Part shown: positions 1 to 64,000 of the stretch, piece after piece
Layout: the number at the start of each line of letters is the position of its first letter
Numbering within the stretch: position 1 is the first letter of the stretch
Notes under the pieces: generated by a model
What the model was told of the DNA's origin: nothing
Database searches by the model: none
What the model saw: the letters and a program-made list of their open reading frames with translations, nothing else
Translations under genes and position numbers: made by a program
Assembly (NCBI GenBank): GCA_018296165.2
Contig: JACKQL020000027.1
Coordinates: 310,001 to 374,000, forward strand
Source: Termitomyces sp. T153
Lineage: Eukaryota > Basidiomycota > Agaricomycetes > Agaricales > Lyophyllaceae
DNA length: 64,000 nucleotides
Reading direction: 5' to 3'

Positions 1-770
1 CCAGACGGAGTCACCAAGACAGCGTTGGACAAAATGAAATGGAGTCAATATGGAACAAGAGTAGATTCGAGTGGTGATACGAAACGATAACGAGAATGAT
101 AACGAAATGGAGATAAGACAAGACTGGGAGACTGAGATAAGACTGGGAGATTGAGATAAGACTAGGAGACTGAGATAAGACCGGGAGACTGAGAGTAAGG
201 AAAACAAAACACAAAACACAAAACACAAGAAGGAAACAATCAGACCATAGGTAACATTAAGCAATATCAAGGCTAGAGTACGAAGAGCTACTCAACATCT
301 TATATACTGACTACCGGAGAACTTCAGGGTACGTCGGCTGTGGTGGCGGGGCTTGGCGGAGCTCGACGGAGTGGGCGGGTGTCAGTTGCGATTGAGGGTC
401 AGGCCGCACTGATATGTTGATGGGATCATTTGGGAATGTGGGTTGCCCCGAGATTGTTGTGATACTCTGGAATGGGTCAGAGGAACCAGGGTGTTGAGTT
501 GATGATGGGTGGCAAAGATCAGGAACAGCGGGGGTGGTTCTTGGGGTTCGGGAGATCCAGGGTAAGTGTCAGTGGCTGCGGGGAAGGCGTCAAAGTTGGC
601 CAGGAGGCTGTCAGAGTTAGCTGGGGAGGCGTCGGAGTTAGCCGAGGTTGCGTCGGGGCTAACCAAAATAGGCGTGGGGCATGGGCAGAAGTTTGGCGGG
701 GCATCAGGGGTTTTGGGGAATCGGGAGGTTGCTGGACGATGCGCAGGGGTCCAGGGGACGGGTCATGACA
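1..770 (-). repeat. Ty3/Gypsy LTR (family shared with A, E, F), cut by the window edge
   Basis: Read on the minus strand this begins with TGTCATGACC at 770 and runs leftwards off the window. It matches the first two thirds of the other LTRs here: the CCGAACC/TTCGG-rich U3, the TATATAAG region near 270-250 and about four copies of the 19-bp minisatellite at 112-195. About 390 bp of its far end lies outside the window. Because the TG terminus faces right, any interior belongs to the left, so this is either the 5' LTR of a minus-strand element or a solo LTR. Its target-site duplication cannot be checked. Confidence 0.85.
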
Positions 771-1921
771 CCTACCTTCCCTCCATCCACTATTATGCAT
801 ACCCAGTCCCTGCTGCAGCCCCAACCCCTCTGGGGCCTATGGATAATTATTCCCCCCCTTGGATGCCATTCCCCGCTGATGAGCCCCAGTTATCGCTGAG
901 CACCTTTTTCGGCGGTTCGGACTTAGCGGCAGCTGACTACTTCGAATTTGACACAAGTCACAACACTCAGCGCACGGGACTTGGCCCTAGGATTGGACCG
1001 AAGCACAAGACTCTAGTGACCACGAGACTTATCGATCACGGGGAACATCACGCAAAGCCTGGAACATGGGCCTGGACCATCAAGGCCTAGACCCCCTTGG
1101 CGACAATTATTAGTGACCTTAGCGATCCTGGCGACAAAACGGCGTTCCTTTACTATATATGGACATATTACCAGACGCGTACCTTTTTACTATCATTCCC
1201 CTTGTCGAGCTTACCAACATCCCTGAATGGTGTTCTTACTTCAGGTATTGACATCGGACTCGTTCTCTTTTTGGTTCTTATTAGCAATTAGTTGTCGCCA
1301 AGGCCTCACCTATGACTTTTTACTTAGTTACGGACTGACGCCTGGCACGCAACCTAAACACAGTGGCAGACGCCGCCGCTAGTGGCGCTTAATTACTTAC
1401 CTTCCCTTACTATACTTCGAAAACGTATAAATACTGCCTGCACATAGACATCACCCCATCGAATTTTACCATCGAATCACTATCGTATCACTCCCCTATC
1501 TATAAGCTACCAGCTTAAAGGTTTCATTTACCTCATCTCTTTCCCTCATCTCGTCTTTGACCTTGGCTTAGCGACAAGCCTCTTCAACTTCGACCTCGAC
1601 TTAGTGTGGTACCGACTATGGGTGCCAATAAACGTTATTTCAACTTAGTGACGCTAGCAATTGCGGCTAGTGACAAGTTTACGTTCGTCCTTCAATCTCA
1701 ATTTTACTCTTACCGCTGTCTCTCTCCTTTATTCCCCCCCGCCACTGTTTCAGTTTCGCTGCAACTATCGTAAGCAGTGGCGATTCTCTTTGACTTCACT
1801 TCCCCACCACCACTTTTGCTCTAGTTCTCTGGGACGGTTACTGACTCGCCCTCAACTATTAACTTCCTACTGCCAGCTACCCTATCTAGTGACAAGTGTT
1901 AGGTTTCCTGCACGGCACTAG
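771..1921. other. Unassigned LTR-like sequence and open-frame tail
   Basis: No known gene was recognised. A frame open to 1090 (roughly 776-1090) has the look of a low-complexity C-terminus rich in Pro and Tyr, truncated on its left by the LTR insertion. The following kilobase resembles an LTR or promoter region: a TATA-like GTATAAATAC near 1424, pyrimidine-rich blocks, and a motif TAGTGAC recurring near 1013, 1110, 1646, 1669 and 1888. It does not match the 3' LTR of element G at 11.7-12.6 kb, so it is not G's missing 5' LTR. Confidence 0.3.
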
Positions 1922-1942
1922 GTGGCATAGGAGCACATCACC

Positions 1943-3993
1943 GCTCAAGCAGCTCCTTCTCCCAGGCAGCAAAGGGTTGAAGCCTATACCCAACAACGCA
2001 ACAAAGTCCTCCGCTTCCTCTGCCTCTCTCCTGCAGAGTTCACAAGATGCACCTGCACCCTCCTCACCAACCTAGGTTACCCCAACACCTCCACGACTCT
2101 GGAAGTCTGGGCAGATTGACTCCTCAACTTCCATGAGCGCTATTTGCAAGGGAACCTCCCGGAGACTATGCAAGGCACCCTGGGCATTGATGATAACTTA
2201 TGGAATGAGCTCCACACATTGGTCGAAGAAATCCACACCAGCCCGAACCCCCACCCCTTTGAAGACTCTCTAGACCCTGCCTGCTCCTTCCATGTGCAAT
2301 GCAAGGAGCCCGTCAGAACATGAAGTGAAGCCCCGCCTTCCATTCCCCGTCAGCAGGAAGAACTCAACGCGGCCTCCAGCATCTTGAGGAACCTCAACCC
2401 TGCAGGAGGATTGTTTGACCAACCAGCCGCCCATACCTTGGCCCTCTCCACTTGCCCCCGGGCCAACTCCATCCCTAGCGCCTTCCGAACCTGGGACCAG
2501 CCTGCCGTCTCCAAACCCCACTCCCAATGGCCACCCCCACACGTTGACAACAACAACTGGACTCTCTCCTACATCAATGAGCCTGGTAACCCCACTGACA
2601 AGCACGCCCCATGCAACGAACCTCCACGAGACTGACCCCCCCACTTTGACCTCCACACCCCTCATGTCAATGCCCCTCCACCCCGTCCCAATGCCCTGGT
2701 CCCCCCACAACAGCCCACAGGTCCCAGGGCACCCTGACCACCCTTCCTTACCAACCATCCTTGTTCTCTGCCCACTCCAATGCCTAACCCTCCTGCCAAC
2801 GCCAATTATTTCAGACTCCCCACCCCCAGAGGACTCCCTCGATGGGCCCCGGGGCCTGCCCCAGGCAACGCAGGTCAACCCCCCAGTGGAGGGCCATCCA
2901 ACGGCAGACCCCCTGGGGGATGGGGCCCGGTGATGGACAACTTCCCCCCCCCAGCATGGAAACAGGAACAACTACTATTACTACTACAATGCCGGACCCC
3001 CACCCCAAGCTCAAAATCCACAGGACAATACCCACGATGCACTGGCCTGGGAGGGTAAGCTCGACATTCAGAAACCCAAACCCTTCACTGGCCGTGACCC
3101 CCAGAAGTGGTGAATCTTTCTAACCCAGTGTCTGACTATGTTCCAAGCTAAGCCGATTACCTTCCAACTTGAGAGCTCATGAGTGGCCTTTGCCACATCA
3201 TATTTACAGGGTATCGCCTTTGATTATTACACCACGCTACTCCGGTTTGACCCCAACAACCCCATGCTCTCCAATTGGCTTGCTTTCACCCAGGAATTCT
3301 CGAGTAAGTTTGGCGTCTTTGACACCATAGCGGAGGCAGAGGAAAATCTCTTCAACCTCTGAATGTGCAGCAACAAATGCTTCACAACCTTGATTGTACA
3401 GTTTGAATGGGAAGCCTACAAGACCAGCTGGAACTACAACACTCTCCAATTTGCCCTCCGTCATGCCCTGCCTCAATGAATCAAGGACATCCTTCGCCTC
3501 GCACCCAAGCAAACCACCTACGATGGGTACAAGGCACTCGTTACTCAGATCGACTAACGTTACTGGGAAGATCACAGCAAAAACACAGTGCTCTGGAGAC
3601 CCTGGAATGCCTCCGGTAACACCAACTGGCAGGCCAGAGCAACCAACAGCATTTGGTCCTCAATCCCCGCTAACCCTGCCAACCCCGTGCCCCGCTTTCC
3701 CTTGGGCCAAGAAATTACCAGCACCAACCCACCCCCAGGGCAATGTCCGCCGGCCCAGCTCAACACTGCCAACCTCCATGAAACTCTGGAACCCCTGGAC
3801 ACCAACCCCAACAACCACGACAACATTCCGGACCCTGCCAACGACCAAGAAGCCTTATGCACAAACCGGATTTGGGATAGCCCATGGATTGACGTGCCAG
3901 AGGAAACGCAGGAGAAATGATGGAAGGAGGGCGCATGCATCCTATGTGGTGAGCAGGGACACTTTATTTGCAGTTGTCCTAAACAACAGGTGA
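1943..3993 (+). pseudogene. Gypsy gag polyprotein, degenerate, with zinc knuckle
   Basis: This is the structural (capsid/nucleocapsid) part of the element. The readable frame begins around 1943; no convincing start codon is visible because an in-frame TAG lies just upstream near 1928. It contains a Pro-rich middle (2400-3050), then a capsid-like block at about 3050-3560 containing KPFTGRDPQKW and LQGIAFDYY, which is the typical retrotransposon gag core. A CCHC knuckle at about 3936-3980 reads C-I-L-C-GEQG-H-FICS-C. Several in-frame TGA codons sit where Arg is expected (for example near 2116, 2632, 3120 and 3360), and frame changes occur around 3050. It leads into the protease domain. Confidence 0.75.
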
Positions 3994-4199
3994 TGGGACA
4001 TGCCATGTGGACAATCGATAGAGAAGACTGTAACTACCAGTTTATGGAAAATGAGTCAGCAGTTTAGGTCTTGAAGATGCACTAGACTGCAGACCAGACC
4101 CCGATGTCTTCTCTGCCCTGGCCACACTCCTCCGCGCAACAATACTTGCCCCAGACAGCCCCCCAGTACACCTCCCCTCCCACTCATCCACCAACCTCC

Positions 4200-5176
4200 T
4201 CCTCCACACCACTCTTCCCTTCACCAACAACCCTGTCCCCACACTAGTTGACAGCGGCGCCACCAACAACTTCATCAATGAATCCCTGGCAGTACTTGCT
4301 CCCCACCCCCCCCAATGCCTCCCCACCCCAATTCCCCTCAAACTTTTTGACGGAGACCCCACCCCAGCGGGAGACATCACACACTGCCTGGAAATGACCA
4401 TGACCTTTGCCAACGGACAACAGCAAGAACTCCAACTACTTATCACAAAATTACACCCCTCCACCCCCGTCGTCTTAGGATTCTCATGGCTCCATTCCAC
4501 CAACCCCCACATTGACTGGCCCAGCCTCACCCTCCACCTCAACTGGGACAACCCCACCAACTCCGGGCTGGTACCTTTCAATGTCTCACCCTCCTCCGAG
4601 AACTCTGAGACCACAATCAACCACCCCCGAACTCCACAGCTCCACTCTAGATCTGCATGGTTGTTCATTGTCAATGTCCAACTCAACAACTCTTCCAAGG
4701 TATTCCCCGCCCTTGTTGACAGCAGCACCTCTGGCACCTTTGTCAGTAATCAGCTTGGCCTCCAGCGCAATGACCTTGACAAACCCCTCAAGCTTCAACT
4801 CTTCGACGGAAGCCCCACCATGACAAGGATCACTCAATATCACAACAACACCCTCACCCTCGACAACAACCTGCAATTTCAGGCCCAGCTCCTTGTCACC
4901 CAATTACCTCTGCCAACTCCAATTGTGCTCGGACTCCCGTGGCTGCAAGATGTCAACCCCAACATTGACTGGAAGGACCTCACCATGCAATTCCCCAGCC
5001 CCAAAGCAAGTTTAGCGGCTGCCATCCCCCTCCACCTCCAGTCTATCCCGGACCTTGACGTCTCCCATCCCAGCGCCAGCACCTCCAGAGCAACCCAGAG
5101 TCCCTCAACCTCCGATGACAACCCCAATGAAGAAGGAGACGCCACTCTGCCTTGGTCACCCGCAATCACATTATGA
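4200..5176 (+). pseudogene. Tandem retropepsin-like aspartic protease domains of element G
   Basis: One frame is open from before 4250 to 5176 and encodes two homologous retropepsin-like domains. Domain 1 has the active-site motif LVDSGATNNF at about 4244-4273 and ends with VVLGFSWLHSTNPHIDW near 4470-4520. Domain 2 has LVDSSTSGTF at about 4714-4743 and ends with IVLGLPWLQDVNPNIDW near 4921-4971. Between the motif and the end both share LFDG-x-PT and a TP-[VI]-VLG-x2-WL block. Retropepsins normally work as homodimers of one domain, so a covalent tandem is unusual. In domain 2 the Gly of DSG is Ser. Whether this reflects a single-chain protease or a relic duplication is inference. Confidence 0.75.
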
Positions 5177-5398
5177 TGGCTGCCTCCCAACATACTCTAG
5201 AATCGATACAAAGGCCTGCGGCACCCCAACCAGCAACACTCAAGGTCCCTGACCAACTCTGCCACCACTCCGGACTCATCCGCTACCACTCTGATGTCCA
5301 ACTCCAATGACCCTGGAAGCCTCGACATTAAAATCGTCAGCGCCGTTCCCTTTGCACGCCTTCTACAAGATGGCACCCTCACCTTCTAGTTACAAATC

Positions 5399-8062
5399 AT
5401 GCCAGCCCTACCCAAGGAGCACCTCTGCACAGGGACCACCACACTGGAGAGCAAGATGGAGGAACAGATCCTATCCGAAGTAGTTCCCCCAGAGTATCAT
5501 GAGTTCACTGACATGTTCTCTGAAGGGAGTGCCAAAGAACTTCCCCCACACTGCTCCTACAACCACAAGATTGACCTTGAAGAAGGTACCTCACCCCCAT
5601 TTGGCAAGATCTACAACCTGTCCAAGGTCAAGCTCCGAGCCTTGAAGGAATACCTCGACAATATGCTCAGCAAGGGCTTCATATGCCTGTTGATCTCTGC
5701 CACTGGCACTCTGGTTCTGTTTGCCAAGAAGAAGGATGGGTCCCTCCGACTCTGTGTGGATTATTGGGGACTCAACAAAGTCACCAAAAAGAACCAGTAT
5801 CCCCTCCCTGTCAGGTTCCACTGACCACGGGGGCTCAGCTACACTGGGTGAGTCCTTACTAGGCGGATGTGATTCCCTGCACTGACAACCGGGCACTCGG
5901 GGGTATCCCAAACACTGGGGACTTGTGAGGATAGCAAGGGGAAATTGATCCAAGCAAGTCCGGGGAGGTCCAGAGGAGTAGAGGACGAGTTGCGGGGAAG
6001 GGGGATGGGCTTGGCAGGGTTCAGGCATAAGTCCGTGTGTGAGTATTGCAGGTGCGGAGGAGGTGGAGGCTACGCAGATGACAGGAGTGGAGCCGGAGTT
6101 CTGATGGGGGATCAACAGGGGTTGATGGGGTTCAGAGCTGAGTGTATAGCAGGGTCTGGGGTTGGTAACGAGTGTCTGAGGTTTGTCATCATAACTGCGG
6201 AGTTCATGAGGACACTATGGTTGAGAGGACTTGAACACAATAGACAGAATCAAACAGGACAAGACAGAGTCGAACGAAATGAGATGAAGACAAGATGAGA
6301 ACGAGAATAGATTCAGGCAGAGACACGGAATGATAACAAAAAGATAACGGAACAGAGACAAGATAAGACCAGGAGACTGAGAATAAGGAAAACAAGACAT
6401 GGGACACAAAACACAAGAAGAAACAATCAGGAACACATCAGGAAAGGCTGGTATGTAGGTAAGTAATCTCAAGACTAGAGTACAAGGAGCTACTCTATGT
6501 CTTATATACTGACTACTGAAGAGCTTCAGGGACGTCAGCTGTGGTGGCGGGGCTTGGCAGAGCTTGGCGGAGTCAACGGGTGTCGGTTATGACCAGAGGG
6601 CGGGCCGTGTTGATATGTTGATGGGATCAATTATGATGCGGTCCATTCCAAGGTTGTTGTGATACCCCAGGGTAAGTCGGGGGAGCCAGGGTGTCAAGTT
6701 GATGATGTGTAATGGGGTCAGGCATGGCGGGGGAGTGGTCCCAGGGGCTTAGGAAGTCCAGGGGGAAGCGCCGGCGGCTGCAGGGAAGACGTCAGAGTTG
6801 GCTAGGGGGCTGTCAGAGTTAGCTGAGAATGTGTCGGAGTTAGCCGGAGTAGGTGCGGAGTGCTGGGAAAGTTCGACAAAGTGTCAGGGGGGGGGTTTTG
6901 GAGGAACGGGGGTTTGTCGGGCAGTGTACAGGGCTTCAGGGAATGGGTCATGACACTCCCCTTGATTGGAGACCTCGTTGATTGTCTCTGCAGTGCCAAG
7001 ATTTACACAAAGATAGACCTCCACTCTGGCTACAACAACGTCCAGATCGCTCCAGGACATGAATGGAAGACTGCCTTTTGCACCTGCTATGGCCTCTTTG
7101 AGTACCTTGTAATGCCCTTTGGAATGACTAACTCCCCCGCCACTTTCCAGTACTTCATGAACAACATCTTCCATGACATGAATGATGTTTTTGTTATTGT
7201 ATACCTGGACAACATCCTTATCTACTTGAATTTTCCAATGGAGCATCCGGAGCACGTCCGCTGCATTTTAGAATGACTCTGAGAGTACCACCTTCACGCC
7301 AAACCCAAGAAATGCTCCTTCCACATGATGGAGGTCAAATATCTCAGAGTTGTCATCACCCCCGATGGCATGCGCATGGACCCCACCAAGGTCAACACAG
7401 TACTCAACTGGCCCCCGCCGTGGAACATCAAGGAGGTACAGTCATTCCTGGGGTTTGCTAACTTTTATCGCCGTTTCATCAACAACTACTCCAGGATCAC
7501 CAAACCCCTCAACCAACTCATGCAGAAGGACACCCCTTGGGATTGGGACAGCAAGTGCCAGAGTGTATTCCTCCTCCTGAAGAGGGCCTTCACCTCCACT
7601 CTGGTCCTCTGCCATTTCGACCCCTCCCTGCCAATTGTGCTCGAGTGCAATGCCTCTGACTACGCTATCGCTGGGATACTCTCCCAGTCGGACTCAGAGG
7701 GCAAAGATCTCCATCCCGTCACCTTCTACACCTGATCAATGATCCCAGCAGAACTCAACTACAACATCTACGACAAAGAACTCCTCGCAATCATTGAAGC
7801 CTTCCATCAGTGGTGGGCCTACCTCAAGGGGTCCCTGCACCGCATCCAAGTATACTCCGACCACAACAACCTGCAATACTTCACGACCATGAAGCAGCTC
7901 AGCCACCACCAAGCCCGATGGTCTGAAACCCTCTTGGAGTATGACTTCACCATCCATTACCACCCTGGGCAACTTGGCACGAAGCCCGATGCCCTCACTC
8001 GAAGATCCAATGTGTACCTGAAGAAGTCATTTGAAGCTGAACGGAATGCATTCAACCATTGA
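5399..8062 (+). pseudogene. Gypsy reverse transcriptase and RNase H, split by a solo LTR
   Basis: RT begins with the [14 protein letters not shown] block and has the [12 protein letters not shown] finger motif (about 5731-5763). It is interrupted at 5808 by a solo LTR and resumes at 6961 with LIGDLVDCL and [10 protein letters not shown]. The catalytic box at about 7198-7218 reads VYLDNILIY, so the second Asp of YLDD is Asn. RNase H follows (about 7640-8010); its expected E-x-DAS motif reads ECNAS at about 7642-7656, again an Asp to Asn change. Stops occur at 7274 and 7735, where CGA would restore Arg. Both Asp to Asn changes and the stops fit CpG deamination. The enzyme is inactive. Confidence 0.85.
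5809..6955 (-). repeat. Solo LTR inserted in RT of element G
   Basis: This is a 1147-bp LTR in reverse orientation (plus-strand ends TGTCAGG and CATGACA) of the family seen at 1-770 and 50-63 kb. It is flanked by the perfect 5-bp duplication CTCCC (5804-5808 and 6956-6960). Removing the LTR and one duplication restores an uninterrupted RT frame (PLP then LIGDL). No internal sequence is present, so it is a solo LTR formed by LTR-LTR recombination. It carries only one copy of the 19-bp minisatellite. Confidence 0.93.
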
Positions 8063-9540
8063 GTGGTAATCCCCCCCAAACATCTACATGCCATACTGAT
8101 CTTAAATGAAGAAGGAATCCTCCAACAAATCAGAAATTCACCCCTGGACTCCTTCTTCACCTAGCACAACCCCCGCAACAACCCTGATGAGTCAAGCACC
8201 AGGAACCCCTTTTTGCTGTCTTCATACCACCACCTCCTGCTCTGGAGTGGATGAATTTATGCTCTGGACCACAAGTCCATCCGCCTTGACATACTCCAGC
8301 AGCACCACAACTATAAGCTCCAAGGGCACCCACAAATTTGTAAGACCCTCCAACTCATCTCCCGGACTTACTTTTGGCCAGGAATGAAGAAGGACGTCAC
8401 GCAATATGTAAGGGCCTGCGAACCTTGCCTCCAGGCCAAGGTACACTGTCACTGCCCCCATGGATTATTGAAACCCCTCCTTGTTGGCCACCGCCCCTGG
8501 TCCTCCCTATCAATGGATCATATTGTTGAACTCCCTGATTCTGAAGGTTTTAACGCAATCCTCATCATTGTTTGCCACCTCACCAAGCAAGCCCTCTTCA
8601 TCCCCTGCCACACCACCGACAATGCTCTGGAGTTTGCCAAACTGTTTCTTGAACACGTATTCTCCAAGCATGGACTCCCAGATGACATTGTCTCTGACCA
8701 CAGATCCCTGTTCATATCCCACTTTTGGCAATTGCTATGCAGGGCACTCAAGATCAAAACCAACCTCTCCACCACCTATCACCCAGAGACCAACGGACAA
8801 ACAGGACAAGTGAACCAGACGCTGGAGCAGTATCTCCAGCTATACGTTAACTATTTACAGAACGACTGGCGCACAGAACTCCCCCTCGCCAAATTCACCT
8901 ACAACAACACGCCCCACTCCGCCACTGAAGTCTCCCCCTTCTACGCCAACAAAGGCTACAACCCCTGACTCACTCTGTCCCTGAAAGACATCCCCTCCTA
9001 TGCTGCCCACAAAGTCGCTGAGGACCTCTGATCCCTTCACCAATTTCTCTGGGACGAGATCAACACTGCCAATCAAGCCTACTCCAAACATGCCAACACC
9101 CGACGTGACCCCACCCCCAACTGGCCTCCCAGCACCTTGGTTTGGCTTGATCGATGCAACCTCAAGACCTGGAGGCCCTCCATCAAATTAGACCACAAGC
9201 GCCTCGGTCCTTTCAAAGTCCTCCAGAAGGTCTCCACACACACTTATAAACCCAACCTACCTCTGGGCTTGAAAGGCCTCCACCCCGTGTTCCACATTTG
9301 GCTCCTCAAAAAACATGCCCCAGACCCCTTCCCCGGCCAGCGCCCCAGCCAACCACCCCCCGTCAAGGTTGAGGATGAGTACCGCTACGAGGTCAACCAG
9401 ATCCTCGACTCCTGCTTGGTCCGCAGATGACCCCAGTACTTAGTCCACTGGAAGGGCTACAGACCTGAGGACAACACATGGGAGCCCCAAAAAAAACCTC
9501 GACGGAGCCCCCAACAAACTCCAGGACTTCCATTGACAAC
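8063..9540 (+). pseudogene. Gypsy integrase with C-terminal chromodomain
   Basis: An H2C2 zinc-binding segment spans about 8325-8440 (the GHP-x-ICKTL segment, then TYFWPGM, then C-EPC). The DDE core follows, with first Asp in SMDHIVELP (about 8509-8535) and second in IVSDHRSLF (about 8689-8715). The third position normally reads GQTERVNQ but here reads GQTGQVNQ (about 8797-8820), so the catalytic Glu is lost. A stop at 8966 again replaces Arg. The C-terminus (9383-9530) is a chromodomain: YEVNQILDS, then YLVHWKGYRPEDNTWEP. Chromodomains direct integration to marked chromatin. A run of A at 9489-9496 holds a frameshift. Confidence 0.85.
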
Positions 9541-9699
9541 ACCCCACCAAGCCCCAGGACCTCCAGGACTAGCAAGTGCAGATGGCATCAGTGGGTGTAA
9601 TCCCCACCTCTAGATTTATCAGGGATTCAACTCCCATGAGTACCCCCCTACATGTTTTCACTTACTTTGCCCCTCACTCATTCTGAAAACTTCTCATGC

Positions 9700-11475
9700 T
9701 CAGCAGAAGTGCAGGGAGTCCAACATTAACAAGGCTACAAGTACAAAATATAGGAATAGGAGAGCGCGGGGCAATGAGACACCGGAACCCAGAAGGCCCC
9801 TACTCCTCCTCCCCCCCCCCGAACCCACCTCTGCTATCCTTCCCACCAGATCCACCTCCAGCTGCGCTACTACCATCACCAGAACTTTGGGATGCCCCAG
9901 GAGCGGCTCCACCACGTCCATTGCCACCTCCCACCATGCTCTGGGGTCTGCTGTCACCCTCCGCCGATGTCCTGCCAGCAGACGCCCCATCTGCGTGACC
10001 TCCTGCCCCAAATCCAGTGGGAGATCCCCAGGCATCCTCACCAACCCATTGTGGATGGACCCCAGTGCCGCTGATGCTCTGTTGAGGAGGATGCAATGCT
10101 CTCTGGCCCAGTCTGCAGAATCAAATATCAGCTCATAGTAAACAGGAGATGAGGGGAGCACTTACAGAGCACTCCTCACCACCCCAAGGCCGCCTTGTTG
10201 GCAAGCCACTCTTCCCGCCGCTGCACCCTCTCCACCGTCACTTGGGTCACCTCTGCACTGGACCCCCACTGAGTCCCCCGCATCCCTGACCCCTCCAATC
10301 GTTGCCCTGCCACCTCTGCCCACGCCTCCAATGGCCTCATGTGCGCTCACAGCTCTTGAAGCTGCGACAGTCACTCTGTGGTGGTCCCCACAGCAATATC
10401 TTTATCCCTACGCACCAAGTCCCATTCTTTCCGAGCCTCATCCAGTTCCCTCCAAAGCCCGTCCCTCTCCTCCCCCACCCTACGGACTTCCTCCCCACGT
10501 GTGGCCAACAACCTCTCCAACTCCTCTGCTTGATGCCGCAGGAAAGCCTCAGCGACCGACCACAACCCTTCTGCAGACTGCTCAACCAAGGCCCTAGAAG
10601 TCGGGGAATACACCATAGGACCTAGAGGGCCCACCATCGCCAGCTCCTCCCGTGCCCACTTGCTAGGACCCACCTCCGGCAAGGAGAATGCCCTCCATTT
10701 ACCCTTGTCATGTGTCATGGGGGCCCCCTCCCTCTGCCCACCCCGTGGGGGCCGCCCCACACCAACTCCCCCCTCTACTCCAGAACCCCTCCCTGAGACC
10801 CTACCCCTCCGACCCTCCTCCAACTGCGCTGCAACCCACTCATGGTCCCACCCCTGCTCTGCTGCAATGCAAGCAGCACACCAGTTCAGAGTGACAGAGC
10901 ACTTCTCGTGCCGTGAGCAACATGGGAGACACACTGACATGTCCCACCGCACTCCCAGCACGGGCTCCTCAAACTCGCACTGTTCACCCTGCCAGGTACA
11001 GGACGTGCACTAGAAACGTGGGTTAGCTTGATAGGGAAGAAACATGCCAATGACGCACTAGGGCCACTGCCTGACACCACTCCAACGTCGGGGGACCTCT
11101 TGCTTGCCCTGCAGCCTCTGCAAAGTACTCCGGCGTCATGTCCACCTGCGTGACTCTCGACCCCATAAGGATGGGGTGGACCACCCTGGGGACCATACCA
11201 GACCTGGAACAAGAAGCAAGGACCATTTCCCCCGCCGACTGCGCTGGAGCCTCCCCCAACATAAGCCCCAAGGGACCCGCCACTGCTGCCGACAACTCTG
11301 ACAGGAACTATTCAAGCACTCCAGCCACGACAAGCAAGAGACAATACTTATGACTACGGTACATTGCCCACACCCGCCTACAGTCTCCCTGACCCTCAGA
11401 GTCCTCCAAGGAAGAAGTCAAGGTATGTGCCAATGGGGAGGGGGACACTGCTGGAGAATATGTGGAAGACGACAT
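9700..11475 (-). pseudogene. Antisense spliced gene of element G: CxxC-cluster, coiled-coil protein
   Basis: This lies on the strand opposite gag-pol, between the chromodomain and the 3' LTR. Inferred exons (minus) are 11475-11352, 11297-11059, 11009-10166 and 10112-9700; they sum to 540 codons with phases 1, 0 and 1. Exon 1 starts MSSST and includes an acidic stretch. Exon 3 begins with two C-x2-C-x6-C motifs (CTSC-TWQGEQ-C and CLPC-CSRHEK-C), then a charged, Leu-rich region likely to form a coiled coil. Exon 4 opens with WAREHCILLNRAS. Intron 2 has a GCTAAC branch site. Intron 1 now starts AT instead of GT, and exon 3 carries TGA stops near 10331, 10349 and 10172. Function unknown; the start, introns 1 and 3 and the C-terminus match the copies in A, E and F. 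Confidence 0.65.
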
Positions 11476-11684
11476 TGGAAAAATTTGGGAACCCCAGAGT
11501 ATGTCTGATCCTTTTCAATGACTAGGAAAGAACCCCCTGAGTGGCAGCCATGCTTCGACTTCATTCCCCACGCCTCCGCCGCTACTGCAGTCTGATCAAT
11601 ATTGCTTGACTTTGATTTCCACACCCCACTGATCCCCAAACTGTACTCTGTGTCTCAAGGGTCTCAACACTGAAGGGGGGGTGA

Positions 11685-12632
11685 TGTCACAACCTGCCCC
11701 CTAGACCCTGACACTACCCCCAGCCCCCCCAATGCTCCGCCAAACTCCCCAACCCTCGCCCACCCTCTCCGCCCACTTTGGGCAACTCTGACACTTCCTC
11801 AGCAGACCCCGATGGCTCCTTGATCAACTCTGAGACCTTCTTCACAGCAGTTGATGCATCCTCTGAATTCCCCTGGACTTCCAAGGCTTTCCCTGACCCC
11901 AGAACAATCCGCTGTCCAACTGATCCCATCAGAATGTCACTGTGGCCTGCTCCAAGATCACACCCAACAACCATCAACTCAGCACAGTTCTGTCAAGCCC
12001 GCCACCATATCCTCTGCCCTCCGGAGCCGCCCAGTAGTAGGTATATAAGTCATAGAGTAACCCCTAGTACTGGAGTCTTGATATTGCATTTACCAATTTC
12101 CTATGTCTTGTCTTTCATCTCATCACTGTCTCTATTTTTAGTTTCAAATCTATCTCTGTTCTCTGTCTTGTCTCGCCTTGTCTCTGCCTCGTCTCAACTG
12201 TGTATAGTTCCTTTGTCTTCTTAAGTTCCTTTCATCTCCAACAACAGTACAAACTCCGTGTGTGCGCTACAACCTGAACATTCCTATGACAACCCTGGAC
12301 CTTGCTCCTGCTCGGCCCAGGAACCCCTCACATCTTGGTGATCTCCCATCAAACTCCGGCTCCACCCCCATCAACTGCAAAGCCTCTGCTTACCCCGCAT
12401 TCTATTTGCATGCCCACGAACTTGTTCCGGCGCCCATCCAGGTTTGACAACTAGTATACTTGGTCTTAGACACCCCTGAGCCACTCCGGACTTGCTCGGA
12501 CCACCTCCTAGCTCCCTCTTGCAAGTCCCTCCACGCCAATACCAGATGCTTGGTTATAAGCACAGGACATCATGTCCGCCTAGTAAGGACTTGCCAGTGT
12601 AGCTGAGCCCCCATCATCAGCAGAACCTGACA
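11685..12632 (+). repeat. 3' LTR of element G
   Basis: It starts TGTCACAACC immediately after a polypurine tract (GAAGGGGGGGTGA, 11672-11684) and ends CAGAACCTGACA. The 948-bp sequence is clearly related to the younger LTRs in its first and last parts but strongly diverged. It retains a TATA-like GTATATAAGTCATAGAG near 12041 and the 3' end motif GCCTAGTAAGGACTTGCCAG. It is shorter mainly because the 19-bp minisatellite is absent. Confidence 0.85.
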
Positions 12633-13460
12633 GTACCCCTTCTGTTAGGAATCCCATTTCTCTCCTCTGAATGAATTGTGATTGACATGCATGGCTGCTC
12701 AGTGCTAGACAAATGCACAGGATATGATCTCTGTTCACCCCCTCCATGATGACCACCAACTAAGTCACCTAAGTATATACCTCCACCACATATGCCTAAG
12801 AAGCTGTGGCTGCCAAAACCTGCTCCATTTGAGAAGGTGCTCCCACCTGACCTTAACAGACAAGCCTTGCCTGAGTCAGTCATGCAATGGTACACATGTG
12901 GATGGGAACTCTAGCATTCCAGGGGCAGCTGCAGAAGAAGGATGCTGAATTGAAGCTGAAATTTGCAGACCAATTCCCCACACATCTACCAGACACCACA
13001 GACAAGGTTCCTGACCAAATCTATCACTGCATCTGCCTGAAGGACCCACACAAGGTGGTGAATGCAAGAGGGTATGCCACACCCAAAAAGTAACATGGCA
13101 AATGGAAGAAGCTGCTGGATGAGCATATCAAGGCAGGAAGGCTTCAACCATCATCCTCAGAGTATGCATCCCCATCATTCTGTATACCCAAATATCAAAA
13201 TGGGGTACCTGACATGACAGTCCCCCCCCCCATTGGGTAAACAACTATCATGAGTTGAACAGGGACACAGTGTGGGACAATTACCCCCTCCCCAGAGTTG
13301 ATGATATACTAGCAGCATGTGGGTGGGGAAAGATCTTCAGGAAGTTGGACTTGACAAACTCCTTCTTCCTGACCTGGATGCACCCAGACAACATTCTTCT
13401 CACAGCTGTGCAGACAACTTGGGGCCTATACAAATGCAAAAATTGAAGACAGCCTCTGGC
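12633..13460 (+). mobile_element. Fragment of a second Ty3/Gypsy family (RT N-terminal half)
   Basis: The sequence at about 12900-13440 encodes, with a few stops and shifts, the start of a reverse transcriptase. The recognisable part is DNYPLPRVDDILAACGWGKIFRKLDLTNSFF at 13276-13370 (positions approximate), followed by MHPDNILLTAV. This is the RT 1-2 region typical of Ty3/Gypsy and different from element G. The YxDD region and everything after it are absent; the frame ends at 13440 where unrelated sequence with a short repeat begins. No LTRs or protease were seen. Confidence 0.75.
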
Positions 13461-13560
13461 TATATTGTTTGTTTCACATCATGTGCACAGCAAAAAGGTA
13501 ACCAGAAGGGAGCAAAAATTGATGACAGCCTCCAGCTATAACATCGGCTATACATCACAT
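13430..13560. repeat. Imperfect 29-bp direct repeat
   Basis: GCAAAAATTGAAGACAGCCT near 13435 recurs near 13513 as GCAAAAATTGATGACAGCCT. Both are followed by CTATA-containing sequence, 78 bp apart. It marks the truncated end of the Gypsy RT fragment and may be part of that element or a local duplication. Confidence 0.5.
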
Positions 13561-14627
13561 GTCAGGTCACATGGGAACAAAATTTGAAGACAAAATTTGG
13601 CGGGGGATCAAGGAGTAAAGCCTCGGCTACTTTGTAGACCTCGGAACTCCCCTTTTATCTGCTAAATTTGGAAATTGTTGGCCCAGTGTCTTGATTTAAC
13701 GATTCTTCGGATGAAATGGCATGTCTCCTGCCTACAAAAGCACTCACTTTCATCTCTTTTCTTATTATTGTCGGTGTATGACCGGGATAGACGCTGCCTC
13801 AGATTTAGATGCCACAAGGCCTCATTTCCAAGCTGAAACGTTGTCAGAAAAATAAGTGCCTGACCAGCTTCCAGTCACAACTCGTCCTCTTCATCGGATG
13901 ATACAATCGCAAAAACTTTGTTCGCCGATGCCTCACCAAATGCAGTAAAGCATGTTCGAGCCCACCAAGTTTCCTACCTACTTTCTGGCCTGTTGAACAA
14001 GTCAGAAGACTCCCTGGGCTCCTGGATCGACATAGCTTTGCCTTCCTGTGGATCATGTCAAGACGTAAACTCCAAATTTGTTTTCATTGTTTACATCTAG
14101 GGGAGGCTCTCTAATGTTTCTAGTAATTTCGGAACGATTCCCTTCGAAGTCTGCAGCATATCTATGAGTGTTTCTCAAAAAGGAGTCTAATTAGTCACTT
14201 CTCGTTAGTGTCAAATCTCTTTCCGAGTCAGTCTTTCATTACTGAGATTCAGAGTCCAATCCTTACAGCAGATAAGCATGACTCGGACGCAAGGGGTCTA
14301 TCATCTTGTCTTAGTATCTGCTTTCCGCTTAGTGATATAAATGGCTCTAAAGCATTAGACACATCGAAATCGAGAAAAAACCTAATCTCGATATGAGACC
14401 ATCTCTCAGGGGGGCCTCGGTTTGAGCAGCGATTCGAAGAAAATAGTCGCACTGCTGCAATACTGTAGCGAGCTGTATGGTAGCAACTGTAACGCATAAC
14501 GCAGGTCAAAAATGTCTCTGATTTACCCTGGCGTAACGCATAACGAGCCACTAGTTGCTATTACTTTACTAAAAAAAATGAGCTCAAAAACAGGGAAAAT
14601 TCAGTGAGATTTCAATCCAATTGCCTT
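13561..14627. other. Unresolved host-like stretch
   Basis: No gene could be defined with confidence. A plus-strand open frame at about 13896-14100 (beginning SSDDTIAKTLFADASPN and ending FVFIVYI) looks coding in composition and could be an exon of a gene starting near 13778, but no splice model was found. A minus-strand frame (14551-14249, 100 aa) has no recognisable features. No transposon similarity was seen. Confidence 0.25.
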
Positions 14628-16960
14628 CTATGTACTACTACCAGCTGTCCACAGCTGTCCATCATTCCAATAGGCCCAGATACTCTCTTCCATAGCACCT
14701 GCATGTAGACAACCATCTTCCCCTTCGATGACATACTCAGACGCTGTACAATGCCTATTTGGGCCATTTCCCTCCACACTGATACCGATTGCTGCATGGA
14801 CAACATGACTGAGAGGAATGTCGGAGTCATCAAGGTCTTCTTCATCATACTCCTCAGCATCTGGCTCAATGTCTAAGATTTTGACCGTGTCTGAGGTAGC
14901 ATCTCATCAGGAATAGGAGCAGTTGCACAACAAGGTTAGGACGTACCCGACATCTTTGGGCGGACCTGTCTCATAATTGACAATATGTCACGCATCACAG
15001 GGTCCCGGTTGCTAACTCGGAATTGGTACCATACATAACGCTACAGTATTAATGAATGAAATCTGATAACAACTCACCGTACCTTTGTTTGCTCTCTTAT
15101 ATGGACTTACTTGTGACGCCGACTGCTTGTGCGCATTCGTGGAGCTGTTTGAATTATTCAGGCCCAAGTTCAACAATGGATCCTGAGTCTCGTAGCCACA
15201 ATACAGTTAAAAGTCGTAGTCCTCGTAATCACAGGTCTTGTATATCTTCTGACTTTGTGATGTCTTGCTTCTGGACTAGTTTCTCGGGACTCTCGGCAAA
15301 CTGTCAAGCAGATCAAGAATAGATAACAAAGCACCGGAATCATTTCCACTTCGTGTGCGGAGCAAGCATATGGTCGCATGCCCGCACATCGCCTACGGGC
15401 AGCGCATCATAATTGATGGTGACTTGAATGGTTATGTACCTTGTGTTGGACAGGAAAATTGGTATATTTCAATCCTGACTCGACTGACAAGATTCCAGGA
15501 AGCACGAAAACAAATAGACGTACCTCATACGAAGTTCATGTGGAAGAAACCAAAAAGAAACATCATGGGACAGATGATGTCCGATGTCGTCAAAAAAGGC
15601 CGAATTGAGTACTATCGCTATCGCTTCTGGTAAACGTCCTTATTAATGTCAGCGCAAGGCGAATCTGTCGTTCCCAGAGCGAAGATACCTTTCTGGCCAC
15701 AATTTGGATTTTGTGCGTCACGAAGAGCTTGAAACGGGTATGTATATTACATCTCCTTTTGGTATAACATTGCTGTTTGAGCGCTTTTTGCTCCCTCCCG
15801 CGGCACTGAGGCCTGATGTGATAGAGTAGTATGCTCAAACAGCATCACTGGTGTGAAGAAGGCAGAAATTGACGAAAAGCTTATGGAACAGTAGTTAGTA
15901 CATCGTATTGAAAGAAGTAGCATTACACCTTTGGTGAGCTCAAGCAAGGTTTGTCTGCAATCCTGTGACTTACAGCGTGGTAATTCAAGCTTCAAGACTG
16001 CAAGTCTTGCCTTGAGGCGAATACCTTCTCCGATGTCAAAGGACAGCGAATTGAGTGTGAGTGACGTTCTCGTTAACGTCTTCTTCGTGTCAAACGTGTC
16101 AATGAGAGCGAGCCCATCATTCCGGCATTGCACTTGCAGATTTGTCTCATCTTGAAGTCTGGATATCTCACGACAATCAGTCAGGCACAGAAACTGTCAC
16201 CAGCGGCATGATATAAATATGGTGTGGAGCTCACGATGTGGAGCTCACGGTGAAATTCACGGTGAAATACCTGCAAGAAGATGGCTACCTAATCAAAGTA
16301 AACGACCTTGAATCCGAGTCTAGATACATAAACAGACTTCAGAGCCTCTTGAGCATCAGAACCGGACAGCATCTGTAGACGATAAGTAAAAGCCGAAAGA
16401 AACGCTATGGAGACTCTGTCAAAGCCCGAGGACTTCAAGTGCCGACGCGCATGGCTTGGTGAAAAGTTGAGTTCAGGAAGAGCTTTCATGGGGTCGGTTG
16501 ACGTGGTGCCCGAATGAGTACATTCTGAGTAACGCAAGGCAAGGAGCGTGCCTCAACATTCTTGTGGAGAATGATCCAGCCTACGTGCTGCAGCCAAAAA
16601 AGGACGTCAGTATGTAATGGTCGGTATCAGAATGGGAACAATCCTTGCCGATGAGAATGCAAGGATATACTCGACATCGCGGTTTGGTGTGAAAGACAGG
16701 GAAAAAAATGTTACCGAATGCGGTTTGTACACGAGCAGTACCGAGCCAGATTATAAATGCCACAAATCGCGAAGGTAGGATGGAAAAATTTAGCTCGAAG
16801 TTGAATAGTTCGTACGTCTTGAGCCAACCCAACCTGTTCCTTGATGACGAACGTTTTCCCACTACCTACCAACGTGCTGCCGCCGGCTTGCGGCTTTGTT
16901 ACATCTACGATTGCTTTGTTACATCTACGATTGCTTCTGCCAGCTGATCAAGCAAAGCTA
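14628..16960 (-). pseudogene. Decayed multi-exon host-like gene(s), family not recognised
   Basis: Several minus-strand segments look like exons. 16947-16820 ends in a P-loop-like GGSTLVGSGKTFVIKEQ. 16537-16300 contains AFTYRLQMLSGSDAQEALK and joins across a GT-AG intron to about 16190-15930 (FLCLTDCREISRLQDETN). An intron with a TACTAAC branch site lies near 15880-15930. At the 3' end, 15040-14947 and 14902-14628 join across a 44-nt intron (14903-14946) to give an acidic C-terminus (EPDAEEYDEEDLDDSDIP) ending at 14628. Other stretches between them do not connect cleanly and the first exon is broken by a 20-bp duplication. It may be one gene or two. Confidence 0.35.
16895..16934. repeat. 20-bp perfect tandem duplication
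   Basis: TTTGTTACATCTACGATTGC occurs twice in direct succession (16895-16914, 16915-16934). On the minus strand the unit encodes AIVDVTK. Two copies shift the frame of an otherwise open exon that continues into a P-loop-like motif; one copy would keep it open. Confidence 0.9.
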
Positions 16961-17506
16961 ACCTTATTTATTAGCCAACCTGGGGTTTGGCAACAAGTAC
17001 GTCCATATCTAAATAAATTACAGACTCCATTCAAATTATTTCTACTCAAACTGGACCATTTGATCGTCAGATTGGGAACATAGATCCATTGGCTGCACGA
17101 TTTGTCGCTTTGTTTCTAGGAAGCTATCCCGGAATACTCGGTCATCATGTAAGCGTGCTCCCGGACTATCTGGCACAAAGCCGCCTCTGCATCTCATGTC
17201 ACCATATACTCATGCGCACATGAGTTACTCTACATATGTATCTGCAAGTATCGACTCCGGATTGATGAGCTGTGGGTAGGCAAGCGCGAGTCAGGGGTGA
17301 TGGATATCAGCTGGCTCTGAAGGTGGATCTTCTAACCTTTTGGGCAAACCATCGTGGTGCCGCAAGCCCTGTCATCTCCGATATCAGTCTTCGCGCGTGT
17401 TGCATTCCGATGGAGAAATCGCACTAGACGATGGTATATGTAAAGAACCATGGCCCAATCCCCAACAAACCACCTTTTCTTTCCCCTCATTCCACTCCAC
17501 TCAACT

Positions 17507-18485
17507 ATGCAGATGTTCGGTGAGATACCAGACTTCCTCATTGTATGGCTCGAGAAACAGCAAATGTTCTGGGTGGCGTCGGCGCCTCTCACTTTGGATG
17601 GCCTTGTCAACATCTCGCCTAAGGGTGTCGAAGGCACATTTCACATTGCCAATCCACGGCGAGTCTGGTATGAAGACCTATCTGGTTCAGGTGGGCTCTC
17701 TCCATACATCGATGTATGGTGGACTGAAGTACTCACCATCGCGTTCAACAGGTGTCGAAACCATCTCACACATTCGTGAGAATGGACGCGTCACAATTCT
17801 ATTCAACGCGTTCGAAGGCCCTCCCAGAATCGTGCGATTGTATGGTAAAGGTCAGGTCGCGTCATTCATCCGGAAAGTACGTTTTGCTTATCGGGTATCA
17901 CCAGGCTCTGTATTTGAGTTCGGCACGTCGGATTACAACACGCTTCTTCCGGAAGGAATCCGGCACCCAGGTTCCCGAGCTGTCATTGTACTCGATATAT
18001 TCAAAGTGGCTACTGTATCTATCCCATTCCATTGGTCAAGATTTGTTCCCGTCTAATCTGTTAATTTTCTTGCCATCCAGACTTGTGGATATTCAGTACC
18101 TTTCTACGACTTCAAAGGTCACCGCACACAACTCCTTGAATGGGCAGCGAAGAAAGAAGCCGCGGATCGCGACACTGAATTGACTGTAGGCTTCTCTTCA
18201 GCTACAGGTCCGCGCGTCCAAACCGGGTTGAAACGTTGGTGGGAAGAGAGGAATACCACGAGTTTGGATGGCCTGCAGGGTATCGTTTCGGCCCATATGT
18301 CCGACGAAATATTCAGATCCCGCCGTATTGCAAAGAAGAGTCCCTTTCAAACTGCCACCATTCAATCCAAGATGATCCGCACCTTCGACTTTAGAATCCT
18401 ATGTGCTTTTCTGTTTGGCATACTTGTCACTTGCATTTACCAGCGTCTCGCTCTTGTTACTTCCTACTTTATCTTTATAAACTAA
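17507..18485 (+). CDS. Pyridoxamine-5'-phosphate-oxidase-fold (FMN-binding split barrel) protein
   Basis: Four exons, 17507-17690, 17752-17850, 17905-18014 and 18081-18485, give 265 residues with all introns GT-AG and phases 1, 1, 0. I chose the Met at 17507 because homology to the family begins at once (MQMFGEIPDFLIVWL). Family hallmarks are FWVASAPLTLDGLVNISPKG (about residues 20-40), TFHIANPRRVWYEDLSGSGVET, HIRENGRVTILFNAFEGPPRI and RLYGKG, then a GYSVPFYDFKG block. Members bind FMN or a related flavin and are assigned to oxidoreduction; substrate unknown. A hydrophobic segment near the end (FRILCAFLFGILVTCIYQRL) suggests a C-terminal membrane anchor, which I regard as unusual but did not verify. 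It appears intact. Confidence 0.85.
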
Positions 18486-18998
18486 AATTGCGTCCTTAGA
18501 TGGACTTGTACCAGCCTACTCAGGTCGTCATATATAACATATTCTGTCGTACAATCGATCTTAATAAATTCACGAATGATTCAGGTAGAAATCGTGTGGT
18601 CAACAAACGATGTCTGTATTATATTACGAGTTCGAACTTATGATCGACTCTTACCGACCTGGCCGGACTCCGTGAACAGATTGAGCAGTCGAGTACGCCT
18701 TGTAGATGAATACTACAATATTTGAGGAACATCCAGATGACCACGATAGGGGTATCATTTCGCGAAGCTCTGTCCAGGACTTCTGGTCTTGAGGCAAAGG
18801 ATCGCGCATTTTCCAGAAATTTTTCAGGGGTGGCGCATACGACTTGGAAGTCCGCAGTCATAACGTGAATCCGTTGCAGCATACATCATACCCTACATAT
18901 TCCTATATATATCTAACAAGACGCGTCGATGTCACAAATATTTGATACATACTCCTCATCCCAACTGATATCAAATCAAATTTAAACCTCCCACGCCC
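18486..18998 (-). other. Convergent intergenic region with a possible small gene
   Basis: This lies between the 3' ends of two convergent genes. A minus-strand frame at 18882-18619 (87 codons, beginning MLQRIHVMTADFQVV) has a TATA-like TATATATAGG about 30 nt upstream, so it could be a small gene or an exon. No family was recognised and no splice partner was found. Confidence 0.3.
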
Positions 18999-19676
18999 TC
19001 ACATATCTCCATACTGTTTGCTGATGGCCATATCTGCCTCAGGCCCCAGAATCTGCAAACTCTTCAGCTTACTTCGTTCATTCTTACTTTTCGTACTATC
19101 AGAGTTACTTGGAGGGGTTTCGGCATCGTTGTCGAGCATCATGGGCGATAGGGGTGTACTAGGCGTGCGTGATCCAGGAGGCGTCGCGAACGGATTCTCG
19201 CTAGCATCATAGTAAAGATACTGCGCGGGACCAACTTCTTCGCCGATGTCTTCCTCATCGCCATCCACCTCCATGCCATCACCTGAGCTTGCAGTGCGTT
19301 TACACTTGGTGATCTGCTTTCGCCCAATGGCAGGCACAGAGCGCGCCCTTCGCAATTTCTGCTTAGCATGAAGCTTATCAACCGAACTTAGAGGTGAAAC
19401 AGAGCATGCGGGGCTCGGCAACTTCTGTACAGGCTTTTTCCCCTTTGGTTTGAATGGGAGCGCATCAACCAACGACGTGATGATTGATGCCAATGCGGAC
19501 GATCGAGCCCTGCGTATGAAAGAGGGAGTGGGCTGTGGAGAGAAGCTGCCGTTGCTAACTATACCAGGACTGTGGATAGCGCGACGGTAACAGTTGTTGG
19601 CACGCGACATGGAGACGGAGTTAAAGACACGGTAGCGGCTTGAAGAGAGATTGAGTTGCAGGGGAAAGGGGGCCAT
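18999..19676 (-). CDS. Hypothetical low-complexity protein, 225 aa
   Basis: A single uninterrupted frame. The N-terminus (MAPFPLQLNLSSSRYRVFNS) is followed by Ser/Pro/Arg-rich sequence, two basic patches (about residues 75-90, KPKGKKPVQK; about 105-130, KQKLRRARS and KQITKCKR) that could act as nuclear localisation signals, an acidic segment (about 135-150, DGMEVDGDEEDIGEEVG), and a Thr/Pro-Ser tail with SP/TP dipeptides resembling phosphorylation sites. No catalytic motif or transmembrane segment was seen. It reads as a disordered nuclear or regulatory protein, but that is inference. The lack of stops over 678 bp amid AT-rich flanks supports it being a real gene. Confidence 0.65.
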   Translation of the reverse strand: MAPFPLQLNLSSSRYRVFNSVSMSRANNCYRRAIHSPGIVSNGSFSPQPTPSFIRRARSSALASIITSLVDALPFKPKGKKPVQKLPSPACSVSPLSSVDKLHAKQKLRRARSVPAIGRKQITKCKRTASSGDGMEVDGDEEDIGEEVGPAQYLYYDASENPFATPPGSRTPSTPLSPMMLDNDAETPPSNSDSTKSKNERSKLKSLQILGPEADMAISKQYGDM

Positions 19677-20646
19677 GATGAGGGTGGCGGGGGTGTCTGA
19701 TGGAATAGTGGACTGGCGATGGTTGAAAGTATGTCAAATATATTTGTGATATAATACTTTCAAGTTGAGTGATATGGCGTCTGGAGGTTTGAGTCCAAAG
19801 TTCTGAGGTTATTAAAATGAAGACTTGGAATTCTGAGCAGACGCTCCCGTTCTTTTGAGAACAAGAGGTACAAAGGGGTTGTCCAAGTTTAGTACCTTTG
19901 ACAAAGAGTCTTATGCGTATTTAGGCTGTACCCGACAGGAGCCACCGATAGCCCTTTTGTTCTTTGTCTATTCTAATAGCGGCAGGAGGTTGCTTTTAGG
20001 AAAGGACCAAGTATGCGGATCGATAGTACAAGATAGCCAAATTTTTGGACGATAATACATCGATAACGCTGTAGAAGATATCAGATTGGAAGCTCATCAG
20101 ATTGGAAGCTCTAAATTTGCTAAGGTAGCAAACCCGACAAAAGGCTCATACTGAGGTGCTGTTGCTTGAAGGAGTCAAATTGGCGTTCGGGGCATAGGCA
20201 CAGTCTGTCTAGTCCCCCTTTCAAAAGCCTAGGGCCAGCAAGTAGGTAGTTCATATGTGTCAAGTTCATAAGTATTGCCCAGCGGCTGCACATTCAATGT
20301 TATCATTCGAATCCATCACGGGGTGCTTCGGAGCTTAGGCTATGTGTCCAACGTTCGGCAATAAGCAAAGAAAAGTACATCACTAAGGAAGGGTGAAGAC
20401 GAGACTGTCGAGAAGCGGTGACTTATTCTTATGGAAGAGTTCGGGGGCTAGGAATTGCTACACTCAGTGGCATTTGGTCAGGGCGGTACCACCCGACTGT
20501 TATCATAATTGAGCTGAACTGAGTGAGGACTTTTCGGCATCCATCCGATTAACATGGCAATGTGGCTGAGAATATATTAGAACGCGGTTACTGCTAGTGA
20601 TAGGTACTACGTACCTATTGAAGACAGTGTAAAAACCAGACCCCAA
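19677..20646. other. Intergenic, no gene seen
   Basis: It contains the upstream region of the 225-aa gene and the downstream region of the phosphotransferase gene. The longest plus-strand frame (19855-20055) has no recognisable features. A 16-bp local repeat (AGATTGGAAGCTC) occurs at about 20083 and 20099. Nothing else was noted. Confidence 0.5.
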
Positions 20647-22402
20647 TCATTCGTCAACAGGCGTTTTCTGCTCTTTACCGGCCAAATCAATAAAAGGTAG
20701 AAGCTCCGGGTTATACCCAATATTCGCAGTCCAATACTCTTTCATTTTCACGAAGTTCTCACATGCAGCATCATATTGTCCCGGATGAATCCAACCTTCT
20801 TCGTGATATGTTGAAAGCGCCGGAAAAAAGAGGCGCATGACATTCCAATGTTCCTGCCATTCCTTGCGTTCCGCTTGCCACATATCTGCCTTCTCATCGG
20901 AGATGTAATAAGGGTCAGGGAACTCCGAATCTGACCACCTTCGTTGTATGTCATATATTTTGGCACGCAACTGAGAAAACGTTAGTATGAACAGTATTGT
21001 TGCAATCACATTCATTGAAGGACGAACAATATGTAAACTTCTGCCCCAGATCATCACAGCGCTACGTGCGGTGGTTGCATACAGCTGGAGTTCTTCGTCC
21101 GTCTTTGTTTCATAGTAGCTAAAAGCCTCCGTTTTCGCTAGCATGTCGTACTCAGCGGCGCACTGATTGAACTCATGGCTGTTCTTCTTATCATTCGACA
21201 TCGTCTGCAACTGCTTCTTTTTTTGATAGTCACCCAGATCGATGACCGCGGGAAGCCCTCCTAGAAGGTAGAGTGGACTCGCCACGGCATGTTGCCAATC
21301 GGTTATTGCAGTTATCTCAATGCGACCGGCCGCAAGAGCAGATTCGGAAATCCAGATGTTAGATCCATCAAGTCCCGATGGGTGCGCAAGTGTGGATTGA
21401 AGAAAGGCTTCATCACTGGGGACGACATATGGAATGGCTTGACCGAACAGGGCAAGGGCTTCAAGGTGGGCATCGGGGTCATGAGTCGAATCGGGTTGGT
21501 GAAATCTTGGGTCCAACCTTTGAAAACGTCCGTATTCGTTGATCCATTGTGCCTCACGGTTGCAGATGGCAACGAGGAACTGATAGGGATCAGTCCCTGC
21601 AAGATGTCAGGTCAAATAAAGCAGAGAGATATTTAAACATCAGCGTACATGGACCGCGTTCAATGTCCATAGCCGCCCGCTCATCCGCCCAGAACGATGT
21701 GTCCATGGACGGTCCAACGACAAACGTTTGATCCACCTCAACATGTTTCTCCAAAGACTCAGCGTCTTCACGAAAGAATATACTACCGTATGCGGGCATT
21801 GGATTGTCCAGCAATTTCTTCTCAATCTTCCAGACTTCTCGAGTGGCGCCTAATTTCTCCGCAAGTGATAGTGTGCTCCACCTTTGCGGGCAAAGATCAA
21901 CGCCGGATGGAGCCTCCTCAATAATGAACTCGGCACCTACGTCCGTCTGATCACGGTCTGCGCACCATGCCAATGTCCTTGGGACCGGTATCCCTAGACG
22001 CTGCCTCGCAAACTCAGATGTCGCAACTTGACTTTCTGTGACAAGACGCGCGGGTCCAGCCATTGAAGTAGGTAGGCGCGCCATAACCTTTTGTCCGTTG
22101 TCAAGCGTGAGCGAGAAAACCTTGCTAAAGTCCGTCTCATGAAATTTAGTCATTTCAGTGACGGATTTTGCGCCATCGACAGCCTTCACGGTAGCCGCTT
22201 TTAATGCATCGATGTTGAATTCAAGGTAGCGCCGACGAAGCTGGGATGCTTCATCTTTAGCCCAGCGACCAAAAGTGTGCTGAAAGAAACCTTCGGGAGG
22301 AATGGGTTTTGGGATCCCATCGACCTGAAAACGACGCGCTCCATTGATTACACTGCGAAGAAAGGGATAATACATCACAGAGTGCACATTCACGAAGGAC
22401 AC
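20647..22402 (-). CDS. AIM9-like aminoglycoside-phosphotransferase-family protein
   Basis: Exons (minus) 22402-21649 and 21596-20647 are joined by a 52-nt intron, giving 567 residues. A second in-frame 57-nt intron (21027-20971, with CTAAC near its 3' end) is plausible and would give 548. Family features in order: FFQHTFGRWAKDE and RRYLEFN (about 40-65), a nucleotide-binding region FSKVFSLTLDNGQKVMARLP (about 95-115), GIPVPRTLAWC (about 140), a catalytic loop AHPSGLDGSNIWIS, and the DFG-equivalent ITDWQHAVASPLYLLGGLP. These match the AIM9-like branch of the APH/kinase-like superfamily; substrates are generally unknown. The loop normally reads HPDL-x2-NNI; here Ser replaces the usual Asp with one extra residue, so activity is uncertain. 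The N-terminus may be incomplete. Confidence 0.8.
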
Positions 22403-23027
22403 AAGATAGAAGACAGCAGAGGCAGGCCAGAAATTTCACGCAACATTGAAGACGAAGTTTGACAAGTGATGGTGTGGGCGTGCACTTGATATTTGACTAG
22501 ATAGAGAGAAGATCCGAATCCGGAAGGGTGGATGACAAAGGATACTTAGCCCTGTAGTCGCCACTCTACTAGAGCTTTTTTTGGTCTCAAAATAGTACTT
22601 CAACAGTGTAAGATAGTGACAAACAGTCTAAGAATTACATCAAGCTTTCATTTGAAGAACTCCAAAAGCGATTCAATACTGATACATATATTTGCGAATT
22701 TGACATTGAACGTCCATTTCTCGTAGAATGGGAAGATGGTTGGGAGAAAAGGGAACGAGCATGTCGTCAACCGAGTCACCTGCGAGATAAAACGGAATAC
22801 AGAAACTGTGAGGTGAGCCCTTCATCATGGGCTTGAAAAATGATGCCGACTGGAGAAATTGTTGGATAATGACAGTCTTCTGAATCGTGAATGATACGGA
22901 AAGAAAGGAAAAAGCGAAAACAGTGGAAAAGAAGATATGAGCAATGCTGTTGCGTGATTCGAATTCCTTGGTCGTATAGGACTTATTATGTCCTGAGTAT
23001 GCGTGTGTGTGTCGCGTTTCGTTGGTA
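22403..23027. other. Intergenic region
   Basis: Upstream of the phosphotransferase gene and downstream of the C2H2 gene, both on the minus strand. No further gene was supported. The region contains the 5' untranslated part of the former and a probable 3' UTR of the latter. Confidence 0.5.
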
Positions 23028-24738
23028 TCAATCCATATCCATATCCATCTCCATCCCATCCCAGTCAGGCTCTTTGCCTCCAGCCTTGATATTGAGCTCG
23101 TCAACCTCGTCCTCCCTCTTCCAAATCGGAACTTGATGTCCATTCACTCCATAGCGCCCAGCGTACCTGGATGTGGGGTGTTCGTCGATGTCGACGTCAG
23201 CATCAACGTCAATATCGACATCAGCGAGACTAGCATCATCGCTACGGCTGCCAGAAGCCGAACCAGATCGGGAACGAGACTGCGAAGAAATAGAGAGAGA
23301 CGAGCGGGCAGCAGACGGAGTGAATGGAGCTGAGCCTGCGAAGGACGATGGTGTGTTGCCACTCTCGTATTGAGACGAGGACCAAGACTCTGCGGTAGAG
23401 CTACGATAACCTCTGAAGGATGCAGAAGCGTTATGGACATGAGGGACAGGTACCGGTTTGGATGCGGTAAGGTCCGTTCCTGAACCGGTCGGCACACCCA
23501 CAAGGCCGGGTCGGAATTGCGTGACACCAGACCCTGCTGAGGATGTGGGAATGGAATAGTCATGAAGACGAGGCCCGTTAGAGGGGGCGCGGTGGAAGTT
23601 TCCGTGTGCAGGTACGGAAGAGGAGACAGGGTGCGTTGCGCCCCCTGTGCTGGTAGGAGCAGTGCTGTCAACTTTGGGCAGGGAACCACCAGATAAGAAG
23701 GAGGGCCAGAGAGAACGATCTTCGGGAAGCGAAGAGGTATGAGGAGAAAGGTGAGAGAGGATAGCGGCGGCCTGACAGCAATGGCGTGAATTGTTAAAAA
23801 GGAATTCTAGTGATGGCCACACACCTCGAGTAGTTGTACTTGCTGATGTTTACTCAGAACAAACTTGGATGCTTCGCGCCAATGCGGGGTGTGCTCCCAG
23901 CGATGCTTGATCAAGCACGAAGGGTGGCGATAAATCTAATAATAGATAAAATCTAGTGGACAACGAGTAAGTCACGCTCTAACCTTGGAACAACTCTCGC
24001 ACTTGTGATCCACACCGCGTTTCCTGCCACTTTTCACGCTAATTGGAATGGGCGTGGACTCGGATCCCTTGGACTCCTCCGCAGAGGAACTGATTGATGA
24101 CGGAATGTTGCTGCCATCGGTTAAGGGGGCAGAGGCAGGCAGGCCCACATTAGATCCGGGTACTCCGTTCAAAGTGTTAGATGCCGCAGTAAACGACGCC
24201 GAAACTTGTTGCGAAGTCGGGGGTGAGGAGGACAGGGAGAGTGACGACAAAGAGAGACCGGCCGCAGACTGCAATAGAGCAGGACTAGAAGGAAAGAAAT
24301 CATAAGATATCATCAAATGACATATGGGAATCAACAAAAACACAAAAAAGTATCAAAATTTTCATTGAATCAGGAGAACAAAAAAGTTCAGCGACGAGGG
24401 TGACACCTACGATGGTCGGTTCGCTGCATCCCGAGCGTCGCTTAACCTCCTCCTCGTCTTTCCTGCGGACGCTAGACGTCGATGTTGTCTTGACCCTATG
24501 CCAAGACTTGAGTTGGCTGAAGATCCTTGATTGATAGCGTAGCTGCTGGCAGCGGAACCCACAGGGGTCGACTGTGACTGGTCTCCGATGGGAATTGGGA
24601 CCACGCTAGCTGCCGCAAACGATAAAGAAAGCAAGCTAGACGCTGCATCTGCTTGCTAAATGGATCGCTCTTTCTTAGTAAAGACCCGAAACAGCTGGGG
24701 AAATTCTGACGTACACTGAGAGCAGCTTGAGAGGTCAT
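23028..24738 (-). CDS. C2H2 zinc-finger protein, 474 aa, finger split by an intron
   Basis: Five exons (minus): 24738-24715, 24655-24411, 24284-23984, 23935-23825 and 23771-23028. They sum to 475 codons with all introns GT-AG. The first exon is only 24 nt (MTSQAALS). A Ser/Ala-rich N-terminal half leads to a single C2H2 finger: C185, C188, H201 and H205 (KCESCSK, then IYRHPSCLIKHRWEH). The intron at 23936-23983 falls inside the finger, after SK. Next comes a conserved-looking helical block (HWREASKFVLSKHQQVQLLEAAAILSHLSP). The C-terminal half is Ser-rich and ends in strongly acidic repeats (DVDIDVDADVDIDE and MEMDMDMD). It probably acts as a DNA-binding regulator in the nucleus; targets unknown. 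All reading frames are intact. Confidence 0.85.
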
Positions 24739-26117
24739 GGCTGATGGTTACTGTTGCTGATAGGGCTTTGGTGATATATCGCAAATTGGTATAAGGGTTA
24801 CAGGAAACAGAAAGGAAGAGAAGGGCTACAGAAAAAATTACACGTTCATGAAGGTCAAAAAGATGTGTATACAATGGCTGTGACATGTCCATAAATTTCA
24901 TTTCATTACCCGGAATTGCCTTATTGAGCTATCTTGCCGTTCTTCCGATAATCTCCATCATGCATGCTTCGCGGTCCAACATGTTCAGCCTGGGTTGTCT
25001 CTCAGCGCACTCTATCAGAAGATCTTAAAGAAGGTTGCCTTTGCGCAGAAATTCTTTCCATTCGGACGGTGCATCTCATCAGTTGCTAGTATGTATATCG
25101 ATGAATTGCTTACCCGTGTGTCGTCTGAACTTTATCGAAAAGAGCACCAATCGTTTCTATAGCATCACGCATCTTCATCCAACCTCAACGTGGACGATTG
25201 AATACCTGTGGACACTGATTGATCTCTTCTTTTACATGACAACCTTCCCGGAGTTTCAAACCAAGTATAAGTACGTTGAAAACGCTTTTCTCATCAGTCT
25301 TACTGTTCCTGGAGAACCGAATGTCGAATGCTTCCGTGCCGTTCTATATGCCTATCTGTTCCGAGAATTATGTTTCTTTCATCGAACAGAGAAGAGATTG
25401 AAAATCTACCAACTCGAGCTTTCGAGATTTTTACCAGAACCGCAGTACAAGAAGGCGAGTCATCAAAAATTTTGAGCAAGTTTATTTGCGTTGGTCAGGC
25501 CGGCCATGAGTCGAACGTTGAACGCTGAACGACCGTTCTTTCTGTCACTACGATGGCATATCGCTTGTTCCGGATTCTCTCCGACATGGTCAACTGACAA
25601 ACTCACTACATACATCAATCAAAAATTTACAGTAACGCGTCGAGGAACATCCGTCAAATTCTAGACTCTTGGTTCGCACCTTGTGTTGTTCCTGCCTTTC
25701 TGCATTGCCCATTCAAATCTAGGTATCAGAATACCTGCATCCGATCACCCAATGTCCTTGACTGCATTGGCGGCTCGATGTGACTATGACAGGCCACGTA
25801 TGATATTTTCTCCTATTGACAAACCAGATTTTGTCAGTCGATAACAAAAATTGACATGTATCAAATCGTAGAGAAAAGATTCTATTACTGTACGATAGAG
25901 GTTGTGAGTTGGGTAAAGTATTTTTCGCTCTTTGCAATCAAATAAGATTTCATTTCTCTCTTTTCTGATAGGAGTTGAAGATCGAGTTCTGAGCCATAAT
26001 CTACCTCAGCTTGTATGCTGTTTAGTGTTCCCACGAGGGTAACAAGTATGGATGTAACTATATATACGTATACTATTTGAACCCACATGATATAATTGAG
26101 GTGGGCGACGAGCAGTC
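24739..26117. other. Region between two divergent genes; possible decayed gene
   Basis: This separates the C2H2 gene from the FAD oxidoreductase gene and must hold both promoters. A plus-strand frame at 25035-25475 (146 codons, ending PEPQYKKASHQKF) overlaps another open frame around 24960-25160 (LSLSALYQKILKKVAFAQKF). Neither was recognised, and they may be exons of a decayed gene. TATATATACG near 26060 lies about 55 nt upstream of the FAD oxidoreductase start and may be its TATA element. Confidence 0.3.
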
Positions 26118-27960
26118 ATGGCTTGTTCAAATCAGAGATCTTTCCTCATTCTGATCCTTCTTTGTTTCTTCACCACCACTCTTTCCGTACCGGTGCTTGA
26201 GGAAGCCGCTCAAGCAGTCTTCAACCTTCCCGCACCGAAATTTGACAGTTATTCTGGTCTTCCGGTTGTAAACTCTACCCGCTCGTTCTGGATTGATACC
26301 CCGGGAGCAAACCCGCTCGCCAAGGAAGGGAGCGATGGGGAGCTTAGTGTCGATGCGGATGTTTGTATCATTGGGTCTGGAATTACGGGAGTATCTGCGG
26401 CGTATCATCTTGCAAAGGGTTTGGATGCCCGAGGAAGAGGGCCGAGTAAGACTGTTATCTTGGAGGCAAGAGATTTTTGTCAGTATCTGTGTTTCTTTTG
26501 TATGAGATGTTGCTGTATTTCGAATATACAGGCTCCGGTGCAACGGGTTTGTCTCTTTTCCACGACTTTTCAAACTGTGATGCTCATGTAAGGAATAATC
26601 ACAGGTCGTAATGGCGGCCACTTAACGCCTGTTCACTTCAAGAAATTCGTAGAAAGAGAGAAGCGTTTTGGAAGGGTAGAAGCCGGAAAGACTTATGCGC
26701 TGGAACATCACACAACTTTGGAGCTGCTCAAGATCATCAATGCTGAAGATTGGCAAGATATGGTGGACCTTGTTTCCGCTGAGCATGTCAATCTCCTCGT
26801 GACTGAAACTGAAGTCGAGCAAGCAAAGCTAGATTTCAATGCCGCCAGCGAAGCAGGCTTGTACTTGAAAGAAGTTGAATGGCTGAGTGGGAAGCAAGTG
26901 CAGACCGTGAGTGCTGTCCCTTCTTACATATGGTGTTCTGATATTCTTCCAGACATACGGTGCTTCGTTCCCCGCCTTTATCCATCCAGGAAACAATATT
27001 TGGCCCTTGAAATTCGTTACTCAACTCCTCAAACTCACGCAAAGACTCGATCCCTCCAAATTCGATCTCAGGCTTCATACTAATACGCCAGTCACTTCAA
27101 TGTCTCCATCCTCTTCGCAGTCGCGCCGTTGGTCTCTTTCAACACACCGCGGAGACATCCAATGTTCCTATGTACTCCATGCGACGAATGCCTACACAAG
27201 TTATCTTCTTCCCCATCTACACGGGCCGAACGGAATCGTGCCGACACGTGGACAGGTTATGGCCATACGCGCCACTGTCCCTGCTACAAACATCACAAAG
27301 GCATCGTGGGGTGGAAATCAGGGATCTGAGTATTGGTTCCCTCGGCCTGTTGAGTATCCTGAGGACCATCCTCTCATTATACTTGGTGGCGGCCGCGATG
27401 CAAGTGGGCCGACATATGAGACCTATGTGGCCGATGATTCTACGGTTAACAAGGTTGTTGGGAGGGTCTTAAGGAATTTTCTGCCCGGTATGTTTCCGGG
27501 AAAGTATGAGAAAGGGCGCGAACCTGAGATGGAATGGGTGGGTATTTCAATTGAAACATGTTCATGTCGGAACGATACTGATTGATTATTAGACTGGAAT
27601 CATGGGCTATACAAAGATCGGAGATCCTTTCGTACGTTCATGAGTCCGAAATCTTTGCTTGCCCATTAACTCGACTGGAGCTTTAGGTGGGACCTGTTGT
27701 ACAGGTTGGCCTGAATACCTCTGCCGATGACTTCAAAGGCCAATATATATCCGCTGGATACACTGGACATGGAATGACTCGTGCCTTCGGTTGGTGAGCC
27801 CTTACTCCTCCATACCATTGAGCGTACGATGAACAGCGACTTTCTGAAAATTTTCAGTGCGGAGACAGTGGCCGGAATGATTGTCGCTGAGATAGCTGGA
27901 GAGGCTTGGACTGCACCGGAATGGTTTCCTCGGCATTTCCTGACGACTGAACGACTCTGA
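26118..27960 (+). CDS. Secreted FAD-dependent oxidoreductase (DAO family), 503 aa
   Basis: Seven exons: 26118-26478, 26532-26546, 26605-26906, 26953-27537, 27593-27631, 27687-27793 and 27858-27960. They sum to exactly 504 codons and all introns are GT-AG. Exon 2 is a 15-nt micro-exon contributing CSGATG. A signal peptide is likely at residues 1-24. The FAD-binding Rossmann motif is DADVCIIGSGITG (GSGITG at 86-91). SGATGRNGGH follows at about 121-131, a hallmark of the DAO family. Later come GIVPTRGQVMAIRA, a substrate-domain region and the C-terminal FAD contact GYTGHGMTRAFGCAE. Members oxidise amines, amino acids or related compounds, producing H2O2; the substrate is not evident. The gene is intact and its 3' end converges on a decayed minus-strand gene. 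Confidence 0.9.
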
Positions 27961-28560
27961 CGTTTGCGGTCGAGATCGAGGTCATATTTTTCAATATCAA
28001 ATATAGGCTTGAGATGTCTTTCGCAGATAAAAATTTTGCTGCCTGCAACATATCTTCAAGTGTTCTTTTGAGCAATGTTCCGTCAATAGAATCATCTTTC
28101 AAGTCGGCTTTTTCAATGATGCCGAAATCACCCCTGAACTAGGAGCTTCTCCGCCGCAGGGTTGCTAGCATTCCATGAAGAAAGCACTCTCTTGTATCCG
28201 TCTTCACCAGGGAGCGTCATGCATGCTTTAGTCATACAGAATTTTCCTAGTGATCGATTTTCCGTCGCCATGAATCTTGACGTGCTCTCCAAGCTTCAAT
28301 TTTGCTTGAGACCATTCGCCATTGGGGTGAAGGATCTTGTTCTTGACGAAGTTTCTGATGAACAAAAAGAAATCTTCTTTAACTTGTCTCAGGTGATTTT
28401 CTGTCGAAACCATTCTTTCTTTTAATGGTTCGGGCAAGAGTGTGATGGGGTTGCCCGTGGTTAATTCGGGCGAAGACCTTTCACTCGTCACACTCGCATA
28501 TACGGCCCTGGTCACCGGCCACTGGCCACCCCTTTTCCTTTGTCTCATTGTTCTTCCTCG
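27856..28560 (-). pseudogene. Unrecognised minus-strand gene remnant beside the YR element
   Basis: Minus-strand segments look coding: about 28530-28232 (SPELTTGNPITLLPEPLKER, then VKEDFFLFIRNFVKN), about 28222-28130 (MTLPGEDGYKRVLSSWNAS) and about 28115-27925 (GIIEKADLKDDSIDGTLLKRT). They lie in different frames with no clean splice sites joining them all. The upstream end disappears into the start of the tyrosine-recombinase element, so insertion of that element probably truncated the gene. It overlaps the last exon of the FAD gene. Family not recognised. Confidence 0.35.
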
Positions 28561-28597
28561 TATATTAGAACCTGCGGGCGCTTCGTGTAACCTCCGT

Positions 28598-28670
28598 CGT
28601 CTCACACTACGCTCGCAGGTAAGTTCCCCGTTTACATATTATTCTTACTCGTCTCACACTGCGCTCGCAG
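28598..28670 (+). repeat. 21-bp direct repeat bounding an intron-like segment
   Basis: The repeats begin CGTCTCACACT and end GCTCGCAG (28598-28618 and 28650-28670), differing at one base. The first is followed directly by GTAAGT and the second ends in CAG, so 28619-28670 has the form of a 52-nt GT-AG intron. It lies upstream of the gag-like start at 28745. It may be part of the element's terminal repeat. Confidence 0.5.
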
Positions 28671-28744
28671 CGCCGTCGCATAGTTACTCTTCGCGTCACG
28701 CGTTCTTATCTCGATCTAATCTATCGGCACGCGCTCGATCGCGC

Positions 28745-29647
28745 ATGCCCCCACAAACGCTCAGAACTTCAGACGGACGTTTCGCAGGAGCCTCTCCTAG
28801 TCCCCCAGTCGACACAATGCCTCCAGTTGACGCCTCGATCTCGGAAGAACTGAGCACGCTGCGCGAATCTCAGGCAGAACTCCGATCCTTGATGCAGGAT
28901 CTCATGTCTAGATTACACGCGTCTCCCGCGGCCTCCCCGCCACCGGCTGCTGCACCCTCGGAGGCAAGCACATTTGTACCGCCAATCCCCGGCGCCGGAA
29001 TCAACGGTGCGTCCTCCGCTGCTTCCCTCTCCCTTCACACCCATTTTCCCGATGTCGACACGGTGGTCATCGCGGCTATCATCACCCACGAATTCAAAGG
29101 CTCGGATTTGCACAAACTCGACCCCACAAACCGGGACAAAGAGACGGCCTACACTTTCAACGGTTCGACCAACCAGTTCGAGGTCAGCAACTAAGCGGCC
29201 AGGGAGTACAAAACCCCCTTTTCCGTGATCATCCCCCTCCAATCTTACTTCGACATCTTGTCTTTCCACATCAGCAACGCGTCTGCTACGAGCACGTTCT
29301 TTCAGTATATGGCTCACCTCATTAAACTTGTTGCTGAGTACAAATGGTTGGCAGTGTATGACTACCACGCGGTCTTCTTCAACTGTTGTCGCGCAGAGAT
29401 GGTGGCAGGTGATTTCTCTCAATGGGGGAAGTGTGACAATGACCTCCTGTCAGAACATGTCTATGTGCACAGGAAACCCACACCTTCCAAGCATCCTAAA
29501 GCTCGCAAACTGATGTCGAACCCTGGCAAAGCGTGCAGGAAGTTTAACGATGGGTGCTGCACAACCAGCCCTTGTCCCTGGGGCCGCCCACACTCTTGCG
29601 CCATGTGTGGCAAGCTCAACCACGGGAAACACCAGCACAAAGATTAG
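28745..29647 (+). pseudogene. Gag-like ORF of the YR element
   Basis: Begins MPPQTLRTSDGRFAG at 28745. A short helical stretch (ISEELSTLRESQAELRSL) precedes an Ala/Pro-rich linker. The frame is broken by a TAA at 29192-29194, where CAA is likely ancestral, and continues in the same frame with EYKTPFSVIIPLQSYFDILS. The C-terminus is a Cys/His-rich nucleic-acid-binding module (about 29536-29640) reading CRKFNDG-CC, then HSCAMCGKLNH. It ends with TAG at 29645, just before and in frame with the RT region. Confidence 0.7.
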
Positions 29648-29659
29648 CCAGACGGGCAG

Positions 29660-31360
29660 GTGAGTCATTGCTCCCATTCCATTGCGTCTTGCCCAAACCC
29701 CTCCATGGGTGCTTTATCTTCGTCACCCGGCTTTACATCACTGGTACCACTTGCTCCCGACCTCCCACTCCCTCCATTATGTCCCAACACTTCTCCTTGT
29801 GCTAACACCCCCCTACTTGACATCTCGCACCTTCCCTGTGTCCACTCATCCCTTAATGAGCAGGCATGGTCCCATTACCTATGCGATTACCCAGACCCAA
29901 CCCTTGTACGTACAATATCTCAAATAATACAAGTTGGTGCCAACATTGGCTTCACGGGTGATCGGTCTGTAAGCTACAATGGCATCAATCTCAAGTCCGC
30001 CCTCTCTGCCCCTTCTACCATTGACTCCATATCAAAAGACATCGCTACACAAGTCAACCACGGGCAAATGCAAGGTCCATACACATCACCTCCTTTCAAC
30101 AACTTCCACGCATTGCCCATCAGGGCAATCACCCGCAAATGTTCGACCAAAATCTGCCACATCCACCATCTTTCATGGCCCAAGGGAAGCTCCGTAAACA
30201 ACGGAATTGCTGATTCCGAGGCCTCAATCATGTACAACATGATTGATCGTGCAATTGATGACCTGATAGCATCAGGCCCAGGATCTCTCATGCTCAAACT
30301 CGACTTAGAATCCGCTTTCCGTCACATCCCAGTCCAGCAGCAGGACTGGCCTCTCCTCGGCTTTGAATGGCTAGGAAGGTACTACCATGACCTTGTACTT
30401 GCGTTTGGCACCTGTTCAGCCCCATACATTTTCAATCTCTTTGCGGAAGCCTTGCACTGGATCCTCCAGTGCAATGTCCCTGCCTGCATCTACCACTACC
30501 TTGACGACTTCCTTAGCATATTCATGCCAGAGACACCAGCTTTGCTCGTCCACTCTTCTCTCAACTGGGCACTTGATCTTGGGTCTCAGCTTGGTCTCAG
30601 CTTCCAACCCTCAAAAATCATCGGTCCAGACACCAAGATAGAATTCCTAGGCCTCAAGCTTGACTCAATAGCCATGGAGGTTTGTCTGCCACCAGAAAAG
30701 CTCGATTATCTACTGAGCCTGATATCTGACTGGAGCATGTGCAAGCATTGCACATGCCACAACCTTGACAAGCTGACCGGCTTCCTGCAATTCACCTCGC
30801 AGGTAATCCCCATGTCCCGTGCCTTCCTCCATGGCCTCTACAATTTCACCACATCATTTCCCTCTGGGCCTTTTGTTTCCCGCCACATAGCCCAGGCTGC
30901 ACGCAATGACATCAGCTGGTGGTGCTCAGTGGCTCCACACTGGAACAGCATCTGCTTCATCTTGCCGGCACAACATCACATTGATGTCTTTACAGATGCC
31001 AGCAGAGCCAAGGGTCTAGGCGGTCATCTTGGCACCAAATGGTTCTCGGCACGCTGCCCTTGCCACCTTTGCAGTGCACATATCCAGGTCAAGGAAATGT
31101 TCGCAGTGGTCCACACCATCCTCTGTTGGGGTGAGTCTTTCACAGGCTGCCACATCGTCTTCCACGTCAACAATGACGGCCGTTTTTCATGCAATCCGCA
31201 ACAAGTCAATATGCTTGCCACCAACGATGAAGCTTGTCAAGCACATGATAGCCCTGGCCTGCCATCTCGATTTCTCCTTCTCTTCTGAGTGGCTTTCTTC
31301 TACTGAGAATTCAATCACTGACGCTGCTTCCCATTTCTCTTATTCTCACATGTTCACTAT
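29660..31360 (+). pseudogene. Reverse transcriptase and RNase H of the YR element
   Basis: Open from 29648 to 31288. RT motifs are LMLKLDLESAFRHIPV (about 30290-30337), LAFGTCSAPYIFN and the catalytic YHYLDDFLS (about 30490-30516), with an intact YLDD. RNase H follows, with VFTDASRAKGLGGHL (about 30985-31030). A one-base frameshift near 31170-31190 moves the rest of RNase H (KLVKHMIALACHLDFSF, then STENSITDAASH) into another frame. The type resembles DIRS and PAT RTs more than Gypsy RTs: no protease or integrase is linked to it, and a recombinase follows. Confidence 0.8.
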
Positions 31361-32131
31361 TGCGCCTTGGCTCAATCAGAAACCCACCTCAAAGCGCCTC
31401 CGGCTTGGTGGTACGAGCAAAACTGCCATCACCCCAAAACTGTCGCTTTCTACTTATGGCATGGGCTCGCCATCAGCACAAGGAGAACTTATTCCACTGG
31501 TCAACACCAGTACATCCTTCATGCCCAACTCAATGGCCTTTACAACCCTGACGGCTCGATTCTCCCAGCCTCTCAGCATGCCATCCTCTCCTGGGTTGCA
31601 AGCCTCAGCCCGCAAATTCAACCCAAGACCATCAAGGCCTATCTGGCCTTGGTATGCTCCCTCCACGTCAATGCTGACCTCCCCTTCACTGCAATGGAGT
31701 CTCCCCTTGTCCAATGTCTACTCCAGGGCATCAAGTGTTTCCACGGCGAATGGGACCGTCACCCAGTCCAGCCTATCACCCTCCCCATCCTCACTGCCCT
31801 ACTGGCCCACCTCGGGCCAGGAATTGCTCCTGGCCACACTGCTGTCTATGCCGCTTGCTGCGTTGCCTACTCGGGCCTCCTACACAGTGAGGAATTCACC
31901 ATCAGCAAAAGGGGTAAGTTTAGTGCAAGCCTCCACCTCTCTTGGAGCGCCATCCAGTTCCTGCCCGACTTCACCAGCGCCACGCATGTCCAGCTCACCC
32001 TCCCAGCCTCAAAAACCAACCCCTTTTGTAAAGGCATCACCATCACAATGGCAGCAGCCCATGGCCACCTGTCTTGCCCTGTCACAGCACTCAAAGCAAT
32101 GTACGCTGAACTCCCCTGCGATGGCAACACC

Positions 32132-33296
32132 TGTCACGACCCGTTCCCCAAAACCCCGCACATCGTCCATCAAACCCCCGAACCCCCAAAAGGACCCCCA
32201 ACGCTCCGCCGAACTTCCGCCCATGCCCACGCCTACCTCGGCTAACTCCGACACCTCCCCGGCTAACTCCGACGGCCCCCTGGCCAACTTCGGTGCCTGC
32301 CCCGCAGCCACTGACACTTACCCTGGGCTTCCCAAACCCCGAGAACCACCCCCGCTATTCCTGATCTTCGCCCACCCATCATTAACTCAACACCCTGCTT
32401 CCTCCGACCTATTCCGGAATATCACGACAACCTCGGAACAACCCGCGATCCCATCAACGTATCAGCGCGGCACGATCTTCGATCACAACTGACACCCGCC
32501 CACTCCGTCAAGCCCCGCCAAGCCCCGCCGCCACAGCCGACGTACCCCGAAGTCCTCCGGTAGTCAGTATATAAGTCATCGAGTAGCTCTTCGTACCCCA
32601 GTCTTGATATTGCTTAACGTTACCTATGGTCTGATTGCTTCCTTTTTGTGTTTCGTGTTCGTTTTCGTGTCTTTTTCTCCTTACTCTCAGTTTCCCGGTC
32701 TTATCTCAGTCTCCCGATCTTATCTCAGTCTCCCGGTATTATCTCAGTCTCCCGGTCTTGTCTCGTCCCCTTTTCGTTATCGTTCTCGTTATCGTTTCGT
32801 ACCTCCACTCGAATCTACTCTTGTTCCATAATGTCTCGTCCAACGCCGTCTCGGTGACGTCGTCTGACCCTTGTGCCCAATTCTTCATCAACCCTAACGA
32901 CCTCACGAACTCCGCGATTATAATTACGAACCCCGACACCCCTTACCAGGTCCGAACCTCACTCTTCGCTCGGTCCCGGACTCCATCAACTCCAAATGAT
33001 CTCCCATCAAACCCCGGCTCCGCCCCCATTGATCACACAGCCACCTACTCCCTTGCTTCCGCAAATCTCCCGTACGGCCTTCTGCCTGAACCCCGCCAAG
33101 ACCGTCTCATTTCCCCACAATCCGACTTCTCCGGACCTTCCCGGATCCATCTGGATCACATCTCCCCAATTACCCGTGCAAACCACCAGGACCCAGAATG
33201 TCTTTGAGTGTCCGGTCACCAATGCAGGGGAATCACGCCCGCCTAGTAAGGACTCGCCCAGTGCAGCTGCGCCCCCGAGGTCAGCGGACCCTGACA
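32132..33296 (+). repeat. 5' LTR of element A
   Basis: TGTCACGACC to CCCTGACA, 1165 bp. It contains a TATA element (TATATAAG, 32568-32575), followed about 30 nt later by the likely start region AGCTCTTCGTACC, then four copies of the 19-bp minisatellite (about 32683-32760). Confidence 0.95.
32568..32575 (+). promoter_or_regulatory. LTR TATA box
   Basis: TATATAAG is conserved at the same place in every LTR of the family (for example 37275-37282 and 50519-50526). It marks the likely U3/R promoter of the element. Confidence 0.6.
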
Positions 33297-35623
33297 TAAT
33301 ATCAAGACTCGACCTTACCCCGTCCGTGATGCCCGCATTATCTCCGCACACACAATCAAATAACTCCGATGTCTATGGTCTACCCGCGCCGGGGAACCCT
33401 TATGATTCATACGGCCCTGCCCAATTTGCCGAGGCACATCGAGTCGTGGATCTGACACCAAACGTCCCCTCCGCTCCAGTTACTTTCATACAACGGTTCC
33501 CCCCACGGACACCTTCCCCAACTCACACCCAACTCCCAACCCCTCGCGCAAACCGTCAAATCATCTTCCACCGGCCCCCCAGCAACCCCGCAGACCGACG
33601 AACGCGACTAATCACCAACAACATCACCAAACCCTATTATCGACCCCCTCCAAGGAAATAAACCCTCCGACAACTAACCCCGAAACCATCGAAATCAAGC
33701 TCGAATCCACCACAGGACAAGAACCTCAGACCTAGGCTATGCTCCAACCCCGTGACCTGCTTCCGGACCTCGATCGATCGGCCGTCACCTCCGCCCAACA
33801 AATGAAGGGGCCCCGACTTCCCCGACCCGACCCTGACAACCCCGGAACAGGACCAAAACATCCCCGAGCTTACACTCCGCCACCAGACTACGCCACCTCC
33901 CACGAAGGGATCCCCAGCATAGGGGTCACCCCGAACCAACTATAGGAAAAAGGACCCTATACGAAGTAATTCCCCAAGTGCTCTAAATTCGCTGACATGT
34001 TCATATAAGGGAGGGAGAAGCCCCACCATCATCCAGAAAACAACGATCGGCCATTTAAGCGACCCGACAACCCCCAGGGGCACGCGCTCCCATATCCTCA
34101 AAAGACTTCCCCCATATGGCTCGACGACCCAAAACGACCCTGCGCCAGCCCGAAACAGTCCCACCCAGACCCCTCCGAACCCATCAACCCGGCTCCGGAC
34201 CCTGGCGACAAGACTCCAGGGCCTCCACTCCGACCCCGACATCTGACCAAGAAAACTCACAGCGCCGGCTCGACAATGATGCCCTGGTAGCCCCAACTCC
34301 GCAACAGAAATCACCACCCACTCCGAACCCCGCCCCTACACCGGAATATGTCCGCCCGAACAGGGGCCACATCACCGGGGCCTCCAGACAAGCTGGCAGT
34401 GCCTCCCCCCACTACCACCCCTGCACTTGCACAATCTCCGGACCTCTCCGGAACACGAATGAAGAGTAAATCCGACCCTGCCGCATCCCCCGGGGAGCCC
34501 CACTCCAGTGCCCTCCCGCGGCCGACCTTCCCGCCGCCCCAACAACCATGAACAACCAACAAACCCCCACCGAGTGACCCTTGAGTCGACTCCGGGACCA
34601 CCCACTTCTTCCCGATGAAGGGACCACAGACCCCCGAACCTCCGAACTCGAGGAAGTATCAGAAATACGTAAGACCCCCTTTGTCCGCCGCGGGCTTACC
34701 TTTGGTCAGGAGAGCAATATCACGTAGATGACCCGGAACCCCAAATTGGGCCCCGGGCCCGAAGGAACTGGTTGGGACTGATCACCCCGCATCCTACCCC
34801 CTCAGTCATCGACACTCCGGAGCACACCAAAGCGCCACCCGAAGCAGGCCCGCCCACAGACGCAGCACTCCAGAACACAACCCCGACCCGGACCAACTAT
34901 ACTGCGAAGACGAACCCCGCCTCACCCAACCCCGCCAATAAATAAAAAAAGGCCCGCCCGCCTTCACCACCAATACCGACGCAAGGGCTAGACCATGGGA
35001 AGACCCCCATTACCCCCCGCCCACCGCACCGCCAAGACAACCAAAGCCCCGAACCCGTTGGGCGCCGTACAAAATTCAAAGGCCACCCTTTACTACCAAA
35101 ACGGCGCACGTCCCCTACACCCCCAGTCGAAAATTTCCGAGAAACAAATCCAACGACACCGCCCGAAATGCCGGGGACCCCACCGGAGAACTCCCACCAA
35201 CCCCGACAGACCCCGGGAGCCCTCCTGCGATGCCCCGCCCCGTCCCGACCAACCCCGGGACTAGCCAGCGCAGACGGCACTAGCGGGCGTAAACCCCGCC
35301 TCTGGACTCACTAGGGATTCAACTCCCTCTCACACCCCTGCGTGTTTCGCTTACTTTGCCCTCCAACAAAACTAAAAATTTCACTTCACACGCCCAGGGA
35401 CCAAGAAATGACATGTTCGCGTACAAAAGATCATATATACATTAGGCGGGGAAGGCAGCAAGTCCGAGAGCGACAAGAAACGAGGCCCACGCCCATCTCA
35501 CTCCCTCCCCGGACCTCCCGGAAGCCCAACCCCCAGGTCGACCTCCATCTGGGCCCGCACCACCGCTAGGATCTCCGCCAACCCCGGCAATGCCTCCCCC
35601 GCATCGGCCGCCACCTCCCACCA

Positions 35624-36628
35624 CTACCCCGGGGCCACCGCATTGCGTCGCCGATGCCCCGCCAGCAACCTCTCCAACCGCGCCATTCCCTGCTGCAACT
35701 CCAGAGGCTGGACCGCGGACCCCTGCGTCAACCCGTCCTGAATCGATGCGAACGCCGCGGAGGCACTGTCCAAGAGGACCCGATGCTCCCGCACCCAGCC
35801 TAAACTCCGAAAATGAACCGTCAATAACGAACGGAGGAACGGGAGACAACTCACGAAGAATCCCCGCACGACCCGAGGCGGCCTCGTTGGCCAACCAATC
35901 CTCCCTCCGCCTCGCCGCCTCCAGCTCCGCCCACAACGCATCCCCCTCCGGAACTCGTCCCCGCCCCTCCGCTTCCCCCGCGGGTTGCCCCTCCACCTGC
36001 GCCAGACGCTCCCGCAGACCCCGCACCTCTAGCGCCCGCTCCGTCGCCACGCGCACCGAAGTATTCCTCTCCCGCTCCATCGCTTCCTTCTCCGTCCGCG
36101 CCGCGTCACGATCCTCCCTCGCCCGGCGGAGCTCCCCCTCCCGTACTGCCAACGACGTCGTCAAGGCCTCCACCTGCTTGCGAAGGAAGACCTCCGTGAT
36201 TGAAGGAATCGGCGCGGAGGGACTCGACGACCGCTCCGAGGGAACGCCAGGGACAGGGGAAAAGAGGGAAGACTCGGGAGGCCCCGCCGACAACTCGCGC
36301 CCACGCGGCCTCTTGCTGGGTCCCGCCCCCGAGGGTGGGGAAGCTCGACGCTTTCCCCGAACCACCACCGAAGACGCCCCCTTCCCCTTTGGCACCGCGG
36401 GACGAAACTTGGTCCGCTTCGGAACCCCCGGAAAGTCCACCACTACTACTACGGACGACTCTACCGGAACCCCGTTAACCATCCCGAAAGGAGAATTCGA
36501 CAACACTTACGACTCCGGTCCCTAACGCTACCCCGGCGCCGACGCTCGAACTCCTCACCCCCACTGTCATACACCACCACCTCGTCTAAATCGGCGGGAG
36601 AAACCACTGGAACGCTGGGGGAAGACAT
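35624..36628 (-). pseudogene. Antisense spliced gene of element A (coiled coil), early stop
   Basis: Exons (minus) 36628-36511, 36460-35855 and 35799-35624 give 299 residues; phases are 1 and 1. Introns are 50 and 55 nt with GTAAGT and GTGAGT donors. The protein starts MSSPSVPVVSPADLDEVVVY, has an acidic DSGGEE patch, a Val-rich strand (SSVVVVVDFPGVP), a basic region (KGKGASSVVVRGKRR), then a long Arg/Glu/Leu-rich coiled coil (about residues 140-235, from EVFLRKQVEALTTSLA to REDWLANEAASGR). The last exon encodes WVREHRVLLDSASAAFASIQ. A TAG at 35624-35626 ends it 42 residues before the stop used in E and F. Both preceding exons are fully open. A TTTAAA lies 37 nt upstream of the start. Function unknown; it may regulate or assist the element. 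Confidence 0.6.
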
Positions 36629-36825
36629 GACGAAATTTGGGAAACCCCGGGGCACGCCCAAAGCTTTAAATTGAGTGAGGAGGACCCTGACGAAACGGCG
36701 GCCGCGCTTCGACTTCGCCTCCCACGCCGCTATCACTCGCTGCGGATTGATCAATATTGCTCGGCTTCGACTCCCACGCCCCGCCGATCCCCGTCCTACC
36801 CCGCGTCTCGAAGGGTCTCGACGCT

Positions 36826-36838
36826 GAAAGGGGGGTGA
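36826..36838 (+). other. Polypurine tract of element A
   Basis: GAAAGGGGGGTGA directly precedes the 3' LTR. Plus-strand DNA synthesis of LTR elements is primed here. The same tract precedes the 3' LTRs of G (11672-11684) and F (61541-61553), and, reversed, follows L6 of E (52567-52580). Confidence 0.85.
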
Positions 36839-38003
36839 TGTCACGACCCGTTCCCCAAAACCCCGCACATCGTCCATCAAACCCCCGAACCCCCAAAAGG
36901 ACCCCCAACGCTCCGCCGAACTTCCGCCCATGCCCACGCCTACTTCGGCTAACTCCGACACCTCCCCAGCTAACTCCGACGGCCCCCTGGCCAACTTCGG
37001 TGCCTGCCCCGCAGCCACTGACACTTACCCTGGGCTTCCCAAACCCCGAGAACCACCCCCGCTATTCCTGATCTTCGCCCACCCATCATTAACTCAACAC
37101 CCTGCTTCCTCCGACCTATTCCGGAATATCACGACAACCTCGGAACAACCCGCGATCCCATCAACGTATCAGCGCGGCATGATCTTCGATCACAACCGAC
37201 ACCCGCCCACTCCGTCAAGCCCCGCCAAGCCCCGCCGCCACAGCCGACGTACCCCGAAGTCCTCCGGTAGTCAGTATATAAGTCATCGAGTAGCTCTTCG
37301 TACCCCAGTCTTGATATTGCTTAACGTTACCTATGGTCTGATTGCTTCCTTTTTGTGTTTCGTGTTCGTTTTCGTGTCTTTTTCTCCTTACTCTCAGTTT
37401 CCCGGTCTTATCTCAGTCTCCCGATCTTATCTCAGTCTCCCGGTCTTATCTCAGTCTCCCGGTCTTGTCTCGTCCCCTTTTCGTTATCGTTCTCGTTATC
37501 GTTTCGTACCTCCACTCGAATCTACTCTTGTTCCATAATGTCTCGTCCAGCGCCGTCTCGGTGACGTCGTCTGACCCTTGTGCCCAATTCTTCATCAACC
37601 CTAACGACCTCACGAACTCCGCGATTATAATTACGAACCCCGACACCCCTTACCAGGTCCGAACCTCACTCTTCGCCCGGTCCCGGACTCCATCAACTCC
37701 AAATGATCTCCCATCAAACCCCGGCTCCGCCCCCATTGATCACACAGCCACCTACTCCCTTGCTTCCGCAAATCTCCCGTACGGCCTTCTGCCTGAACCC
37801 CGCCAAGACCGTCTCATTTCCCCACAATCCGACTTCTCCGGACCTTCCCGGATCCATCTGGATCACATCTCCCCAATTACCCGTGCAAACCACCAGGACC
37901 CAGAATGTCTTTGAGTGTCCGGTCACCAATGCAGGGGAATCACGCCCGCCTAGTAAGGACTCGCCCAGTGCAGCTGCGCCCCCGAGGTCAGCGGACCCTG
38001 ACA
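36839..38003 (+). repeat. 3' LTR of element A
   Basis: 1165 bp, the same length as the 5' copy and differing at about seven positions by eye, mostly transitions. TATA at 37275-37282. It is followed by the target duplication ACACC and the rest of the interrupted recombinase gene. Confidence 0.95.
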
Positions 38004-38335
38004 ACACCCCTCTATTCGAGCAGCCCAACAGCAGCATGCTATCCTACATGTGCTTTGTCACCACCATTTGAGATGCACTCTCAGCAGCAAGAATCAACCC
38101 CGCCCCCTTCGCGGGTCACAGCTTTTGATGTGGTGCCGCCTCTGCCACAGTGGCCGCAGGATACTTGGACTACGAAATTCAGCTCCTTGGCAGGTGGCAT
38201 AGTGACTCTTACAAACTCTACATCGAAAATGACCCCACTCATATCCTTCACCTCTCTTCCCTCCTTCACATGGCCCATACTCACTTAGCCCCTTTCAAGC
38301 CTCTGGCTCTGCGGGACTACACTGCCTTGGCTTGA

Positions 38336-39540
38336 GTTTTGGCCCCTCTCCTTCCCAAGAGAGGAAAAACTGATTCTCAAGAACTAGTTTAGGACTCAAG
38401 AAATCGCACTATTTCTTTCCCACAGAAATCACACACTATATTGCATCAAGTCTCTTTCATCATCAGATTCCTTTCATCCCTCTTGCCTCACTCCGACACC
38501 TCATCTCTCACCCGTTTTCATCCTTGGCAGCCTTGAATTAATCTTTTAAATGGGCTGCCTGGCAACAGTGTGGCACACCACCTGAGTGAAGCTTGCTCTG
38601 TCATTGCCTTAAGGTACATCCTCATGCCCACTTTCAAAATCTATTGTCTTCAAAGAGCCCATTTCCACCCATTTGTTTGCCTGTGTGTATGGTATAAACT
38701 TCCGAATTGAGAATGACAAGACTCTCTTGTTCTCTGTCATGGTGGCACTACCAGGTGGGTCATTTCTTGTCAGAAGCCTTGTTGCCAGCATATTTCAGAT
38801 GAACCTTGAGCTTGAGAAAGATCACTATCTGGAGAAACAGGCAAAGAAGTACTACGACAGTTCAATATGCTCTGCCATTGAGTTTGGGCAGTTGCGAGTT
38901 CTATGTGGAGATTGAGAAGATTGCATTATTACTAGTATATTCAGTTTTTTCTCTGCGCAGTTGCCCAGTTGACATCAAGTTCTTTATATCATCGTTCTTT
39001 CCCTTTTGCATAATAAGGAGTATACTAAGGAAGTCAAGATGATCATTGTCAATCTACAATAATATTCAGATGCAATGAGCTTTTCTTGCAAAATGAGCCC
39101 TACTGAAGCAAAAAAGGTATATCAAGCTGATTCCAGATATTGAAGAAGAAAAATCAACCTATAAAAGGCACGCAGAGTCATCCCACTCTAATGGCATTGA
39201 CTATGTTGAGGCGCCTGCCAACTCGAGTAGTGCTCGAACCCAAAGGAGATAGTGATACAATATGATATTGAATTGGAAAAATTGACTTACATAAAAGCGG
39301 ACAAACGACCAAAAGATGACCAAGAGGTGGCTAAGAACATCACCATCTGACTCGTTACAGCTTGAAGTGAACATGCCATCGAGTTGACTATGGTTGACTG
39401 GGACGTTTGCTTAACTCAAATAATTCAATGCATAGCTATGTTGTATTGATGTCACAAAGGTAGCGCAGGTGGATATTCTACAAGTACCAATGACTTGTAA
39501 GATGATCATCTAGCTCCATATGGCTTATGTTCATTGGTCT
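38336..39540. other. Tail of the YR element and unassigned repeat-like sequence
   Basis: No gene was defined. 38336-38600 probably holds the 3' end of the YR element. A plus-strand open frame at about 38673-38915 (FACVYGINFRIENDKTLLFS) looks coding-like but unrecognised; sequence to 39350 continues with stops in a similar style (ELEKLTYIKADKRPKDDQEV) and could be a decayed transposon ORF. Confidence 0.3.
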
Positions 39541-39554
39541 CTGCAACAAAGTGA

Positions 39555-40756
39555 CATGTCACTCAGGGTCCTTGTAACCTGCCTTCTGCCAGATGGAGCT
39601 TGTTGATGGACTCACTAAGCACATCCCGGTTATAAACTCATGTTTAGAAAACCATCGAATTATTGAATGATTAGACCAAGGAACAGGGTCATCAAACATT
39701 CTTGCCTTCATGCCCTTTTTTGACCCTCCATCGTAACCCTTGTTTAGGATCGACGGCAGTGTCTTCATAATAAAATCTCTCTTTCTCTTCCTCAGACAAA
39801 TCAGCAACTCTCGCATTCATAAAATCCCATCCAACCTTCTCTGCCAAATGATATTGTTCTATGTCAGAAATCGGAGTTCTGTAACAATGCCATACACCAC
39901 CGGCAATCTTCTCAGGATACATGGACTCTTCATCAGGCCCTTCATAATAGATGCCATGTCAAAGCAAGTGATGCATGTCCTCTTGAAAATGTTGCTGCAT
40001 ATAAGAATTTGTCCAGTGTTGTTCCAAAGGTAGATCTGCAACGTTGAACATGGCTTTATATCAATCAATGAGGATCGGACGATTGTTGGAGGACCAGATC
40101 ATTATGTTGCCAACATGGACATCACAGTGTTGAACGCCATAGCAACAGAGCCGTCGTCCAAGTTCCAGGACATGTTGAGAAATATTTTCGGCCTTGTCAA
40201 CTGATATGTTGATGCCTGGTCACAATGAAGACATAGGACGGCCTTCAATATACTCGAGAAGAAGCCTGTTGATATGACTCAAGGAAGGATGGACAGCCAA
40301 CTCCATCATGCTGATATGCGCTGTTCCAAAGCATCGTGGAACTAATCTCAAATTTTGAGCTTTGGTGAGACACCGGTATGCTTCACTCTCCATTCAGTAG
40401 GAGTCGTCAAAATAGTCCCACACTGCCAACATATCCATCCATGGGGGGCAATCTAAGTAATCATGAATATTAATTGGCATGCCAAATGTCGCAATGTGGT
40501 TTTCAATATTTATTTGATAATCGCACTCTTCATCAAAGTTCCAACTTTTTAATTGTGAGGCATGACAGTCCGCTAGTTTGAGAATAAATTGAGAAGGATG
40601 TTGCCAATGGGATTCAGAAGGCAGGGTAGCAACCAAAAGTACAACTGAATCTGTGAAAGGGGTAAACGCCTTCACAATTTGAACTTCAAGATATCCATTG
40701 CCAGCAGGAAGTGCAATTGTAAGTCGACTCCAAGACTTATAGACGTCTGCTGGCAT
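39555..40756 (-). pseudogene. Kinase-like protein gene, copy 1, decayed
   Basis: Minus-strand frames from MPADVYKSWSRLTIALPAG (40756) continue through QIVKAFTPFTDSVVLLVA, a stop at 40394-40396 (CGA to TGA likely), EAYRCLTKAQNLRLVPRCFG and LLLEYIEGRPMSSL, then a kinase-type catalytic loop CCYGVQHCDVHVGNIMI (about 40140-40090) and ILIDI. The C-terminal region reads GGVWHCYRTPISDIEQYH and SEEEKERFYYED (39900-39760). These features resemble the atypical protein-kinase/phosphotransferase-like proteins expanded in agaricomycetes. Several stops and frame breaks make it a pseudogene. A second copy lies at 49155-50045. Confidence 0.55.
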
Positions 40757-41187
40757 TCTTATGGGTCTTGAGACATTGAAAAAGGAGAATTCGAGAGGTT
40801 GAAGGCTAACCGGAACCAGGGATTGAATACAGTGCTAGAATGATGGCAGAAATGATGCATCAACTAGCGTTGAAAGCTTGAATATTAGAAGGCAGGGTGG
40901 GTAGTCGATGAAGGAAAGAGCCAATTACCCTGGGCATGCGAAAAAGCATTGAAGGAATCTATAGAGTTTTGGTTTTGTGAATCCAGGAAGAAAACACACT
41001 TATGTAACAAGAGATGAAGGAAGAGATATGGGTTCAATTTAATGCATTCAAGTTCAAATACCAGATATTCAATAAAATATTGGAATTCCGCTCTAATTTT
41101 TAATCCTGCCATTGGTTTCAAAGCACTGGACTTGACTGTACGTTTCATGCACATTTGGACTTTTATATCAATTCAATTGCAGCTGAT
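40757..41187. other. Between kinase-like remnants; nothing assigned
   Basis: A minus-strand frame at 41154-40885 (89 codons) was noted but carries no recognisable feature. AT-rich. Confidence 0.4.
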
Positions 41188-41545
41188 CTATATCTGCCTG
41201 GGGACAGGATCATCATCCATTCCCCTCCCCACACCTTTCTTCACCCTCCATTGTAGCTCATGCTTGTTATCCACACATATATCCTCATCATAAAACCTCT
41301 CTTTCTCTTCACTGGATATACTAGAGATAAAACTGTTGATGAGCCCCCAACTAGCATCCTGCACCCATTGATATTGTTTCATATTGGAAATGGGAGTTCG
41401 GTAATGATGCCAGACACCACCAGACACAATTTGATCACCGCTGTTCCTGTGCTGAAGCATCCAATGAGAATCTTGCCATATAGAATGACAAACTACAGTC
41501 CATGCCCTCGGCACAGGCCTGTAGCTCTTGCTTCATCCCAGACCC
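41188..41545 (-). pseudogene. Gene remnant cut by the LINE (3' half)
   Basis: The minus strand reads SGMKQELQACAEGMDCSLSF, then GGVWHHYRTPISNMKQYQWV and SSEEKERFYDEDICVDNKHEL, ending with VKKGVGRGMDDDPVP. The last three blocks match the C-terminal part of the kinase-like copy at 39.6-39.9 kb. The upstream half continues on the far side of the LINE (48299 onward), where the frame reads NQSAVAQSLKYKDLTKQSE directly up to the insertion point. The LINE therefore split an existing gene or gene copy. Confidence 0.6.
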
Positions 41546-41573
41546 AACCTCACTTTGTTTGGTTAGGTCCTTG
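41546..41573 (+). repeat. LINE target-site duplication, left copy
   Basis: 28 bp beginning AACCTCACTTTG and ending GGTCCTTG; the identical sequence is at 48271-48298 immediately after the poly(A) run. The first two A may belong to the tail, giving 26-28 bp. It establishes the boundaries of the LINE. Confidence 0.93.
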
Positions 41574-41594
41574 ATATTCTACTCAATGCTTAGT

Positions 41595-43251
41595 CCTGGC
41601 AGACTCAACCTTACTTTGTTGGCATGCAGGAAAGAGAGAAGGGCAGTGAGAGTTAGGGAACAAAACAAAGGCCTGTATGTGGAACCCCTACAAAAGGATA
41701 AGGGACAGAGGCAAAACATAAAGAAGCAGGCAAACAGAGATAGAGGCATACACTGCCCCAGCCCCACCCTGTCACTCTCAGCTTTTGACTTCACCAATGA
41801 GGAGGATGCTCCAATGGAAGTTGATACAGATCTGTTTATGGAATTGACCCCCAAGGCAAATCTGACCATGGATAAGGGATTGCCCACCTCTGGCACCCAG
41901 TCTACCCCCACACCCCACCCTAACACTGCCATACCTGCGTCTCCCAATGCCATTGGTATGCAAATAGCATCACAAATGGAACCAGATCCCCAGGGCCAAA
42001 GAGACCATCCCCCTCACCTACCTGAGCTAAGAAGTCAGCACAATGAGTACCACTACATCACCCCCCCTGGGAATCAGAGAGGAGTAAGAGAAGAAACACA
42101 GGGCTGGCATGGAGACAAGGGAGGGAGTCCAATGAGAGGCATGAGTCCTGTACTGCTGGCAGACAAAGATCAAGCTCCCCTGGATGGCAATGCCCCTGAA
42201 CTGGATTGAAACCATGGCAGAAAATGTCACTACAAATGGAAAGGGTCTTAGGAGGACTGCCAAACCTGCTGGAGGATGGCTGCAGATCCACCTCACCACA
42301 GCCCCAATGTACAATATAGCCCTGAGTACTCTTAAGGAATGGGAAGAGTTTGAAGGCCTGACCCTGTGGGTGCAACTATACAGGGGGAGGTATGAACCCA
42401 CTATGGCAGAGAAAATAGCTGTAATAGATGTGTGCAAGCAAGTCATAAAGAACTTAGTCTATATCAAGTACAACAAGGACCTCACAGTAGTCTTCCCTGA
42501 ACAAGACCTCCCAGCTGACCCTAACAATAAGCTCCTGCACTTATATCACCTCATAATAGGCTTGCTCATCCAACAGATAAACAGACTTGCAGACCTCCAA
42601 GTCATATTGACACTGGAAATCACTCTCATTTTCCTACCCAAGCAAGCCCCAAGACCACTCTATGTACTCACAATAAGTGGCCTAACCTACCAAGACATGC
42701 CAGGAGCAAAAACCTTAGTGGAAAACTTAGCATGTTGTATCTTCCATGAAAACCCCAAGATACATGCCTTCATAGAAGGAAGGACACCACAGGACATGGA
42801 GGATTTTATGCTGAGGGCCCTTCCCCCTGTCAAAGCATCTTTCATTCTGCTGAAGTCAAAGAACAAGTTTAACAGAGCATGAAATATATATTTTACCACA
42901 GATCCAGGTTTTGATGACAAAGATTATGCCATTCTCCACCAGAAAATGCACCAATGCAAGTTCAACACAATAGGTTTTGGGAAGGGGTGTGCTCTCACCA
43001 GGAAGCTTCAACCACACTGTACAGGCTGCAAGTCTGTAGACCATGACTCCAGGAACTGTCCCTTCTCCCAAATCCCAGGCTGGTTTGGTTACAAGCCAGG
43101 TGAGGCACAAGGTGCAACCCATTTCATGGACTCACTAAACCCCAAGCAAGATAACAATAAACAAAGGAAAAACAATGGGAATGTCAAGAATAGTAGTAGC
43201 TGCAAAGAGAGGAACAATTTCTTCACAAAGAGAGGGAGAGGACAAGCATGA
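41595..43251 (+). pseudogene. LINE ORF1 (nucleic-acid-binding protein)
   Basis: Two overlapping frames make up ORF1. About 41595-42209 is charged (RKERRAVRVREQNKG; acidic EEDAPMEVDTDLF). 42184-42882 contains GGWLQIHLTTAPMYNIALST and an RRM-like region. After a TGA at 42880-42882 it continues in frame to 43251 with NIYFTTDPGFDDKDY and a CCHC knuckle C-TG-C-KSVD-H-DSRN-C (about 43018-43060), ending in a basic tail (TKRGRGQA). It would coat LINE RNA. Frame breaks show decay. Confidence 0.7.
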
Positions 43252-43418
43252 CCACAAACCTCTACATGTACCTAGCACAGTACAAATGTTTACTCCCCTC
43301 TGAAATTTAAAATGTCTTCTATTTTGGACAGTGGAAAAGAAGCATGCTAAACTACACAGACTACCTAGGTACTCAGATGAATGTATCTAACACAACCCCC
43401 ACAACCCAGCACTTTTGA

Positions 43419-43898
43419 GTGACAACCACAACAACAACCATGGATAGCACAAATTTACTAACTGATATACTTTTAACAGGTGACAAAGAAAATGGCAATG
43501 GTATATATCCCTTTGTGGAAGGAGGGGGTCAAGAGTCAGCTGCCACTTACACTCCCAATGAAATCCATGATGGTAGAGGAGGCAGGAGCTCAGAGAGGGT
43601 GGCAGCTAAAGCAGCTACTCCTGAGCCAACACTTTGGCTCAGCCCCCTACAACAGGGAGACCACAAAAGAGTGGAAGGAGAACAGTATACCCCCATACAT
43701 GACCAAAGGACCACAACAGCCATACAGGCAGGTCAATCAAATGGGGAAGATGCTGGATGCACAGCAGGGGGAGACCTTGAGGAACAAGAACAAGAAGAAA
43801 ATGATGAAGAGGAGGGAGTCAGCCTAAACACAAGTGATTTTGACATAGTGACCCCTAACCTTGACCAAATTGTGCAGAGAATCCCCCAATGGGGCTAA
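43419..43898 (+). pseudogene. LINE linker ORF, acidic
   Basis: Open frame of 159 codons beginning with a Thr run (MTTTTTTMDSTNLLTDILLT) and ending with an acidic stretch (LEEQEQEENDEEEGVSLNT). It lies between the ORF1 knuckle and the endonuclease and is probably the N-terminus of ORF2. No domain recognised. Confidence 0.5.
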
Positions 43899-43946
43899 AG
43901 AAACCATACTACACAACCACTGACTACATCAAGAAAGAACACCAAA

Positions 43947-44890
43947 GCAGCCCTGAGAGTTGCCACCCTTAATATAAGAGGTTTCCAAGCCACCAGAGCT
44001 CCATGCTTGGAATCTAAATGGAACCACATAAACCAAGTGATAAAAGACAGGAAATTTGGAGTATTACTTGTACAAGAGATGCACCTAGATAATGACAGGA
44101 AGTTAGAGTTAGAAAATCTATTTGGAAAGAGAATGAAAATCTTTCACTCACTGGACCCTGTGAACCCAATGGGGAAAGGAAGCATTGCAATAGTCTTGAA
44201 CAAGGACCTAGTTAACTCACAGGAAGAAAAAATGACTGAAATAATACCTGGAAGAGCAATCTTAGTGGAAGTTAACTGGCACAAGGAAGCAAAAATAAAC
44301 CTACTTAATATTTATGCACCAAATGTAACTGAATCAGAGGGGTCAGAAAATGGTAACTTCTGGAGTGACATCAGGGGGGTCCTAAACAGCTGCACAAGAC
44401 TAAGGGTGGATGTAATGGCTGGAGATTTCAACATGATGGAAGAATCTCTAAATAGATTACCAATGAGAGCAGAGCCAAAAGATTTTATCAAGGCAATAGA
44501 TGACCTAAAAAGGATGCTGAGAGTCAGTGATGCATGGAGAGAAACATTTCCAACAAGGAGAGCTTTTATCTTGCTACAAGATGCTATGAGATTGATGTCA
44601 AGACTAGACAGAGTATACACTACTGATACCATGGTACTTGCAGCATGAGATTGGCAAATTACCACATCTGGAGTGCCTGGTATGGACCACCTCCTCACAA
44701 CAGTTCAACTAGCATATGCAGCCTCACCAGAAATAGGGAGAGGGCACTGGATCCTAAAGAAGAACATTATTAGCAAACAAACCTTTTGGAAAGAGGTGAC
44801 AGAAAGAGGGGCAAAGGCACTGGAAGAGATGAAAGCCACAATAATAGACCAAACCCATGATAGGAACCCACAAAGGATCTATGATAAATA
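43947..44890 (+). pseudogene. LINE ORF2 apurinic-type (EEP) endonuclease
   Basis: Motifs in order: LRVATLNIRGFQATR (about 43950-43995), LLVQEMHLDNDRKL (the catalytic Glu), INLLNIYAPNVTESE, VMAGDFNMMEESLNRLP (catalytic Asp/Asn) and MSRLDRVYTTD, then after a TGA at 44646 GVPGMDHLLTTVQLAY, where SDH is usual. This domain nicks target DNA. The following linker continues to 44890 and beyond with stops. Confidence 0.8.
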
Positions 44891-45079
44891 GAAAAAATTC
44901 ATCTGATCATTAGTGAGGGAGAGAGAAAAGGCAACTATACCAAAGTACCTCAAGAGTAAAAGAGATCTAGAGAAAGAGCTAGCATTCACACTATTAAGCA
45001 CCAATTTGGGTGAGGAAGAGAAGGTGGATAGAGTACACTAGACAATGAAAGCACTTGAAAAACTCAAAAAGAAACCCAC

Positions 45080-46264
45080 TTGGGGAAAAGGGATAATATT
45101 AAGATAAAAAACAGGATTGATGGTGAGACTATGTGCAAATACTGGACTCAGTTTGGTAAATCTGCAACCCCCTGGGACCTGATATATGCCCTAAAGAAGG
45201 ACAATCCAGAGCAACAACCACTGAGGTATGAAAATAACTCACATAGGATGGCAGAACTGGCTAGAAACTACCACAAAGACCTGCAGAATAAGTATAAGGA
45301 TGTGGATGAAAGTATAAGGGAGGAAAAAATAGAGAAAGCACTAGGTGTAGTCAGGAAATGTGCCATGGACAGCCAAAATGAAGACCTTGGGAAACCAATA
45401 ACCCAAGAAGAAATAAGAGCAGCACTTAAAGATTCAAAGAATGCCTCAGCCCAGGGCTTGATGGAATTACCTACGAGTTTTGGAAGTCCCTGAGTGGGCA
45501 ATATCTAAACCACAATTTTCCTCTTGGAGTCCAATGATATGAATGTCCTGAATGAAATATTTGAGGACTGGTGCATTGTTGCAAGGGCAAAGTTTAATAT
45601 AACGAAAACTGAAATCCTGCCAATTGGAACAAAGGTTTTCCATGAAGAAATACTAAGGGAGAGAAAACTTAGACATTGGAACAACAGAATACCAGACAAT
45701 ATCCACATTGTGGAGGATGGGACATCAATCAGAATCCTAGGAGCCTGGTTTGGAAATGAGGCAGACCTGAGCATCCCTTGGTCAAATGTCTTAGCAAAGA
45801 TTGATAGATGCATTGCAAACTGGGAGAAGAGCCAACCCACAATGGGAGGATGCAGACACATTGCATAAATGGTCATAGCTGGTATGATACAGTGCCTCAC
45901 TCAGGTACAAGGCATGCCCAAAGTGGTGAAAAATCTGTTAACAAAGAGGGCAATCAGTTTTATGTGGGCTGGAAAGCACCTACAGGTAAATGCTGGAATG
46001 ATGTACAGACCACAAAACAAAGGTGGAAGAGCATTGGTAGATATATACAAACAGAACAGAGCAATAGACATTATATGGCTAAAATCATACCTGAGGCTAG
46101 GCAAAAATAGACCAATTTGGGCATATGTGGCTGATGCAGTAATGGCAAAAAGCGCACCAAAAACAGAGGAGAACATAGACAGCAGAGTAATGAAAAACCC
46201 CCTACTCCAGACCTGGAAGACAAGAATATCCCCCCCTCAAAAGAGGCATGTCCAGACATGGTGA
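45080..46264 (+). pseudogene. LINE RT remnant: fingers and thumb, palm deleted
   Basis: The N-terminal part (MCKYWTQFGKSATPWDLIYALK, then SKNASAQGLMELPTSF with an early frameshift; the unshifted reading is GLDGITYEFWKSL) is the RT finger region. By about 45520 the sequence already reads NDMNVLNEIFEDWCIVARAKFNITKTEILPIG, which normally lies just after the YADD box. Roughly the whole palm is therefore missing. The thumb and connection follow (LRHWNNRIPDNI, IRILGAWFGNE, AKIDRCIANWEKS, SFMWAGKHLQVNAG), with frame changes at 45868 and 46262. Confidence 0.75.
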
Positions 46265-47985
46265 GCCTAGTGCACACTGCAAGAGAGTACAATGTACAGC
46301 CTGAAGGGATCACTGTTAGCAGAGCAGTAATGAGGGAATTACCAATATAGTATCATTTTGCAGCAGACCAGAAATTGAAGAGAATGAATGTAGGCAAAGT
46401 TGCTGAATGTCTAAGACTAAACCACACAATCAGAACAGTGGGGGAAGTGGAATCCCTCTCCTCCTGCCTAAAGTCAGAAAGGCACTGCAGGACAGATGAA
46501 TGTGAGTGCCATGAGTGCATGGAAATTGAAAATAAAACCAACTGCCTCCACCCCCACTCCTGTGTGGAGAGAGCAAGAGCCATGATGGGAACTATTTCTA
46601 GCAAGTGGAATCCAATGTCAGACCAGCCCTATGACCACTTGGAACATGCAGTAAATACACAAGAACTCACAGAAGGGGGTAGAGAGGGGCTTTTCAACCT
46701 TAGACAAAGTGTAGTGAGGCATGCAGAAGATATTTTCTAGATTTTTACAACAGGCCCTAGATATGAATGATCAAGTATATATGCCTGAGGGAACCTCTGC
46801 ACAAAGACCTATGCTAGAGGCCTTTGGAGCAGGAGAGAAGCATGGAGAATACATGCTCAGTGCAGGGGTAGTTTTCCAAGATAGGGAAGACCTACAACAG
46901 GAGGCAAAATGGCTAAGCCCAACAGAGTTAGGGTGTGATGGAGGTGCCCTTTTGGCAGTCCTACTAGCCTCAATGAAAGGTGGCATAGGGACAGGTTTGA
47001 CAGTAAATGTCAGGTCAAGTGAAGCACTAGGAGCTCTAGTTGAAAACTTAACTGAGAAGAAAGATGCAGGTTTCTTTGGACACAGAAATGCAGGACTGCT
47101 TAGAGCAACCCTTGGATGCCTGAGGATGCACACAGAGAAGATAACATTAGGGATATGACAGACTCACCTGAGTCAGAAATGGAAAGCAAAGCAAGAGAAA
47201 TGGCAAGAAAGGCTGTAGACAACCAGAGACTGCTCACACTTCCCCCAATCCCAACTGAGCTCCATTTCACAGGGGCAAAGCTGTCAAAGATCACCCAGGC
47301 CAAGGCCCATAAATGGCTGAGGGACATGTCATCCCCCATAGAGCAACCAAGGACTACAAGAATGCTCAAAGAGATAAGAGACTCTGTTGGAGAGACATGT
47401 GGCAAGAGACCAAGTATACAACAAGTGTGGAAGAGCATAAAAAGTAGGGACTTCCTAAGACAGATAAGAATCTTCCTGTGGAAAAGTGCTCATGATGCCT
47501 ATAAGGTGGGCTCATACTGGGACCACCCAAACATGAAGGCAGACCTAAAATTGAGAAGCATATGTAAACATGACAATGAGGTGGACTCAATGAACCACAT
47601 AATCTCAGAGTGCCAGAGCCCTGGTCAAGAACTGATATAGGACTCAACAAGGAACTTATGGCTGCTACAGACTGGAGATGTCCTCCAAAAACAAAACATG
47701 AGCTCTGTAGTAGGCAGCCTGTTGATGACTAAGAAAGATAGGGAAGGGAGAGTTTCAAAAGGCCTCACATGCTTATTCCAAATCTTGGTTATAGAATCCA
47801 CATACCTAATCTGGACCTTATGCTGTAAAAGAGTCATTTGGAATCAAGACAACCCCATCACCAATGATGAGATCAAGAACAGATGGGAAAAATTAATAGA
47901 GAATAGAATAAATATAAATGTTAAGATGACAGAAAAATGGTTAGGTAGCAAGGCTGTCCCAATGACCCTAGTCAAGGACACCTAG
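46265..47985 (+). pseudogene. LINE RNase H-like segment and C-terminal Cys/His motif
   Basis: 46721-47158 (GEYMLSAGVVFQDREDLQQ, then ELGCDGGALLAVLLAS) has the spacing of an RNase H fold, but the first catalytic Asp region is not clear. 47116-47640 ends with IFLWKSAHDAYKVGSYWDHP and CKHDNEVDSMNHIISECQS, which is the zinc-binding C-terminus seen in agaricomycete LINEs. A further frame reaches 47985 (MSSVVGSLLMTKKDREGR). 47986-48260 is the 3' UTR before poly(A). Confidence 0.6.
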
Positions 47986-48270
47986 CACAGCACCCCTTTT
48001 GAGATAGTTTTATCAGACTCTGATAATGGGGGGCCCAAAAGAAAGATGAATGGTGGGTATCTGGCACTGCAATAGGGCAGGGGTGGGTTGACACACCTGG
48101 AAGGCCACAAGTCCCACACTTAGAGCATAAGAACTTTTCCTCATGATGAACTCAAAAGGCAACAAAATGAAATTAACCTGGTTGAAATTCCAGGTAAAAG
48201 CCAGTGGGTGGGATGGATATGCCCAGGGCATATCTATTATCACTGTATAAACACTCCACCAAAAAAAAAA

Positions 48271-48298
48271 AACCTCACTTTGTTTGGTTAGGTCCTTG
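48271..48298 (+). repeat. LINE target-site duplication, right copy
   Basis: Identical to 41546-41573 and placed directly after the A run. The split gene continues to its right on the minus strand. Confidence 0.93.
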
Positions 48299-49154
48299 TA
48301 TTTCAAACTCTGAGCAACAGCAGACTGATTGAGTTTATTGCCTCTTCTTTGTATAGGAGCAGGTGGAGGTGGCACCATCTTAAGGATAGGATTCTGTAAA
48401 GGAGCATCCCACCCTTCAGGCAAAACAGTTTCAGGAATCACTATAGAAAATGGATCATTAGCAGCTGCTGGCTGCTTAATAGGTCTTTCTGAAGAGCCAG
48501 AAGTGGTGGCTATAGATTAGTGATTAAACCTCAAACCCCCAGTTCCCATACCCTCAGTTCCCATACCCCCAGGCCTCAATTGAAGTGGTGGGACAATCAC
48601 AGTATTGATCTGTTCCAAAGATCTGTTGTTTCTATTTGCATGACAATCATCAGGATCTGTCATTTGTAACTTTCAAGTCTCCTTTGAATCCTAGCTTGTT
48701 GCCTTTGGCTTTTAGGAGTAGTAGGTGCTTGCCTGAATCATCAATTGTTAAGCAATTTAACAGTCAAAAACCATTAAAATTAACTTGCATGATGAGATAT
48801 ACAATATATCAATAGCTGAGTGTGGTTAAGGATTTACTAATAAGCTTGCTAGTCAACATCAATCAATCAATAGATGTGACCAAACATACTTTGTTGTGTG
48901 GCCTCCTTTCCACAATCTTGGAAATGTCCATTAATTGGTTATGTTGTGTCAAAAAACACTCAAGGCATGAAAAACAGTGTCCACTAAATTGCATTTGGCC
49001 TTTTTGACACCTGCAGGCTATCTGGCATGTTTCAAACATAGTCAAAAGATTGTATATATGTATTCAAGCTGTCTACTGTAATTTTTTCTAAGAAAAAACC
49101 TGTTCTAAGTGTGAAAAACAGCCAAGTTACTCAAAAGAAAGTTCTTGGTCAGCC
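48299..49154 (-). pseudogene. Gene remnant cut by the LINE (5' half) and AT-rich spacer
   Basis: Minus-strand frame from about 48660 to 48299: MTDPDDCHANRNNRSLEQIN, then VIPETVLPEGWDAPLQNPIL and MVPPPPAPIQRRGNKLNQSA, running up to the LINE insertion point. One stop near 48520. Family not recognised. 48720-49150 is AT-rich with no supported gene. Confidence 0.4.
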
Positions 49155-50045
49155 TTACTCAGCAAAAAAAGTTGTTGCATAGGCACAGCCACTTTTCCAG
49201 GAGTCATCCCATATATTATAGATCCATCCATCATTTTTCCAGAGGTAAATCTGCATATCTGAAATTGGCACAAGCCCAGTCAATAATGACTGGACAGTTA
49301 TTTGTTGAACAAAGTCAATATGGATGTTGTTGTGAGAAACACTGTAGCAGCAAAGATTGCACCCAGGTTGTAGAACACATTGGGAGATAATTTTGGCCTC
49401 TTTAGCAGAAAGATCAATGCCAGGTTGAAATGAGCTCATAGTCTGACCTTTCTTGGATTCAAGAAGAAGACTATTAATGTGAGTCAAAGATGGATGAGAA
49501 GCTGATCCCTTCATGGCTGAGTTGCACAGTGGCAAAGCAGTGGGGGACCAGTCCCAAGTCTTGAGCCTCACCAAGGTATTTGTATGCTTCATACTCTTTA
49601 AAATGGCTACTATTGAAGAATTCCCAATACCTCAGCATATGGACCCAATCAGGGATTTCCTTGTCTTATGCCAGTGGGGAATAACTCTTGTACCAAACAT
49701 CTCAACATGTGATTGGGTATTAGCCTAGTAGTCCTGCTCTCTGTTGAGGTTCCACATCAAAGTGAGACAAAGATTCTCTAATTTGAGAACAAAAAGGGGA
49801 GTTGAAAAACAGATTGCTCAGCTTTGACCAAGAGAACAACTGCATTTGCAAATGGAGTGAAGGCTTTTTCAATTTGAACTCCTATAGATCCATTGTGTGC
49901 AGGAAGTCCAAGCATAAGACAAGTACCTGGTCTATAGACTTGGTGTGGAGATCTTAAGAAAATAGTAGTGAGTGCAAACAAATTGTAAAACATGAGATTT
50001 TGGATGACTGACTGGAATGTCACCACAAAATAAGGATTATTGATG
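49155..50045 (-). pseudogene. Kinase-like protein gene, copy 2, decayed and cut by element F
   Basis: Minus-strand segments match copy 1 in order: RPGTCLMLGLPAHNGSIGVQ and IEKAFTPFANAVVLLVK (49930-49830), a middle region with stops, then HPSLTHINSLLLESKKGQTM and SSFQPGIDLSAKEAKIISQC, then LCCYSVSHNNIHI where copy 1 reads CCYGVQHCDVHVGN. The catalytic Asp-containing loop is therefore lost. The upstream side stops at the insertion site of element F. Confidence 0.5.
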
Positions 50046-50065
50046 GGATTGAGTAGGGCTGTCAC

Positions 50066-51256
50066 TGTCACGACCCATCCCCTGAGCCCCCGCACATCGC
50101 CCATCAACCCCCCGAACCCCCAAAAACCCCCGACGCTCTGCCGAACTTCCACCCATGCCCCATGCCTATTTCGGCTAACTCCGACGCCTCCCCGGCTAAC
50201 TCTGACGGCCCCCTGGCCAACTTTGGTGCCTTCCCCGCAGCCTCTGACACTTACCCTGGATCTCCCAAACCCAAGAACCACCCCTGCTGTTCCCAATCTT
50301 CGCCACCCATCATCAACTCAACACCCTGGTTCCTCCGACCTATTCTGGAGCATCACAACAACCTCGGGGCGACCCGTGTTCCCCAATGATCCCATCAACG
50401 TATCAGCACGGCCCGATCCTCGATTGCAACTGACACCCACCCACTCCGTCGAGCTCCGCCAAGCCCCGCCGCTGCAGCCAACGTACCCCAAAGTTCTCCG
50501 GTAGTCAGTATATAAGCCGTCGAGTAGCTCTTCGTACTCTAGTCTTGATATTGCTTAACGTTACCTATGGTCTGATTGTTTCCTTTTCGTGTTTTGTGTT
50601 TTGTTCTCCTTACTCTCAGTCTCCCGGTCTTATCTCAGTCTCCCGGTCTTATCTCAGTCTCCCGGTCTTATCTCAGTCTCCCGGTCTTATCTCAGTCTCC
50701 CGGTCCTGTCCTGTCTCCATTTTGCTATTATTCTTGTTATCGTCTCATATCTCCACTCGAATCTACTCTTGTCCCATATCAACCTCATCCCATTTTGCCT
50801 GATGCTGTCTCGGTGACTCCGTCCGACCATTGTGCCCAAGTCTTCGTCAACCTTAACGACCTCACGAACTCCGCGATTATGATTACAAACCCCGACACTC
50901 TTTTACCAGGTCCGAACCTCACTCTTTGCTCGGTCCCAGACTCCATCAACTCCAAATGATCTCCCATCAAATCCCGGCTCCATTCCCATTGATCACACAG
51001 CTGCCTACTCCTTTGCTTCCGCGAATCTCCCATACGGTCTTCTGCCTGAACCCCGCCAAGACCATCTCGTTTCCTCGCAATCCGACTTCTCCAGACCTCC
51101 CTGGATCTGTCCGGATCACATCCCACCAACTATCCGCACAAGCCATCAGTGCTTGGAATGTCTTCGAGTGTTTGGTTACCAGTGCAAGGGGATCACGCCC
51201 ACCTAGTAAGGACTCGCCCAGTGCAGCTGAGCCCCTGAGGTCAGCGGAACCTGACA
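50066..51256 (+). repeat. 5' LTR of element F
   Basis: TGTCACGACC to CCTGACA, 1191 bp, with TATATAAG at 50519-50526. It is the longest LTR here because it holds five copies of the 19-bp minisatellite. Confidence 0.93.
50617..50711 (+). repeat. 19-bp minisatellite in the LTR
   Basis: Unit CAGTCTCCCGGTCTTATCT, five copies here (the last diverged). Other LTRs of the family hold one (5809-6955), two (61554-62676), three (both LTRs of E), or four (both LTRs of A; 1-770). It lies downstream of the TATA box in R/U5. Confidence 0.9.
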
Positions 51257-51413
51257 TAATATCAAGACTCTACCTTACCCCGTCTGTGATGCCCGCATTA
51301 TCTCCGCACACACGATCAAATAACTCTGATGTCTATGGTCTACCCATGCCTGGAAACCCTTATGATTCATACGGCCCTGCCCAATTTGCCGAGGCACATT
51401 GAGTCGCGGATCC

Positions 51414-52566
51414 TGTCAGGTTCTGCTGACCTCAGGGGCTCAGCTGCACTGGGCGAGTCCTTACTAGGCAGGCGTGATCCCCTTGCACTGGTAACTGAAC
51501 ACTCGAAGACGTTCCGGGCCCTGGTGGCTTGTGCAGATAGTTGGGGGGATGTGATCCAGACAGATCTGGGGAGGTCCGGAGAAGTCAGATTGTGAGGAAA
51601 CGAGACGGTCTTGGCGGGGTTCAGGCAGAAGGCCGTACAGGAGATTCGCGGAAGCAAAGGAGTAGGCGGCTGTGTGATCAATGGGAATGGAGCCGGGATT
51701 TGATGGGAGATCATTTGGAGTTGATGGAGTCTGGGACCAAGCAAAGAGTGAGGTTCGGACCTGGTAAAGGAGTGTTGGGGTTCGTAATCGTAATCGTAAT
51801 CGCGGAGTTCGTGAGGTCGTTAAGGTTGATGAAGGCTTGGGCACAATGGTCGGACGGAGTCACCAAGACAGCGTCAGGCGAAATGGGATGGGGTTGATAT
51901 GGGACAAGAGTAGATTCGAATAGAGATACAAAGTGATAACAAGAACGATAACGAAATGGAGACGAGACAAGACCGGGAGACTGAGATAAGACCGGGAGAC
52001 TGAGATGAGACCGGGAGACTGAGATAAGAAAACAAGACACGAGACACGAAACAATCAGACCATAAGTAACGTTAAGCAATATCAAGACTAGAGTATGAAG
52101 AGCTACTCAATGACTTATATACTGACTACCGGAGGACTTCGGGGTACGTTGGCTGTGGCGGCGGGGCTTGGTGGAGCTCAATGGAGGGGGCGGGTGTCAG
52201 TTGTGATCGAGGATCGTGCCACGCTGATACGTTGATGGGATCATTGGAGAACGCGGGTTGCCCCAAGGTTGTCGTGATACTCCGAAATAGGTCGGAGGAA
52301 CCAGGGTGTTGAGTCGATGATGGGTGGCAAAGATCGGGAACAGCGGGGGTGGTTCTCGGGGTTTGGGAGGCCCAGGGTAAGTGTCAGTGGCTGCGGGGCA
52401 GGCACCGAAGTTGGCCAGGGGGCCGTCAGAGTTAGCCGGGGAGGCGTTGGAGTTAGCCGAAGTAGGCATGGGGCATGGGCAGAAGTTCGGCAGAGTGTTG
52501 GGGGTTTTTTGGGGGTTCAGGGGGTTGATGGACGATGTGCGGAGTTTCAGGGGACGGGTTGTGACA
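51414..52566 (-). repeat. 3' LTR of element E
   Basis: Minus orientation; plus-strand ends TGTCAGG and GTGACA. The adjacent complement of the polypurine tract (TCACCCCCCTTTC, 52567-52579) identifies it as the 3' LTR. Three minisatellite copies. Confidence 0.92.
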
Positions 52567-52776
52567 TCACCCCCCTTTCAGCGTCAAGACCCTTTGAGAC
52601 GCGGGGCAGGACAGGGATCAGCGGGGCGTGGGAGTTGAAGCCGAGCAATATTGATCAATCCGCAGCGAGTGATAGCGGCATGGGAGACAAAGTCGAAGTG
52701 CGGCCGCCATTTTGTCAGGGTTCTCCTCAATCAATTAAAAGCTTTGGGCGTGCCCCAGGGTTTCCCAAATTTTGTC

Positions 52777-53907
52777 ATGTCTTCCCCCAGCATTCCAGTA
52801 GTCTCTCCCGCCGATTTGGACAAGGTGGTGGTGTACGACAGTGGGGGTGAGGAGTTCAAGCATTGGCGCTGGGGTAGCGTCAGGGACCAGAGTCGTAAGT
52901 GTTGTCGACTTTTCTTTTCGGGATGGTTGACGGGGTTCCTGTAGAATCGTCCGTGGTAGTAGTAGTGGATTTTCCGGGGGTCCCGAAACAGACCAAGTTT
53001 CATCCCGCGTTGCCAAAGGGGAAGGGGGCGTCCTCGGCGATGGTTTGGGGGAAGCGTCGAGCCTCCCTGCCCTCGGGGGCAGGACCCAGCAAGAGGCCGC
53101 GTGGGTGCGAGTTGTCGGTGGGGCCTCCGGAGTCCTCCCTTCTTTCTCCTGTCCTGGGCGCCCCCTTGGAACGGTTGTCAAGTCCCCCCACGCCAATTCC
53201 TTCAATCATGGAGGTCTTCCTTTGCAAGCAGGTGGAGGCCTTGATGACGTCGTTGGCAGTATGGGAGGGTGAGCTCCGACAGGCGAGGGAGGATCATGAC
53301 GCGGCACAGACGGAGAAGGAAGCGATGGAGCGGGAGAGGAACACTTCGGTGCACATGGCGACGGAGTGAGCGTTAGAGGTGCGGGGTTTGCGGGAGCGTC
53401 TGGCGCAGATGGAGGGGCAGCCCATGGGGGAAGCAGAGGGGCGGGGACGAGTTCCGGAGGGGGATGCGTTGTGGGTGGAGCTGGAGGCGGCGAGGCGGAG
53501 GGAGGATTGGTTGGCCAACGAGGCCACCTCGGGTCGCACGGGGATCCTTTGTGAGTTGTCTCCTGTTCCTCCGTTTGTTATTGACGGTTCATTTTCTGGG
53601 TTTAGGCTGGGTGCGGGAGCATCGGGTCCTCTTGGACGGTGCCTCCGCGGCATTTGCGTCGATTCAGGACGGGTTGACACAGGGGTCCACAGCCCAGCCT
53701 CTGGAGTTGCAGCAGGGGATGGCGCGCTTGGAGAGGTTGTTGGCGGGGCATTGGCGGTGCAATGCGGTGGCCCCGGGGTCGTGGTGGGAGGTGGCAGCCG
53801 ATGCGGGGGAGGCATTGCCAGGGTTGGCGGAGATCTTAGCGGTGGTGCGGGCCCAGATGGAGGTTGACCTGGGGGTTGGGTTGCCGGGGGGTCCGGGGAG
53901 GGAGTGA
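52777..53907 (+). pseudogene. Antisense spliced gene of element E (coiled coil), full length but one stop
   Basis: Exons 52777-52894, 52945-53550 and 53606-53907 sum to 342 codons (341 residues), with the same two intron positions and phases as in A. The protein starts MSSPSIPVVSPADLDKVVVY, with a coiled coil from EVFLCKQVEALMTSLA to REDWLANEATSGR and the final exon WVREHRVLLDGASAAFASIQ, ELQQGMARLERLLAGH, SWWEVAADAGEALPGLAE, ending GPGRE. The only disruption is TGA at 53367-53369, where A has CGA (Arg). It is on the strand opposite the element's own gag-pol. Confidence 0.65.
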
Positions 53908-56550
53908 GATGGGTGTGGGCCTCGTTTCTTGTTGCTCTCGGACTTGCTGCCTCCCCCACCTATTGTATATATAATTTTTTGTATGTGAACATGTCCTTTT
54001 CTTGGTCCCTGGGCATGTGAAGTGAGATTTTAGTTTTGTATGAGGGCGAAGTAAGCGAAACACGCAGGGGTGTGAGAGGGAGTTGAATCCCTAGTGCACC
54101 CAGAGGCGGGGTTTATGCCCGCTAGTGCCGCCTGTGCTGGCTAGTCCCGGGGTTTGTCGGGATGGGGTGGGGCATCGCAGGGAGGGCTCCCGGGGTCCGG
54201 CGGGGGTGGCGGGATTTCTCCAGTGGAGTCCCGCGGCATTTCGGGCGGTGTTATTTGAGTTCAATTCTCGGAAATTCCGCCTGGGGGTGTAGGGGTTCTC
54301 GTTTGTCTGCAGCGGGGACGTGCGCCATATTGGTATCAGAGGGTGGACCTTCAAATTTCTCACGGTGCCCAGCAGGTTTGGGGCTTTGGTTGTCCTGGCA
54401 GTGCGGTTGGCGGGGGGGCAATGGAGGTCTTCCCATGGTCTGGCCCTTATGCTGGCACTGGTGGTGAGGGCGGTGGGGCCTTCTTCATTGGCGGGGTTCA
54501 GTGAGGTGAGGTTTGTCCTTGCGGCATAGTTGGTCCAGGTTGGGGTTGTGTTCCGGAGTGTTGTGTCTGGGGGTGGGCATGTTTTGAGTGGTGCTTTGGT
54601 GTGCTCCGGAGTGCCGATGACTGAGGGGGTAGGAGGCGGGGTGATCAGTCCCAACCAGTTCCTTCGGGCCCAGGGCTGAAATTTGGGGTTCTGGATCATC
54701 TACGTGATATTGCTCTCCTGACCAAAGGTAAGCCCGAGACGGACAAAGGGGGTCTTACATATTTCTGATACTTCCTTGAGTTCGGAGGTCCGGGGGTCAG
54801 TGGTTCCTTCATCGGGGAAGAAGTGGGTGGTCCCGGAGTCGACACAAGGGTCACTCGGTGGGGGTTTGTTGGTTGTTCACAGTTGTTGGGGCGGCGGGGA
54901 GGTCGGCTGCGGGGAGGCACTGGAGTGGGGTTTCCCGGGAGATGCGGCAGGGTCAAGGCTACTCTTCATTTGTGTTCCGGAGCGGCCCGGAGATTTGTTG
55001 CAAATGTGGGGGTGGCAGTGGGGAGAGGCACTGCTTGCTTTTCTGGAGGCTCCGATGATGTGGTCCCTGTTTGGCGGACATATTCCGGTGTAGGGACAGG
55101 ATTCGGAGCGGGTGGCGATTTCTGTCGCGGAGTTGGGGCTACCAAGGCATCATTGTCGAGCTGGCGCCGTGAGTTCTCTTGATCAAATGTCGTGGTTGGA
55201 GTGGAGGCCCTGGAGTCATGTCGCCAGGGTCCGGAGCTGTGTTGAAGGGTTCGGAGGGGTCTGGGTCGGACAGTTTTAGGCTGGCGCGGGGTTGTTTGGG
55301 TTGTCAAGCCAGGTGGGGGAGGTTCCTTGAGGATATCAGAGCGTGTGCCCTTTGGGTCATCAGGTCGCTTAAATGGCCGATTGTCATTTTCTGGATGATG
55401 GTGGGGCTTCTCCCTCCCTTATATGAACATGTCAGCGAATTTAGAGTACTTAGGGAACTACTTCGTATAGGGTCCTTTTTCCTATAGTTAGTTCGGGGTG
55501 GCTCCTATGCTGGGGATTCCTTCGTGGGAGGTGGCGTAGTCTGGTGGTGGAGTTTAGGCTTGGGGGTGGCATGCAGGGGGGGGGGTTTTGGCGTCCAGGG
55601 TCCTCATTGTCGGGGGCTCCAGATTGTGTGGGGGAGGGTGGTGAAATAGTGGCATGGTCCGGAGTTGTCCCTTGTTGGGAGTGGGGTGCCATGGTTCTCC
55701 TTATTAACATCTAGAGGCTCGGGGATGTTTTGGTCTTGTTCCGGGGTTGTCGGGGTCGGGTTGGAGGTGTTGGGGCCCCTTCATTTGTTGGGCAGAGGTG
55801 ACGGCCAAATCGATCGAGGTCTGGAAGCAGGTCCTGGGGTTGGAGCGTAGCCTAGGTCTGAGGTTCTTGTTCTGTGGTTGGGGTTGTTGGGTCAAGCTTA
55901 ATTTCGGGGGTTTCGGGGCTAGTTGTCAGAGGGTTTAGTTCCTCAGAAAGGGGGGGGGGGGTCGGGGTGAGGGTCGGGGGTCGATAGTAGGGTTTGGTGA
56001 TGTTGTCAGCGTTTAATCGCATCCATCGGTCTGCGGAGTTGCTAGTGGGTCAGCAGATCCACAGGCGGGCTTTGAAGAAGCACGTTCTCAGTGGTCTCAT
56101 CGGGTTGGCAATCCTCATGCAAGGGGTGACTGCTTCGTGGCGGGTTGGTGTTATTGTTTGTCGGAGGGTTGGCACGGTGCTGGAGACATTGTTGCTCGTT
56201 TGGTCAGATGGTTGGCAGGTTTTTAGGATGTTGTTCTTTGGGTGATGTCGGGGTCAACTTTGTGCGAGAGAACGGGGTGGGAGATGATTTGACGGTTTGC
56301 ACGAGGGGTTGGAGGTTGGGTGGGAGTCAGGGAGGGTGTTCGTGGGGGAGCCATTGTATGGAAGTAACTGGAGCGGAGGGGACGTTTGGTGTTGGATCCG
56401 TGACTCAATGTCCCTCGGCAAGTTGGGCAGGGCCGTATGAATCATAAGGGTTTCCAGGCACGGGTAGACCATAGACATCAGAGTTATTTGATCGTGTGTG
56501 CGGAGATAATGCGGGCATCACGGACGGGGTAAGGTAGAGTCTTGATATTA
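53908..56550 (-). pseudogene. Interior of element E: decayed gag-pol remnants
   Basis: On the minus strand the same scraps as in A are present, including the EVVP block near 55455 (KRTLYEVVP) and a segment equivalent to the integrase zinc region near 54720. No long intact sense frame. Position 56550 adjoins the 5' LTR, with the conserved TAATATCAAGACTC just inside it. Confidence 0.65.
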
Positions 56551-57703
56551 TGTCAGGTTCCGCTGACCTCAGGGGCTCAGCTGCACTGGGCGAGTCCTTA
56601 CTAGGCGGGCGTGATCCCCTTGCACTGGTAACCGAACACTCGAAGACGTTCCGGGCCCTGGTGGCTTGTGCAGATAGTTGGGGGGATGTGATCCAGACAG
56701 ATCCAGGGAGGTCCGGAGAAGTCGGATTGTGAGGAAACGAGACGGTCTTGGCGGGGTTCAGGCAGAAGGCCGTATGGGAGATTCGCGGAAGCAAAGGATT
56801 AGGCTGCTGTGTGATCAATGGGAGCGGAGCCGGGTTTTGATGGGAGATTATTTGGAGCTGATGGAGTCTGGGACCGAGCGAAGAGCGAGGTTCGGACCTG
56901 GTAAAGGAGTGTTGGGGTTCGTAATCGTAATCGTAATCGCGGAGTTTGTGAGGTCGTTAAGGTTGATGAAGGCTTGGGCACAATGGTTGGACGGAGTCAC
57001 CAAGACAGCGTCAGGCGAAATGGGATGGGGTTGATATGGGACAAGAGTAGATTCGAATAGAGATACAAAGCGATAACAAGAACGATAACGAAATGGAGAC
57101 GAGACAAGACCGGGAGACTGAGATAAGACCGGGAGACTGAGATGAGACCGGGAGACTGAGATAAGAAAACGAGACACGAGACACGAAACAATCAGACCAT
57201 AAGTAACGTTAAGCAATATCAAGACTAGAGTACAAAGAGCTACTCGATGACTTATATACTGACTACCGGAGGACTTCGGGGTACGTCGGCTGTGGCAGCG
57301 GGGCTTGGCAGAGCTCGACGGAGGGGGCGGGTGTTGGTTGTGATCAAGGATCGTGCCACGCTGATACGTTGATGGGATCATTGGAGAACGCGGGTTGCCC
57401 CAAGGTTGTCGTGATACTCCGGAATAGGTCGGAGGAACCAGGGTGTTGAGTCGATGATGGGTGGCGAAGATCAGGAACAGCGGGGGTGGTTCTCGGGGTT
57501 CGGGAGGCCCAGGGTAAGTGTCAGTGGCTGCGGGGCAGGCACCGAAGTTGGCCAGGGGGCCGTCAGAGTTAGCCGGGGAGGCATCGGAGTTAGCCGAAGT
57601 AGGTGTGGGGCATGGGCGGAAGTTCGGTGGAGCGTTGGGGGTTTTTTGGGGGTTCGGGGGGTTGATGGACAATGTGCGGGGTTTCAGGGGACGGGTCGTG
57701 ACA
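56551..57703 (-). repeat. 5' LTR of element E
   Basis: 1153 bp, minus orientation, ending GTGACA at 57703, next to GATCC. Three minisatellite copies, the same as its partner. Confidence 0.92.
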
Positions 57704-57708
57704 GATCC

Positions 57709-60700
57709 AACACCAAACGTCCCCTCTGCTCTGGTTACATTCATACAATGGCTCCCCCCATGGACACCCTCCCCAACTCACACCCAACTCCCAACCCCTC
57801 GCGCAAACCATCAAATCATCTCCCACCCCACTCTTACCCTCTCCGTCAACTCCGCTCTCTCACACAAAGTTGACCCCGACATCACCCAAAGAACAGCATT
57901 CTAAAACCTGGCAACCATCTGACCAAATGAGCAACAACGTCTCCGGCACCGCGCCAACCCTCCGACCAACAATAACGCCAACCCGCCGCAGAACAGTCAC
58001 CCACTGTGCGAGGATTGCCAGCTACGAAGAGACCACTGAGAATGCGCTTCTTCAAAGCACGCCTGTGGATCTGCCGACCCACTAGCAACTCCGCAGACCA
58101 ACGAATGCGACTAAACGTCGACAACATCACCGAACCCTACTATCGACCCCCGACCCTCACCCCGACCCCTCCCCCTTTCCGAGGAACTAAACCCTCCGAC
58201 AACTAGCCCCGAAACCACCGAAATCAAGCTCGACCCAACAACCCCAACCACAGAACAAGAACCTCAGACCTAGGCTACGCTCCAACCCCAGGACCTGCTT
58301 CCAGACCTCGATTGATTTGGCCGTCACCTCCGCCCAACAAATGAAGGGGCCCTGACACCTCCGACCCGACCCCGACAACCCCGGAACAAGACCAAAACAT
58401 CCCCGAGCCTCTAGACGTTAATAAGGAGAACCATGGCACCCCACTCCCGACAAGGGACAACTCCGGACCATGCCACTATTTCACCACCCTCCCCCACACA
58501 ATCCGGAGCCCCCAACAATGAGGACCCTGGACGCCAAAACCCCCCCACATGCCACCCCCGAGCCTAAACTCCACCACCAGACTACGCCACCTCCCACGAA
58601 GGAATCCCCAGCATAGGAGCCACCCCGAACTAACTATAGGAAAAAGGACCCTATACGAAGTAGTTCCCTAAGTACTCTAAATTCGCTGACATGTTCATAT
58701 AAGGGAGGGAGAAGCCCCACCCTCACCCAGAAAACGACGATTGGCCGATTAAGCGACCTGACGACCCAAAGGGCACACGCTCCGATATCCTCAAAGGACC
58801 TCCCCCACCTGGCTCGACGACCCAAACAACCCTGCACCAGCCCAAACTGCCTAACCCAGACCCCTCCGAACCCTTCAACACAGCTCTGGACCCTGGCGAC
58901 ACGACTCCAGGGCCTCCACTCCGACCACGACATTTGATCAAGAGAACTCATGGCGCCAGCTTGACAATGATGCCCTGGTAGCCCCAACTCCGCAACAAAA
59001 ATCACCACCCACTCCAAATCCCGCCCCTACGCCGGAATATGTCCGCCAAACAGGGACCACATCATCGGAGCCTCCAGAAAAGCAAGCAGTGCCTCTCCCC
59101 ACTGCCACCCCCACATTTGCAACAAATCTCCGGGCCGCTCCGGAACACAAATGAAGAGTAGCCTTGACCCTGCCGCATCTCCCGGGAAACCCCACTCCAG
59201 TGCCTCCCCGCAGCCGACCTCCCCGCCGCCCCAACAACCGTGAACAACCAACAAACCCCCACCAAGTGACCCTTGTGTTGACTCTGGGACCACCCACTCC
59301 TTCCCCGACGAAGGAACCACCGACCCCCAAACCTCCGAACTCGAGGAAGTATCAGAAATACGTAAGACTCCTCTGTCCATCTCGGGACTTACCTTTGGTC
59401 AGGAAAGCAATGTCACATAGATGACCCGGAACCTCAAATTTTGGCCCCGGACCCAAAGGAACTGGTTGGGACTGATCACCCCGCATACTGCCCCCTCGGT
59501 CATCGACACTCTGGAGCACACCAAAGCACCACCTGAACATGCCCGCCCACAGATGCAATACTCCGGAACACAACCCCGACCCAGACAAACTATGCCGTGA
59601 GGACGAACCTCGCCTCACCGAACCCTGCCAATGAAGAAGGCCCCGCCGCCCTCGCCACCAGTGCCGGCATAAGAGCCAGACCATGGGAAGACCTCCATTA
59701 CCCCCCCACCAACCGCACTGCCAAGACAACCAAAGCCCCAAACCCGCTGGGCACTGTGAAAGATTTGAAGGTCCACCCTCCGATACCAATACGGCGCACG
59801 TCCCCGCCAAAGACAAGAGAAAACCCCTACACCCCCAGTCAGAATTTCCAAGAATCGAACTCAATAACACTGCCCGAAATGCCGCGGAACTCCACTGGAG
59901 AACTCCCACCACCCCCGCCGAACCTCAGGAATCCTCCCTGCGATGCCCCGCCCCGTCCCGACAAACCCCGGGACTAGCCAGCACAGACGGCACTAGCGAG
60001 CATAAAACCCGCCTCTGGACTCACTAGGGATTCAACTCCCTCTCACACCCCTGCGTGTTTCGCTTACTTCGCCCTCATACAAACTAAAACCCCACTTCAC
60101 ATGCCCAGGGACCAAGAAAAGGACATGTTCGCGTACAAAAAAATTATATATACAATAGGCGGGGGAGGCAGCAAGTCCGAGAGCAACAAGAAACGAGGCT
60201 CGCACCCATCTCACTCCCTCCCCGGACCCACCGGCAACCCAACCCCCAGGTCGACTTCCATCTGGGCCTGCACCACTGCTAAGACCTCCACCAACCCCGG
60301 CAACGCCTCCCCTGCATCAGCCGCCACCTCCCACCATGATCCCGGGGCCACCGCATTGCGTCGCCGATGTCCTGCCAACAACCTCTCCAGTCGCGCCATC
60401 CCCTGCTGCAACTCCAGAGGCTGGACTGCGGACCCCTGCGTCAACCCGTCCTGAATTGACACGAATGCCGCGGAGGCACCGTCCAAGAGGACCCGATGCT
60501 CCCGCACCCAGCCTAAACCCAGAAAATGAACCGTTAGTAACGAATGGAGGAACGGGAGACAACTCACGAAGGATCCCCATGCGCCCCAAAGCGGCCTCGT
60601 TGGCCAACCAATCCTCCCTCCGCCTCGCCGCCTCCAGCTCCACCCACAATGCATCCCCCTCCGGAACTCGTCCCTGCCCCTCCGCTTCCCCCGCGGGCTG

Positions 60701-61553
60701 CCCCTCCATCTGCGTCAGACGCTCCCGCAAGCCCCGCACCTCTAACGCTCGCTCCATCGCCACGCGCACCAAAGTGTTCCTCTCCCGCTCCATGGCTTCT
60801 TTCTCCATCCGCACTACGTCACGGTCCTCCCTTGCCCATCGGAGCTCACCCTCCCATACTGCCAACGACGTCGTCAAAGCCTCCACCTGCTTGCGAAGAA
60901 AGACCTCCATGATCGAAGGAATCGGCGTGGGGGGACTCAACGACCGTTCCGAGGGGATGCCCAGGACAGGAGAAAAAAGGGAGGACTCCGGAGGCCCCGC
61001 CGACAACTCGCGCCCACACGGCCTCTTGCTGGGCCCCGCCCTGAGGGCGGGGAGGCTTGACGCTTCCCCCGAATCACCGCCGAAGATGCCCCCTTTCCCT
61101 TCGGCAACGCGGGACAAAACTTGGTCCATTTCGGAACCCCCGGAAAATCCACCACCACCACCACCACGGATGACTCTACAAAAGCCCTGTCAATCATCCC
61201 GAAAAGACAAGTCGACACCACTTATGACTCTGGTCCCTGATGCTAGCACGGTGCCGACGCTCAAACTCCTCCCCCCCACTGTTGTACACCACCACCTCGT
61301 CCGAATCAGCGGGAGGGACTACTGGAACGCTGGGGGAAGACATGACGAATTTTGGGAAACCCCGGGGTACGTCCAAAGCTTTTAATTGATTGAGGAGAAC
61401 CCTGATGAAGCGGCAGCCGCGCTTCGACTTCATCTCCCACACCGCTATCACTCACTGTGGATTGATCAATATTGCTTGGCTTCAACTCCCACGCCCCGCC
61501 GATCCCTGTCCTGCCCTGCATCTCGAAGGGTCTCGACACTGAAGGGGGGGTGA
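57709..61553 (+). pseudogene. Interior of element F (right part): decayed gag-pol remnants
   Basis: Plus-strand scraps collinear with A: the ACACCAAACGTCCCC region, the DMF-equivalent block near 58680-58710, the integrase zinc equivalent near 59385-59420, and the post-chromodomain region near 59970-60080. No long sense frame. The antisense gene occupies 60211-61343. Confidence 0.65.
60211..61343 (-). pseudogene. Antisense spliced gene of element F, frameshifted
   Basis: Exons (minus) 61343-61226, 61175-60568 and 60512-60211 match A and E in length except for a net +2 in exon 2 (one extra Val codon and a one-base loss near 61045), which shifts the frame inside the GPSKRP region. The donor of intron 1 is AT instead of GT, as in G. 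Intron 2 (60513-60567) is intact. The last exon retains WVREHRVLLDGASAAFVSIQ, GSWWEVAADAGEALPG and the terminal GPGRE, with the same stop as E. Confidence 0.6.
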
Positions 61554-62676
61554 TGTCATGACCCGTCCCCTGAACCCCCGCACATCGCCCATCAACCCCC
61601 CAAACCCCCAAAAACCCCCAACGCTCCACCAAACTTCCACCCATGCCCCGCACCTATTTCGGCTAACTCCGACGCCTCCCCGGCTAACTCTGACAGCCCC
61701 CTGGCCAACTTCGGTGCCTTCCCCGCAGCCTCTGACACTTACCCTGGATCTCCCAAACCCAAGAACCACCCCTGCTGTTCCCAATCTTCGCCACCCATCA
61801 TCAACTCAACACCCTGGTTCCTCCGACCTATTCCGGAGCATCACGACAACCTCAGGGCGACCCACGTTCCCCAATGATCCCATCAATGTATCAGCGCGGC
61901 CCAATCCTCGATTGCAACCGACACCCACCCACTCCGTCGAGCTCCGCCAAGCCCCGCCGCCGCAGCCAACGTACCCCGAAGTTCTCCGGTAGTCAGTATA
62001 TAAGCCGTCGAGTAGCTCTTTGTACTCTAGTCTTGATATTGCTTAACGTTACCTATGGTCTGATTGTTTCCTTTTCGTGTTTCGTGTTTTGTTCTCCTTA
62101 CTCTCAGTCTCCCGGTCTTATCTCAGTCTCCCGGTCCTGTCCTGTCTCCATTTTGCTATTATTCTTGTTATCGTCTCGTATCTCCACTCGAATCTACTCT
62201 TGTTCCATATCATCTCGTCTGACGCTGTCTCGGTGACTCTGTCCGACCGTTGTGCCCAAGTCTTCATCAACCTTAACGACCTCACGAACTCCGCGATTAC
62301 GATTACAAACCCCAACACTCCTTTACCAGGTCCGAACTTCACTCTTCGCTCGGTCCCAGACTCCATCAACTCCAAATGATCTCCCATCAAATCCCGGCTC
62401 CATTCCCATTGATCACACAGCCGCCTACTCCTTTGCTTCCGCGAATCTCCCATACGGTCTTCTGCCTGAACCCCGCCAAGACCGTCTCGTTTCCTTGCAA
62501 TCCGACTTCTCCGGACCTCCCTGGATCCATCCGGATCACATCCCACCAACTATCCGCACAAGCCATCAGTGCTCGGAATGTCTTCGAGTGTTCGGTTACC
62601 AGTGCAAGGGGATCACGCCTGCCTAGTAAGGACTTGCCCAGTGCAGCTGAGCCCCCGAGGTCAGCGGAACCTGACA
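61554..62676 (+). repeat. 3' LTR of element F
   Basis: 1123 bp, preceded by the polypurine tract GAAGGGGGGGTGA (61541-61553) and followed by the target duplication GTCAC. Only two minisatellite copies against five in its partner. Confidence 0.93.
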
Positions 62677-63150
62677 GTCACCAATTGACCCCTCCTTTGA
62701 GTTCAAGTTCCAGTAGAACTACTAGTGTTGCAAATACACTCTACTGGGTCAATGGTTCAAAAACAGGCCTGGAGATCCCAGTGCTTACATCATATGCAAT
62801 TATTTGCAAGATGATAAGTATTGTTACAATGTGGAACCAAGTGTGATTATCTTTCTTTTGCCTTGGCCCTCAGCTCTTCTTGCACTTGGACTTCAATTGT
62901 TGCTTTGGTCTGCTCTCCTATAATGAATGCTTTGTTCTTCCATCTTTCAAAGTGTGATGACATGCCTAGTATTTTTATGGTCCTGACATGACTATCAAAG
63001 TAGGGTGTTGCTAGTACTCTCACCCACTCCCTTCATTCCCAATTTCTGCTTCACAACACCTTCATCTAGTTTATAGGGTGGTTCATGCCTTGCCAAGCTG
63101 TGAGACCATACTTATGATTACAATTGATGTACTTTTCCTTTTCTTAGTAT
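62677..63150. other. Flank of element F; nothing assigned
   Basis: AT-rich sequence with no recognised gene. It should be the pre-insertion neighbour of 50065. Confidence 0.4.
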
Positions 63151-63800
63151 TGTGTCAATACTGAGCTGTGTGATGTCTGTGGCATTGTCATAAGCCTCAA
63201 AAGGGACATTCCTCACCATGCCAAGCTTCATTGTGAGGACAAAAGTTCTCTGTATGTTATTCTGAATGGTTTCATCTGTTGTGACTGTGCTTTAAACATT
63301 GATCTTATGTTATAGGATGCATAAGTGCCCTTATGATGGCTGTTCCTATAAGTTGTTGCAGAAATCAAACCTGGCCATCCACATGTGCCAACAGTGAGCT
63401 CAATCTTTTTGCCAGCTTTTCAATAACTTACATTCTTGGCAGCACTGGAGAAAAACCATTCCACTGCCCTGACTGCAATTACAGAATGGCTGATCCCAGC
63501 TCACTTAATTGACATAGGAAGAGGAAACATGATTTCATTTTAAAAAAATCAAAGGCAAAGGCAAATCCCACTGGTGATAGAGTTGGAATGAGATATTCTT
63601 CCCCATATAAGGACTCACACTCTGACTCAGGCATTCCATCTCCATCAAAGATCTTTGTTGAAAAACTACCTGTCTCTTACACTGACCAGTCTAGGGTCTT
63701 AGCTTTTCACATGCAAAACTTTCTGAGCTACCCATGTACAAGAGGTGCCTCAGAACTCTTTTCCCAATCTCAGAGTGGTAGGGCTTTAGGACATGAGTGA
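63150..63800 (+). pseudogene. C2H2 zinc-finger gene, decayed
   Basis: Three fingers can be read. The first (about 63168-63235) begins CDVCGIVISLKRD and has two His after HH-AKL. The second is HKCPYDGCSYKLLQKSNLAI followed by HMCQ at about 63318-63392. A GT-AG intron (from about 63393 to 63441) joins it to the linker HTGEKPF. The third finger is CPDCNYRMADPSSLN then HRKRKH, in which one Arg is a TGA codon (about 63508). The frame continues to 63800 with a Ser-rich tail. The TGEKPF linker is typical of DNA-binding C2H2 arrays. At least one upstream segment is out of frame. Confidence 0.65.
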
Positions 63801-64000
63801 CAGCCTGGATGCCACACAATTTTCCCCCTTGTTCCAAAGGCCAAATATGAATCTTTCAATGAAGCCCTTCCCTCATTCTACAATCATAGGACATCTCCTC
63901 AAATTGATTACTCTAAAGTTCACCTTCCTTAATCACCTTCTCTGTCAAGGTATCCTTTGTGGTGCTCATCTTCTTCTTCAACCTCAGGCCTCTCTGTTGA
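63801..64000. other. Right edge, no feature seen
   Basis: Nothing recognisable; possibly the 3' part of the decayed zinc-finger gene. Confidence 0.4.

What the first reader, a model, noticed from the sequence alone, without database searches (positions are those of the whole stretch)
9700..61343. A conserved, spliced antisense gene carried by Gypsy LTR elements
Four element copies (G 11475-9700, A 36628-35624, E 52777-53907, F 61343-60211) carry, opposite to gag-pol and between the chromodomain region and the 3' LTR, a gene with the same start (MSS), an acidic patch in exon 1, a coiled coil, and a final exon beginning W-[VA]-REH. Intron 1 (50-54 nt) and the last intron (53-55 nt) fall at the same place and phase (1 and 1) in the old copy and the young copies, and the exon sums are exact multiples of three (540, 342, and 300 codons to the early stop in A). 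Position, phase and protein blocks are kept while the nucleotide sequence of G has diverged strongly; this is the pattern expected if the protein was selected. Antisense extra genes are known in some plant Gypsy lineages (for example Grande), but I do not know of this one being described; that novelty claim is inference.
Basis: partly seen in the sequence, partly recalled or inferred. Interest (0 to 1): 0.88.

Follow-up and report, generated by a model that had tools for sequence, protein, structure and literature searches.

The report
Antisense gene in mushroom retrotransposons
A family of jumping genes in a termite-farmed mushroom carries, on its back strand, a spliced protein-coding gene that natural selection has kept working, even in copies that have lost the genes they need to jump on their own.

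Summary
The antisense gene is real. The host is a Termitomyces. Full-length Gypsy chromovirus copies elsewhere in this genome carry an open 4-exon, 514-aa version between pol and the 3' LTR. Constraint follows the spliced reading frame, switching at the introns. The 0-fold/4-fold divergence ratio is 0.36, against 0.32 for pol of the same pair (0.35 against 0.19 outside CpG).

One claim is wrong. In this window only G has gag-pol. A, E and F are complete insertions with target-site duplications but no gag-pol found: non-autonomous elements whose only recognised gene is a shorter antisense version, 341 aa, without the cysteine domain. It is still constrained: ratio 0.09 outside CpG among nine backbone-checked copies.

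The long protein has six regularly spaced cysteines, a basic nuclear-localisation-like stretch, a long coiled coil and a conserved C-terminus. I think it is a nuclear dimeric regulator that favours its own element. DNA binding is weakly supported; no RNA was available.

Antisense extra genes are known (Grande, Retand, Boty brtn). New here: measured selection on a spliced one, and its retention as the sole recognised gene of a non-autonomous element.

The parts
11352..11475 (-). G antisense gene, exon 1 (MSS start)
   Evidence: projection of the L039 gene model; 124 nt
11059..11297 (-). G antisense gene, exon 2
10166..11009 (-). G antisense gene, exon 3: six-cysteine domain (open piece 10374-11009), NLS-like stretch, coiled coil; three in-frame stops
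9800..10112 (-). G antisense gene, exon 4 (W-A-REH C-terminal region); frame shifted near its end so the open frame runs on to about 9700
1973..9517 (+). G gag-pol (gag 1973-4061; pol 4034-5065, 5264-5812, 6956-9517), broken and interrupted by a solo LTR of the family (5809-6955, flanking repeat CTCCC)
   Evidence: tblastn with the gag and pol of L039; for the solo LTR
36511..36628 (-). A antisense gene, exon 1
35855..36460 (-). A antisense gene, exon 2 (NLS-like stretch, coiled coil); intron 1 is 36461-36510
35498..35799 (-). A antisense gene, last exon with one premature stop; last intron is 35800-35854
52777..52894 (+). E antisense gene, exon 1
52945..53550 (+). E antisense gene, exon 2 with one premature stop; intron 1 is 52895-52944
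53606..53907 (+). E antisense gene, last exon; last intron is 53551-53605
61226..61343 (-). F antisense gene, exon 1; following intron 61176-61225 does not begin with GT
60568..61175 (-). F antisense gene, exon 2, frame-shifted (608 nt instead of 606)
60211..60512 (-). F antisense gene, last exon, open
32132..38003 (+). Non-autonomous element A: LTRs 32132-33296 and 36839-38003 (99.4% identical), internal 3.5 kb without gag-pol match, target duplication ACACC
51414..57703 (-). Non-autonomous element E: LTRs 51414-52566 and 56551-57703 (95.7%), internal 4.0 kb without gag-pol match, target duplication GATCC; inserted into element F
50066..62676 (+). Non-autonomous element F: LTRs 50066-51256 and 61554-62676 (89.7%), target duplication GTCAC, split by E after its first 157 internal bases
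36629..36838 (-). A leader between the antisense ATG and the 3' LTR: end of the polypurine tract, ATATTGATCA core, A-rich (mostly TATA-like) run about 45 nt before the ATG
   Evidence: ten copies aligned (two young, G, seven short-version); promoter role inferred

Best explanation
A Ty3/Gypsy chromovirus family of Termitomyces carries a tail-to-tail antisense gene between pol and the 3' LTR. The gene has its own short leader next to the 3' LTR and is spliced (four exons in the full version, three in the short one). SHOWN by comparison: the protein is under purifying selection in its spliced frame, both in gag-pol-bearing elements and in a large non-autonomous family that has lost gag-pol and the cysteine domain. 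INFERRED: the protein enters the nucleus through a conserved basic stretch, dimerises through its coiled coil, and works through its conserved C-terminal domain as a regulator of its own element's transcription or chromatin. In the long version the six-cysteine domain would contact DNA. Because an element without gag-pol still pays to keep it, the protein probably favours mainly the copy that encodes it (cis preference). The short version may also pair with the long one and so tie the non-autonomous elements to the autonomous ones.
For: Open elements: in L039 and L040 a pol frame of 1394 aa and a gag frame of 699 and 728 aa, both gag frames running to the edge of the fetched stretch; L039 pol has PR, RT, RNase H, integrase, SH3 and chromodomain. 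The antisense gene ends about 230 bases from the end of pol and starts about 210 bases from the 3' LTR. In 70 of 150 last-exon hits the end of pol (SH3_Tf2-1) lies 450-507 bases downstream on the opposite strand.

Selection: 0-fold/4-fold ratio 0.37 to 0.38 between subfamilies, 0.23 to 0.36 without CpG sites; the two other same-strand frames give 1.1 to 2.8. Variants shared between copies, outside CpG: short version 9/491 against 18/137, p=3.7e-7; long version 18/769 against 26/216, p=4.8e-8.

Splicing: the constrained frame switches at introns as the splice model predicts; intron and 4-fold divergence are equal outside CpG in the short version, 0.064 and 0.066.

Non-autonomous version: among nine backbone-checked copies the ratio is 0.30, and 0.09 outside CpG, while the A and E backbones are 85.9% identical over the main 1573-column piece.

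Protein: six cysteines kept in 41 of 45 copies; cysteine domain and exon 4 most constrained; coiled coil predicted at high confidence; basic motif in 16 of 19 hand-picked proteins, a looser pattern in 191 of 242 held.
Against: No RNA or protein evidence at all. The cysteine domain scores below Pfam's cut-off for the fungal zinc cluster (17 against 21 bits), only its first half matches, and its AlphaFold model is low confidence. The short version lacks that domain, so DNA binding cannot be the only selected function. The C-terminal domain has no confident fold and no Pfam match. The coiled-coil region is only weakly constrained (0.65 to 0.71). Exon 1 of the long version shows no constraint among close copies (few changes, ratio 3.2). 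Outside CpG, pol is clearly more constrained than this gene (0.19 against 0.35). One short-version pair, E with L002, is not significant (all sites p=0.23, outside CpG p=0.051). The test of shared variants is weaker in the six G-like copies (ratio 0.52, p=0.013). Singletons are not purely neutral: with all sites counted they too are depleted at 0-fold positions. The mirror frame on the gag-pol strand also shows a wobble pattern (ratios 0.25 to 0.49), expected because its third positions coincide with those of the gene; it has at least 7 stops in each of ten copies checked. Cis preference is an inference from selection, not an observation.
Confidence: 0.55

Rival explanations
1. The antisense protein is a nuclear-import or integration cofactor: it escorts the element's cDNA or integrase to the nucleus or to chosen chromatin, rather than regulating transcription.
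For: Basic NLS-like stretch in both gene versions. The non-autonomous version needs integration as much as the autonomous one and borrows everything else, so a cis-acting import or targeting aid would be worth keeping. PMC7264820 and PMC11963269 (passages seen) report nuclear localisation for the Grande antisense protein.
Against: The autonomous elements already have a chromodomain integrase. The protein is read from an antisense transcript, not made as part of gag-pol.
Confidence: 0.25
2. The protein is a stand-in structural protein (a Gag-like or RNA-packaging factor) that lets the gag-less elements package their own RNA.
For: Predicted helical C-terminal domain and long coil; only gene recognised on the gag-less elements.
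Against: The autonomous elements carry both this gene and a normal gag. No Pfam gag domain in it. Nuclear-type basic motif.
Confidence: 0.08
3. The selected product is the antisense RNA (for example to limit silencing or to form double-stranded RNA), and the protein is incidental.
For: PMC7264820 (passages seen) discusses antisense RNA roles for such regions.
Against: Constraint is codon-structured: 4-fold sites and introns evolve alike while 0-fold sites are held. An RNA role would not give this pattern.
Confidence: 0.04
4. The short-version signal is inherited: its genes diversified on gag-pol-bearing elements and many independent, recent deletions produced the non-autonomous copies, so no selection acts on the latter.
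For: The list of pol ends used to look for gag-pol next to short-version genes holds only 150 of 1886 candidates.
Against: A and E share one gag-pol-less backbone that has itself diverged to 85.9% identity, so the loss predates their split, yet their genes differ at 9/497 0-fold against 22/122 4-fold sites outside CpG. 16 of 40 short-version genes (E included) run straight into that backbone; the seven fetched copies L002-L008 align to it over their pol-side flank; 0 of 40 have a listed pol end within 2 kb.
Confidence: 0.08

Closest known systems
[quoted passage not shown]
   Same: Same place, same orientation, present in many copies, encoded protein suspected to be nuclear or DNA-binding; some Retand clusters lack gag or parts of pol.
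   Different: Different host kingdom and lineage (fungal chromovirus); no TRP28 match; multi-exon gene; selection measured here; here some elements keep only this gene.
Boty brtn, the antisense extra gene of a Botrytis Gypsy element (Zhao et al. 2011, as cited in PMC7264820 and PMC8365987; the original was not seen)
   Same: Fungal Gypsy element with one antisense gene outside gag-pol.
   Different: Ascomycete host (recalled); I did not compare the proteins because I did not have the brtn sequence.
HTLV-1 HBZ, an antisense-encoded nuclear regulator of a retrovirus (mentioned in a passage of PMC11963269; splicing, coiled coil and bZIP details recalled)
   Same: Antisense gene near the 3' LTR with a nuclear coiled-coil regulator: the best analogy for how this might work.
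   Different: No sequence relation claimed; no bZIP match in Pfam at E up to 1. Analogy only.
Fungal Zn(II)2Cys6 transcription factors (Gal4, Put3)
   Same: Two CX2CX6C halves, with a coiled coil further on; phmmer aligns both halves to Put3, not significantly (E 0.8).
   Different: Halves resemble the classical ones in swapped order, 15 residues between them, Pfam score below cut-off.
Non-autonomous LTR elements (LARD/TRIM; BARE-2 without gag; recalled, BARE-2 also as a reference title)
   Same: LTR pair, target duplication, no gag-pol, high copy number.
   Different: LARDs as recalled have no conserved coding capacity; here one antisense gene is conserved.

Membership tests
Ty3/Gypsy chromovirus | RT, RNase H, integrase and chromodomain in one pol frame, aspartic protease, gag | tested here: met
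   Pfam on L039 pol and gag; G in the window carries the same genes by tblastn
Antisense additional ORF between pol and 3' LTR | ORF antisense to gag-pol, located between pol and the 3' LTR | tested here: met
   L039 in full, L040 and L042 for the LTRs; 70 of 150 last-exon hits have the pol end 450-507 bases downstream on the other strand
Antisense additional ORF between pol and 3' LTR | present in many copies of a family rather than one captured copy | tested here: met
   150 of 150 scored places; 45 distinct copies projected
Retand/Grande TRP28 proteins | TRP28 domain (PF04195) | tested here: not met
   No PF04195 among Pfam families at E up to 1
Boty brtn | sequence homology with BRTN | not tested
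   I did not have the BRTN sequence
Fungal Zn(II)2Cys6 (Gal4-type) proteins | Pfam Zn_clus above curated cut-off | tested here: not met
   17 bits against 21; first half alone 18.4 bits, second half no match
Fungal Zn(II)2Cys6 (Gal4-type) proteins | six cysteines as two CX2CX6C halves with a loop of about 5-12 residues (loop range recalled) | tested here: inconclusive
   CX2CX6CX15CX2CX6C at residues 122-158: both halves right, loop longer; all six kept in 41 of 45 copies
Fungal Zn(II)2Cys6 (Gal4-type) proteins | zinc binding and CGG-type DNA recognition | not testable with these tools
   AlphaFold model of this part has low confidence
Non-autonomous LTR retrotransposon | LTR pair, target duplication, no gag-pol | tested here: met
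   A, E, F: (Pfam pieces tested for A and E only)
HBZ-like retroviral antisense bZIP | bZIP domain | tested here: not met
   No bZIP family at E up to 1

The most novel reading that the evidence does not exclude
Elements of the A/E/F kind are a new sort of mobile unit: LTR retrotransposons that have discarded gag and pol but keep, under strong purifying selection, a single spliced antisense gene whose protein acts in cis for the copy that encodes it. It may do so by pairing with, and redirecting, the longer DNA-binding protein of the autonomous elements.
Probability: 0.4. Interest if true: 0.86.

Novelty: new variant of a known kind. Interest (0 to 1): 0.72.

Why it matters
What antisense genes of retrotransposons are for is described as unknown in the reviews seen (PMC7264820, PMC11963269, passages). 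Here many copies in one fungal genome (150 last-exon matches scored of 1190 candidates) give a natural experiment: by the plain measure the gene is nearly as constrained as pol where pol is present (less so outside CpG), and it is the only gene recognised where pol is gone. Non-autonomous elements are expected to lose trans-acting genes, so keeping one implies a benefit to the encoding copy, and this can be tested. These genes are also already deposited in Termitomyces proteomes as hypothetical proteins, so host gene counts there include transposon genes.

Tried and rejected
Rejected: chance open frame in GC-rich sequence (reverse frames have 7 or more stops in ten copies checked; the two other same-strand frames show no constraint). 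Rejected: gag-pol opposite all four copies. Rejected: F lacking a 5' LTR, my own first reading in note 1; the target duplications show F is split by E. Rejected: a perfect 18-bp palindrome upstream as the conserved binding site; of 35 leaders scanned it is perfect only in four of the five young copies, and only a shorter core is kept elsewhere.

Led nowhere: the cysteine halves against Pfam (second half: no match in three proteins); both AlphaFold models too weak for a fold search, so none was run; ten open pieces of the A and E backbones against Pfam, none matched at E 0.1. A homologue search drawn from the cysteine domain of P0234 found 5 proteins, the query included, all from one Termitomyces strain. 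The two wider searches listed 120 of 189 and 120 of 134 proteins, all Termitomyces in the rows shown. These searches need shared 5-residue words, so relatives in other fungi are not excluded.

Print: ten searches over open-licence PMC papers; of these I saw listings and abstract starts, plus passages of three papers. Nothing I saw described this gene; subscription papers and preprints are largely outside that library. One search found one paper holding Termitomyces, retrotransposon, Gypsy and transposable element together, about another fungus (listing only).

Sampling limits: L039-L043 and L050-L066 were picked mainly for a long open frame, so 18 open of 45 is not a genome-wide rate. Of 67 sequences matched, projected 48 (45 distinct); 19 with a match under 1300 bases were left out (the eight short-version loci L001-L008 and eleven others). 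Short-version copies were picked by DNA similarity to E (27 used: A, E, F and 24 of the other 39 hits). Pair averages reuse copies; the site counts avoid that, though linked sites remain. One search used 24 of 27 short-version and 27 of 45 long-version copies (21 young or middle, 6 G-like), those with identical exon lengths. L047-L049 were fetched with the wrong flank and used only for the last exon.
Full report
What was checked. The window is 64 kb of a 72.4-Mb genome. The 120 listed of 189 protein hits to the antisense product are all Termitomyces (strains T112, J132, Mn162 and one 'cryptogamus'), deposited as hypothetical proteins, so the host is a Termitomyces or very close to one.

The copies in the window. 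Self-comparison and direct repeats show four insertions of one family. A (32132-38003) has LTRs 99.4% identical and target duplication ACACC. E (51414-57703, minus strand) has LTRs 95.7% identical and target duplication GATCC. E sits inside F (50066-62676), whose LTRs are 89.7% identical, with target duplication GTCAC. G is a diverged relative with gag-pol at 1973-9517, interrupted by a solo LTR (5809-6955, flanking repeat CTCCC). tblastn of the family's own gag and pol hits only G, apart from one weak hit at 13243-13434 outside the four elements. The internal regions of A and E gave no Pfam match in ten open pieces tested.

The gene. In A and E the antisense gene has exons of 118, 606 and 302 nt with introns of 50 and 55 nt; A and E each have one premature stop, and F is frame-shifted. 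In G there are four exons, three stops, and a first intron that does not begin with GT. Open versions exist elsewhere in the same genome. Five elements (L039-L043) have antisense genes at least 99% identical. In the two whose coding frames were listed, L039 and L040, pol is open over 1394 aa and gag over 699 and 728 aa, the gag frames running to the edge of the fetched stretch. All five have an open antisense gene of 124, 239, 871 and 311 nt, 514 aa, with introns of 51, 49 and 51 nt starting GTGAGT and ending CAG. LTR pairs of L039, L040 and L042 are 99.1, 99.9 and 99.3% identical. In the G-like subfamily, at about 70% nucleotide identity, the usual exon lengths are 124, 239, 862 and 311 and the introns 54, 49 and 53: lengths change, the reading frame does not. 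Of 45 distinct long-version copies projected, 18 are fully open, 15 of them with GT-AG at all three introns; this sample was partly chosen for open frames. Of 27 short-version copies, chosen by DNA similarity only, 15 are fully open with GT-AG introns.

Selection. Pooled over pairs, 0-fold against 4-fold divergence is 0.052 to 0.140 (young against middle group) and 0.192 to 0.511 (young against G-like); without CpG sites the ratios are 0.23 and 0.36. The two other same-strand frames give 1.1 to 2.8. The mirror frame on the other strand gives 0.25 to 0.49, because its third positions coincide with those of the gene, but it holds 7 or more stops in each of ten copies checked. For the pair L040 and L044 the ratio is 0.36 for the antisense gene and 0.32 for pol, and 0.35 and 0.19 outside CpG: pol is the more constrained of the two. 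Site counts remove the pair reuse. Variants shared by two or more copies, outside CpG, fall on 9 of 491 0-fold and 18 of 137 4-fold sites in the short version (p=3.7e-7), 18 of 769 and 26 of 216 in the young and middle long-version copies (p=4.8e-8), and 44 of 790 and 23 of 214 in six G-like copies (p=0.013). Singletons of the young and middle copies, mostly decay after insertion, show no significant difference outside CpG (40 of 769, 15 of 216, p=0.32), but with all sites they do (p=0.01); singletons of the short version are depleted at 0-fold sites (p=0.001 outside CpG), perhaps because the sample mixes lineages.

Splicing without RNA. Read exon by exon against genomic frames, the constrained frame is 0, 2, 0 in the three short-version exons (22 copies), exactly as the two introns require, and 0, 1, 1 in exons 2-4 of the long version (21 copies). 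Exon 1 of the long version has few changes and shows no constraint. Intron divergence outside CpG (0.064) equals 4-fold divergence (0.066) in the short version.

The non-autonomous twist. The short-version gene lacks the cysteine region and sits on a backbone without gag-pol. 16 of 40 short-version genes, E included, run directly into the E-type backbone among its 40 best-scored places. All seven other fetched copies (L002-L008) align to the A backbone, not to pol, over their pol-side flank. 0 of 40 have a listed pol end within 2 kb, against 70 of 150 hits of the last-exon search; only 150 of 1886 pol-end candidates were listed, so absence has limited power. Among nine backbone-checked copies (A, E, L002-L008) the 0-fold/4-fold ratio is 0.30, and 0.09 outside CpG; of seven single pairs printed, six are significant and one (E with L002) is not. 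A and E backbones are 85.9% identical over 1573 columns and 77.8% over a further 333, while their genes differ at 9 of 497 0-fold and 22 of 122 4-fold sites outside CpG. So the protein appears to have been held after gag-pol was gone.

The protein. Residues 122-158 of the long version carry CX2CX6CX15CX2CX6C; all six cysteines are kept in 41 of 45 copies. Pfam gives the fungal zinc cluster at 17 bits, below the 21-bit cut-off, and only the first half matches, to the second half of the profile. phmmer aligns both halves to Put3 in swapped order, at E 0.8, which is not significant. A permuted zinc cluster is a lead, not a result. A basic stretch of the form GK-RAS-GPSKR, resembling a bipartite nuclear localisation signal (recalled consensus), is found in 16 of 19 hand-picked proteins; a looser pattern, written after seeing them, in 191 of 242 held. 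AlphaFold predicts a long coil at 270-368 with high confidence and, less surely, helices at the C-terminus; the rest is low. By segment the cysteine domain (0.24) and exon 4 (0.27) are most constrained and the coil least (0.65-0.71).

Control region. The roughly 210 bases between the 3' LTR and the antisense ATG align across ten copies of the long and short versions (only one of them G-like), with an A-rich, mostly TATA-like run about 45 bases before the ATG. This is compatible with a private promoter but also overlaps the polypurine tract of the element, so conservation there has another possible cause.

How it probably works. An antisense transcript from beside the 3' LTR is spliced and makes a nuclear, dimeric protein that regulates its own element. 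Shown: gene structure by comparison, selection in the spliced frame, retention without gag-pol. Inferred: transcription, nuclear entry, dimerisation, DNA or chromatin contact, cis benefit.

Comparison with the known. [quoted passage not shown] their functions are given as unknown (PMC7264820, PMC11963269 and PMC8365987, passages seen). This gene belongs to that class by position. It lacks the TRP28 domain. Some recently active Retand clusters lack gag or parts of pol (PMC11963269). An element keeping only the antisense gene, and a test of selection on it, were not in anything I saw; the searches and their limits are named in Tried and rejected.

Noticed in passing
window 50066-62676: Nested insertion: non-autonomous element E (target duplication GATCC) lies inside its relative F (target duplication GTCAC), in opposite orientation, 157 internal bases after F's 5' LTR.
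   Followed up: yes
window 28442-32245: A second kind of retroelement: an open frame with reverse transcriptase (Pfam RVT_1) followed by a frame that looks by eye like a tyrosine recombinase (no Pfam match); element A is inserted at its end.
   Followed up: partly
window 41500-47640: Open frames that look by eye like a non-LTR retrotransposon (endonuclease-like piece at 44007-44648); the three pieces given to Pfam had no match.
   Followed up: partly
window 5809-6955: Solo LTR of the same family inserted into the pol gene of G, flanked by the repeat CTCCC.
   Followed up: yes
P0098, P0105, P0236, P0238 (public Termitomyces proteins): A third gene version with the cysteine domain, whole or in part, but otherwise close to the short version: a possible intermediate between the two.
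   Followed up: partly
L039 1683-1700 and the same place in L040, L041, L043: A perfect 18-bp palindrome between the 3' LTR and the antisense start in four of the five young copies; not found as a perfect palindrome in the other leaders scanned (35 in all).
   Followed up: partly
splice sites: Many decayed copies have AT instead of GT at the start of the first or last intron but not of the middle one; in L039 the first and last donor sites follow a C and the middle one a G, as CpG decay after insertion would give.
   Followed up: partly
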